A DNA stretch of 64,000 bases from Brachycybe producta (Eukaryota > Arthropoda > Diplopoda > Playtdesmida > Andrognathidae), in assembly GCA_036925085.1 (NCBI GenBank), contig JAUPFP010000025.1:3205733-3269732 (forward strand). The letters run 5' to 3'. The position numbers and the translations under genes were made by a program. A model generated the notes under the pieces. The model was given only the letters and a program-made list of their open reading frames with translations. It had not been told where the DNA came from and did not search any database. This document shows, piece after piece, positions 1 through 64,000 of the stretch. Positions within the stretch are counted from its first letter, which is position 1. Each line of letters begins with the position of its first letter.

Positions 1-2130
1 CACACAGCCTCTCCAGATAGGCCGTTTTAAACGACCACAAAAAGATCTATTTAGCAGGGGCCGAACGCGGCCCTCCTCACGCTCTCGAGGCGAAACACAC
101 TCAGTCTCGACTGGAGAATCTTATGTATAGATGCATAACCACTCGAACGATGCTAGTCCTCTTTAGCCCGGTCTGAAGGTGCCAGTCAGAGGAACTCAGA
201 AGGTTTCTGAGGGCCTCTGTTGGTGGCTGAATTTTGGCTAAAGCCTCTCTCTGTGTATTTTTCCTGTTTGGAAATAAACTTACACAACACTTATAAAAGT
301 TCTCTTTATATAACACAATTCGTTTGATTACATGGTTATATTCCTTTAAATTGAAGATACAATTTTACTCTTGAAACTCTTGACTAGGACATTTACTCTA
401 AGTTCGAAATTACTCTCTGTAAACTCTGATCAAACTCTAAACTCGAACTGTCCTCCTCGAATCTCTATTCAGAACTGTCCTCAAGCATAAGTGGCACGGC
501 ACTTTCGTTCCGTCTCATTGCCCTGGGCCGGGGATATTACTTTAAAAGGAAAGGTATTTTGGGGGTAAATTGGAACTTAAAGTGCATTTCAGCTTATATC
601 TAATGTATTTAGATATTTCAGCTTAATTGTAGCTGGTCAGCTAGTGATGTCAACATCACATGATACCTATCAACCAATAGGAATGTAAAAACTATTACAT
701 GCAAATAATTATCTTACCATGCAAGGCCACATGATGACGACCTTGTGTATTAAAATAAATTCATTTAGGTGCTTGGAGCTAATTTCATGTGAACTGAAAA
801 GCTGTTTTGTTGCAGCTGAAGATGGCTAAACACAATAGCTGAAACACATGTAGTATAATACAGTATAATATTATAGACTAACAAAATATTCCCAATCAAA
901 ACAAAATAAGCTTAAGACATTGTGTAGCCAAATATTTTGATTTTAAATATTCATATTTTATTTGTGTTTTGTTAGCTCGTATTTAACTTACTATACATAA
1001 CATATAAAGAGTATAATAGTTTAAACATAAAATTGACACCGGAATCGATCACAAATTCCAAACACATTTGCAGCTTCTCATATAGGTTCCATACTGACAA
1101 GCATACTGAAGAGTTGCATGATTTGGACATAAATCAAAACATGTTTGAGTCCAAAGTAGACTCGTTTCTGTGCATTGTGCTATGATTAACCAAAAAAAAA
1201 AAAAGAAGTTCTATAAAATTGAATAAAATAATTTCAACAAAATGAAACTAAATACTTGCCAGTAGATTGTCCAATCACATTCGAGAAAAACGTAAACATC
1301 AAGGCAAACGTAAACATAACGGAATAAATCTTGAAACTGGCCATATTAATATGAGAATTGATCAAAGAAAAAACACTGACCAACAATTTAGAATGAGGAG
1401 TATACAGAGAATATCAGCACCTAACAAAAATGAAAATTGTGATCGAAAAATGAAAGCTGAATTAATTCTGCTACGTATAAAATCTTTATATATAGAGCTT
1501 CCATTACCATTTTCTCAAACAATACATTTTCATTTTGTCGGTTTGCAGTTATGAATATCCATGCGGAAAAGTTCCAGCTTTTATTTGTTTTATCAAAACA
1601 TTATGATTATGTACAGCCATCATCAATTAGCAACTGTTCAAATAAAATTTAATTGTACTAATGATCAAACTACAATGTGCATTGAACACAGCATGAAATA
1701 ATGCAGACACCTGTTGTCGCCAGTTCTAATTACATGGCCTTTTATGCATGCTGGCAAAGTATGATTAATATTAGTGTGTTTATCTCAACATGTGCACGTT
1801 TTCTACGTTAATCACAAATTGGAGACACAATAAAACCATTTAGCATAACCAGTAATAAAGTTTTCATTGTCTTTCAGTATGTTTTAGTATAGCAATTGTT
1901 TAATAATGAAAGCTGAAGTTGTTTTATAAAGCTGCATCTTTCTTGAAACACAGCAATATTACTGTCGCACACAAGCTGAGCTTCTTCTAGTAATACGAAA
2001 AACACAGTAAGTATACTCCATGCTGCCTTTCATATGATTTGTATCAACTGTATTTTAAATACATTTGATCCGCACACCACAAGATGAGTCCACTAAAGGA
2101 CGAGCGCAGACGCAGTCGGTGATAGACTAG
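1..2130. other. No gene recognised
   Basis: AT-rich sequence with short A-runs. No protein domain, RNA gene or clear element could be supported. The open frames here are short and lack splice or domain support. Confidence 0.4.
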
Positions 2131-2138
2131 GTTGTAGT

Positions 2139-2440
2139 AAGGCCAACGCACACAACCGACAGTCTGTCAGATGTCTAAGGCCGACAAACCACAAGCGCAC
2201 TTGACCGTCAGTTTGTCGGTGGTTATGCATGTGTGTGGATGCCTGCCATCATGCGCGCACACTGTCCAGAACCTATCTAAACACTATAAAACTGCCCGAC
2301 TAATTAGTCGTTCGTGTGCGCGTCCACGGCTGTTTACGGGTTCTCCATCTCATCGCCGACAATTGGGTCGGTGGGAAAAGTGGAACATGTCACATCTTTT
2401 GTATCGGTCCGTCAATTTAGTCGGCCGTGTGCGTTGCCAC
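2139..2440. repeat. GC-rich imperfect inverted repeat (MITE-like)
   Basis: GGCCAACGCACACAACCGAC near the left end is mirrored by TCGGCCGTGTGCGTTGCC at the right, and several GTCGGT-type motifs lie between. Base composition is clearly richer in GC than the surroundings. Confidence 0.4.
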
Positions 2441-3241
2441 CGATTGTCTTGTCGTCTACGGTCACCCAAAGACATTTCTCTCTGATAAATTACACAGGAT
2501 TTCAACATAGGAAAACATTTTTGAATAATTTCGTACTATGCTGAAACAATGTGCAATAGGTTCAAGGTGACAAATATGTGATAAGTGAAGACATCATGTG
2601 TCGATGGCCTTAGAGAACTATAGTCTACACCGACATTAGATCAGATTGAATATAACACATGTTCTACACAACCCTGTTAAAACACACAGTAGGCCTATAT
2701 AAATATTTAAAATATATATAACCCAATAGTTATATCAATACAGATGCTACTGATATGCATAGGGACTTTGTGGACTTGTGTGTAGAAAGGTGTTGGGTGT
2801 ACAAATCATTGTTACTATAAGTCATTTTCACATTGAGAAACAAATTAAATGCGAAAATGTCGAAAACCTAAGCAAGTGTATTTATAAAAAAATCAATGAT
2901 GGCCAAATGTTAATCTTAAGTGTATAGATGTCACAAACAACTTCTTTTTACGCTAACATTAAGGGCCTCAAGTGTGCCAAATATTTGCTAATAGTGCCAA
3001 TTGGCACTCAAACCACCTTTAACCACCTTTCGACTTCAACATTAAGTAGCAAGTGGTTGGGCTGTGGTTGCAATACTGTATAGACCTATTTTCTATGGAA
3101 AAACTCAACCCGAATTCATTTTGGTCAAAAAGTGTGCCAAGGGCATTGTTATATGCGACAAACGTTGCTGTCTTTTATGCAATTTTCATGTTAATCTTTT
3201 TTTTTTCTCTCAACATTTTCAAGTTTCACTACATCATACTG

Positions 3242-3525
3242 ATGATGGCCAATTTCAAAGTGTTGGCCCTGTTTTTTATGTTATTAACATTAACCATATA
3301 CCTATATAGTGTAAATGGAGCAGACCAGGGTCGTAAGTATTCATGTTTAAAATTATTCCAATAACCAAAAATATCTTAACTTTTTGGGTTTTTTTTTTCA
3401 CAGTATGCAGAGGACCCGGTGAAAAGTGGACTCAAGAATGTGAAACCGACTGCGGCAACAACAATATTCACTATTCATGCCAGTTAGGAGATTATACAAA
3501 GAGCTGCAGATGTCTTTGGCATTAA
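3242..3525 (+). CDS. Secreted six-cysteine peptide A, defensin-like (2 exons, 70 aa)
   Basis: Exon 1 (3242-3332) starts at tandem ATGs and encodes a hydrophobic leader (VLALFFMLLTLTIYLY). Exon 2 (3404-3525) follows a T-rich acceptor and carries the mature peptide. The phase-1 intron is 71 bp; the exons sum to 213 nt. Cysteine spacing is C-x10-C-x3-C-x8-C-x8-C-x-C, ending CRCLWH. CxxxC followed by CxC is the pattern of CS-alpha-beta defensins, which are secreted antimicrobial peptides (and the scaffold of some toxins), but the usual Gly two residues before the fourth Cys is absent. A poly(A) signal AATAAA lies at 3586-3591. Its paralogue is at 13674-13986. Function is inferred from the cysteine frame only; the family could be a different cysteine-rich fold. 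Confidence 0.72.
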
Positions 3526-3585
3526 TAGAATTCGATTAAAGATGAACTTTTAACTTTATAATTTCCATAGAATTAAAAACTAGAA

Positions 3586-3591
3586 AATAAA
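3586..3591 (+). terminator. Poly(A) signal AATAAA of peptide gene A
   Basis: An AATAAA hexamer about 60 nt after the stop codon of the small peptide gene. Confidence 0.5.
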
Positions 3592-4055
3592 TCAAAATAC
3601 TTTACTATTAACCTTTTACCAATAAATTTCAATGCAGTATATATTGAAAAAATTGTTTTAATAATTGTAAATGTTAAATGTTGTCATTCAGACTCAAGAA
3701 GAACACTTAAGATCGTTTTATTAATCACTGCTTAATAACAGGTATAAAATAGGTAAACTCGTCAACAATTACATGAAACTTCATATACAGTATAAAATTT
3801 GTGAGTTTAGCACTGCTTTTGACTAAATATTCACTAAGTATTCACTTGCCTCGTGTAACGCCAGCTTTATCATTTAAACCCTCAAAATAGGGTCCTCAAC
3901 ATCACACTTTTATTGAGCACTCTTAACAGTTTTTCAATGTTCAAACATTCTCTAAAAATAGAAAGAATCAACCTTTGGTTATAAAAAAATATGTTCAAAT
4001 ATGTTGAAATAATAAAATACATAATTATGAAAGATGTTGTATTTGATAAACTTGG

Positions 4056-4345
4056 TGTAACACCCAGTGAGTCGTGATCCCTCCAGAATGCTAGCCTGGT
4101 GGGTGCGCGACTCATCTATGTCCCTCCCGCCCTCTATATTTGGACTTGATCAGCAGAGTGATTACCTTTGGGACCATATGGCCACTTGGACCTGGTTACA
4201 CCTTGTAAGTGTACACAGGCCCAAGCATATAAAAGGGCCGTGTTTCTCTTTGTTAGCTGTCCATTCTTTCACTCAACTTGTACTACGTCGATCTTTATCC
4301 ATATCACATCATGGGCATGTGGACGACCCTACGCGATCGAGGAAG
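4056..4345 (+). repeat. LTR-like dispersed repeat
   Basis: Starts TGTAACACCCAGTGAG and contains TATAAAAGG. It aligns with the reverse complement of about 59920-60215. Confidence 0.4.
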
Positions 4346-4974
4346 AAACTAGCTACCGAAATAGGATGAAAATCGTCATTCGCTCACATTAGCGGGCGAA
4401 ATTATTTTTCCTAGCTCTTCTTTGGTTCCGTTTTTGGAATGGAGGTATATAGGATCATGCAAGAAAAGGGGAAAAAAGGATGTCTGTATGTCTGTGTGGG
4501 TGTGTCCGGAACCCGATTTTGTTCCTCGAACAATTCAAGAACGGAATGAGATAAAGACATGCAATATTTTTATTTGATTCCGTGGGTCAATATGATGCTC
4601 CTGACAAAAAATGAGAAAATTTTACCCAGGGGTTATTTTTTTATGAATAAAATATCATCAGACCTAAAATGATGTACACATTCTGACGATGAAACTGGAA
4701 AAAAATTGAAATTTTAGAGCGATTTGATATATAAAATTTCGATTTTTTAAAAACGTAATTTTTTTAAAAAATAATCTCGATTCTTCCTCTTTTCAGTTGT
4801 AGCATTCGAAAGGGGGACTTTTCTATTATTTAGGAGGGGTGTTCCTTTCTATGTTCTGTAATTATTTTTGTATATTAGAATACATGTGACTTATTTTCAT
4901 TTTAAACCCATATTATTACAAATGAATGACACATGCGCATCACATGTAACTATGTCATGTACTTGAATACATAC

Positions 4975-6190
4975 ATGTGTGTACATGTGCGTACACATGC
5001 GCACAAGTGTGTACATGTGCGTACACATGCGCACAAGTGTGTACATGTGCGAACACATGCGCACAAGTGTGTACATGTGCGTACACATGCGCACAAGTGT
5101 GTACATGTGCGTACACATGCGCACAAGTGTGTACATGTGCGTACACGTGCGTACACACGCGCACAAGTGCGTACACGTGCGTACACACGCGCACAAGTGC
5201 GTACACGTGCGTACACACGCGCACAAGTGCGTACACGTGCGTACACACGCGCACACGCGCGTACACGTGCGTACACACGCGCACACGCGCGTACATGTGC
5301 GTACACACGCGCACACGCGTGTACATGTGCGTACACACGCGCACACGCGTGTACATGTGCGTACACACGCGCACACGCGTGTACATGTGCGTACACATGC
5401 GCACACGCGTGTACATGTGCGTACACATGCGCACACGCGTGTACATGTGCGTACACATGCGCACACGCGTGTACATGTGCGTACACATGCGCACACGCGT
5501 GTACATGTGCGTACACATGCGCACACGCGTGTACATGTGCGTACACATGCGCACACGCGTGTACATGTGCGTACACATGCGCACACGCGTGTACATGTGC
5601 GTACACATGCGCACACGCGTGTACATGTGCGTACACATGCGCACACGCGTGTACATGTGCGTACACATGCGCACACGCGTGTACATGTGCGTACACATGC
5701 GCACACGCGTGTACATGTGCGTACACATGCGCACACGCGTGTACATGTGCGTACACATGCGCACACGCGTGTACATGTGCGTACACATGCGCACACGCGT
5801 GTACATGTGCGTACACATGCGCACACGCATGTACATGTGCGTACACATGCGCACACGCGTGTACATGTGCGTACACATGCGCACACGCGTGTACATGTGC
5901 GTACACATGCGCACACGCGTGTACATGTGCGTACACATGCGCACACGCGTGTACATGTGCGTACACATGCGCACACGCGTGTACATGTGCATACACATGC
6001 GCACACGCGTGTACATGTGCGTACACATGCGCACACGCGTGTACATGTGCGTACACATGCGCACACGCGTGTACATGTGCGTACACATGCGCACACGCGT
6101 GTACATGTGCGTACACATGCGCACACGCGTGTTAATGTGCGTAAACATGTGCACACGTGTGTTCATGTGCGTACTCATGTGCACACATGT
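4975..6190. repeat. 30-bp minisatellite, left arm (about 40 units)
   Basis: The unit is GTACATGTGCGTACACATGC plus GCACACGCGT. The outer five units carry a GCACAAGTGT variant, a short block has a CGTGCGTACACAC variant, and the GCACACGCGT form fills the rest. It is almost free of stop codons in all frames, so the open frames of about 400 codons on both strands are artefacts. Confidence 0.95.
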
Positions 6191-6277
6191 AACAATGAAA
6201 AAAAAGTTGGTTATTTGATACATGAAAGCATATATTAAAGCAATGGAAGTCTATAGGGTTCCTTGAATCCCTTGTTT

Positions 6278-7947
6278 TATTTATAAATTCTCACAAGCAA
6301 CTCAAGCTACAAAAAATAACAGAACTTTAACTCTAAAAAGTAAGAAAATAAGTTAATATTTGTTAGCAGTTCTCTAAGGGAAGACACCTTTGTTTATGAG
6401 AAAGCCAATGTTTTTTCTAAAACCTTCAGGTTCTTGAGATCAGTGAAGATCTATAGTAATTCCAATCAACTTGACTTTTATATTAAACATGAATTTTTAT
6501 TTATTCGAATATATAGAAGTTTTCAAGATTATAAATTTGGCAATAAGACAAATAACATACAACTTTAAAAGAAAAGGTAGGATTTGAACTTAATATATGA
6601 GAAAAGTTCAAACAAGGAGTATCATAAGTTTGGGCATTATAAGGCTTCAGGCAAAAAGGGTGCAAAGCTATTCAGGTCCAATAGGAATACAACCACACAA
6701 AGGGAAAAAGAGGGGGACAAAAAATAGACCAATGCACAATGCATAAGTGTTCAAACTAAATTTTAAATTATGTTAAAGTCCCATTTTCTTAAGAGCCTAG
6801 ATCCACGTCCATCTTTTTGTTTTGAGCAGACGACAACGAGACAAATGAGTGTTCTTATATGGAGTTACTAAAACTGCAAGAAATCGCCTCACAATCGCTC
6901 AATTCAAATACAGTAAAGCGCAAAATGCAATAAAAAGTATTGTTCTTTCAGTGCTCGATTTATATAATTTTTGAAAAGGTCCTTCTATTTTTAAACAAGG
7001 TTCAAAGTCGTTTGTTTTTTTAACCCCATGTTAAATCCCATTGGATCAAAAACCGTCCCACAAACATTTGAAAAACTCTCGTTAAAACTGATTTAGAACA
7101 ATAACAAAATAATTAGCACATACATTCATGTATTGGCTTCACGATGTTTCCTTTTTATAAATTTTGAAAAGGTCCTTCTATTTTTTAATAACGTTTAAAA
7201 TCGTACGTTTTTAAACTCCATGTTAAGTCCCATAGGACTAAAACACCGTCCAACAAAAGATAAGAGAACTCTGATTAAAAATGATTTAGAGCAATCAGAA
7301 AAATTAGCACGTACTTACATGTGTTTATTGCCTTCAGGATTATTCCTTTTTCTAAATTTGAAAACGGCTTTCTATTTTTAAATAACATTTAAAATCTTAC
7401 GTTTTTTAACTCCATGTTAAGTCCCATAGGAGCAAAAAACCGTCACCCAAACATTTGAAGAACTCCCGTTAAAACAACTCAGAACAATAACAAAATAATT
7501 ATTACGTGCATTAATCTACTGGCTTCACAATGTTTTCTTTTTAGAAGGTTAGCACGCGAAATTATTTTTCTATTAATTATTATGTGACTTCGAACCGGGA
7601 GAAAAAACGTTAAAAAACCGTTTTTCAGTGAACAACGATTGCAGCGCCTACATTCGGAGAAATTTTGAACTAAACGATGTATCTAGCCTCTTAAGAGTAA
7701 TTTTAAAAGTAGCTTTCTTGGTTGGGAAATTCTAACTAAATAGACCCAATTAAAATTTAAAGAAAATATTCAACCACTTACAACAGAAGCCTCCAGTAGT
7801 TCATTTAGAAGATATGGTTTGGCTGTCAAAATAACCTGAGTTTGACCAATAGGTGTTAAGTTCACCCTTCAAATTTGTGTTACCCCAGGTAATGAAAAAG
7901 CTAGGAGAACCAACAATCAGTTTTTCATGGCTAAATTGTCCTTAGAC
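6278..7947. other. Foldback spacer with three 190-bp tandem units
   Basis: Three diverged direct repeats begin near 6973, 7165 and 7360 (GAAAAGGTCCTTCTATTTTT and variants). No coding sequence is seen. Confidence 0.6.
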
Positions 7948-8029
7948 AAACAAGGGATTCAAGGAACCCTATAGACCTCCATTGCTTTAATATATGCTTT
8001 CATATATCAAATAACCAACTTTTTTTCAT

Positions 8030-8884
8030 TGTGCGCATGTGTACGCACATGTACACACTTGTGCGCATGTGTACGCACATGTACACACTTGTGCGCATGT
8101 GTACGCACATGTACACACTTGTGCGCATGTGTACGCACATGTACACACTTGTGCGCATGTGTACGCACATGTACACACTTGTGCGCATGTGTACGCACAT
8201 GTACACACTTGTGCGCATGTGTACGCACATGTACACACTTGTGCGCATGTGTACGCACATGTACACACTTGTGCGCATGTGTACGCACATGTACACACTT
8301 GTGCGCATGTGTACGCACATGTACACACTTGTGCGCATGTGTACGCACATGTACACACTTGTGCGCATGTGTACGCACATGTACACACTTGTGCGCATGT
8401 GTACGCACATGTACACACTTGTGCGCATGTGTACGCACATGTACACACTTGTGCGCATGTGTACGCACATGTACACACTTGTGCGCATGTTTACGCACAT
8501 GTACACACTTGTGCGCATGTGTACGCACATGTACACACTTGTGCGCATGTGTACGCACATGTACACACTTGTGCGCATGTGTACGCACATGTACACACTT
8601 GTGCGCATGTGTACGCACATGTACACACTTGTGCGCATGTGTACGCACATGTACACACTTGTGCGCATGTGTACGCACATGTACACACTTGTGCGCATGT
8701 GTACGCACATGTACACACTTGTGCGCATGTGTACGCACATGTACACACGTGTGCGCATGTGTATGCACATGTACACACGTGTGCGCATGTGTACGCACAT
8801 GTACACACGTGTGCGCATGTGTACGCACATGTACACACGTGTGCGCATGTGTACGCACATGTACACACGTGTGCGCATGTGTAT
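8030..8884. repeat. 30-bp minisatellite, right arm (about 28 units)
   Basis: This is the inverted counterpart of the left-arm minisatellite. Here the GCACAAGTGT-type unit predominates and only the outer five or so units have the ACACGTGT variant, the reverse of the left arm's balance. Confidence 0.95.
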
Positions 8885-9446
8885 ATAGATAATCACACAT
8901 GTATGTACTCATGTACATGACATAGTTACATGTGATGCGCATGCGTCATTCATTTGTAATAATATGGGTTTAAAATGAAAATACGTCACATGTATTCTAA
9001 TATACAAAAATAATAACAGAACATAAAAAGGAACACCCCTCCTAAATAATAGAAAAGTCCCCCCTTTCGAATGCTACAACTGGAAAGAGGAAGAATCTCG
9101 ATTTTTTGAAAAAAAAATTACGTTTTTAAAAAATCGAAATTTTATATATCGAATCGCTCTAAAATTCCAATTTTTTTCCAGTTTCATCGTCAGAATGTTT
9201 ACATCATTTTAAGTCTGATGACATTTTATTGTAGGTGGCCCCGTTTTCGAGTTGTTCGACCCACTAAAAATTATGACCAAAAACTCAAAATTTGTTTCTA
9301 AAAAATTCATAAAAAAATAACCCCTGGGTAAAATTTTCTCATTTTTTGTCAGGAGCTTCATATTGACCCACGGAATCAAATAAAAAATACTGCATGTCTT
9401 TATCTCATTCCGTTCTTGAGTTGTTCGAGGAACTAAATCGGGTTCC

Positions 9447-9448
<2 letters not shown>

Positions 9449-9477
<29 letters not shown>
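9449..9477. repeat. (AC)n microsatellite
   Basis: An uninterrupted AC run inside the right foldback arm; the left arm has only a short GTGTGGGTGTG at the matching place. Confidence 0.8.
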
Positions 9478-9482
<5 letters not shown>

Positions 9483-9552
9483 ACAGACATCCTTTTTTTC
9501 CCCTTTTCTTGCATGATCCTATATACCTTCATTGCTCTTTAGAGCAATGGAG

Positions 9553-9880
9553 GTCAAAAAGAACCGATGATCAAAGATCATAGCTACTTATATGTCTATA
9601 CAACAAACCACTTTGATAATTATGGCTTCTCATGTGCTCAACAAAACTGTCAGGCTTTTAACACTAAGAATACCTCTTTCTCAGGGGTTCACCCAAGACA
9701 GTTTTAGGCAAAAAGAACCGAAAATCACTGTTTCATGGCTAGTTTGCTATTAGACAAAAAGAACCGATGATCAAAGATCATAGCTACTTATGTGTCTTTT
9801 AACAATAAACCACTTTGGTGCTTCTGGCTTCTCATGTACCTAAGAAAACTGTCAGGCTATAGCACTAAGAAGGTTCTAAG
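9553..9880 (+). repeat. Two direct repeats of about 105 bp
   Basis: AAAAGAACCGATGATCAAAG followed by ATCATAGCTACTTA and AACCACTTTG occurs at about 9555 and again at about 9757. No coding capacity. Confidence 0.6.
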
Positions 9881-10382
9881 TTCCTTTTTTAGGCCAACAC
9901 AGGTTATCCTCAGAATGAGGCTATGAGTAAATTCAGGGTAACTTGTGTTTTTACCAAGATAATGTCCATTAACAAGGAACCGCCAATCTTATGATTGTGG
10001 CTTCTTAGTTTCTGGTTACCGTCAGTTACTTACACAAGTGTTCCCATATAAAGTACTAATAGTTGTCAGCTTACCAAGTCCAGAGTCCACAAAGTGTTCT
10101 AGAGAGAGAGAGAGGTTCTTGTTCCAAGTCCAATGCTGGAGTCAATGCTTATTTGCCAAAATGTTGGCCTTTTTATACAAATCTTCTCTCATAGAGAATC
10201 ATTGGAACCTTGTGATTGGTAGATGAACTTTTAGTACAATTAAGCTTATTTGCATGTGAGCTTGACAATTTTATTTAAAAAGTTGACTAATAAATTTATG
10301 ATCATGAGAAATCATATTTAAGTTGGGGTCTTAAATACATTTTCTAATTTGGATTGGAAGTGAACATTTTCCTTTAAAAAAA

Positions 10383-10560
10383 TTGTTTTCATAGGTTTAT
10401 TCGTATTGTTTTCATAGGTTTATTCGTATTGTTTTCATAGGTTTATTCGTATTGTTTTCATAGGTTTATTCAAATTGTTTTCATAGGTTTATTCAAATTA
10501 TTTTCATAAATTAAAATAAAGTAACCCACAACCAAAAATAAAGTAACCCACAACCAAAAA
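10383..10560. repeat. 23-bp tandem repeat and 21-bp duplicate
   Basis: About six copies of TTGTTTTCATAGGTTTATTC plus GTA or AAA are followed by two copies of AAAGTAACCCACAACCAAAA. Confidence 0.8.
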
Positions 10561-10789
10561 TGAAGACATCAAAAAAGAAAGAACTGAATGAATCAATTGA
10601 ACATAAACGTCTGTATTAGAAACACATTTACAATATTAGCGGTTCTTAAACTGGGGTCCTCAGAGCTATTGTGAGGAGTCCGTGAAAAAAATTTGCAACA
10701 GACTACCTCGGAGCAGACCAACGAAACAAAATTTTGAATACCGTTCGTTACAATTTCAATTTATTTAAGTATTAATTTTAATTTCAATT

Positions 10790-11155
10790 TCAATTCATTT
10801 CAATTCAAATTTCGTTTCAATTCAAATTTCATTTCGTTTCAATTGCAATTCATTTAAATTGAAATTTCATTTCGTTTCAATTGCAATTCATTTAAATTGA
10901 AATTTCATTTCGTTTCAATTGCAATTCATTTAAATTGAAATTTCATTTCGTTTCAATTGCAATTCATTTAAATTGAAATTTCATTTCGTTTCAATTGCAA
11001 TTCATTTAAATTGAAATTTCATTTCGTTTCAATTGCAATTCATTTAAATTGAAATTTCATTTCGTTTCAATTGCAATTCATTTAAATTGAAATTTCATTT
11101 CGTTTCAATTTCAATTCATTTAAATTGAAATTTCATTTCGTTTCAATTTTAATTC
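10790..11155. repeat. 38-bp tandem repeat (about 8 units)
   Basis: Units begin AATTTCATTTCGTTTCAATT and continue GCAATTCATTTAAATTGA. The unit is internally near-palindromic. Confidence 0.85.
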
Positions 11156-11940
11156 GTTGAAATAAAATCATAGAAAAGAGATGATATCAAACGTTCTCAG
11201 CAGTTTTTTTACAAAGCTATTCCTGAATTCTTTTGTTATTATCCCTTTTTGATTAGAAGAAATGATACAAGGCTAAATTTTTCGTCACCCCTTCTGACGT
11301 CACAAGCTTCTTCTTACGATGAGGCAGGTTACACGAGTGTATAATTAATCTCAATAAAATTTAGCATGTCTTTTTTTTTAATTTGTCAATCTATGTTTTG
11401 GCTTCGAATTTCTGAAAGTTGTAAACATTTCTATTAAATAATGTAAACATTTTTAAACGTTCACAACTTTCAAACACGCATTTCAGCATTGCAACTACAA
11501 TTTTCAACGAACACTTAATAATACTAATACACTAAGACAAGTAACGTGTAATTGACATTATGAAATGCCTGACTTTAATTGTTACAATTTTTATATAGCT
11601 TGGTAAACGTCCTCTGTTTTAATGAAAAATAGGACCTACTACGCGTGCTTAACTATTTCTAAAGTAGCAATTTCCCATCTGGTAATTGTATGCCTGGCCA
11701 TTTCGTCTATAGACCTAGATCCTACAAATCAAAAATATTTGCTGTGGACAATGTTTATTTTACAGTTTCGTTAGATGTCCATAATTATAATGCACGCAAG
11801 TGTACTAACGCAATAAAATGCATCGTATAAAAGTGCATGTATATATGCTTCAGAAGTTATTCCCCATACCACAACTCACTCAATTTTTTTGTTGGCAGAA
11901 CACATCTTCTTGTCTAATTAGTAAGTATTCATGAAAAATA

Positions 11941-12930
11941 AGGGCCCAATTTATACAGGTACGTCACGACTACGGGACGAGCCCGAAAAAAACGCCTTTC
12001 TGTTTCTATTGCACGTGGAGAGATGAGCACGAATCAGGGGCTCGTTTCACAAAACTACAAGTCTTGTTAGTAAGAAGTAAATTTTTACAAGTTTGTAAAA
12101 TAACTACATTACAAGTGTACACTTGCAATTGCAAGTGAATTACTTGTAAACCACAAAAGATCACTTATAAGTGTAGTTGCCAAACCGAAACTTGACACTT
12201 GTTGCCAACCAGAGATTTTCTACCTAACTCAAAAGGTAGGTAGATTGTTTTATAAGTGTTTAGAAGTTCCAATCTCATATTTCTTTTAAAACACACAGCT
12301 TATTTCCTAATGCAACACTTTTATAAACATTTTTGACACTATGTAATTACACAAAAAAAAAGAAATGACTTTTATACATAATGTTCTTATAAGTTGTTAC
12401 TAACAAGTTGTGCCAACTAGACTTGTTGCAGACAAGTCCAATTTCATTTGTTCCCAACATCTTGTAAGTTACAATTGTTACTCACAAGACTTGTAGTTTT
12501 GTGTACAACGTGACTACAACAGTAGTTCGTGAAACAACTGTAACCAACAAGTTGTAATTACAAATACTTGTACCAAAATCTACAGTTGTTACTAACAATA
12601 GTTGTAGTTTTGTGAAACGGGCCCCTGGGCAAAGACTTTAGAACGACTCGTGATGTAATCGTTTAGATAAAATGATCTCGACCACTTCTTCGTTCTAAAA
12701 ATCGTGCACATCGAGTAGGGATTACCATAACAAACGAGAACGGGAAGAGAACTGAAAGAGATTTCGGAAAATTATCGTTGGCAACGATAGTTGAGCGAGA
12801 CTCGTCCGTAAAACGGACGAGCTCGGCGTTAATATAAACAGTTCTATTGAAACCCCCTTCAACAAGATTTTAGCTCGGGCTCGCGTCATGCTCATCACAT
12901 AGTCGTGACGTGCCTGTATAAAAGAACCCT
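11941..12930. mobile_element. MITE with outer ends AGGG..TATACAGG..CGTCACGACTA
   Basis: The left end contains TTATACAGGTACGTCACGAC, and the right end its inverted counterpart. GAGCCCG motifs follow on both sides. A second element (12035-12627) is nested inside. Confidence 0.55.
12035..12627. mobile_element. Nested MITE with CAGGGGCYCGTTTCAC ends
   Basis: Terminal inverted repeats CAGGGGCTCGTTTCACAAAA and, from the right, CAGGGGCCCGTTTCACAAAA. The interior has many ACAAGT and ACTTGT words. No coding capacity. Confidence 0.65.
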
Positions 12931-13673
12931 AAATGGGACTTAATCTTGCTAAATTATCATCTCATTTGCATATTCCATAGATGAATTTTATTTTATATTA
13001 AGACCTTTGATAAATACTAGTAGTACTTGCAAAAAAATGCAATATTAATTCTGGTAATTTTGTCTTTCAGAAGCAACAGTAAAAAAAAAAATTTAAAAAC
13101 CTGTATTAAAAACTAGAACAGTGGGCCTAAATGAGTATTTTTTCACGTTGATATCTTAAAAAATAAACGTTTTAATGCCGTTTTCAAAAATTTCGATTAC
13201 TAATTTTCGTGTCTATTTCGGCCAACATTGAACAAGAAATGTTACTACAACATTCAGGTTAATAGTTCACCGCGACCCACCCATGTTGCAAACAAACCAG
13301 TTTGTCTCCTAATTTTGTGGGAATCAGTTTATCATTGGCGTGACAGAAATTATGCAACTAAGTTGCATTGCTGCTGGTAACATCAGCAAAGTGTCACAAA
13401 AAACATTGCAACATCAGTGTTCCATCGTGAAACAAAGCAGGTCGATTGTTGTCGTGCTAAATGCAACAGCAGCAGCTGTCTTTTGCATTCAGCATGAAGA
13501 GACTAGAATTTTGCTGGGTATTCTAGTTTTCAAAACACTTTTCAAAGTTTTTTCTTAAGAGTTGTTACGAAGACATAAGACTTCTATTATAATTGTTTTG
13601 ATGTCAAAATTATATGTAATATGTTTAATAAGTTAACTTATGTTTCTTGTCACAAGGTTTTGTTTTGGTTACG
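12931..13673. other. No gene recognised
   Basis: Upstream flank of peptide gene B. A short stretch at about 13120-13170 resembles the ATATCNACATG-type dispersed repeat seen in the receptor array. Nothing else was identified. Confidence 0.35.
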
Positions 13674-13986
13674 ATGTTCAGCTTCAAAGTTAATTCAATA
13701 ATGACTCTTATGTTTGTGTTGGTTCTGACCGTGACAATGTCCGATGTAAAGGGAGAAAACACAGGACGTAAAGTGTCTCGCTGAATTTTGATATATTCTG
13801 TTTTCAGTTTTAAGATTAATTGTTTCTATTCAACTTATAGATTGTGTCGGAAACTCTCTAATTAAGTGGTCTCAAAACTGTGACGATCTATGTGGTGGAA
13901 AACCATACAGAGATATTCTCTACGCATGCCAATACGGATCCAACACAAATAGCTGCCTTTGTGTTTATAATTCCGGTATGAAATAA
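13674..13986 (+). CDS. Secreted six-cysteine peptide B, defensin-like (2 exons, 79 aa)
   Basis: Exon 1 is 13674-13767 and exon 2 is 13841-13986; they sum to 240 nt, with a phase-1 intron of 73 bp at the same site as in peptide gene A. The leader contains IMTLMFVLVLTVTMSDVKG. The mature part has C-x11-C-x3-C-x11-C-x8-C-x-C and a short SGMK end. The residues IKWSQNC and GSNTNSC resemble the corresponding parts of peptide A, so the two genes are diverged paralogues about 10 kb apart, separated by repeats. The likely role is a secreted host-defence peptide (inference). A poly(A) signal is at 14210-14215. Confidence 0.72.
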
Positions 13987-14267
13987 GAAAGAACCAGTGG
14001 CTCAATTTATATTTTATGTACGCCTTGGGATAACATATAGTTCAACATAGCACAGTGATTTTTTTTTGTTTAATATGTAATTGTTTAATTTTGCAATATT
14101 TTCAAACTTAACGTAAATTCTCTTCCATAAAAGAAACACGATTAAAATTCAACTACATGAATAATGTATATTTAAATAATTAATTAAAAATAATTAAATG
14201 TCAACTATGAATAAAATCCGTATTAAAATATGACCATAAAGCAACAATAAATGTCTTTTAAGTTGTT

Positions 14268-15346
14268 TTAACATTTATCCCTAGCTTTAATTAATTATAT
14301 CCTTCATTATGAAAACAACCATATTACAGTGGAACGTCGATTATCGAAACTAAAGCCTCGTTTTCACGATGATAGTCACTATTGCACTGTCGAGATAGCA
14401 CTATCACACTATCTCGTTTGACGAGATAGTTGATAGTACTATTGCGACAGTGATAGTAACTATCATGATTACTATCACCGTGCATACAAAACTGTCCCAA
14501 TAGTAATAGTTGTTGAGTGACCACTTGTAGGGAAATAGCCACTTTGTAGGGAAATTTGGCTTCTGGAGGGAGAGCGGCAACACTGTTGTTGACTTAAACA
14601 TTATCTGTGAAGTAGACGTCACACCGTCATGAATCATGATAGAACTATGACGTTACTACAAGACATGTAGACAGTTGCTAACGTGAGAGTGAACTATCGC
14701 AACTTTCGTGACAGCTACTCTCACAAAAGAACTATCAACGTGAAAACGAGGCTTAACATTTATCTCTAGCTTTGATTAATCATATCCTTCATTAAGAAAA
14801 CAACCATATTACAGTAGAACGTCGATTATCAGAACTAAAGCCTCGTTTTCACGATGATAGTTTTCACGATAGTTGCTATCATGACAGCAACTATTGCGAT
14901 AACAATCATCATGAAGACCACATGATAGTCACTATCGCACTGTCGAGATAGCACTATCACACTATCTCGTTTGACTAGATAGTTGATAGTACTATTGCGA
15001 CAGTGATAGTAACTATGATGATTACAATCACCGTGCATACAAAACTGTCGCAATAGTAATGGTTGTTGAGTGACCACTTGTAGGAAAATATTGACGTTGT
15101 AGGGAAATTTGACTTCTGGAGGGAGAGAGAGGCAACACTGTTTGTTGTTGACTCGAACACATTTCTTAACTGCTGGTGTGGTTTGTGCTGTAAAACATCA
15201 TCACCGTCATGACAGAACTCTCACGTTACTTCAAAGCATGTAGACGGTTGCTATCGTGAGAGTGAACTATCGCAACTTTCATGACAGCTACTCTCACAAA
15301 AAAACTATCGCACTATCGCCGTGAAAACGAGGCTTAACGTTCCACT
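14268..15346. mobile_element. Tandemly duplicated pogo/Tigger-like MITE pair
   Basis: ACAGTGGAACGTCGATTATC (14328) and ACAGTAGAACGTCGATTATC (14812) look like pogo/Tigger-type ends; the complementary AACGTTCCACT closes the pair at about 15340. Each copy carries an inner inverted repeat (AGCCTCGTTTTCACG ... CGTGAAAACGAGGCT). Flanking sequence is duplicated with it, so a roughly 485-bp unit was repeated in tandem. Confidence 0.55.
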
Positions 15347-17580
15347 TTCAAAGCTTTTGAACTTTATAAAAACCAAACAGATGAATAAAATTGAGTGACA
15401 CAACAAAGTTTGAAATTCAAAAAAGGGCCGACTACGAGAAGAAATAGCCTAGGAAAAATAATTTGTCTGGCCCTAGGAAATCCCCAACATGTCTACATAT
15501 TCGCCTTTTTTAAATGCGAGCTAATGTTTTTTGTCAAAGTTTCATTTGTGTGCCCAAATTAGCCGTATGAATTTATTTAGCTCTTTTACTATAGCTTTCA
15601 GCGAGTGAGCGTAGCGTGCAATAATTCTATTTTTTAAAAAAAAAATACGTGAACAAGCGAAACTATTTTTCTTTCTCATGTATTTTTCTACTATCTTTTC
15701 TTCCAAAAAAAAGTGTCATTTTACTTTTCTGACATTTTCAGCTACTTACAAAGCCCAGTAAAGAACATGCTAATTTTTTTTAAATCTCGACATGTCGACT
15801 TAATCTTTTATTCGGCCATGTTAATTATGCCATGTTGTGCGCACCATACTCTATTAATTAAATTATTGCTGCTACAAGAGAGCGCGATGGCGCGCACAAC
15901 ATGGCATAATTAACATGGCCGAATAAGATATTAAAAGTCGACATGTCGAGATTAAAGTCGACATGTCGAGAACAAAGACAACATGTCGAGTTTAAAAGAA
16001 ATTTGCAAAAGGCCTCTGCAGGGCTCCATAGTTCCTAGAAAAACATGGCGGTTTCATATTTAAAATTTTTTTTTTGTATTTCATCAATGAATCTGTCCAT
16101 GCGATAGTGAAAAATTTCAGACTCCTCAAAACTAAGGAGCACATCGGAAAATGTCAGATATACTTGAAGAGTTAGTCCGCCCGAGAACTCGAAGGTTTCT
16201 GCGAGTTTCACATAATGGTATATACACAAATCAGCCAATTTTTATGGCTCAGATAAAATAGTTTCGAATAAAAACACAAAATACATATTTCAAAAACACA
16301 TGGAGCATGATTCTTATAAAAAATAAAGAAAATGTCAATTGTAGCCAGAGATCTGAGTAAATAAAATAGGAAACAACTTTTAACACCTACTTTCAAAACC
16401 ACGTTGACCTAAAGACGAGCCGAATCCCTCGAAGCGAAGAGCGCGACGAAACTTGGGACGGACAAAGAGACGAGTGTGTGAGTTTGCCTCTATAATTCAT
16501 TGTGTGTACCCTCTAATACATTCAGCATTTAGACTGATATTTTCAAAACAATGAAATTAATTGCTTCTCAGCTACCAGGTACAATCACATGATTGAGTAA
16601 CTTTCATCCACTCTGATACTCCATACCCTCGAAATGGTTTCGTACAGAAATTACATTTTCTTGCACACTTCAAAAAAAATGTTTGTGCCATTTGATCTGC
16701 CACAACAGACAAAATCAGCGCCAGTCAATGGAACACAGCATTATATCGCCATCTGTTCATTCAGTTTTAGCATCAAATGATAAAATTTACTCCATTCCCC
16801 ACACAAAACATCAAAAGATCACGTATATTAACTTCTCTTAATAAAACGTATAGCCGTTGGCCTGATTCTTCGTAACAACACGGGACTAGGATCTGCTATT
16901 ATGAGATTCGTAACCAACCCTAACACCAACCCGAGGCCTCCGAGTACTCAACATGTTGACTTGCGAACAGAAAATCCCTACACTAACTCACTCTCGGAGC
17001 ACTTCCAATGGTGTCCTGAGCTGCGCTCCAACGATGACCGAATGATAAGATTGATAACATCCTCTTCCATTGTCCATCCGTAAACAAAACCTGCTTGGGA
17101 GGGTATTTGGGAAAGGTAAAGGAAAGTAAAAAGCAAAACCAGTGGGAACAAAAACTTGTAACGAGACTGTCCGTTAGAAGTATTTGCTCGGGCATGTCAG
17201 TTGTGTGGGGCCTACACCTAACTCGTGTTTTCTTGTTTTTTCTACACAAATAACCGCACACGATGGCTCTTAAGAGAGCTTGGCCAGTAAAGCTAAATCC
17301 GTTCTGCAAGTCAACACCATTGTGGAGTAGCCACCCTCAAAACTCTTTGTCTGTTTACCAAGTCACCCCTCGACGACCCATGATGACAAAAAGCATCGTT
17401 CTCCATCAACACTGCAAAGAAATTTATAGAAAGAAAAAACAACAAACAAAAAGGTTAAAGCAATGCTTTGGGCTTCAAAAACATTCATTGTTTCAAATCC
17501 TCAGTTACACAGCTTACACTTTAACATGTACGAGCACATGCTCATGCATGCAACTGAGGTTATCTGCCATTGGTGGATTG
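15347..17580. other. Mostly unannotated; one palindromic MITE
   Basis: No gene supported. The palindrome at 15783-15953 is listed separately. The remainder is unique-looking AT-rich DNA with short spurious frames. Confidence 0.4.
15783..15953. mobile_element. Palindromic MITE with CTCGACATGTCGAC arms
   Basis: Arms of about 65 bp at 15783-15847 and 15888-15953, sharing ATTCGGCCATGTTAATTATG, face each other. Two further copies of ACATGTCGAG follow to 15990. Confidence 0.65.
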
Positions 17581-17696
17581 ATTTAAATCACTGATTTAAA
17601 TCAAATGATTTATTTTTCATTAAAATGAACTTCAAAAAAATCAGATTTAATTATTTTCAGTTAATAAAAAAGCAATTTTAATGACATTTCAAATCA

Positions 17697-18300
17697 ATAA
17701 ATAAAATTAAAATAAATTTAATAAAAAAATTAAAATAAATTTAATAAAAAAATTAAAATAAATTTAATAAAAAAATTAAAATAAATTTAATAAAAAAATT
17801 AAAATAAATTTAATAAAAAAATTAAAATAAATTTAATAAAAAAATTAAAATAAATTTAATAAAAAAATTAAAATAAATTTAATAAAAAAATTAAAATAAA
17901 TTTAATAAAAAAATTAAAATAAATTTAATAAAAAAATTAAAATAAAATAAATAAAAAAATTAAAATAAAATTAATAAAAAAATTAAAATAAATTTAATAA
18001 AAAAATTAAAATAAATTTAATAAAAAAATTAAAATAAAATTAATAAAAAATTAAAATAAAATTAATAAAAAATTAAAATAAAATTAATAAAAAATTAAAA
18101 TAAATTTAATAAAAAATTAAAATAAATTTAATAAAAAATTAAAATAAATTTAATAAAAAAATTAAAATAAATTTAATAAAAAATTAAAATAAATTTAATA
18201 AAAAAATTAGAATAAATTTAATAAAAAATTAAAATAAATTTAATAAAAAAAATTAAAATAAATAATATAAAATAAATATTAAAATTAATATAAAATAAAT
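17697..18300. repeat. AT-only tandem repeat (22-24 bp units)
   Basis: About 25 copies of AATTAAAATAAATTTAATAA plus A-runs of varying length. There is no G or C over several hundred bases. Confidence 0.9.
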
Positions 18301-18908
18301 ATTAAAATAAAAACATCCAATTTGTTTATTCATAAATAATAATTTTTATCCACCCTGTTCTTTTATAATTTACAATGAATGCATTGAATGACATGAAAGT
18401 TTTCAAAAGAACTCAGATCTCTGGCTGAAGAAAAACAAAACATCCTAAGAACTAGTAAATGTAAAAGAAATTGTTTTTCTGACCGTGCCGTCGAATGTCC
18501 TAGAGTTGCTCGATTAAATATTTTCAGTTCAAGTTTAAAATTCTTAGCGCAAAAAAAAAATCACTGAGGATTTTCAAACCGACGAAGGCCATTCTTTAAC
18601 AGTCGTCTTGTCCAGATTTGCAGTTTATGCCTATTTCTTTCACATACACAATGCGCATGCATCTCGGATGCTGCAATTTGACTTTTGTCCCTTCAAAATT
18701 CACAACCAATCTACAGAGAGAAATGACAACAACGAAAAATGACACGAGAAATTAAACTCACGAATTTAAGATGGGTGTGAAGTATTCAGCCATCTTAAAC
18801 TCTGATTATTCTGGCTTTCAGGTGCAAAATGAAAAAAAAAAACTTGACATTTTTTAGAAACTAGAAGAGTAGTTCAATCACTGAATGCTATTTTCATGTC
18901 ATTATTAT

Positions 18909-18953
<45 letters not shown>

Positions 18954-19219
18954 CCCAGGTCTGTGTGTGTGTGTGTGGAGTAACACTACAAAATCCTTGA
19001 AGCACGTCGGAATGCAACTTCTAATTGTTTGGTTATGTAGTCTGACGTCACATGCTCCGCCCTTTTCAACGTCGAACCACGCAACAAACCAATTAGAAGT
19101 TGCCTGTCATCATAAAAAGGGCGGAACCAACTTCTGTTTATCCCGTTCTAATTACCCGTCAGATGTCTTTGACTTTGAGCAGGCCAGGCCTTGCCTATGC
19201 CCTGGCACGAAATGCTCCG
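18301..19219. other. No gene; microsatellites and repeat
   Basis: (AT)n at about 18913-18949 and (TG)n at 18962-18977. The stretch 19010-19150 is a copy of the CAACTTCTAATTGGT dispersed repeat also found near 55100. Confidence 0.5.
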
Positions 19220-19227
19220 TGAACAGT

Positions 19228-19538
19228 CAGGGCCGGTTTAAGGCGTAGGCGACGTAGGCAGCCGACTACAGGCGCCAGGGCGCACTGAAAAAAAAGGGCT
19301 CCAAATTTTTTGAAAAAAAAAATTTTTAATTAATTTTTTATCACACATCACACACGATTCTGAACAATTAATTTCAGAATTTGCAAAAAAGAAAGCCCGA
19401 AAAGTACATTATTAAATCGTACATATTAAAAAGTACATTATTCAATTTTTTCTATTGAAATCGGACCGGGGGGGGGGGGGGGGGGGGGCGACAACTCACA
19501 TTTGGCCTACAGTAGAAATTAACCTTAAACCGGCCCTG
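19228..19538. mobile_element. hAT-type MITE with perfect 8-bp duplication
   Basis: Ends CAGGGCCGGTTTAAGG and its inverse. It is flanked by tgaacagt at 19220-19227 and 19539-19546. A G-run of about 18 lies inside. Confidence 0.78.
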
Positions 19539-19546
19539 TGAACAGT

Positions 19547-20788
19547 GCATTTAGGCCTATGTTGTTCTCTCTCTTAATTAATTGACATTGTCTGACCTTT
19601 GATTGACACGTCCTTGTGTCCTTAAACAGCGACACATTCAATAATCACAAAGTAATCAATTTTGTATACTTTATTACAACTTACCCACAAAATCACTCTC
19701 TCCACTATCGAAACACGTTTAGCATCACAATAAATGCAACAAACTCTAATCGACGCAAACAAGCTTTTCGCAGCGAAAATATATTTAAAATCTCTACATT
19801 GACACAAATCCCGTTTAGAGTAAAAGAAACTACGGGGACAAAACTCACTTGACTCCCGCCATGACAGTTTTGACAATGTTACCAGATACCTCTCTATGAC
19901 GTAAATCAGCTATTTAGAAATTACTAAACAGTAAATCTCCTCACAAATTTCTTTGTGTCTTGATGGATATTGCAGTATTTTCCCCCCTATAAATACAAAC
20001 AACTACAATAATAAATTAAATTATGTGAAAAAATGTGATAGTTATTTCTCCAACAAAGATTCGCGGCGACACTGCTTTGCTGTCACGTTAATAAAATAGA
20101 TACATGTGGTAGTAAATGTTGCTTTACAGTTGTAGCTGCAATTTTGGTTAATCAAGCCTCTATGTGCAGGCCTTTCGTTTTATTTATCGCATAAATATAT
20201 ATGTCGAATTTTCAAAAGTTTCATAATCTCATACTAGAGTCACCTCAAAATTAAATTCCGTTATTACAATGCCCCATTGGGTCAGTTGGTATTTCGTGTT
20301 ATTTCAGCCCCTCCCCCCCCCCGGTTGTCTTGGATCCTGCACAGTGCACACAGAGGCTAGCGTCAGCGTCTTAGCAGCTGAATACATATGCAACGAAATA
20401 ACCTACAAAAATACTTTTTATTTGATATAATTTTATATAATATATGCATTATTTATTTTTAGAAACATAGCAATGAAGAGAAGAAAGAGAAAATTTATCC
20501 GAAGGCCCTGTTTCCAATTGACAACAATTATTAAACTGTGAAAATTTCAACTAGAAAAAAAATTGCCGTTTAAACTAGTGAAATAGGAAATGCAATCGCA
20601 TTAGGAGGAGGCTAATACAATTCCACTGCTAGGAGACTAGAAAAGCAATACGATTTAAAGATACGGTGTAGATCTAAATGAGGACCCGCTACTTATATTC
20701 AATATAATGGTTTGCTTTACCTCCTATTCACCTACCACTTTAACTAAAACAGAATTTGCCATTTTGCATTGATAAAACGAAACTAATA
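19547..20788. other. No gene recognised
   Basis: AT-rich sequence between the last MITE and the 3' end of G1. The overlapping frames at 19616-19876 on both strands have no domain or splice support. Confidence 0.4.
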
Positions 20789-20794
20789 TTTATT
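20789..20794 (-). terminator. Poly(A) signal AATAAA of G1
   Basis: An AATAAA hexamer on the minus strand lies about 90 nt downstream of the G1 stop codon, the expected place for 3'-end processing. Confidence 0.5.
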
Positions 20795-20885
20795 CAGCCA
20801 CCTTAAGAACTGAAAAGAAAAACAGAAAATGAACAAAACATTTTTCTTCTCATATTATTTGGTGCCCACATTTTTTCAAAATTTC

Positions 20886-23800
20886 TCACCTTTTTAATGG
20901 TTTTATTTTAATCTTTATGTGGATTTTGTCATTAAGAAGGTAGTTATTGTTTTCCACAAATGACAGTGGAACTAGAAGGGCTTTTCTAGACTCTCCCATT
21001 TGTAATTCTGCTTCTTCTTCACCTATTTCAAATGGATCAATTTTGTCTGTCTTGACAATAGGTTTACAATTAGTGTTCATTGGCATAATTAGAACTTTTC
21101 GTATATGGCCGAACGCTTTCGGAAGTTCATTATCGTATTTTCCTCGTAAAGTTCGTAACATTAGTTCCATATGTTTTCCACGTCTCAAACTACCATTGAG
21201 ATAAAGTTCGGCACGCATTCTGTAGCCCCTTTTACTCGTGTAGAATGATTCACTAACAAGTGATTCGAACATTCCGTCTCTTTCTTGTCGACTCTTGAAA
21301 GAATAATTCTCAATTATCCAATCGAGAACTCCGTTATAAGAAGCAACTTTATCCATGAGCGGAATGGAATCTCTGATAGAAATCTTAATTTGGAGATTGT
21401 CATTTTCTAAGCACTTGCCGAGTTGTTCGACTGCGGCTGCCGTGGCAAACATACGTTTCGAAGTCCAATCAGACTTCCATCGTTGTTTTTGAACCGTCCC
21501 ATATCCTAATTCCTTACTTTGTGAAATCGATTTAATCACGTTTTTTCCGCTTAAGCCATTTAAAATATATGAAATCTCGTGGTCGAATACATGCTCTCCT
21601 ATAACTCCAGATTCGTTGGGTTGAAACATAAAAGATATCCATATAGAACGTATTAATAATGTATCAAGATGTTTTCGTACACGGTCCACATCCATCTTAA
21701 ATTTTACACGACATCCTTGCGAGCAAATATAGTATTTATCACTTTCAAAGGTAATTTTCTCTGTGTTTTGTTTTTTCTTATGATAGTCTTTAACATCCCA
21801 TACAAACTGCTGGAAGCTGACATCATCTATAATATGAAACAGAAAAAAACTCATGAACGTTAACAGTAACAGTATAAACGTCACAACTAAGAGACAGACA
21901 GTTGTATTGTTATGACAGATAATGGCAATGCCAAATTTAAATTCATTTTATCACGACCATAGTTTGGCATCACTAATCACTCTAATGTAAGTCCTAAGCC
22001 AATAAGCCAAGTGCTAAACTAAACTTCCCGATGAAAATTCCAATCAAAAGATTTTGAGTTTAGCATTAGCTTTGTCTATCGCATTCATTAAAAATATAAC
22101 CCTAATACCGCAGTTCCACTAGTTAAGTGCAGTTACAAAAAACCAAGCTTATAGTTAACTGCAGACAAGCCACAAATGGTACTTTGGTATGTTTCGACCA
22201 TAATATTTAAAAGACACGCGTGGTTTATTTATTTTTTCACGTCCTGTTAAACAGTTGTGCATTTAGTGAGAATGTCACTCCTCCTTCAGTCAAAAATTGA
22301 GTGCTCTCACTGTCCGCCATGTTCTTTGTACGCTAATTTGGTTGAAACACAGGAAGCAAAGTATTTAACCATTCTATAATGTGGTTAACCATATCACAGG
22401 CATGCCTGGCGGGTGGGGGCGCATATTGTAACGAACTACTTCCCAAGGAGGAACAGAATTGACTCAGTGGTTGGGTAGGCCACTTATTCTATTTGGTTCG
22501 GGAGGAAGGGAACAAACTAGCCCCTTAATTAGTTCCTGGCAAATTCCGTCTGTACGAACTCTTACAGATTAAAGGATCTTTTTGCTGTTAGTTACTCCTC
22601 AGGCTTGCACCTGATTAAAAGCCAATAAATTGTGTGTGGTCTTCTCAAGTTACATCTAGTGTTGGTGATCCAGATTTTCACCTGGCGGATTTAGATAAAA
22701 TAGAATAAATATTTCAATAACTCGTTGTGCATAGTAACAGTTTCTTTTCATGTTTCCAAAATTCTCTCTCGAATATATACAAAAAACACATGGCCTTATA
22801 CATGTATACCCAAGAAGAGGATTCTGAGAAGACATTCTCAGAATCCTCTAATTGGTCCTTTATGAAAATACAAATCAATTAAACCAATCACAAGGTTGAC
22901 CAGTGGTAAACAAAAATATCGACTATAATTCAGCTTCTATTAAATAAGATAATACAAAAGAAAAACGCAACCCCATTGACTTTTAAGGTGTGGAACTGGG
23001 AGGAAAGGGCCCAAGCCCCGGTTGTATCCCCGTGACGTTACAAAGGGCGAAACCAGCTGCACGGAACTAGGTCAACTCTCTGTACATCCATACAGAGGGA
23101 TGACAAAGTTCCATGCACTCCACAAAAAAATCGAACCAGAATCGCTCCTGGAGGCTGGACAGATCGTTTCAATCTACCTAATAAAGTTTATTTATGAAAA
23201 GTCAATTACTTTTTAATTTTTTTAATTATGTTAATGATTTTTTTTTTTATTTTAAAAATCATTTTAGCGAAATGTCGGTGGGTAATGGCCTCTTTTAGGC
23301 AGTAAGTCTCCTAATACGGATACCATTGTAAAAAAAAAATATGAACTTACCCATATATTTATACGTAGAGTTTTGTATTAAACTTAAACTGTTTTCTTTA
23401 TTTTGCTTCACATTCTTCCTACGTCTGAAGTTGGAGACTTTTCTTGCGTTTTTCAGGAAAAATTTTTTCCAACTAAGCCAAGAATCCCTCTTATGCGACT
23501 GTTTTGATTTCCACACTTCTAAAATTACAAATTTAAGAAATTATGTATGTATTAGCGTATTTAAAAAAATGAATGATCATTGACTAATGATGCTTGCAAA
23601 ATCATATTAGGGGCCTACTGTGAATGGTAAACAGTAGGCATAATACAACGACAACGATGAATAATGCGACTGCTACTATTAAACTAGATGCATAGTAGTC
23701 CAATTCCGTAGATCTATTCTCTTCTTTAAAACGTAGTTCTAGACGTTTTGTAAGCAGCCATAGTATTTATGCAAATGAAAAAAAAAACAGTAGAATAGAA

Positions 23801-25889
23801 CGGATTAATTTACGCTTCAAAAGCAACAGAAGAAACTGAAAGTCTTTTATAATTTAGAATGGGAAATGTTGCATTAACTGAAATTTAAAAAAAAACTTTC
23901 AGTCACCGGTAAAATGTTTTAATTCAGGTACCTGGTTTAACATTGAAATTGGCTTTTCGTGATGAAGTCACAGAAACAGTATCATTATCAACAATGACGC
24001 ACTGATATTGACCGAAATCAGTAGATTGTGCCTTTTGTATCACAATCGAGCAAACCGTAGTTTGAACTCCATTTCCTACCAGATATTTGTAACGTCCATC
24101 GATTGTTATATGAGTTCCGTTTCTTTTCCAGTAGCAAATTAAGACTGGCACATTCAAAACACAATCCAACTTTGCATCGTTTCCGACAGTAATAGTCAGA
24201 TGCTCTGGTTCCACAATAAATGATGCTGAAAAATGCCAAAGAAAAATAATTTTTAGTCGATGTTTCCACTCAAACCCATAAGTCTGTAAACATTTTCATT
24301 AAAATACACATGATTTCAGAGTATGAATGGAAACAATACTTAATAATTAATTCACCTGGAAGTACAATAACTTGAACTTCTCGTGACAAAACATGAAGAG
24401 CTTCACTTTTGCCATGGATTGCACACAGCCAATTGGCATTGTCAATTGCTCGTGCATTGAAAATTACAATAGAGCAGATTGAAGTGTTTTTTCCATTTCC
24501 AATAAGATACTGGTAACGTCTATCAATCCAAACATTCTGTCCATTTCTTTTCCAAAGACATTCCGGAATAACTCGATCCAGCACGCAGTCCAGTTTCGTA
24601 TTTTCTCTGACATTTACAGTCACATTTCTTGGTTCCTTTATGAACGATACTAAAATTCATTCAAATTTATTTATTTGGATTCGCAAAACATTTAAAAATA
24701 ATAACTCCGTAAGTATGCAACCTCTTGAATAAACTGTCAGTTTAAATTCCTGCCATTGATGATTTCCGTTTTCACATTTCCAAACACCAGTGTCGTACTC
24801 ATTATTAGCATTAGATATGTTGATCGAACAGTCACTTGTTTCCTTCCCAATGCCGTCTTGGTATTTGTAACGACCTGCAATGTTTAATTCGTCCTTATTC
24901 CTTCGCCAAACACATTCTGACATTGTCTGATCGAAGATGCACTTTAAATCGATATCGCTTCCTTCGTAGATCTCGATAGATTTGGCCTCAGTGAGATATT
25001 TCATTGTATCTTCAGCTAAAAGAAATATAAATAACTTATAAAGTAATACAGTGTATGGTATTATGCAGTGATCTGGGTGAAATAATCAAAAGCTTACATT
25101 ATGTAACAGAAGAATTAAATTGAAGCAGTTTGTACCCAATAATTATTAGAGTAATTATATATTTATCCCTATTTTTTAAATTGAAAATAAAAAAACTGTG
25201 ATGGTAAAATGGTAAACATTATAAAAATAATATTCTGAAATATTTTAATTGATAAGAAACTAGAAAGTTTATTGCGTATAATCCATACATCATCCTGACT
25301 AGTATAAATCCATCGTGCCATCTACACGGAAAGAAAACATTACAAAAATAGTTAAATGCCTTGGAGAACATTTAATAAGTGTAGACCTAATTTCTAAAAA
25401 GTAATAATAAATAAATAAATAAATAAATAAAAAAACCTACATTGTTGAAAGTGTTATTGTACATTTTTTAATCACCCTAACTCAGTGATTCCCAACCTTT
25501 TTTGTTTGGAGGAACCCTTAAAGCACTTTGTAAAATGTTTCGGGCACCCCTACCTTGGCTGACACATATTAGGTTCGACAGGGGTAAAACTATAAAATAG
25601 ACATGTAAAGCAGTAGGGTTAATTAGCTTGCAATCTTTTGCAAATTCTCACAAAAGCCTGTACATCGGCTGGTAGAACCCCAGTTTTCCACAGAAGCTGG
25701 TTGGGAATCATTGCTCTAAATAGTAGACAATTTTCAGAAAAGCACGCCCAACGATGTCAGATCCCACTATTGTTTGAAGCATGTACAATAATATATGCAG
25801 AAAAGAAACTGTTTAAATAATATCTTACTGTTGATGATCCTGAAGAGTACAAGAGAAATAAAAACTTGTCCAAGTAGAAATGACCCCAT
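20886..25889 (-). CDS. G1: Ig3-TM-linker-tandem MATH receptor (7 exons, 718 aa)
   Basis: Predicted single-pass membrane receptor. Exons on the minus strand: signal peptide 25829-25889, Ig1 24722-25015, Ig2 24356-24649, Ig3 23932-24225, transmembrane 23619-23723, linker 23351-23518, MATH 20886-21826. They sum to 2157 nt with all introns in phase 1. Residues 1-20 are a hydrophobic leader. Residues 21-314 are three Ig-like domains, each with a B-strand Cys, a WKRNG or WRRN motif, a CSI motif and an F-strand Cys. Residues 315-349 hold the membrane helix (around VALFIVVVVLCLLF). Residues 350-405 are a strongly basic linker unlike those of G2, G5 and G6. Residues 406-558 and 569-715 are two MATH domains; the second has the TRAF-C hallmarks WxIxNY, SxSFYTSKRGY, LNGS, G-x-H and GKYDxELP. 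TRAF-type MATH domains trimerise and bind signalling partners; a fused receptor module is inference. The Ig1 donor (GTTGCA) is weak. The linker-MATH intron carries a solo LTR. G1 is the most divergent MATH copy. Confidence 0.88.
22427..23171 (-). mobile_element. Solo-LTR-like element, copy A, in the G1 linker-MATH intron
   Basis: This is the reverse complement of the element at 50040-50922. On the minus strand it begins TGAAACGATC and ends GTTCGTTACA, so it has TG...CA ends with short imperfect inverted termini. The flanks are atat and atct, a 4-bp duplication with one mismatch. No internal retroviral-type coding sequence is present, so it reads as a solo LTR. Confidence 0.6.
25483..25713. 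mobile_element. hAT-type non-autonomous element in G1 intron 1
   Basis: The ends are inverted repeats (CAGTGATTCCCAACC at the left, its complement at the right). The flanks ccctaact and ctctaaat match at 6 of 8 positions, consistent with an old 8-bp target duplication. It lies between the signal-peptide and Ig1 exons of G1. Confidence 0.55.
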
Positions 25890-27197
25890 TGTGCATCAGT
25901 GAACCCTACTTTACTATTGAAAAATACATTGGTGAAATAATATTTTCCACAAACAAAAAACACTGGTATTGAAAACTGAAAATCACTAATTACATTAAAG
26001 TCGTATTTGTTTTATAGTTATTTAAAAAAAAGTCTATATGCTCAATAGTCAAACTATTTATCAAACTATTTAACACGTTATCAAAGTTAAAACTGAGTTA
26101 TCTTTATTATAAAATGTGTTGCTTAGAAACATACACCGTATCTTCAACAAATGTTCTGATAATCCTGTTTATAGACAAAAAAAAATAAAAACCCAAAAAA
26201 AATCTTTAAATTCTCTAAACAGAAACATTCATTTTAAACATATTTATGATTGCGTCAGTAGCAAACTCAATAAACACTAGTTAGTCAGTAGTTATAAAAT
26301 TCATTACTGCTTTATTGAAACATTAATGTCATCATGAGTCATTTTAGTCAAACTTATTTAAGATCAATTACCAAAATAAAAATCAAACTAAGCCAAAAAT
26401 CAAATATACTTGTAGGTGCTATTTAGGACTACCTTTAAAATCGCTGTTAATTTTGATAAATTAATACCACAAAATGCAATATTTATTATGTTCGAAATAC
26501 ATACGCGTGTATATGCATACACATATGGTCATAAATTCTGCTATGAGAAGAATATATGCTATTTCAACGTTACTGTTTGCTTCTACGTGAATGCTCCATT
26601 TTGTTCATGTAAACGTGGTAATTGAGTCAACAACAAAGAACATCAATTGCCCGAATTGGATATATGGCATGAAGATTTCAGTTACCACCATTTGATTCTT
26701 AAATGCTCTGGGGCAGAAAAATGTTTTATCATAAAGAATTTTTTTTCTGAAAAATTTTAAAAACCGAAACAGATAAATTTATTTTAAAGTGCCGTTTATA
26801 AATATTGTACAAAATTGTCCAAAATTGCACACTCGCGTTTCTATATTAGAAAGGTCTATTACGGTCTTGCATTGCATAATTTACTGAATTTTTGTATATT
26901 TCCACTCTGAGAAATAGTCTGATTAACACCAGAAACTCAGAAAAAATATAAATTCATATTCAGCGGGAATGTGTACTGTGTTACAATCGAGGCAAAAGTA
27001 ATTATGCGTTTTTGGAATCAAAGAGGTTGGTTAGAGACCAGAGTTAACATACAACATGAGGCCAATTGCCTTAGTAACGTACCTATGAAACAATGGCACC
27101 TACTTCGAGACTAACAGTTAACACAAATAACAAATGCTTCTGTTCGACAGCATTTTCTAACACATAGATGTATGCAAATTAGCCATATATCAAGAGC
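25890..27197. other. Intergenic region between G1 start and G2 stop
   Basis: AT-rich, with no convincing gene. It must hold the G1 promoter and the G2 3' UTR; an AATAAA on the minus strand at 26778-26783 could end G2. A plus-strand open frame at 26416-26625 ends in a cysteine-rich stretch (see findings) but has no supported start or splice sites. Confidence 0.5.
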
Positions 27198-30100
27198 CTA
27201 AACCTGTTTTGCATTTTTTCTGTGTTTTATGTTACTGATGTCATCAACTTCTATTAATGATTCTAACAAATGATTCGAATAATTATCCAAAGGAATTATT
27301 TCTACTTTTATGTAAAGAGTGTCATGAAGAAGATAAATGTCCTTTTCCACATCGGTTCGAGGAATTAAAAGAGCTTTTTTCGGTTCCCCCATTTGAAATT
27401 CAGCTTCTTGTTCTCCGATTTTTGATGGATCGATTGTGGTTCTCTGCTCGATTGGGCTGGAATGATTATCCCATGGCATAATCATAACATTTCTAATGTG
27501 TCCAAAAGCTCGTGGAAGTTCAATATCATATTTTCCTCTATATGTTCTAAGCTGAACCTCCAGGTGTGTTCCATGCCTCAAACTCCCATTAAGAAAAAGT
27601 AATGCTCGCATTCTATAACCTCTTTTACTTGTGTAAAATGACTGACTAACAAGTTTTTCAAAGTAGCCCTCTTCTTCTTGTTTTCTCTTTACAGAATAGT
27701 TAGTAATTTTCCAGTGAAAGATTCCATCATAAGATGCGGCCTCATCCAAAAGTGGAATTATGTCTCTGATGGAAACCTCAACTGTGAGACTGTCTTTATT
27801 TAAGTAATTACCATAACCTTCAATCAATGCTTCAGTGGCAAACATACGATTCCCAGTCCAGCCTGTCCGCCACTGTTCTCGTTGTTGTTTTCCATAACCA
27901 GGTTGTTTTGTTTCTGATATAGCCATGTCTCCTGTTTTTAAATCTCTTACCACAAAAGAAACATCATGGTCGAAAACGTGATTGGAAATTGTTCCTCTAT
28001 CATCCGGTAGAAACTTAAATGACAGACGTACTGAACGTTTATTGAGAAAAAGGCATGCTCGAATTGTCTCATTTTTCATTTCAAATTGCATTTTGCAGCC
28101 TTTCGAACAAATAATATGAATATCACTTTGTATTTTGCATTCTGCTCCAAAAGCCTGTCGTTTTTTCAAATGATAGTTGTCAATAGTCCAGTAAATTATT
28201 TTATCTGGATTTTTACCTGATTGAAAAAAAGCAAAAAATGTTTTAGTTGATTTTACTGCAGATTTTTAAATTCCATAAAGTAAATCCATGTTAATCACTT
28301 TAAACAATTTCGCCTACATGCATAGTATGCTGGGCTGATTTAAGATTTTTGTAGGCTCTAGAGTATAGGAACTTCGGATTTTAGAGACCCCCTTCAGCTC
28401 GTAACATTCTAGTTATTTTTTATTTTTATTTTGTCTTTCGAATTATGCGCCATACGTCCCACTGTAACAGTAAACATGCTTGACGTTTTTGCGTTCAAAT
28501 TATACAAAAACGTCTATGGAGCATAGTAGTAGCCACTGCAGTGAAGCCATATACGGTTCGACAAAAGCAAAATAATAAAAAAAAATCTATAAAGCCACGT
28601 TAAAACAAGAGGTTTCTTGATTACTTTTGTTACTACCCCCTTTTCTATCAGTTCTAATGACACAAGCCTAGCTATTTGGTCATCCCCACTGACGTCACAA
28701 ACTTCTAGTTACAGTTCGGCAACTGTAAACCCCAAGTATGTTTGCATAATATATGCGAACTATTCACATGCTAACTTTATCAATAACATGCCGTGCAAAT
28801 TTATAAGTAGGCCTTTTGCCGTACAAAAATATATAAAACAAACTATAAACTTACCACAAGATGTTACTCTGTATACATCTGAATTTCTTATTAAACTCAC
28901 ATCATGTTTTTCAGACTGAAAATTGAAGTTTTTAACCGGGTTCTCTGGTAAACTGTGCAGCAAAGGTATTTCTGAGCTGTCCAGTGACACATCATCATCC
29001 TTTGTTTTTTTAATTGTAGGGTCTAATAAAAAAATACTTGTAATGAAAATTGATTTGTAGTTGTCAATCTATGTACCATTCTTGTCTGTCATCCATAGGT
29101 GGTAAAGAACTTGACTTAAAAGTGTAAGAGCTGCTCCCGTTATTATTAATGCCACATAAATAAATGGTTCGATGGAGTTGTTTAATTCATCGGACATTAC
29201 AACGTAAGATTTGTCTGGAAAATGAAAAAAAAAGTTTTGCTTTTGAACACCACACCCGGCCATCATTATGTTTGTTTAATGACCCAGAACAAATATTATT
29301 AAACTTCCGCAAAACAACATTTGTTAAGGATAGTCTATGAGGAAGTTATTAAGTTGGTTTTAAAGTCTAAACAGTTCTCAGACTCTGATCATTCTATCTT
29401 TCAGGTGCAACATAAAGAAAAATGTGAATATGTTTAAGAAACTCTAAGCAGACAATAATTTTTAATTTTTGTCTATAAAAAGTTTATTTTGAAAGATATC
29501 AACATGAAAATATACCTAAAATGATTGAGCCACCTTTCTAGTTTCTAAAACACTTTCTAGTTTCTCTTACTTTTGCTATTGAAAACCCGAAAAATCAAAG
29601 TTCTGAATTCAGCTGTTTATAAACAATCTTAAGAAATATTATGCAAAAAAGACAAAAATACTGTTAATTAATTTTTTATTCTAAAAAAAGACCCTTATCT
29701 CTTATCAATTTCTTCCTTTTTTATTCCTCATTTCCCATTTTTTTCCAGAATTATAATCTTCTGGCCATGATATCATACCAATTATTAGTTTTAAAAACGA
29801 GAAACAGTTTATTTTACCGGTCTTTACATGTATTGCAGCTTCCTGCGATAAGAGACCCGCAGGAATGTTTTCGTTCCCATAAAACGAACACTGCCAAGTA
29901 CCGTTGTCAATAGGTTGTACATCGTTGATCACAATGGAGCATACTGACGTGTCCATTCCCCCTTTGATCAAATATTCATGGCGTCCATGAATATTTATTG
30001 TCATCCCATTTCTCTTCCAATAACACTCGACAACAACATGACTTAACACACAATCCAAAACTACACGTTCGCTGTGTTTTACTGTCATATCGCTAGGATG

Positions 30101-31733
30101 TTTGACCAGTGACACTGTAAATATTGTAAAGTTACTGCATTGTTAGTGGGGAAAAACGAATATTACATGCGATACTGGATACCTGGTTTTACAGTAAATG
30201 TAACTTCTCTCGATAGAATACTTTTATAGAGAACATCCTCGTTATCGTACTCTAGTATTACACATTGCCAAGTGCCATTGTCAATTGCACGTGAATCGGC
30301 GATTATAATGGAACACATTGTCGTATCCCTTCCATTTCCAGTGACGTACTGGTAACGTTTGTCAATCCAAACACCCATTCCGTTTCTCTTCCAGTGACAT
30401 TTCTTGACAAAATTACGTAAAACACAATCCAGTCTGCCATTTTCTCTCAAATTCACCGTCACGTGAGTTGGTTGTTCGATAAATGCATGTTCTAAAACAG
30501 TCCAATAAATGAAACGAACAAATACTTCGTTAAACTTTCAAATTGGTCTTACCTTTTGGATGTATTGTCAGCTGTCCTGCACGAGACACGAGTCCATTCC
30601 TTTCTCTGCAGTTCCAAGTTCCAGCATCGAATTTAATGCTGCAGTTGTCTATTCTAATAGAACAATCTTTTGTGTTTTTTGCATTAGCTTTGTAACGAGC
30701 ACTAATATCAACAATAACTTTATTTCTTTCCCAGAAACATTCTGCCACAGGTTCAGAAAAGATGCATTTCAACTCAGTATCAGTCCCTTCATATACTTCT
30801 GTTGCTTTCGGCTCTTCAAGGAAAATAATACCGTTAGCGGAACCTACAAATATAAATGCTTTTCATTATTTGAATCTCATTGGCACCCATTTGGCACCTT
30901 TTGTATTAACAGTGTATGATTTAAAAGCGCTATTCTCTTGATCTTATCTTAACAAAAAACTTGACAATGTCACAACAACTTCGGTGCAACTAGTCAACTC
31001 CAGTTTTATCACAATTTAGATAAGTTAGTTAGTTTATAATTGGCAATAAACTTCATGAAAATATCACTACATAAATGTAGATTTAATCTTATTCGGGTCA
31101 CCCTATAGAAAACTCAGTTTTATTGAATTCGAGGGCTAATTTTCTTTAATGAATTTGGACCTTCGTTGCGTTTTGTAAATTAATGATTAAATACAGAGTG
31201 TCTTATAAGTCTGAAATAATAAAAACAATAAAATGGCAAAATGAATGACTATTTCCAGAAACTCTTGACTACTGATCCTGAGAAATAATTCCAGGCGAGA
31301 TATTCAAAATGAAACAAAAAGTACTGGTACTGCCACAAATGTTTGCTATTTCGTTATTACAGAAGTATAAGACACCCTGTACAAGTTTTTATGTTAAATG
31401 TTATTGCAATTTACCCAAATATACCAAAATGTTAACATTTTAAAGGAGACAGTAATTACAAGAAGGATTGGATGTTTTAAGATTAAACATGATGGCATCT
31501 TTGACTCGTTGCAACAATGAAGTCTCAGTTTGTAAACTTTGAAATGTGCTTTCGTTATTTAAATACTGTATAATGTGTATTAAAATAGATTACAGATTAA
31601 TTCATTAGTAAGATTCGTAATTCATAATAATTACTGTTTATAATATAAAATATAAAGGTGACTTACTATTAGCAGTCCAGATTATGAAGTGAAACACAAC
31701 AATATATTCCAAATCAATTAATAGTGTCATCAT
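27198..31733 (-). CDS. G2: Ig3-TM-linker-tandem MATH receptor (7 exons, 762 aa)
   Basis: Exons on the minus strand: signal peptide 31667-31733, Ig1 30553-30843, Ig2 30183-30491, Ig3 29818-30114, transmembrane 29077-29214, linker 28855-29022, MATH 27198-28216. They total 2289 nt, an exact multiple of three, all phase 1. Two ATGs are adjacent at the start. Ig2 carries the family motif VWIDKRYQY. The helix is around YVALIITGAALTLL (residues about 335-360). The linker (368-423) contains an EIPLL dileucine-like stretch and the shared DVSLIxN...VYRVTS motif. Residues about 429-580 and 590-735 are the two MATH domains; the second has GIFHWKI, SQSFYTSKRGY, LNGS, GTHLE and GKYDIELP, matching the TRAF-C pattern closely. 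The protein should sit in the plasma membrane with Ig domains outside and MATH domains in the cytosol. The ligand is unknown. G3, its upstream neighbour, has the most similar Ig1. Confidence 0.92.
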
Positions 31734-32829
31734 ATTGAGTATTCCTTACAAAAAAATTATGAAGCCATTTAACTAAACAATAAAAATTCTGATTCTCTCA
31801 TTCATATATTAATAGCACAAAGGCCTACATAACAATGTTGCCTGAATTGAAACTATTTATTTAACAAAATAAAAATTACTACTTCAAGTGCAGGTTGGAG
31901 TGTATAAGCTATTAACTAGAAGAGCGTGAGCAAGACTTCGAAGTTGTTTAAAAAAATAAAATAACTTTAATAATATTAGAAAAATGATATTGTCATAACT
32001 GTGTTATCAATGTAAAGATAATATTGTTCAAAATAGCATATAGAGAAACATAACTTAAAATTGGTAATTATTGTAAACATCACGTGTTGAGTAAATGATA
32101 AAGCAACAAAAATATACAAATTTCTTAATATTGATTTCTTTTCATATGATACGATCCAGCTCTGCATTATAGCTATCTCACTATATATATCGGGTCAGAA
32201 CTAGAGAACTTAAAATGTGTTATACACAATGTGTAGCATATAAAATATAAGCTTGTAACACCACCTATTAGGCCAATTATTTGACATCTGACAACTTACT
32301 CTTGTAACATTTAGCCTCAGTCTTCCCCAATACCATTGAATTAACAGGAAAAGTGATTACTCAGTAAATAAACAGAAACAGTAATTACCCAACACCCTCA
32401 ACACAACATTCCTCAACACATGTGGACTCCGTTCAAACGTTTCAGAAATATAATTTACAAGAATGATCGATCACAATAATTAAAACTATAGACACCATCC
32501 AAAGACCAAATAAATATTTTTTGTAGGAAACCCTGCCTTGTTTTCTTGGTACCATAGGGGGATACATAAGACCCCCGCCTCCTTTTTCATCGTTTATCTC
32601 TTATTATGGCTAACAACAATAGCTTTTGGTAAAACATGTTTTCTGATTCCTGACAAGGCGCTGGCGGTTATATGCACGGTACAGGTAGAATGCAACTGTC
32701 ATTATGTTTCGTCTGATGATAATGTACACTTTCCTTTGATCGTTTAAATACCACTTGTAAAAATAAATAAATGTGTGTTAATGTTAATCATATACACTCT
32801 TAATCTAGGCCTAGTTATAGCCAACTTAC
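31734..32829. other. Region between the G3 transmembrane exon and the G2 start
   Basis: No linker, MATH or other recognisable exon was found on either strand. Several AG acceptors exist on the minus strand but lead to only a few codons before a stop. It presumably contains the G2 promoter. Confidence 0.45.
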
Positions 32830-35337
32830 CTTTAGAAAAATGGTTAACACGTAGAAATATTAGTGTAAGAACTACTCCTGATAAAACAAGAAACACGTTA
32901 ACAACTGGCCAATTAAACTCCGAGTTATATGAATCTGCGTTAACCAAAGTTAGGCGTTTTTCTATAAATAAAAAAAATTCACTAATCAGAATTAATTGAA
33001 AATTCAGTAATAATTTAAAACAAAAAACATTATTATTATTTATTATCTTGAGAAGGTTTTTTTTCTACTAAGCGTAATTAAATTTAAATTGTTTATATTT
33101 CCTTGTTATGTTTTCATATACTGTATACTGTGATGTATTATATTTCATTAACTTATACGTGCAACATTTATTCCAATTTTAAGTGTAAATGCCTGTCGAA
33201 CTTTTGGTGCAAAATGAAAAAAAAAAAACTTTAATGTGTTTTAGAAACTAGACGGACAGTTCAATATTTCTTTATAGTTATTTCCATGTTTATATATTTC
33301 AATATAAGCTTTTTTTTTTTTGAAAAATGACGCAACTTTAAGCAGATGACATATTTCAATTTTTGTCTATAAAAATTGTATGTTGAAAGATATCGACATG
33401 AAAACACCCGAACTATCCTTCTAGTTTATTAAATTATTAATTATTAATTAGACTGTGGAATTTTTTTCCAGTAATTATCTATCAATTATTATTGGGAAGC
33501 ATTCCCCCATGTCAAATATGGCTTTCGAGCTGACTGCAGGCGTACTGAGTTGGAATTAAATTGAATTTAAGTCATTTGAAAAGGGTTTGAGTCTTGAGAC
33601 ATTCAGGTTCTTATTTTTTTCTTCCAAAATACTCTGTTTTTTTTAACCAAAAGTAAAATGAATTATATTACAAATACCTGTTATTACTTTGAGTGTAGCT
33701 CCCTGCGACAAAAGACTGCGCCCAGTCTCATTTCCATGAAATGCACATTGCCACGTGCCGTTATCAATGATGTGTGCATCAATAATAATAATTGAACAAA
33801 CAGATGAGTTTGTACCATTTCCAATGAAATATTGGTAGCGACCACGAATAAGAACCATCCTTCCGTTTTTCTTCCAGTTACATTCAGAGACAGGGTTACT
33901 AAATTCGCAATCCAAAATGAAATGATCACCATTTTTCACTATCTTGTTATTCGGTTGTTTGGTGAATGACACTGAAACTATTAATCATTTAATTAATAAA
34001 TTAGTGGCATAAGCATGTGTGCTTTATGCTCTGGTCAAGTTTAAATGGTTTACGGCTTTCTGCAAACGAAATAGTGATACGATGAATGGGGTTCATTATT
34101 ATAGAACAGAGCCCTAACTAGGGCGAGGCGAGTGAGGCACCTGCCTCAAGCGGGCAAAGTTTAAAGGCGCTAATGTGGTCCTATGTTAAATGTGCTCCTA
34201 CATTAGTTGATTGTATTCAACAATTTCCATTAGTATTATTCCTGTTGTTAAATTTTATATTTTAAATATCTAAAATGATATTATTAAGGAGGTTTTTTAT
34301 TCTTGCCTCTGGCGCAAAAAAGTCATAGTTAAAGCTCTGTTGTAGTTTATAATGTCTATTAAGTTTGACATCATTTGACTTCACAAGTCGGTCTACTGTA
34401 GGCCACGTAGACTTGACCAAGGCCGTATTCTTCTAACAAGAAAATGGAATAAAATACAAAAAAAAAACTGTTACCCGGTTTCACACTGAATTTCGCCTCT
34501 CGAGAAAAAATATAAGGAACCATATCATTCTCATAGTCACGTATTGCACACTGCCACGTACCACTGTCAATCGGTTTTGCATCAGTAATTACAATACTAC
34601 ATATTGTGGTGTTCTTTCCATTTCCAACAATGTACTGGTAACGTTTATCAATCCAAACAGCCATTCTGTTTCTCTTCCAGTAACATTTCGTGACCGGAAG
34701 CCGTAAAACACAATTCAGAATTACATTGTCTCTCAAATTGATCATCACATCATCAGGCTCGTGAATGAATGCTAATTCTGAAACAATTAGTCAATTATAA
34801 TAGAGAAATTAAATGTTCGAAGTCATAAACGTGATTTTACCTTTAGGGTACACAGTCAGTTGTACTGTCTGAGACATGAGTTCTCTTGTTTCTCTACAGT
34901 GCCATGTTCCCATGTCATATTTAAGACTGCAGTTTTTAATTCTAATAGAACAGTCGTTTGTGTTTTCTCTCATGTCAGCTGCGTATCTATAACGACCCAA
35001 GATGTCGACAATAATTCCATTTCTCTCCCAAAAACATTTTCTTGCTGGTTCCGAGAAGATACATTTTAAGCCAATATCGGTTCCTTCGTAAACTTCAGCT
35101 GATTTTGGCTTTCCGAAAAAAATAATACCTGTAACAGAGTCTAAAAATATATTTTTCAATAAATAAATGATAAAAATGACAACAACATGTAATTACAAAT
35201 ACAAAATTCTGTAAGTTCCTTACAACACTTTGATAGATATTGTATACAGTATTAAAAACACAAAAATAAATCTTACTGTTTGCAATCCAGACTGAAAAGT
35301 AAAAAACAAATAGTTTTCCTCGGTGACTTAGACCCAT
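32830..35337 (-). CDS. G3: Ig3-TM receptor, MATH-less, tail exon not found
   Basis: Exons on the minus strand: signal peptide 35277-35337, Ig1 34841-35140, Ig2 34475-34777, Ig3 33678-33971, transmembrane 32830-32961. They run open for 363 codons plus one base (phase 1). The leader is MGLSHRGKLFVFYFSVWIAN. The Ig domains carry the family cysteines and WERN, WKRN or WKKNG motifs; Ig1 and Ig2 resemble G2 closely. The helix is VNVFLVLSGVVLTLIFL. The exon ends at a good donor (G/GTAAGT). Between there and the G2 start codon I find neither a linker nor a MATH exon. Either a short tail exon was missed, the donor is skipped (about 30 more residues before a stop at 32744), or the transcript splices on to the phase-compatible linker and MATH exons of G2. 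It could also be a decaying gene, although its five exons are intact. Confidence 0.72.
34106..34339. mobile_element. hAT-like MITE in the G3 Ig2-Ig3 intron
   Basis: The terminal inverted repeats are CAGAGCCCTAACT and, reading inward from the right, CAGAGCTTTAACT. The flanks ttatagaa and ttgtagtt match at 5 of 8 positions, so the target duplication is only suggestive. Confidence 0.45.
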
Positions 35338-35604
35338 CGTTTTTTGCAGTAAGGATTCAGTTTAACCTATAGTGCTTTAGAATAAATTTTAAAAAAATAT
35401 ATTTCTTTGACAAACTGCAATACAAATAAAAATATTTTCATGTTTACCTCTTGAACTATTGTTGTCAGCAAAATGCCATTGATTTTGTATTTGTTTGTTG
35501 AAACAATTTCAAAACTTTGACTCTAAAGTCAATACACTGAAACTATTTGATAATAAGTATCAAATTTTGATAAAAAAAATTACCTAAATAAACTTACTAG
35601 CATA

Positions 35605-35740
35605 ACGCCCGTACAAAGTACGGGAATCTAGCAGTTAAGGGCTTGCGAAGGCGTGCGGATAAGTAAATACCACCTTTTTCAAGAGTCTGACCTTGTGGCT
35701 TATTAATAGTCATAGCAAAGGTAAGCAAAACCTTGAATTG
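35605..35740 (-). pseudogene. Helitron-type (Pif1-like) helicase remnant
   Basis: The minus strand reads LTFAMTINKPQGQTLEKGG, matching the AxTINKxQGQT signature near the C-terminal end of Pif1-like helicases, including Helitron RepHel proteins. Only about 45 codons remain. A perfect small hairpin (CCCGTAC, loop, GTACGGG) followed by CTAG at the edge resembles a Helitron 3' end. It sits between G3 and G4 and has no link to the receptors. Confidence 0.55.
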
Positions 35741-36607
35741 ACGTATTCACACAGTAGCAGATCACAGTAGTAGCTATAGAGTTACGGACGGTCGGTCGGT
35801 TCAACAAAATTATTTATTAGATAGATGATGATTTCATAAAGAATTTAAATATCAAAAACAGATTATTTATATTGACGTAAATTTTATATTTACTATATAT
35901 AGTATCATGAGCTTTAGATGTGATGTGATACATAGAAAATAAGGAATGCTAATGTTATTTGTCAATGATCTTTTTTTGGTAGTCAATTACCTTATACCTT
36001 ATCAATATTATAAACAGTTGGCCTCATATATAAACCGTTTAGCACGAAATGGAAGGGACCAGAATATTTTTCTATCAAAAGAAACTATATTTTAAAAAAC
36101 GTATTTTATACCCTCTTACCCTCTTACTGATTCAAGTATTTTTGTGTATGAAAACGGTTTTGGGCTATCGCAAAGCAAATCTGAAAACCATCCTTATATT
36201 TCCTATATCTTATATTTCGTCTTAAGAGAATGATCATACTTAGATTTGTATTCGTGGGACAGATAGATACCTTTTCGTGTTAACCATTATTTTTCAGTTA
36301 TCCGGTTAATCTTAAAACAGATTTAAATATTATGTGGAAAATTCTATTATAAGTGCCGAGACTGAACAAATATTTTGTGTTATCCGTTTTCATATTATCC
36401 GTTTTCGTGTTAAATAATTTCCATTGTTAATGTACCGAAATGTAAATTGTTTTTGTGAAGTAATAGCAGCGTAGTTATATCTGACATTTCTTATTTATAA
36501 AATATTGATTACATTCGGTTTAAAAAACTAAAAAACCACGATTACATTATCATAATGTTTCTATAACTTTTGCAAGTTTAGTCTTGTGTGATATTTTTAA
36601 ACTAGGC

Positions 36608-36613
36608 TTTATT
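36608..36613 (-). terminator. Poly(A) signal AATAAA of G4
   Basis: A minus-strand AATAAA lies just downstream of the G4 tail stop codon. It supports this exon as the true 3' end, with a very short 3' UTR. Confidence 0.5.
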
Positions 36614-36625
36614 TTATAATAATTT

Positions 36626-39600
36626 TTATTGAACCGTTTCGTAATGGGTCTCAATGTTATCTTTTCGCTTTCTTCTGTTAGGAGATTTTGTTTGTTTGTA
36701 AATTTTGTTTATCTGTTCTGTCAATAACGGATCGAGACCGAATGTATGAACATTCACGTCTGTTAAGTTTTCTGTAACAGCCTCTGCAAACAAAAAAAGC
36801 CATTTTTCTTATTTAAAATAATTATTTGTAAATTAAGTCGCTAATCATTGTTGATGAGTTCAGCCTTGTAATTCAAGGCAAGTGTCAATAGAAACTTTCT
36901 AGAAGCAGTAGAATGGTAAGCTTAATCACTTTAAAGAGTATTTTTATGTTGATATCTTTCAAAATAAACTTTGTACGCGAGTTTGTAAATGACTTAACTC
37001 TAAGCAGGCGATATTTAATTTTTGTTTATAAAAAGTTTATTTTGAAAGATATTGAAACGATCGGTGCAGGAGCGATCCAGGCCCATTTCTTTTAGAAACG
37101 CCATGCGGAACTTTGTCCTCACAGTGTACCGTCCGTACAGGGAGTTGACCTAGTTTCGTACAGCTGATTTCTCTCTTAATATTAAAAAAAATGCAAACAT
37201 CTTTATTTTAGTTCGCACCTCGCGGAGGTCTGGGCCCTTTCTCCAAGTTCTACCCCTAAATATACAGAGATCGATCGTACCTAATAATTTTGGTGACCAC
37301 TGGTCAGTCCGCTGATTGGTCCATTTGGTCTGTATTTTTTGTAAAGTGACAAATTATGTTGATTGTAAAAAGTCCTTTCAGAATCCTCTTTTTCAGTATT
37401 AAAGCCCGAGTGTTTTTGTAAATTCAAGTCTTGTAAAGCGGATTTTAATCCAGAAAAAAATCGTTACTATGCTCTAAAAGTTAACGAAGTTTTATTTATT
37501 TACTCTTTCTGAATTGTTTTCGAACTTCATGATTCTTCCACGTAGATCTACTCTGCACCAGGTGAAAACCTGGACACAGTTCTCTAAGGGTAGGTTTATA
37601 CTCCAAACTTTGCTAAGATATGCAAGCTTTGAAGCTCCTAAAAAAAATTAGCTCCCCAAAGCTTAGCTTGTTCATAGAAACATGTGGTATTGCAAGGTTT
37701 ACGATATTTTCTAACCGTTATACCCTATAAAACAGATACCCTTCCCCTTCTGGAAGAAAAAAGGTGTGAGACTTGTTCACCCCATTTGCGTATCCATTTT
37801 CTGATTGGTGCTTTGAATTGCTAAGCTTTAAAAAGTTGAACAATTTCAAAGTTAGCTTCATGCACTGGCGAAGGCAAAAACCTGGAGATCTGACGTCATT
37901 TTTGAAGCTTCGCAGGCAACCCTAAGCAGCGGCTTTTAATCGGGCGCAAGCCTGAGGGATCGCAGACAGCTAAAAGATCCATAATAAAGCTGTAAAAGTT
38001 CGCCAAAAGAACTTGTGAGGAATTAAAAGGGTATATAATAGGTGGCCTTATAGCCAACCACCTTCAAATCATTTAAGAGAACGAACTGATACCCCCAAAG
38101 CAGGTTGTATTCAGTTGGAAGCAGGGTTCGTTAGAATATTAACAAGAAAATACACCTTTTAAGTGATTGAGCTACCCTTACAGTTTCTAAAACACTTTCT
38201 AGTTTCTCTTAATCTTATTCCTGAAAGACAGAATAATCAAAGTTCGGAAATCAACAATTCATAAGGTGTGTTCCTTTTCGGTCGAAATTATTTCGGTCGA
38301 CAAGCCTCATGCAGGGATTGGATTGGAGGCTAACAGTGACGTCAATAAAAAGTAATAGGGAGCGGTGAGGAGCGAAATAGTTAGGTTCGGTTCGGTTTGG
38401 TTTGGTTAGTATAGGGGTTAGGTTAGGTTAGGGAGAAAGGGTTATATTTTTTTGGTAGCTCTTTCATACACCGCTCCCTATTACTTTTTATTGACGTCAG
38501 TGTTAGCCTCCAATCCAATCCCTGAGGCTTGTCGACCGAAATAATTTCGACCGAAAAGGATACCGCCATTCATAAACCATCTTAAAAACTTACTTTTATG
38601 AAGGCACATGTAAAATAGACCTCCAACGGCTACCGTCAGTAATGACCCCACAACAACTGATGTAGCAATTGTTAAGATATAGGCACTAAATATTATGTCA
38701 TAATCCAACTCATGAGATTTTTCTATAAAGTCAAATGTCACTCAAATATATTATTAAATAAATCATTTCACGAAACTTGATCATTACCTGGTTTCACATC
38801 TACTGTAACAACTCTCGATTCAATTGTATGAAATTTATCATCAGAAATGCAACATTGCCACATGCCGGCGTCAGTAAATTGTACTTCGTTTATCATAATC
38901 GAGCAGATTTTTGTGTTCTGACCATTTCCAATAAAGTATTCATAACTTCCAGTAATGGGAATACCAGTTCCATTTCTTTTCCAGTTACATGAAGAGACTG
39001 GTACATTTAAAACACAATCCAACTTTCCAGTGTTTCCAAGAGTTATTGTCAGATTCTTTGGTTCCGAAATAAATGATACTGAAATTTACAACAGTTTGTT
39101 TTAAAATGCCCATTTCAGGGAAAATAATTTTCAGTCAAAGTTTCCCACTCAGACCCATGAGTCTGCAAACATTTTCATTAAAAGATACACGAGTCCAGAG
39201 TCTGAATGGAAGCAATTCATAATAATTCACCTGGAAGTACAATAACTTGAACTTCTCGTGACAAAACACGAAGAGCCTCATTTTTGCCATGGATTGCACA
39301 CAGCCAATTGGCATCGTCGATTGCTCGTGCATTGAAGATCACAATGGTGCAGACTGAAGTGCTCCTCCCGTTTCCATATAAATATTGATAGCGTCGTCCA
39401 ATCCAAACATTCTGTCCGTTTCTTTTCCAATGACATTCCGGAATAGAATCACTCAAAACACAGTCCAGTTTTAGATTTTCAAGGACGTTCACAGTCACGT
39501 TACTAGGCTCCTGTATGAACAAGACTTAAAACATAGCAGATTCAAATTTTATAGCATTGTTTTTTTTTAGAATGAAGTAGAGATTTGTAACCTTTTGGAT

Positions 39601-40034
39601 AGACAGTCAGCTGAAATTCTACTAAAATCTGCCAATCTGTCGTTCCACATTTCCATAAAGCAGTGTCGTACTCAGCTTTGGCATTGAATATGGTGATTGA
39701 ACAATTTTTGGTGTTTTCTCCATTGCCGTTTTTATATTTGTAACGACCATAAATATGTAGTTGAGGCCCATTTCTTAACCAGAGGCACTTTGAAACAATC
39801 TCATTGAGGGTGCAATTTAAATCAACGTTGTTTTTTTCGTAGACTTCAACGGATTTCGGTTCAGCGGCAATTATTATAATACCAGCTATATTTGATAAAA
39901 AAAAATTCAAATTGAATTAGACTACACAGTGGAAGAATACATACAGAATAATAAAATAGCACTAATTACTTACAATAGATATTCCAGAAAATCATAAGAG
40001 AAATAATAACTTTTCCTAATGGAGATAATCCCAT
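36626..40034 (-). CDS. G4: Ig3-TM receptor with short TxYxxV tail (6 exons, 408 aa)
   Basis: Exons on the minus strand: signal peptide 39974-40034, Ig1 39592-39885, Ig2 39231-39524, Ig3 38788-39078, transmembrane 38594-38722, tail 36626-36783. They total 1227 nt, an exact multiple of three, all phase 1. The leader is MGLSPLGKVIISLMIFWNIY. Ig2 is nearly identical to G1 Ig2 and the adjacent intron is alignable too, so G4 and G1 are sister ectodomains. The helix is YILTIATSVVVGSLLTVAVG. The tail exon follows a clean acceptor (TTTGTTTGCAG) and encodes 52 residues, including a basic NRRKRK stretch, then ends THYETVQ and a stop. TxYxxV matches the ITSM consensus of vertebrate immune receptors; it is also short enough to occur by chance. 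There is no MATH domain. The last intron carries a solo LTR and a palindromic MITE. Confidence 0.85.
37053..38135 (+). mobile_element. Solo-LTR-like element, copy C, in the last G4 intron
   Basis: It starts TGAAACGATC and ends GGTTCGTTAGA (final CA mutated to GA). A perfect 4-bp duplication, atat, flanks it at 37049-37052 and 38136-38139. An uninterrupted copy of the host repeat exists at about 29465-29530, which gives the empty site. The element is longer than copy B because it contains a nested MITE-like insertion at about 37587-37930. Confidence 0.7.
38274..38562. mobile_element. Palindromic MITE beside the G4 transmembrane exon
   Basis: Two nearly perfect inverted arms of about 100 bp (about 38274-38373 and 38465-38562) begin TCCTTTTCGGTCG and face each other across a GGTTNGGTTT-rich spacer. 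There is no coding capacity. It lies 32 bp from the splice donor of the G4 transmembrane exon. Confidence 0.65.
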
Positions 40035-41864
40035 CTTGTATAGACTTATGATTTATTTTATTTCACTAAAGTACCCAACCTAAGCTTCCATTTCATTTAA
40101 AATTAAACAACACACTTGTTTAAAAAAATTAAAACCGACATTATATACCGGTATAAGATTGGTTTCAACTTTCATTCACAGATTCTTAACAGAATGAAAG
40201 AAAAAAAAATTAGCCACTTTCAACGTGTTAAATATCAAAAACACTGATATCAAATCTGTTTTTCGCAAACAACCAAACAACACATACTTATTACTAGCGT
40301 TATGTGTTTTTGGTTCAACTCCCTGTATTAATAACACAAAGCCGCGATCCACCATATACCCTTCAAAGCTACTTGCAAACCATGCAATCTTTCCAGATAA
40401 GATTATTTTTTGATAAATGTAATATACAGTATAACACATAATGTTAGGCTTGCATAGCAGATATACCCTTATCTTAGTTTGTATCACATAACTAAACACT
40501 AAAAACAGAAAAAATACATTGGACATGGCGCAGAGTTTTCAAAAACGTAGGTGTGGTTCAGTTGCTCATGTGCAGTTCTTTTTTGGTTGGGCCCACACTA
40601 AAACCCCACATGATATGATTTGATAATAGGGTGAGGATTTGCTAGTTAGAGGTTATATTATGCTAACACCGCAGTACTTTATGTGACGTAATTTCAACCA
40701 GTTGATCGCTCAAACTGAGGGCACAATCTCAGTGGCGCCCGCAGGACAATTTCATGGGGGGGGGGGCGATTCCCAAGCTACTATTATGAACTAAAAAATT
40801 ATTAACCCATGCCATTATGACTCTAACATGTGTGGCTCACAGAATGAAGTGATTTAAAGTATTCATATTTTTTATGAACATATTAGCAAAAACATATAGA
40901 CATAAAAGCAAAATAAAAGCAGAAGTTTAAGTTTTTTTTTAAAAAAACTTAATTTTCAGTATTTGTATCCTTAAAAAGGATTCTCGTGGTTCTCTGGAAA
41001 ATGTATCAACTACTTTATAAACATAACTTTCGTTAATTTTTATTTTATCCTTATGGACCGACATTGAACACAGCCTGTCAGCATTTTTGGACAATAACCA
41101 AAATAGTTCTTCAACTTATCAAAATTTTTATTTTACATCATTATTTCAAAAATAATAATTGTGTACATTAAAAATGGCTTTGGCCCTATGTGTGGGCGCC
41201 CATGCACAATCTTAAAAACCTAAGGGACTTATATTCGGCAGATGGTGATGTAAAAAGTACATGTAGAGAAAATCGTAAAATGGAAGAATTCAATGGGGTG
41301 CTTCGTTACCCTTTGGTGATTTTTATTGAGTGCTTGAGCATGGAACCTATGTCTTTAGACCTGTGGTTTTTAACCCTTTTTCTCCTTACCCCTCCCCGGA
41401 GGCGTTAAGTGGCCACACCTCCCTCAAAAAATAAACAATGAAACATTTAAAAACTCAATAAACATACTCTCGTATACGCATGCTCAAGAATATTTTAAAT
41501 TTTCATACTTTATGTTTAAATACCTTTATAATTAAATTATTTTAAGAAAACCATCGTCAGATGTTAGTTAGATGTTAATGTTGATAATTCTGCATTTGTT
41601 TAATATGAACATTGATTATAATTAAGCCATAGTGTCGGCCATAGCCATAATGTAAATTAGAAAATTTAATTATCATGTTGTGGAAAAAAAATAGCACGTG
41701 TTAAAATTATTTTGCTATTTTTCCTGAAATTAGCAAACAAAAATCTAATAAAATCAGTTAAAAGTTCTCAGACAATTCTTCCATTGAAGGCCTCTGTAAT
41801 AAATCACTGCCAAGTGATTACAAATATTAAACAAGTGATAAAATTGCTATATTTGCTACGTACT
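40035..41864. other. Intergenic region between G4 start and G5 stop
   Basis: No gene seen. It contains the hAT-type element at 40730-41204 and otherwise unique AT-rich DNA, which should include the G4 promoter and the G5 3' UTR. Confidence 0.5.
40730..41204. mobile_element. hAT-type non-autonomous element with perfect 8-bp duplication
   Basis: It begins CAGTGGCGCCCGCAGG and ends GGGCGCCCATG. It is flanked on both sides by cacaatct (40722-40729 and 41205-41212), an 8-bp target duplication typical of the hAT superfamily. It contains a G-run and no transposase. Confidence 0.75.
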
Positions 41865-44800
41865 CTATATGGTCGTTGTATTTTTTCTAGCTGCAGTATG
41901 TCTGTACTTTACAGTATTACTATCATCAAAATCAACTGACGTTTCAGATAAACGTTTTGTCACTTGCAAAGGAATTATTTCTATTTTGATGTTGAGAGTG
42001 TCGTTATGAAGATAAACGTCATTTTCCACATCAGAACGAAGAACCAGAAAAGCTTTTTTCGGTTTTCCCATTTCAAATTCAGCTTCATCTTCACCCATAA
42101 CTGACGGATCAATTGTGGTTGTCTGCACAATCGGATTATAAGTATCACTAGCAGGCATTATCATGACATTTCGAACATGAGGAAAAGCTCGTGGAAGTTC
42201 ATCGTCGTATTTTCCTCGAAATGTCCTCAGTTGTATTTCTACGTGCGTACCATGTTTGTAGCTTCCATTTAGAAAAAGGGACGCCCGTATTAGATAACCT
42301 CTTCTGGAAGTGTAGAACTGCGGACTGACAAGTTTATCGAAATAACCGTCTTCTTCTTGTTTCCTTTTCAGAGAAAAATCGCTAATTTTCCAATGAAGAA
42401 TTCCGTTGTCAGATGCGGCATCGTCCAAAATTGGTTTTAGGTCTCTTATCGAAATCTCGACATTCAGATTGTCATTATCTAAATAATTGCCGTCAGCCTC
42501 AATTAAAGCTAATGTGGAAAACATACGATGCCCGGTCCACTGTGTTTTCCACTTTTCTTGTCTTTTTCTACCATATGGCGGTTGTTTTGTCTGAGATATT
42601 GCCATGTCTCCAGTTTTTAAGTCTCTGACAACAAACGAAACCTCATGGTCATAAACATGAGAAATAACATTTCCACCAACATCTCGCAAAAATTGAAAAT
42701 GTAAACTAATTGAACGTTTATCCAGATAAATGCATGAATGCAACGTATCAATGTGCATTCGAAATTGTATCCGACATCCTTCAGAGCAAATGACATAACT
42801 GTCACTATATAAATTGTCCTTTCCTTCAAAAGCCTTTCGTGTTTTCAAACGGAAGTTATCGATAATCCAATAAAATGTTTTCTGCGGCAATTTACCTAAT
42901 TGAGAACAAAATAAGTTATATTAAGATTTGAAACCCAGCTGACATAATTCGATTTTAGCAGTGGCGAGTTTATATCTGTTTAGGCTCATATGCGCTGTGG
43001 ATTTTCAGGGCCCCAGGGTCTCTTTTTTTCGCAATAAATTCATATGAACCTTTTTGCAATAAATTAATAAGAATTTTTGCAAAAAAGTAATTAGACGTTT
43101 GGTTATTAATTAGTAAAAACATATTTAATCTGACCCCTCTTCTAATAATATTTAGTCTGATGATTGAAGTTACTGTGCAAAACATTAGGAAAATCTAGAA
43201 ATAATAGAAATATTAAAGAAAAGTTTACCATTGGATGTAACTCGATAAACATATGGGTTCTTTATTAAGCTCACGTCATGGTGTTTATCGAACTGGAAGT
43301 TGAATTCGGTAATTTGTTCTTTAGACAGCAGTGGTGACTTTTCCCCATACGATGAAACATTTTCATCTGTCACTCTTATTGTTCCTTAAAAACAATTATA
43401 ATAATTAGCAAACAACATATATGTATAAATTTACATCATAACGTTCTTACTGTTTATCCAAAAGTGATAAAGATATTGGCATAAAATTGTCACTAACGAT
43501 CCAATGCATGCAGCAATTATTAGAAATATGATGATGTTGTCACTCTCAGTGACATAGTCCTCAATTTCGGCATTCTCGTCTGAAAAAAAAATTGTAGTAA
43601 ATAGTCATCACAAAACCAACAAATGAGTTAGCAACTTCAAAGTAATATTATTTAAAAATACAGTGCAGTCGTAGGAATCTGAACCAACAACAGTACTAAG
43701 TTTCAGCAATCCGAACACGATTATACTTTCAGATTGTCATTAAAAAAATCGAAAAAAATTAAATGTAGGGATTATTTTTTGTAAATAAATAGTATCTATG
43801 TATCTGTCATTTATTATTATCATGCCTGTGGCAGAGGAACCATTTAGTCTATTTATTCCCTGCGATACCAACCCCCATTTGAATATAAGTTCAATGGCAG
43901 CATCATTAGATATGGTTTTTTTTAATAGTACCCCTAAGAAATCACCAAATTATAATATTCTCCATGCACAGCCTCCTCTGGAAGCAAATTACAACGTCGA
44001 ATGACCCTACGTACAAATGACCAGAAATACAAGTCTTTTTCGCTTAAAAATCTCTCCTAATTTCTTAGTGTGGTCACCCCTACCCATGTATACATGATAA
44101 TGTATAATAGTAATTTGTAATAATAATAAAAAAAAACCTTCAATAATAATAATACATAAACACTTCAATGTTTGTCATTTTCAGAATTTTAATTAGTTTG
44201 CTTTTATTCAATCACGTTAATCCGAAAATTTCAATAACCCAAATACCCCTTGCAATAATTAGATCAGATTACCGCAAGCGTACTGTAAAATTGGTGCTGA
44301 CGAATGTTGTTTACCTATTATAACCTTAAGCGTAGCTAGATGCGACACGAGACCAGAAATAGTTTCGTTTCCTCTAAAAGCACATTGGTATGCGCCATTA
44401 TCAGTTGACTGTGCATTGTTAACCAAAATAGAACAAATTGATGTGTTCCTTCCATTTCCAATCAAATATTGGTAGTGACCAATAATTGTAATATTTATTC
44501 CGTTTCTTTTCCAAAAACATTCAGATATAACTTGACTTAACATGCAATCCAAAACAAAACTTTCGCTGCCATTCACAATCATATTTCTTGGTTCTATGAC
44601 GAATGACACTGAAATAACATGATTAAATTAACGCTATGTAGGCATATAACAACTTCATAAAAAACTAAAATACTGCACCTGGTAATACAGTAAATTTAGC
44701 TTCTCGAGAAAAAATATTAGGAATCTCGTTCTCATAGTCGTGTATTGCACACTGCCACGTGCCATTGTCAATTGGTCGTACCGGAGTAATCAGAATGGTA

Positions 44801-45506
44801 CAGATTGTCGTGTCCATTCCATTTCCAATAAGATATTTGTAACGTTTGTCTATCCAGACACCCATTCCATTTCGTTTCCAATAACATTTGGTCACAGAAA
44901 GACGCAAGACACAATCCAGTCTGCTATTATCTCCTAAATTCACAGTCAGGTCACTTGGTTCTTGAATGAAGGCATACTCTGAAAAAAAAAATATATATAT
45001 TGCAGACATGTATTTTATTAACTTCTATCTTAATTTTACCCTTTACAGTCAGCTGCACTGGCTGAGACACAAGCCCATTCGTTTCTAGACATTTCCAGTC
45101 CCCAGCGTCGTATTTCTTAGTACAGTTAACTATTCTAAGAGAACAATCATCTGTGTTATGTCCTGCGTTTTTGATGTAGTTATAGCGGCCACTGATGGTC
45201 GTAGTTATTTCATTTCTTTTCCAAAAACATTGTGTCACAGGTTTTGAGAAAATGCATTTTAACTCGATGTTGCTTCCTTCATAAACTTCTGCTGCTTTTG
45301 GCTCTTCGATAAACTTGATATCATTAGCTGAAACTGAAAAAAAAAACCTTATTTAAATTTCTATAAATAATCATATAAATTAAATGGGCCTAACATGAAA
45401 TTTAGGCCTACATATTTATGTCAAAATATGAAAAAATATTCTTACTACTAAGAATCCATATTATGAAGCAAAAAACAAATAGATGTCCAATTTGAAAATG
45501 CCACAT
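41865..45506 (-). CDS. G5: Ig3-TM-linker-tandem MATH receptor (7 exons, 754 aa)
   Basis: Exons on the minus strand: signal peptide 45446-45506, Ig1 45040-45333, Ig2 44679-44978, Ig3 44315-44608, transmembrane 43451-43579, linker 43229-43384, MATH 41865-42895. They total 2265 nt, an exact multiple of three, all phase 1. An in-frame ATG 12 nt upstream (45518) is possible; 45506 was chosen because it gives the 61-nt first exon shared with G1, G3, G4 and G6. The helix is around IIIFLIIAACIGSLVTIL. The linker has EKSPLL, which fits the acidic dileucine sorting signal [DE]xxxL[LI], and DVSLIKNPYVYRVTS. The MATH domains span residues about 417-568 and 578-725; the second shows GILHWKI, SPQFYTSRRGY, LNGS, GTHVE and GKYDDELP. 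G6 is its closest relative, with similar 5' flanking DNA. A conserved donor at about 45690 suggests an upstream 5' UTR exon. Confidence 0.92.
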
Positions 45507-46505
45507 GGCTCTTAGCATAAAAAGTTAATTATTTATGGCGGTGAGATGCATAAATAGAAATGCTCAGATATGGAGCACATGCAGTCAGGCTAAATATTGC
45601 AAAGTTCCAATACATTATTACTTTTTGCAAGAAATTCATTAAAAATATATTTTAGTCTAGAATAATGAAAAAAAATTGTTCACGCTTACCTTTTGCAACT
45701 ACTTTTTTGTTCTTTTATGAATAACTAAATTGTATAACACTCAAGTGTGACATTGGTTCATTAAGAGTGTTGTTTTTCTACATTAAAACTACAAAAACAT
45801 ATTCATACACCTTTTTGAACTTGATACAAAGTCGCAATAAACAACTTTCTAAGATATGTTGAAGTTTATTAGATATAAAAAATACTGCCATGGCAACTCA
45901 ATCTTTTCCTCGATAACTTTTAGCAGACATGGAGATGAGCCCCTAAACCCATAAACATGATAAACACAACACTATATAACTGATAACTACCACGATTTAA
46001 AAACCTCACAAGGGCATAGCTAGGTTTTGTTACCAGGAGCAAAAATCGAGCGGGCCACCCCCTCCCCAAGGTTTTTTTAATAGAACCTGGGTTAAAGACT
46101 AGAATTTAGAGATCAAGTTACCTTATAGCAATGCCTTATCCAGACTGGAAAGCCAGGTTGCCAGGGACGTAGGCTGTTATACAGGTCAGATACAGTATGA
46201 ACCACATCAAGACTTGGCCACCCATTCATGAATTTCATGTTGTCCCTGCTTGGGTCCAGATTATACATTAGTTTTCTTGTTTTTCCCACTGAGTTATCCA
46301 ATATCAAACTCTCTAAAAGTGTTGACTGAATAGGATATTTCTGAAGCTTTAAAATATATAAAAAGGTTTCCCATTAAGCAAGAGCAGTGAGCGAAATTTT
46401 TTTAAAACAAATTCTCTTTTATTAAACCTTCTGGAGAGCAAAGTGAACCATGATAAGTACAGGATTTTTAATTTTAACACGAACAGTGACTCACATACTT
46501 TATTT

Positions 46506-46925
46506 TAGAGGGCGAGACGAATTCTAGATTTTCTCGAATCCGAATCCGAATCGTAAAATGTTCGAGAATCCTTCATATAAGAATCCAATCTTATTCATTA
46601 AGAAGATACAAATAAATGAAATAATATTAAATATTAAATTATTAATAATAAAAAACAAGTGTGGCACTCAGGGTCGCCACAAAGTGATATTGGTGATCCG
46701 GGTCCGACCACCGAAATTGCAACAATCACCGGTTTTTTTGTTAGTAAACGCTTCTATTGGACGTCAATGGAGTTAAAACTAATTTTACCAAAGTTTTTAA
46801 AAGTTTTTTTGTAAGGTTAGGATTCGAAAGATTAGAAAGACTAAAAGGCGCGTAGATTCGAGTTTTTGAATCTCGAATATTTTTCAAGATTCGCGGGTTT
46901 CGAGAATTCGAATGTCCCATCCCTA
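46506..46925. mobile_element. hAT-type non-autonomous element with perfect 8-bp duplication
   Basis: The ends are TAGAGGGCGAGACGAATTC and, reading inward from the right, TAGGGATGGGACATTCGAA. The flanking 8-bp duplication ctttattt is perfect (46498-46505 and 46926-46933). The interior contains repeated CGAATCCGAATC-type motifs and no transposase. Confidence 0.72.
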
Positions 46926-47261
46926 CTTTATTTGCTTTTAAAATATAAAAAATCATATTTTAAGAAAAAATGGAAAACGACTAATACTGCATTTCAAATG
47001 AATTTTATATTTGCATGGGGAAATTATTAGTGTAGCCTACGTGATAATAAGTTATTTTGACAAGCATTTTTAAGCTGCTTTTGAACAAAATAGTCCCTTT
47101 GCCATAGGCTCTATGGGCTACTTGCCGGTTAAATATTCAAATATAATTTTATTTTATTGGGGAAACTATCCATTTTCCAGAGGATATCTTTTCAAGTAAA
47201 CTTTATCACAATTTGAAAATTAATTATTTTCACTAAACATTAATGCAAAAATACAAATTAT

Positions 47262-47267
47262 TTTATT
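47262..47267 (-). terminator. Poly(A) signal AATAAA of G6
   Basis: A minus-strand AATAAA about 115 nt downstream of the G6 stop codon. Confidence 0.45.
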
Positions 47268-47380
47268 TCATTATATAAAAAGATTATTGCATTTTCTAAA
47301 AAAAAGCGTTATTTTCTTTCTTACTGTTTCTTCCAAAGAAGTCTAACTATTTAACTTTGAAACCCTTCATTAATACTAAA

Positions 47381-50300
47381 TTAAAGTTTTTTGTTTTTCC
47401 TGTGTATTATGCTGCCGCTGTCATCAAATTCTACAGGTGTGTCCGTCATTTGCTTAGCAATATCCAAGGGAACTATTTCTATCTTTATATGGAGAGTGTC
47501 ATGAGGAAGATAAATTTTATTTTCAATATCAGTGCGATGAACCAGAAGAGCCTTTCTTGGTTCTCCCATTTGATATTCAGCTTCGTCTTCACCCAGCACT
47601 GATGGATCTATTACAGTTGTCTGAGTGATGGGACTAGAATAATCATCCCACGGCATAATCATAACCTTTCTAACTTGTGCGAAAGCTCGTGGAAGTTCAT
47701 CATCATATTTTCCCCGATTTGTCCTTAGCTGAATCTCTATGTGTGTTCCATGCCTTAAGCTTCCATTTAGAAACAGTAATGCCATCATCAAATAGCCTCT
47801 TTTGATAGTGTAAAATTGGGGACTGACGAGTTTTTCAAAGTAGCCCTCTTCTTCTTGCTTCCTCTTCACAGAATAGTTGTCGATCTTCCAATGAAAAACC
47901 CCATCGCAAGATGAGGCCTCATCCAGAAGCGGATTTAGGTCTCTAATAGAAACTCTTACTGTGAGGCTATCTTTATCCAAATAATTGTCATCAGCCTCAA
48001 TCAAACCCAAAGTTTTAAACATTTTATTCCCTGTCCAAGTTGTTTTCCACTGATTTTGTCGAACTCTTCCATAACCAGGTTGTTTTGTTTGTGATATAGC
48101 CATGTCTCCCGTTTTTAAGTCTCTTACAACACATGAAATGGCATGGTCAAAAACATGATCACTGACATTACCTGCCTCATCTGGGACAAACTTAAAATAT
48201 AAGCTAACTGAACGTTTATCCAAATAAACACCCGAATGCAACGTCTCAATATGCATTCGAAGCTGGATGCGGCATCCTTTAGAGCAAATGGCATAAGAAG
48301 TATCGGAAATAAAATCGTCGTTTTTTTCAAAAGCCTTTCGTCTTTTCAAATGGAAGTTATCGATAGTCCAAAAAAATGTGCGCTGTGGTGATTTGCCTAA
48401 TAGAAAAGAAAACTTTATTAAACCTTAGTAAGAATTAGTTAAATGTATTATGATTATGTATTTCGGTTAGACACGTACTGGCAGAAGCGGCCGCCGGCAC
48501 GGCGGAAAATACCGTCTGTGCCAGTTATTCTAAATTGTTTTGCAATTTTCCGGGACATTTCTCTAATGTTTTCAAACAGATTAGTTGTAAACCTATAGAC
48601 GCAACTGAAATTTATACTATGGCGGCTTAAGGCTTATGTGACAACACCCATGCCTGTGCACCAGATGCACACGTGTGAGTGAAGCTGCTCGACTCCAAGA
48701 ACTCCTCTTGCCGGATGGCACCCTGTGGTGTCTGAAACTGCCCTGTTTATAAAGATATCAAATTAGGTGAGGATTCTGTCAGAATTCTCATGGATTGTGA
48801 CACTTTTTGGTAATTTTGGAAAAAAAGTGTTCTAAAAAAGTTTCTCACGATCAATGACAACTCATAAATTCAGAGTTAATTCTCTGAATTTATTCAAATT
48901 GTTGGAAGAAATTGGTTCGAATTGAGGAGACATTTTGGGACGAGAGCTCGCCATTGGTCAGTCGGACTTATGTGTGAGCTCTGGCTGACAGTGGTCATTC
49001 CTAAGGGCCAAGAAAATAAAACTACATGCACAGGGCAGGCTCAGGGCACTTGAAAGTAGTTCGGAAGCACTCAAACATCGAATGTTTCAATTGTGTAATG
49101 GAATTTGAATTCCAAGTCAGTTCTAGGCATCCTAAGTAGTTTTTGGAGAACTTAGAAGGATATTCTGAGCGTAGAATATTATCGAGTAAGTTGATTTCTC
49201 TTCTCTCAGTCGAGTTGAGAAACAACTATCAAGTCGGTTATTTGTATGTATAATCTTTGTAACCAAAGTGTGTCGTAATTAAACAAAACAGCTATTTAAT
49301 CAAACGGTGCATCTTTCTTCGGAGATACCTTTGGGAGGTATTTGTCATCACCATCAATTTAAAACGTGAGAATTAAGAAACTCGTAAGGAACGGTAAGAG
49401 ATAAGACATGCCCGATAGCCCAGCTCCCACCCCTAGAGCTGGAGGTGCAGCTCAGAGCTGCACATCCCCATCCAGAAGCAGACTGGGATCACCTGACAGG
49501 TCACAAAGCTTTGACAAAAGTGCAGAGCGTCGCACAACAAAGACCCAAAAATGTCTGGCAGCAGTCCAGGCATGTTACACTTAGCTGGTTACGAATATAC
49601 GATCAAGTATGGTGCAAACAGCATCACCGAATTTTGACTGCCGTTTGCACCACACCTAGTCGCATATTCGTAAGCAGGCCAGGTAATGCAATAGTTAATT
49701 TTTTTAAGCTCATTGCAAAAATTGATCGTGTATGTAGTGGATTGTCAACTGATCCGCCCCCATTTTTTAAAGAATCATTTTTATCAAATTTGTCCATGGT
49801 TCCGACCGTTTCTTCCCATTGATCAAATTACAGAACAGTTGGAACAATGAACTAATTTAATGAAGTAATTCTTTAAAACTTGGGGGCTGCGCCCCTCAGA
49901 CCCCCTGCAACAAGCTTAATTTAACTAAATCTAACCTTCCGACTGTTCCTACTATTTTTCCGACTGTTCTGCTGTTCATCAAAATGGCACCCCTATGAAG
50001 ATTTACTGGTGCAAGTATGTAGTTTTTAAAAAAATAAATTGAAACGATAAGTCCAGGAGCGATCCTGGCTCGTTTAGTTTGTTCTGGATCATCGTTTTTA
50101 TTTTTGAATTGGCATAGAACTTTGTCAACCCTCTGTACTCACGTACAGAGGATTGACCCAGTTCTATCAGCTGGTGATGATGCCATATCCTGTCTTGGGT
50201 CCCTTTTTCATCCCAGTACCACCCCTTAATACAAAGAGATCGTCCTGATAAGCCTCAGCATTAGGTCTATAGGGTTAAAACTTTCTTTTGTAAGTTTGTT

Positions 50301-53300
50301 TTGATTGTGATGAGTCATTATCTAATATTTTTTTGACCACTGGTCAATCATGTTGATTGGCCAGTTTGGTTGTTACTTGTGTTATTACCCAATCAGGGGC
50401 TACTAAGCTAGAAAGTGTTCTCAGTATCCTCTTTTTGGGTATAAAAGGCCGTATATTTTGTATGTAAAAAAAGATTCCTTGGAACTCTTTAGCCACTGTC
50501 ACTATGCTCAAGTTTGTCCAAGAAATAACGAATGATGTAAATAAACTGTTATTAAATTTAAATAAGCAGTTGTCAAGTCTGATTTTATACTTTTTGAACC
50601 GAGCAAAGAACTTCAACATTTTATTATCTAGCACTGTCAACCCAGGTGTAAACCTGGATCTCCAGCCATAGTGAGACTTCTGAAGACAGCACGATCAACC
50701 AGCTTTTTACGGGCAAAAGCCCGGGGAGTAGCAGAGAACAAAAGATCCTTAAAACTGTAAAGGTTCTTGAGAGAGGAACTTGTGAGGAAACGTATGGGAC
50801 TAATTTGTTCCCTTCCTCCCGAACCAGAGTAGAATTAGTGGCCTAGCCAACTACTTTCTGATCGCCCGAAAAAGCGCTACGATACTTTTTGATAATTCAC
50901 CCCATGAACGTGGTTCGTTACAAAATACTAAATGAAAGATTTTCTAAAATAATTGAATAAATTACGCGAGTGATTCAGAATCACTCGGTTAATTTATTCA
51001 ATTATTTTTGAAAATACATGTACATCGACTTTCATTTCCTTTTTTGAGCCGCCAAACCGCATGTGCCCCCCCCCCCCACCGCAGTTGCGGGTCTTGCGGT
51101 TCCCTAGCTAAGCCCCGGATTATCATAGATTTTGAACATATATTACCTATTCTGCAGACATGTCTATGATTTATAATTTCCTAAAAAAATATTTATAACA
51201 GTAAACTTACCACTGGATGTCGCTCTATACACATCTGGGTTATGTATTAAGCTCACATCAAGTTGTTTATCTGATTGAATACTGGATTCATTAAGTTGTT
51301 TTTTAGACACTGGCTCCAGCAGCGGTGACGTTTCACTATCTAATGGCACATTTTCATCTGCCCTTATTTTTGCTCCTTAAATATTAATATGAAGTAATCG
51401 TCATTATTAATCAATTCATAAAAGTGCATTTTAAATGACCTACCCTTTTTAAAACTGTAATAAATATATAGGCCTACGTTAGTCAGTATAGATCCCAAAC
51501 AAACAATAATTGCGAGAACTTTGATGTTATCACTCATACACTGGTAGCTCACTAATTTCGAAGATGTTTCTTAATAAAAAAAGAAAATATTATTTTATGA
51601 TTCAATGTTGTTTGTGACACATTTGTCACCGCAGAACTAAGAAATAGGGCTTCAGAAATGTGACAACTAGAATCAAGCGGAAATCTAGAACTGTTATCTT
51701 TAGGACCTTCACAGGCGAGCAACTTTTAGACTTCGCGGTGAACTGCAAAATGCTGTTGAAAACGACAACTATTGGCTGTGCAGTATTCGACATTGTATTG
51801 ATATAGAAAGCGTCCAGACATGAACACACACGAGCACTTTCTCATTAACTACTAACAGACTGCAGTCGCCGGAAGATCGACGCAAGCGTTTCTTATTTTC
51901 ACACGGATAACTTGTCATCCACCTGTGGTGTTTCTGCCTTCTTCCCATAAAGCAACAATAACAAAAGTGTTTTCTAATCGGGTTCCATTCTGTATGAATG
52001 GCTACTGAAGTCATTCCTGTGGTCTATGTGGTCTTAGGGTAGGTTTAGCTCTCCAAAGCTTAGCTTGTTCATACAAAAACGTGGTCTTGCAAGCTTCACT
52101 GCATTTTATAACCTTTATACCCTATAAAACACGAAGACTTTTTGCAGTTAATTAAATTATGCTCACACCACTTTCCAACCACCTGCCGTCAACTCCAGTA
52201 GTTTATTTCGACAACGTGTCCACCACTTTTGGCCTCTAGAAACTGCTCGTCTGCGAACGCTCTAAAAGTCCTACAGATTCTTCTTTCAAAATAAAACAAA
52301 TCATAACGTCAAAGTTTTATTACAGGTACCCATTGTAACTTCCAGTAAAGCTTCCTGCGAAGTACCACCAGCAAAACCTTCATTTCCTTTATACCCACAC
52401 TGCCACGTGCCATTATCAGTTGATTGTGCATCATTAACCAATAAGGAGCAAACTGATGTATTCCTTCCATTTCCAGATAAATATCGGTAGCGACCAACAA
52501 TTGTAATATTTATTCCGTTTCTTTTCCAAAAACATTCCAATATAACATGACTTAACACGCAATCGAAAACGAAATGGTCATTGCCTTTCACGATCATACT
52601 ATTTGGCTGATTGATAAATGAGACTGTAATTAATGTATCATAATTACAAATATTAAAGCTTTTGTTTGGTAAAAAATTGTATTAATGTATTAAAGCAAAT
52701 ACTTCACCTGGTATTACACGAAACGTGGCTTCTCGAGAGAAAATATAAGAAACTACCTCGTTATCATCGTCGTTTAATATTGCACACTGCCACCTGCCAT
52801 TGTCAATTGGTCGCACATCATTAATCAGAACGGTACACCTTGTGGTGTTCTTTCCATCTCCATCAATATACTTGTAACGTTTATCTATCCAAACACTCAT
52901 TCCATTTCGTTTCCAGTAACATTTTGTGACGGGAAGACGTAACACACAATCCAGTCTGCTATTATCTCCTAAATTTACGGCCACATCTTTTGGCTCTTGG
53001 ATGAATGCTAGTACTGAAATGATATAATACCATATAGTCAGCAGAAATCCTGTCTTGTTGAAGTTGTATAGTGATTTACTTTTAGAAAGCACAGTCAGCT
53101 GTGCTGGCCGTGACACGAGTACTTCTGTTCCTCGACATACCCACATTACATTGTCATTTGCATCATTGCAATTGGATATTCTTATAGAACAATCTTTCGT
53201 GTTTATTCCAGTTCCTTTTGTATATTGATAACGGCCACCAATGGCCGCCGGAATATCATTCTTATTCCAAACGCATTGTTTTATAGGTTCGGAGAAAACG

Positions 53301-53543
53301 CATTTTAACTCAACACTGCTTCCTTCATAAACTTCAACTGCTTTTGGCTCTTCAAGAAATTTGATATTATTCGCTGAAACTGAAAAATAAATTATTTAAA
53401 TTTCAATAAATGATTTTATAAATTAAATGAGTGTAAAGTACAAAGTAGATATATTTATGGCAAAATGTGAAAATATTCTTACTACTGAGAATCCATATCA
53501 TCAAGCAAACCGCAAACAGATGTCCAGTTTGAAAGCGAGGCAT
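47381..53543 (-). CDS. G6: Ig3-TM-linker-tandem MATH receptor (7 exons, 755 aa)
   Basis: Exons on the minus strand: signal peptide 53483-53543, Ig1 53080-53379, Ig2 52708-53013, Ig3 52330-52623, transmembrane 51444-51569, linker 51211-51375, MATH 47381-48396. They total 2268 nt, an exact multiple of three, all phase 1. The leader is MPRFQTGHLFAVCLMIWILS, close to that of G5. Ig1 is atypical: WNKN replaces WKRN. The helix is VLAIIVCLGSILTNVGLYIYY. The linker has ETSPLL, an acidic dileucine match, and DVSLIHNPDVYRATS. The MATH domains are at residues about 423-574 and 584-730, with GVFHWKI, SPQFYTIKRGY, LNGS, GTHIE and GKYDDELP. The 2.8-kb linker-MATH intron carries a solo LTR inserted into another repeat. 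A conserved donor near 53891 suggests a 5' UTR exon, with a MITE in the following intron. Confidence 0.92.
49583..49680. repeat. Imperfect palindrome
   Basis: CTGGTTACGAATATACGATC and GGTGCAAAC on the left are mirrored by GTTTGCACC and CATATTCGTAAGCAGG on the right. It is a possible small MITE in the G6 intron. Confidence 0.4.
49740..51120 (+). repeat. Dispersed repeat split by solo LTR B
   Basis: The parts 49740-50039 and 50923-51120 align with 62980-63480. Both carry the words TTCCGACTGTTCCTACTATTT, shortened here, TGGTGCAAGTATGTAG and a C-run before a TACGGGTCTTGCG or TGCGGGTCTTGCG end. No coding capacity is seen. Confidence 0.5.
50040..50922 (+). mobile_element. Solo-LTR-like element, copy B, in the G6 linker-MATH intron
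   Basis: It starts TGAAACGATA and ends GGTTCGTTACA, with a 4-bp duplication aaat on each side (50036-50039 and 50923-50926). The surrounding repeat occurs uninterrupted near 63290-63320, which gives a natural empty site. The family resembles an LTR in its ends and 4-bp duplication; the AT-rich target would suit Ty3/gypsy-type integration (inference). Confidence 0.72.
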
Positions 53544-53651
53544 AACTCTTAGCTTATACAGCTGATCATCATTTATAGTACAGAAAGAAATGTGCAAATA
53601 TTGATTTTATTCAAAGTAAACATTACAAAGTATCAATACATTTTTACTTTT

Positions 53652-53830
53652 AGGCCTTGTTTCCATTGGGATGAAAAGTTGAACTTTTTGAAAATTTCAA
53701 CTGGTGAAAAATTGAACGCATGTGGCCTTTGCCTATGCTAGTCAATGGGTGGGGGCCACATTTCTTGTTATTTTCACCAGTTGAAATTGTCAAAAAGTTC
53801 AAATTTTCAACTCAGTGGAAACAAAGCCTT
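53652..53830. mobile_element. MITE in the putative 5' UTR intron of G6
   Basis: Inverted ends AGGCCTTGTTTCCA and, from the right, AAGGCTTTGTTTCCA extend into longer arms containing TCAACTGGTGAAAA. The equivalent G5 upstream sequence (about 45600-45660) lacks it, so it inserted after the G5/G6 duplication. Confidence 0.6.
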
Positions 53831-53891
53831 AGTAAAACACTCATTTAAAATCCATTTTAAATCTAGAAAAAAAAATTCGTTTAAGCTTACC

Positions 53892-55600
53892 TTTGAAACT
53901 TATGTTTTTGTTTATGAATAATTAAATATCATAACATATTAGTGTGACATTGCGCATTAAGATTGTTGTTTTTCTACATTAAACAACACCTAATTTGAAG
54001 TTAACACAAATTCGTAATAAACAACTTTCTAAAATATCTTGAAAGGTTTCGATATGAAATACTGTTATGACAACCTAATTAATCACTATAGATAAATTCT
54101 GAAAAAAATGGAGATTAGATCATTCATCCATAAACATGATAAACCCAACAAAAAATAATTGGTAACTACCACAGTTTAAAAACATTCGCAATAAACTGGT
54201 AATACTAGTATTATCATTAAATAAAATATTTATAGTGGATTATAATAATAGTAATCATAACTAGATTTTGTGGATTCACAAAATATTTGAGTACTTCCTG
54301 TATGCTAAAAGAAAGAAAGAAACGAAAACCAAACGTCACACCGGCTATACCAAATACAGTGTATTGCATGATACCTGGTACTGAATTTCTTCATGCTGAT
54401 AGCATGCAATCTTAAGGAATCCAAACCAGTTTTATGAAAGCTGAAAAAATGTTTTCAAAGAACAGCTAACTGTTTACAAAATGAACCTTTATTGGTCTAG
54501 AATGGCCTCTTGACATGAGTGGATTAAAGAAACTGATTAGCATAATTACAAGAATATTAATCAAAAAAGATGTTTTTGTGATACTCGCTTTTATAAAAAA
54601 AAAGCATAAAAAGTAAGAAAAAACAATATCTAATCCCCTCTTGTCTTGCTCAGACTCCCAAGCCCATTAGTAATGTTGGTCATGGGTTCAATCCCCGTGC
54701 AGTGTAGGAAGTATTTTCAAATATTTCAGAAGGTGGCAGTGAACAAACAAATTATGAAGTTAAATACAAATATAAAAGCGAGTATTATGATTCATGAAAA
54801 TAAAAACACCAATCGAATATTGTAACCAAAAGATCTCATTGTGTGTTCCCCATCTGAAACAATGCCGAAGGTTGTAGATGGAGGCTAAGAGAATGCTTAT
54901 ATGTAATGTCGTTGGGGTATGCTAATGTACTCCACTAATATCTATAGCCTCCATCTCCATCTCCATCGTTGTTACAGGCAACTGTGGTCAGCAAGATGCA
55001 GTCGTTTGCCCCGCCCTTTTATGAGGAACGGCAATTTCTAATTGGCTTGTTATACAGGCATTTAGAAATCGGGAGGAACACAAGTTGGCTCCGCCCTTTT
55101 TATGACGAACGCAACTTCTAATTGGTTGGTTATGTAGTATGCTGTCACATGCTCTGCCCTTTTCAATGTCGAACCATACAACACATCAATTAGAAGTTGC
55201 TGGTCGTCATATTATAGTGTAGTGCAGTGTAGAGCTGAAGGACGTTTTTTCTTGTCTCCCAATTTTTTGGCTATTTTACTAATTTAAACTTGTCATTGAA
55301 GGGTATAGTAAGGTGTTTTTAATAGTGTTTTGTCTCCTGAATACAGTGGTGAAATCGGATTCCAATTTGGATAAGTATTTTTTGAGTTAGAGCGATTTTA
55401 GTTTAGGACACCACTTCCTTTGTTTCCTTTTTCTTTGTTTCCTTTGTTTGTGCGCGTTTTTTACACAAAACGCAACAAATTCCTTATCCAAACTTGGTTT
55501 CCTTATAGAATATTGTAGAATCAAAATCGGACTTGTAGTTTCTGAGATATCGCATTTTCAAATCAAAACTCCACTTTAGGCCCAAAAAGTTTAAAAAAAA
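53892..55600. other. Intergenic region upstream of G6
   Basis: No gene seen. A small hairpin (GATGGAGGCTA ... TAGCCTCCATC) lies at about 54877-54960. The stretch 55010-55215 belongs to a dispersed repeat with AACTTCTAATTGGT inverted motifs that also occurs at 19010-19150 and 56810-56890. Confidence 0.5.
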
Positions 55601-55612
55601 AGACGCTTAACG

Positions 55613-56329
55613 TTGACGCTTTTTTCTTCTCTAAAATTATTAGGCTCTTTCTTGCTTTATTATCGTTTTAACTATGTCTCTATAACTTTGACCCCACCTG
55701 GTTCAGTGCAGGCATCCCGTGATATCGCCTGTATGCGAAAGAAGGTTGCTGAGTTGAAGGAATTGTTTCTTCGGCATTGCAATGCTCTCCCTACAGTGAC
55801 TCACGAGATTGCATGCCAGACAAGTGATGTTGTGCCTGGCATTTCATCCAATGTATCTGTAGGAACTGACTTGGTAGTTAAGAATCAAGCAGCCCAGACA
55901 GGAGACGGATGGATGGTGGTCAAAGGCAAAGGATCTCGGCCACAGAGAAAAAGCTTTGCCAGTGTCGTGGCTAATGGTAGTTCTGCTACCATGGTTGGTA
56001 ACCGATTTGGTGTGCTGTCTGAGGTTAAGGATATTCCTGCCTCAACATCCACTAATTATAGCCCACAAACTGGTAAGCCTATCAATGTGCACCTCATTGG
56101 TGACAGTATCGTTCGAGGTGTTAGGGTCAGCAAAACTGGGAAGTCAACTACGTGGTGCTATCCAGGCACACGTGTTGAGCATTTAACTACTCGAGTTAAG
56201 GCAGTGCTGAACAAAGCTAGCCTTAACCCTGTTGTAGTTGTGCACGCCGGAACTAATAATCTCAAGATGGATGCACCAAAGGGGATAGCTGAGAGACTTA
56301 AACACTTTTCTAGAGTACCATTAGTTTGA
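55613..56329 (+). pseudogene. LINE-type ORF1 fragment with SGNH hydrolase domain
   Basis: An open frame of 238 codons in which the part from about 55700 looks protein-coding. A coiled region (KKVAELKELF) is followed by a linker, then VHLIGDSIVRGV and VVVVHAGTNNL. GDSxV (nucleophile block) and GTNN (block III) are signatures of SGNH/GDSL hydrolases, a domain found in ORF1 proteins of CR1-like LINEs and related elements. The C-terminal DxxH block is missing and the reading frame stops, so the copy is truncated. It has no apparent link with the receptor array. Confidence 0.6.
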
Positions 56330-56890
56330 AATAAAATTTTATTACTTGCAACCAAAATGGTTAATTATTTAAAACAAACTTGAGAATAACATTTCGTAAA
56401 TAATATCACAGCATTGTACTGATTATGTAACATTTGATGATAAATTGAGCATTAGTTTATCACTTAAGCATCAATGTATTTACATAAAATAATAAATCAA
56501 CATAAACTCATTTATTAAAGTACATTGATAGAATTACTACTTTATATGTAACTTACTTGCTATCAAATTACAAGCGTACAATAAATAAATTTAAGATTTT
56601 AGAATTTAACTTCTTATATAACTAAAAACAATCGTCCATTGTAATATATTAATATTATGTTCCTTCTTATTGACAATTACATTCCCTTGGAATGCATAAC
56701 TCTTGAACTCAGACGCCTTCACGCTGACCTAGTATTATAATTATACACTAGTGGGGTAATCCGTCATAAATGACGGGAGCGAAATTCACAGGCAATTGTG
56801 CCCAGCATTAGAATTTCTTTTCCTCCGCCCTTTTATGACGTCAGACCAAGTAACAAACCAATTAGAAATTGATGACGTTCATAAAAGGGT

Positions 56891-57135
56891 TCCGTTAGCA
56901 TCGTGATCCGTTAGCATCGTGATCCGTTAGCATCGTAATCCGTTAGCATCGTAATCCGTTAGCATCGTAATCCGTTAGCATCGTAATCCGTTAGCATTGT
57001 AATCCGGATTACGATGCTAACGGATTACGATGCTAACAGCCGTTAGCATCGTAATCCGTTAGCATCGTTACCATGAGCATTGTAATCCGTTAGCATCGTA
57101 ATCCGTTAGCATCGTAATCCGTTAGCATCGTTACC
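56891..57135. repeat. 16-bp minisatellite with an internal inversion
   Basis: About fifteen copies of CCGTTAGCATCGTAAT run head to tail. A short block at about 57003-57040 is inverted, forming a hairpin. The right edge overlaps the predicted last codons of G7. Confidence 0.85.
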
Positions 57136-60100
57136 GTTAGCGTCGTTATCGTCGTCGTCGTTGTCATCATTATCATTATTTATTATTAATTTATTATTAT
57201 TATTATTATTTATTAATTCAGAAGAATCATCCATTGGTTCCTTCGTCGATAACTCCAAAAAATCGTCTAATGATGTATTACGTTCCTCCTGTTGACTTTT
57301 ATTTTTTAATTCTGAAAAATCAACAAAATTTGTGAAAGTTACACATTTAACTACACATTCATACTGACTTTGAAACTTTAAACACTCACTCAAATTTAAA
57401 TAGTAACCTGTAAAAGCAACTATCAACACTCCAACGATTATTAATAAATCAATCCTTATCAAAACGTTGCTGTCGGAGATAGAAAGTTTCTCTTCTTAAA
57501 TAAACAAAATTAAATTTTAGTATGTAACGTTATAGACCAAGAGCCAGCAACACGCCGATTTAACCCGAAATATATAGAAGGGTGGAATACATAAAACCTT
57601 AGAAAGTGGGGTCACTAACCAAGATCAGCTGGTCTGGCAGCCCACATAAGCCGAGTTCAAAAATGACGTCGTCTCAAAAATGGCCAAATTTGCGTTCGAT
57701 TTAACCCGAAATATATAGTTTTGCTTTTTGGCTGAAAAAATTGGAAAAAAATATCCCCACTTAGAAAAAATCCGTGTGGCAGTCCAAAGATGTCACCAAC
57801 ATGCTGCCAGACTGATTCAAACTTCACGAAAATTGCGTTCAATTTAACCCAAAAGATATAGTTTTGATCATTTAGGAGGGTTCCTGAGCCTATAAGAATG
57901 TTTCTGGGCTTCTAAAAATGTGCGGAGTCTCTAAAGCAGCAGTCACACTAGGCTGGTTTACAAGCTGCTGGTTGCTGCTGGCTGGTTGTAGCGCTCTAGC
58001 AGCATAGTCTGAACTGCTACTAGCAGCTGCTTTCTTCAGCGGGCTAGTGATTTTAACTACAGCTACCAGCTGGTCATGTGACTCCCTTCCTGCTGCTGCC
58101 ATCTAGTGTGAACTTTTTGTTACTAGTAGTGGCACTAGTGGTAGTTGAAACTCCACTGCTTGGGTTGGTTGTTGTTAGAGTTTGTGTTTTTGCAAGACGG
58201 TGATTGGATGACTTGCACTGCTAATACCAGCAGTGACTGGACAAGTGTGAACCCAAAGCAGTTGCTGCTTACTGTTGCTGCTAATAGCCAGCAGCAACCA
58301 GCGGCTTGTAATCCAGCCTAGTGTGACTGCGCCTTAAGAGTGATTTGAACCATCTAGCAATGTTTCTGAACATCTAGGTGTGTTTCTGGACTTCTTTGAG
58401 CTCAGCAACACTCCCAGAGGCCCAGCAACGCTCCCAGAGGCCCAGCAACGCTCCCAGAGACCCAGCAACGCTCCCAGAGACCCAGCAACGCTCCCAGAGA
58501 CCCAGCAACGCTCCCAGAGACCCAGCAACGCTCCCAGAGACCCAGCAACGCTCCCAGAGACCCAGCAACGCTCCCAGAGACCCAGCAACGCTCCCAGAGA
58601 CCCAGCAACGCTCCCAGAGACCCAGCAACGCTCCCAGAGACCCAGCAACGCTCCCAGAGGCCCAGCAACGCTCCCAGAGACCCAGCAACGCTCCCAGAGA
58701 CCCAGCAACGCTCCCAGAAGCCCAGGAACGCTCCCAGAGGCCCAGCAACGCTCCCAGAGGCCCAGGAACGCTCCCAGAGGCCCAGGAACGCTCCCAGAGG
58801 CCCAGGAACGCTCCCCGAGGCCCAGGAACGCTCCCAGAGGCCCAGGAACGCTCCCAGAGGCCCAGGAACGCTCCCCGAGGCCCAGGAACGCTCCCCGAGG
58901 CCCAGGAACGCTCCCAGAGACCCAGGAACACTCCCAGAGGCCCAGGAACACTCCTAGAGGATCAGAAACACTCCAAAAGGCTCAGAAACACTTCTAAAAA
59001 CTAGAGACACTCCTAAAAGTTTAGAAACACTGCTATATACTTAGTATCACTTCTAAAGACTCATTAACAGTCCTAGAAGCTAAGCAACACTGCTAGAGGT
59101 TCATAAACATTCATAGAGGCTCAGAAACACGAATAGATGGTAATAAACACTCCTGGAGGTATAGATACACTTCTGGATACTAAGAAACACTCTTGTAGGT
59201 TTATAGAAATTGCTAGATGCTCTGAATTATTTTCCATTACCGGTCACCTTATAGCATTACCAATTTTTCGGTAATGCAACATTACCGGTATATAATACCG
59301 GTAAATTTCGGTAATAAAATTAAATTTTAATAAGCATTGTAAAAAAAAAAATTCCCATGTTAAAAAAAATTAAAATAAATATAAATTCATAACTAATAAT
59401 TAATTATATAATAAAAAAATAATCACGATAAATAAAATAGGTGGGTTTTTATCAATTTTGTCTCGATTCAAATTCCAAAATGATGTTAAGTTTTTAATAT
59501 TTTTAATATTTTTATACATAATAATTGTGAGCTGTTGATGTCGACTCTATAATTTTACCAACTTGATGATGATGTTTTCTGCAACTCGTTTCTTCCCCTG
59601 ATCGCGCGGTGACCGCACGAAGAAGATTCGAGTTACAGAAGTAGTCGGATGGAGATCGATTGCGATCATCCTTCTGTGCAGGGGTGTAATCTTTGCAGAA
59701 GGATGGTGGCCATCTCTCCTGGTCGACGCTGATGTGCATCTTCCTGTTGTTACCAATTGAAGATGCTGTAGCTCCTCCAGGATCCGTATGTGACGGTATG
59801 TCTCCTTGCCTTATGGTGTCTCCGGCCTGTTTAGAGAAGTGTTAGTTTCATAACAAATAGACAACGCAGTTTCTCATTGTAACGCTTTATTCATTCTTGC
59901 TCAGAAACATCAAGAGTACAAGAATGAATTGTTTAGATCAAAGGTGCGTCCTCGGGCCCATGATGTGGTACAGTTATAAGAATCTTCGTAATACAAAAGT
60001 TGAGCAAGTAAGGACGTTGAACAAAGAGAAACATGCCCCTTTTATACCTTGGACCTGTGTACACCTACGAGGTGTAACCAGGTCCAAGTGACCATGGTCC

Positions 60101-63100
60101 TGAGAATATCAATCCGCCACTAGAATATTAATTAGAAGAGGAGGGAGGGACAAGCAGGAGTTGTTTACCCCCCAGGCTACGGTTTTGGCGGGATCGGGAG
60201 TTACTGGGTGTTATATAATTGTTTTGTATATAACAAGCGTAACTAATGAAGCTGTTGGGTTAATTTAGTACCGAAGTATGTACGGTATATATAATGCACG
60301 GAAAGGATTTTAACTATACGAACATTTACATTAGGAATTTACTGCGACTTTCGTAAACGGTTACAACTTACATGTGCATACGAATACCATTTTTTTTTTA
60401 CTTCAGTCTTTGAAAAAACTCTTGGTTTCTACGTATAGTCTATGTGAGATTTTAATTTTAAACTCAGTGGTTCTTAAATATTTGGTCGTTTCTTTTATCC
60501 AAATTAATATAAAATTTTTTTTGGAAAAACCGGCATTGAATGGTCAATTTACCAGTAATACCGATGTAACAAAATAGACCGGTAATACCGATGTAACAAA
60601 ATAGACCGGTAATACCGGTTTACAAGTGACGATAAAACCGGTAATGGAAACCCTACTCTGAATCACTCCTAGAGTCTCAGAAACACTCCGAAAGCTCGGA
60701 AACTCCTATAAGCTAAATGCCACTCCTAAAGAGTTAGAAACATGCCTAGAAAGACAACAAATTGATAAAAATTTAGGCCCACTCATGGTGACTCAGCAAT
60801 TTCTATAGGTTTAGAAACACTGCCAGATGCACAGGATCACTCCTAGAAACTCAGAAACACTCAATAAAAATGTGTATTAACTATAGACACATTATGCATA
60901 CTGAAAAGTTCCCCTGAAAGTATTCAATTATTCAATACACTTTTATAACATGTTGCCCGACATGTAAGTTTCATAATATTTGCACTTTGACATGAATGGT
61001 CTGGCGGCATGTTGGTGTCAGCTACAGACTGCCAGACCATTTTTTTTTCTTGATTTGGACATTATTAACTCATGTTTGCGCCAAGAATCAAAACGTAAGT
61101 TGAACGCAATTTTCGTGAAGTTTGAATCAGTCTGGCAGCAAGTTGGTGACATCTTTGGACTGCCAGACCGATTTTTTCTAAGTTGGGATTATTTTTTTCA
61201 ATTTTTTAAGCCAAAAAGCAAAACTATATATTTCGGGTTAAATTGAATGCAAATTTAGCCATTTTTGAGACGACGCCAATTTTGAACTCGGCCTATGTGG
61301 GCTGCCAGACCAGCTGATCTTGGTTAAGTGACCCCACTTTCTAAGATGTTATGTATTCCACCCTCCTATATATTTCGGGTTAAATCGGCATGTTGCTGGC
61401 TCTTGGTCTATTAGCCCTTTGCAATATTTTGATATAAGAATAAGCATTCTTCTAAAGGAGTGATTCCCAAACTGGGTGCTGCAGCACACAAGTGTGCTGA
61501 GAGTTTTGCTAGGTCTGCCGCCAAATTTTGAATGCTACATTGATTTTGTTACTATGAATTAATATTTTCAATAACTTTTTAATTTTGTGGGAAAAAAAAC
61601 AAAACAAAACTTTTTCCACATTATTACATGTAAACACTAAGCTGTGGTTTCCAAAAGGTGTGCCGCGATTTTTTGAGGCACAAAATAATGTGCCGTGAGC
61701 AAAAAAAGTTTGGGAAACACTGTTCTATTTTATTAGTAATACATGATGATGATTGAAAAATAAACATTGGAAACAAATGTTCCCAATGCGGCAATCACAA
61801 ATGGTAATCTAGTTTACCTTTTAAAACAGTTAGTTACCTATTATTACACTGATTGCAGCTTCATGTGAGACGAGGCTAGGAACCTCTTCGTTTTCAAACA
61901 CATACACAGAACACTGCCATGTACCATTATCGAAAGGTTGTACGTCTTTGATTATGACCGAACAGATTGAAGTTGTGTTTCCATTTCCATCTAAGTAATG
62001 ATAGCGTCCAGTTATTATCACTCTCTTTCCGTTTTGTAGCCAAACACATTTTGATATAGACGGAGTCAACACGCATTCCAGTACAAAATAATTATTAATA
62101 TTAGTAGTGACATCACTTGGCTCCTTAATGAAAGAAGCTGAAATAACAAAGAAACATTTCATTGCAAATTACAAACTAGAATAATAAAAAAGAAACTGTG
62201 TACCTGCCTCATCCTAAGAAGAAGATTGTGAAATCATAGGAATTGACAAAAAAATGTATGGTATTGTGTCATTTTGTCGGATAAAAAAGGGGTAATAACA
62301 AAATACTGCAAGGATCATTTTGTTTAAGCTATAGAATACATTTGCTAATTAGCCCTTTTTATCGGACTAAATGACACAATCCTAAATTTTATGTCAATCC
62401 CTATGACGTTACATGCTTCTTCTTAGGATGATTGAGGCAGGTATAGAAGAATAAAAATCAAAATTTGCTACTAAATAGCAAAATAATTGTCCGGATAGAG
62501 TTGGCAATATTATTACTTTTCTAGCTTGTATTTCGTACGTTTTGAAATAAAATCGAGTTAAAGCAATTCATATATCTGAAGTTTTCTATGCGTAATTCGT
62601 ATACATGCATATATTGCATAATCGTGACAGTTTATCAAAGAAAAACGTAAAAGACATTATCAGATGCACGTGAATATGTGAACAAAGAGAAATCAGCATG
62701 GTCCCCACATCATCCCACATGTTGAAGGTTAATAACCGCCACATATTGCAACAGGTACAGTAGGCCCAGTGGCGTAGCTAAGTCATGGTTGCGCCCCACC
62801 GCCACTTAAAACTTTGCGCCTCGCCCCTCCCCCCGCCACTTAAAATGTTGCGCCCTCTTACCTCCCTTTACAAATAGCCCTCATACTGGGTGGGGGTACT
62901 ATTTTGATGAACGGTGGAACAGGTCTGAACAACAGTAGGAACAATCGGAAGGTTAGGAAAGGTTAGGAAATTAAGCTTCTTGCAATGGGTCCGAGGGGGG
63001 GGGGGGCGAAGCCCCCCATTTTTTAAAGAATTATTAAAACAAATTTGTCCATTGTTCCGACCGCTCTTCCCGTTAATCAAATTAGGGAACAGTCGAACAA

Positions 63101-64000
63101 TGGACTAATTTGATTTAATAAGAATAATTCTTTAAAAACTGGAGGCTGCGCCCCCCAAAACCCTGCAACAAGCTTAATTTAACTAAACCTAACCGTCCGA
63201 CTGTTCCTACTATTTTTCCGACTATTCTTACCGTTGTTCCGACCGTTCCGCCGTGCCCATTGATCTCTATGAAGATTTGCTGGTGCAAGTATGTAGTTTT
63301 TAAAAGTAAATATTAAATGAAAGTCGATTTATTTTCGAAATTAACTGAATAAATTAACTGAATAAATTAAGCGAGCGACTCGGAATCACTCGCGTTATTT
63401 ATTCAAATATTTTTGAAAATACATACTTTCATTTCGTTTTTTGCGCCCCCCCCCGCCCAGCAGTTACGGGTCTTGCGAGTGCCTAACAAATCTAGTGACT
63501 GTAGGCCTATGTGCAACAGTGCACAAAACAACTTGAATGCAGAGGCGTAGCTGGCTTGGAGGGCGCATTTTGAAGGTGCAAAGGGGGCGCAATGTTTTAA
63601 GCAGCCGGAGCGGCGAGGGGCGCAATCATGACTCAGCTACGCCACTGCTTGAATGAAGTAATTAGAAATTTTAGTTAATTATGCAGACTGTTTGTCTGCA
63701 AACAGGCCTGCCCAATAAGGACAAACAATGGCTCAAAATTGTCAATAAACATATAGCCTAAACCCACAGAATTTACAAGCATACATGTTTTATTAAATCG
63801 CAAACCAAGACGTGCCCCTTATTACCTCATTTCTGCCAATGACTAGAAAATGTCAGTACCTGGTTTTACAGCGAAGGTAGCTTCTCGTGAAAAAATGTGA
63901 GGCATTTTCTCGTTACGATATTTGTGTACAGCACATTGCCACGTGCCATTGTCAATGAGTCGCACACCAGTAATTACAACAGAACATAGCGTGGTATTTT
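57106..64000 (-). CDS. G7: Ig-TM receptor, MATH-less, acidic tail (5' part outside window)
   Basis: The partial gene continues beyond 64000. Exons on the minus strand: Ig2 63860 to beyond the edge, Ig3 61838-62137, transmembrane 57390-57494, tail 57106-57311. Ig2 shows CSVVI, NGTWQC and FSREATFAVKPG; Ig3 shows WLQNG in place of WKRNG. The transmembrane exon has the same length as that of G1 and the helix is IDLLIIVGVLIVAFTGYY. The tail exon follows a good acceptor (GATTTTTCAG) and encodes 68 residues rich in D, N and E. Its poly-Asn/Asp end derives from simple repeats and from the 16-bp minisatellite. The 78-bp intron before it is itself open and in frame, so splicing and retention give the same ending. 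No linker or MATH exon is visible down to G6. The Ig3-TM intron of about 4.3 kb is filled by nested transposons. Confidence in the tail is lower than in the Ig and TM exons. Confidence 0.65.
57932..58336. mobile_element. Palindromic MITE inside the large TIR element
   Basis: Inverted arms begin with CAGTCACACTAGGCTGG on both sides. The interior is rich in GCTGCTGCTGG-type words. It lies between the left TIR and the minisatellite. Confidence 0.55.
58402..58970. repeat. 20-bp minisatellite (about 28 units)
   Basis: Units of CAGCAACGCTCCCAGAGACC with variants (GGAACG, GAGGCC) are repeated head to tail. Degenerate relatives continue to about 59220 and resume at 60655-60870 after the hAT element. 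Open frames across it on both strands are by-products of the 20-bp period. Confidence 0.9.
59228..60655. mobile_element. hAT-type element with perfect 8-bp duplication, nested
   Basis: The ends read TATTTTCCATTACCGG and, inward from the right, TAGGGTTTCCATTACCGG. The flanking ctctgaat occurs at 59220-59227 and 60656-60663. The interior includes several ACCGGTAATACCGG motifs near both ends and an LTR-like fragment. No transposase frame is recognised. Confidence 0.7.
59840..60215 (-). mobile_element. LTR-like repeat copy inside the hAT element
   Basis: On the minus strand it starts TATAACACCCAGTAACTCC and ends AACTAACA, with an internal AATAAA. Its first part aligns with 4056-4345, sharing CACTTGGACCTGGTTACACC and a TATAAAAG box. 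No target duplication is visible. Confidence 0.4.
61458..61722. mobile_element. hAT-type MITE
   Basis: The inverted ends are GAGTGATTCCCAAACTGGG and, from the right, CAGTGTTTCCCAAACTTT. The flanks ttctaaag and ttctattt are partly alike. It lies in the G7 intron next to Ig3. Confidence 0.5.
62203..62441. mobile_element. TA-flanked MITE in the G7 Ig2-Ig3 intron
   Basis: Inverted arms of about 90 bp start with CCTGCCTCATCCTAAGAAG (right arm slightly longer) and are flanked by TA on each side, as in Tc1/mariner-type MITEs. Single-arm relatives occur at about 11245-11335 and 28610-28725. Confidence 0.6.
62767..63499. repeat. Dispersed repeat beginning CAGTGGCGTAGCTAAG
   Basis: A hAT-like left end is followed by C-runs and by sequence shared with 49740-51120. 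The flanks both contain GTAGGCC, a possible target duplication. It has no coding capacity and supplies the empty site for solo LTR B. Confidence 0.45.
63540..63647. mobile_element. 108-bp hAT-type MITE with perfect 8-bp duplication
   Basis: The ends are CAGAGGCGTAGCTGG and, from the right, CAGTGGCGTAGCTGAG. They are flanked by cttgaatg at 63532-63539 and 63648-63655. Confidence 0.75.

Follow-up and report, generated by a model that had tools for sequence, protein, structure and literature searches.

The window analysed here is the whole 64,000-nucleotide stretch C25:3205733-3269732 of a 295 Mb genome. Seven Ig genes lie between positions 20886 and 64000, all on one strand, as the initial annotation had proposed, here the minus strand; in order of rising coordinate they are named G12, G11, G10, G9, G8, G7 and G6. 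An exon encoding two MATH domains in tandem, here called MATH1 and MATH2, is present in four of the seven (G12, G11, G8 and G7). The following features were located.

25829..25889, minus strand, G12 signal-peptide exon, from the candidate signal-peptide scan and the spliced model
23932..25015, minus strand, G12 Ig1 (25015-24722), Ig2 (24649-24356) and Ig3 (24225-23932), a single exon apiece
23351..23723, minus strand, G12 membrane-helix exon (23723-23619) and linker exon (23518-23351), from the spliced model
20886..21826, minus strand, G12 tandem MATH exon with stop; the MATH1 half is weak, at 13 bits
31667..31730, minus strand, G11 signal-peptide exon, selected out of five candidates
29818..30843, minus strand, G11 Ig1 (30843-30553), Ig2 (30491-30183) and Ig3 (30114-29818)
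28855..29214, minus strand, G11 membrane-helix exon (29214-29077) and linker exon (29022-28855)
27198..28216, minus strand, G11 tandem MATH exon with stop
32830..35337, minus strand, G10, a three-Ig gene (35128-34841, 34777-34475, 33971-33678) in which the MATH exon is absent
35337-35277, minus strand, G10 signal peptide, read by eye; 32961-32830, its membrane helix
38484..40034, minus strand, G9, a three-Ig gene (39885-39592, 39524-39231, 39078-38788) in which the MATH exon is absent
40034-39974, minus strand, G9 signal peptide; from 38722, its membrane helix and short tail
45446..45506, minus strand, G8 signal-peptide exon
44315..45327, minus strand, G8 Ig1 (45327-45040), Ig2 (44978-44679) and Ig3 (44608-44315)
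43229..43579, minus strand, G8 membrane-helix exon (43579-43451) and linker exon (43384-43229)
41865..42895, minus strand, G8 tandem MATH exon with stop
53483..53543, minus strand, G7 signal-peptide exon
52330..53373, minus strand, G7 Ig1 (53373-53080), Ig2 (53013-52708) and Ig3 (52623-52330)
51211..51569, minus strand, G7 membrane-helix exon (51569-51444) and linker exon (51375-51211)
47381..48396, minus strand, G7 tandem MATH exon with stop
61838..64000, minus strand, G6 Ig2 (64162-63860, extending beyond the end of the window) and Ig3 (62137-61838)
Beyond 64000, minus strand, G6 Ig1 and signal peptide; no MATH exon was found for this gene
57106..57495, minus strand, probable G6 membrane helix and linker, by likeness to those of G4 judged by eye

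With loci outside the window included, a total of 16 Ig-gene units (G1-G16) were found across 121 kb of C25. An open MATH exon is present in seven of them, namely G4, G5, G7, G8, G11, G12 and G16, while the MATH region of G14 is decayed and G13 retains a MATH relic with stops. The G4 match appeared at first listing to contain stops, and reading of the frame showed its exon to be open up to the terminal stop. In the cluster stretch examined, tblastn detected no MATH relic at G6, G9, G10, G15 or G1-G3; two Ig exons were found for G1-G3. G12, G16, G9 and G13 group together in the Ig tree (support 1.00), where G12 adjoins the MATH-less G9 (support 0.66). Because genes with MATH occur both within and outside this group, the MATH tail is read as ancestral to both, and an ancestral tail followed by several losses would be the simplest reading of the tree.

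Elsewhere in the genome, MATH matches correspond to TRAF-like exons on C6 (with a look-alike on C158), C32 (twice), C14 and C47 (with a look-alike on C48), together with a broken match on C28. A decayed copy of the G7 MATH2 lies on C3, with 88.5% identity to G7 over 489 bases. Both MATH searches score the best candidates only, so that these counts of loci are lower bounds. Ig relatives were found on C7, C47, C30, C18, C37, C1 and C48. The idea that the C3 copy is a processed one revealing a spliced transcript was rejected: its start falls within MATH2 and a clear poly-A is missing, so that it says nothing on splicing.

The Pfam family MATH_2 scored above its cut-off in all four MATH exons of the window (E values of 5.6e-15, 2.3e-18, 3.2e-20 and 1.7e-20), which bears out the MATH assignment first suggested for the exon at 27198-28216. 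For MATH1, where the cut-off is 32 bits, the scores are 36.5, 31.6, 25.5 and 13.0 bits, the last being that of G12, in which this domain is barely detectable. Only two of five single Ig pieces reached an Ig cut-off in Pfam on their own; in each of the four spliced window proteins, Ig and MATH families were found above their cut-offs within one chain, with Ig_3, I-set and TRAF-mep_MATH all represented. No RING or zinc-finger family and no protease family was detected in these four proteins by Pfam at E <= 0.01. In genome searches, the PF22486 profile gave a match in this genome and in none of 14 control genomes; the PF00917 profile matched neither this genome nor any of the 14. A search of a MATH exon against a protein database returned 880 candidates, none at E <= 0.001; with possibly few animal proteins in the set and no positive control, this outcome carries no information.

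Two MATH exons compared with solved structures match TRAF5 and TRAF3 domains, with E values from 8.5e-17 to about 1e-14. The fold predicted for MATH2 by single-domain AlphaFold with an 8-row alignment matches TRAF-C, and the second MATH domain is of the TRAF-C type. The structural expectation for both domains was borne out for MATH2; prediction of the whole pair from a 4-row alignment reached a pLDDT of just 34.7. Being placed after the membrane helix, the MATH tail should be cytoplasmic.

To locate the Ig exons, nine Ig domains were combined into a profile, which gave 48 hits, four of them at 7.7-8.1 bits being dropped. Of the 44 Ig exons that remain in the 121 kb cluster, 43 are bounded on both sides by usable phase-1 sites. 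Spliced models of the four window genes encode 761 aa (G11), 753 aa (G7), 752 aa (G8) and 718 aa (G12), and those of G5 and G4, beyond the window, 725 and 703 aa. These six are the complete models, G16 being left out at the join between membrane helix and linker; all have coding lengths divisible by three and are free of internal stops. The open frame from signal peptide through three Ig domains, helix and linker to two MATH domains that had been proposed for four genes is thus recovered at 718-761 aa, and the coordinates given earlier, 20886 and 27198-28216, agree with the models. All 24 introns of the window models, like those of G5 and G4, are GT-AG and in phase 1, a phase that is partly built in because phase-1 sites were a condition of the search. 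The best of several candidate splice sites was sometimes taken, and the first reading was made base by base in G11 only; the actual result of the splice modelling is the existence of open phase-1 chains in the genomic sequence. With such symmetric phases, gain or loss of an exon would leave the reading frame intact, in keeping with sister genes that have no MATH exon.

Signal peptides were called by pattern and hydrophobicity only. Each of the six models contains a single segment with mean hydropathy above 2, the helix at residues 326-360, followed by a linker of 39-56 residues, and the Ig domains mostly contain four cysteines each. The charge on the inner side of the membrane is not uniformly positive, ranging from -1 to +6 over 20 residues, which counts against a receptor model. 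At the level of gene models, we consider the Ig-membrane helix-MATH architecture very probable.

The six complete genes form 15 pairs, and dN/dS was computed for seven of them; the values are rough, since many pairs are close to saturation in synonymous change. They range over 0.21-0.31 for the MATH exon in all seven pairs, 0.20-0.52 for the linker in five of seven, 0.53-0.76 for the membrane helix in four of seven, and 0.07-0.52 for the Ig exons in 20 of 21 comparisons, those being the ones that yielded a value. The low Ig values do not point to hypervariability, which a self-recognition system might be expected to show; as they compare paralogs and not alleles, the self-recognition role suggested in the initial annotation may still hold. 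Identity matrices of the Ig and MATH parts of the seven MATH genes are correlated (r = 0.81; 17 of 5040 relabellings as high). Congruent matrices are also expected where adjacent separate genes duplicate jointly.

TRAF proteins are normally soluble adaptors that are recruited to receptor tails through the MATH/TRAF-C domain. Their receptor-peptide pocket is formed in TRAF2 by residues that we take to be R393, Y395, D399 and S453-455. In an alignment with human TRAF2, 3, 5 and 6, the Ser-Ser-Ser of positions 453-455 and Asp399 are found in none of the seven receptor MATH2 domains, and Arg393 in one (G16 only), while position 395 is aromatic (Tyr or Phe) in all seven. A TRAF2/3-like protein of the same genome retains Asp399, Gly400, Phe410, Phe447, Ser455, Ser467 and Gly468. 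This set of pocket residues defines TRAF1/2/3/5 and not all TRAFs: human TRAF6, which recognises another peptide motif, has Arg393 but neither Ser-Ser-Ser nor Asp399, and Ser-Ser-Ser is also absent from five TRAF-like domains of this genome in the same alignment. Loss of Ser-Ser-Ser alone therefore does not exclude peptide binding. TRAF-like by predicted fold, the tails are not expected to recognise receptor peptides as TRAF2/3 do, though another peptide code would be possible. Fusion of Ig ectodomains to MATH pairs had been thought to bypass adaptor recruitment; the exons do read as one gene, but since the TRAF2/3-type pocket residues are mostly replaced, the tail is not simply a covalent TRAF2/3.

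Taken as a whole, we find it rather probable that the cluster encodes tandemly duplicated type I membrane receptors with an Ig ectodomain and a MATH-pair tail acting as a clustered scaffold. By sequence, such a protein runs from signal peptide through three Ig domains, membrane helix and linker to two MATH domains. Its Ig part may bind a cell-surface or foreign ligand, which would bring receptors into clusters, and the clustered tails might build a membrane scaffold docking TRAFs or other cytosolic partners. With the residues that grip TNFR-type peptides in human TRAF2/3 mostly replaced, MATH2 would be expected to recognise a different target, or to associate with TRAF/MATH domains, and not to bind PxQxT-type motifs. 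The MATH-less sisters G9, G10 and G6 could serve as short-tailed partners or decoys. For the scaffold mechanism of the tails we see roughly, and slightly less than, an even chance, and an immune or self-recognition use is less probable than that. More tentatively, a TRAF adaptor may have been captured into a receptor to give a receptor class not described before, such that clustered Ig ectodomains directly assemble a tandem TRAF-C membrane scaffold without the TRAF2/3 peptide code in a turnover-prone cluster, alongside a sister Ig cluster in the genome with tyrosine-motif tails; we hold this to be possible and somewhat improbable.

Several known systems resemble the cluster in part. In TRAF adaptors (TRAF1, 2, 3 and 5), of which TRAF1 is naturally without RING, the TRAF-C domain is not attached to an Ig ectodomain and membrane helix as it is here; the present proteins further differ in having two MATH domains, no RING or zinc-finger family found and no Ser-Ser-Ser pocket. 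The TRAF family is further marked by a TRAF-N coiled coil; in the present proteins the linker has 39-56 residues. Meprins carry their MATH domain outside the cell together with an astacin protease, whereas here MATH follows the membrane helix and no protease family was found. The Alr family of Hydractinia likewise consists of clustered multi-Ig type I membrane receptors, but we know of no TRAF or MATH domain in Alr tails, and the mitochondrial code marks the present host as a bilaterian. Extreme allelic polymorphism and homophilic binding are further traits of the Alr receptors. The paired receptors of vertebrates (KIR/LILR, CEACAM) are also Ig receptors in clusters, alike in their outer parts and varied in their tails; those tails use tyrosine motifs or partner adaptors, whereas a folded TRAF-C pair forms the tail here. 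Hydractinia has 41 Alr genes according to a review (PMC11999971), whose main text mentions neither TRAF nor MATH. The initial annotation knew of no named family joining Ig and MATH, and none came to light: no Ig-membrane-MATH protein appears in the titles and opening lines of abstracts among the matches listed for literature on Ig with MATH or TRAF, one query of which returned mostly 'trafficking'. Clustered Ig receptors with varied tails are already known, and a TRAF-C pair as the tail is new to our knowledge; relatives under uncurated names may well exist among animal proteins.

Coupling of receptors to TRAFs is thought to need peptide motifs in the tail that are read by separate trimeric adaptors. 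A built-in TRAF-C domain with an altered pocket would, if true, be another wiring of Ig recognition to cytosolic signalling and a natural test of how TRAF-C behaves when held at the membrane. Were its use immune, the cluster would add a new family of clustered receptors, in an invertebrate that has no rearranging ones.

Immune use has a serious rival in adhesion or neural recognition. The genes may form an adhesion or cell-recognition family, acting for example in neuronal wiring or tissue sorting, with the MATH tail as a cytoskeletal or trafficking link, and we rate this as unlikely, yet well within consideration. Between paralogs, change in the Ig exons is purifying rather than diversifying. 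Compared with solved structures, one Ig exon is closest to DCC (3.6e-6) and, weakly, to Robo1 (0.009). On the other hand, tandem arrays with gene loss and decayed members, as found here, are typical of recognition families under turnover, and TRAF-C is a domain type of immune and stress signalling. Neural recognition is the best-known role of arthropod IgSF families, according to the review (PMC11999971). A less likely alternative casts the MATH pair as an adaptor for substrates or trafficking, as in SPOP or meprin MATH, one that would control the turnover of receptor or cargo and not provide a signalling scaffold.

It is very unlikely that the MATH exons are separate genes downstream of the Ig genes, or are joined to them in rare isoforms only. 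The models come from genomic sequence alone, the MATH exon is absent from G9, G10 and G6, and three of the seven MATH genes have an in-frame Met near the MATH start (just within the exon in G4, in intron read-through in G5 and G12); the introns from linker to MATH are long in G7 (2,814 nt) and G12 (1,524 nt). Against separate genes, all seven MATH exons possess a phase-1 acceptor at the homologous start, the linker exon is phase-1 at both ends in the six complete models, the linker-to-MATH intron is just 260 nt in G5, 333 nt in G8, 638 nt in G11 and 656 nt in G4, and in four of the seven the first conserved MATH1 strand has no in-frame Met ahead of it. The shared acceptor phase and the short introns are stronger evidence for one unit than the matrix correlation. 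An assembly artefact or pseudogene array is highly improbable: stops or frame breaks in the G14 and G13 MATH regions, the decayed MATH2 copy on C3 and the apparent duplication of other contigs (C6/C158, C47/C48) would fit it, but seven MATH exons are open with dN/dS well below 1 in the computed pairs, and overlapping sequence stretches are identical at every base, a check on how they were joined rather than on the assembly.

The mitochondrial contig C442 (15,359 bases) gave no match to Rfam, and ARAGORN detected no tRNA in one stretch of it. It fits the invertebrate code (table 5), with ATA read as Met and AGA as Ser as judged against cox1. The arrangement of its genes and the character of its proteins point to an ecdysozoan, probably an arthropod. 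Its gene order is presumably cox1-cox2-atp8-atp6-cox3-nad3-nad6-cob-nad2 ... nad4L-nad4-nad5, with nad1 on the opposite strand.

A sister Ig gene cluster was found at C7:4112500-4120500 (stretch L071), on a separate contig of this genome from the MATH cluster, the tandem Ig receptor genes on contig C25 of which some carry a tail exon with two MATH domains (MATH1 and MATH2). Frame reading gave three sister-cluster frames, with positions within L071:

7084-7497, minus strand
3611-3880, minus strand
4519-5616, minus strand

In this cluster, read as separate frames with the exons unjoined, some frames contain a membrane helix, and tail-like frames close by possess spaced tyrosines, DYHMYSEIPVYEND and EYHIYSEIKIYEN, in place of MATH domains. 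These spaced tyrosines resemble ITAM/ITIM-type motifs.

Other Ig and MATH copies are located outside the window:

C25:3321236-3350103, plus strand, Ig exons of the same type as in the MATH cluster (part read as L070)
C25:3281660-3281830, second MATH1 fragment, broken, immediately downstream of Ig gene G4
C3:5187569-5188073 (L037), decayed copy of the MATH2 region of gene G7 (88.5% DNA identity, 489 bases)

The Ig exons lie past the MATH cluster in reversed orientation, and no MATH match was found at them. The MATH1 fragment is similar to MATH1 of G4 itself. The G7 copy, distant from the cluster, contains stops and an insertion.

Within the window, the following were recorded:

55595-56329, plus strand, open frame downstream of the tail of gene G6
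58403-58989, 20-base tandem repeat that separates Ig3 of G6 from this gene's probable membrane-helix exon
4979-6186 and 8029-8883, long arrays of a 30-base repeat

The open frame occupies a position at which one could expect a MATH exon. Its Pfam matches are all below threshold (GDSL lipase, 13.9 bits versus 32.9; Dmrt1, 14.4 versus 22), and it is possibly part of a retroelement. Many reading frames of either strand are open across the two 30-base arrays. The long ORFs at these arrays are not evidence of genes.

Near-complete mitochondrial cox1 copies occur on contigs of nuclear size (C1:12697416-12698753 and C17:4027703-4029047) and are likely nuclear mitochondrial insertions.
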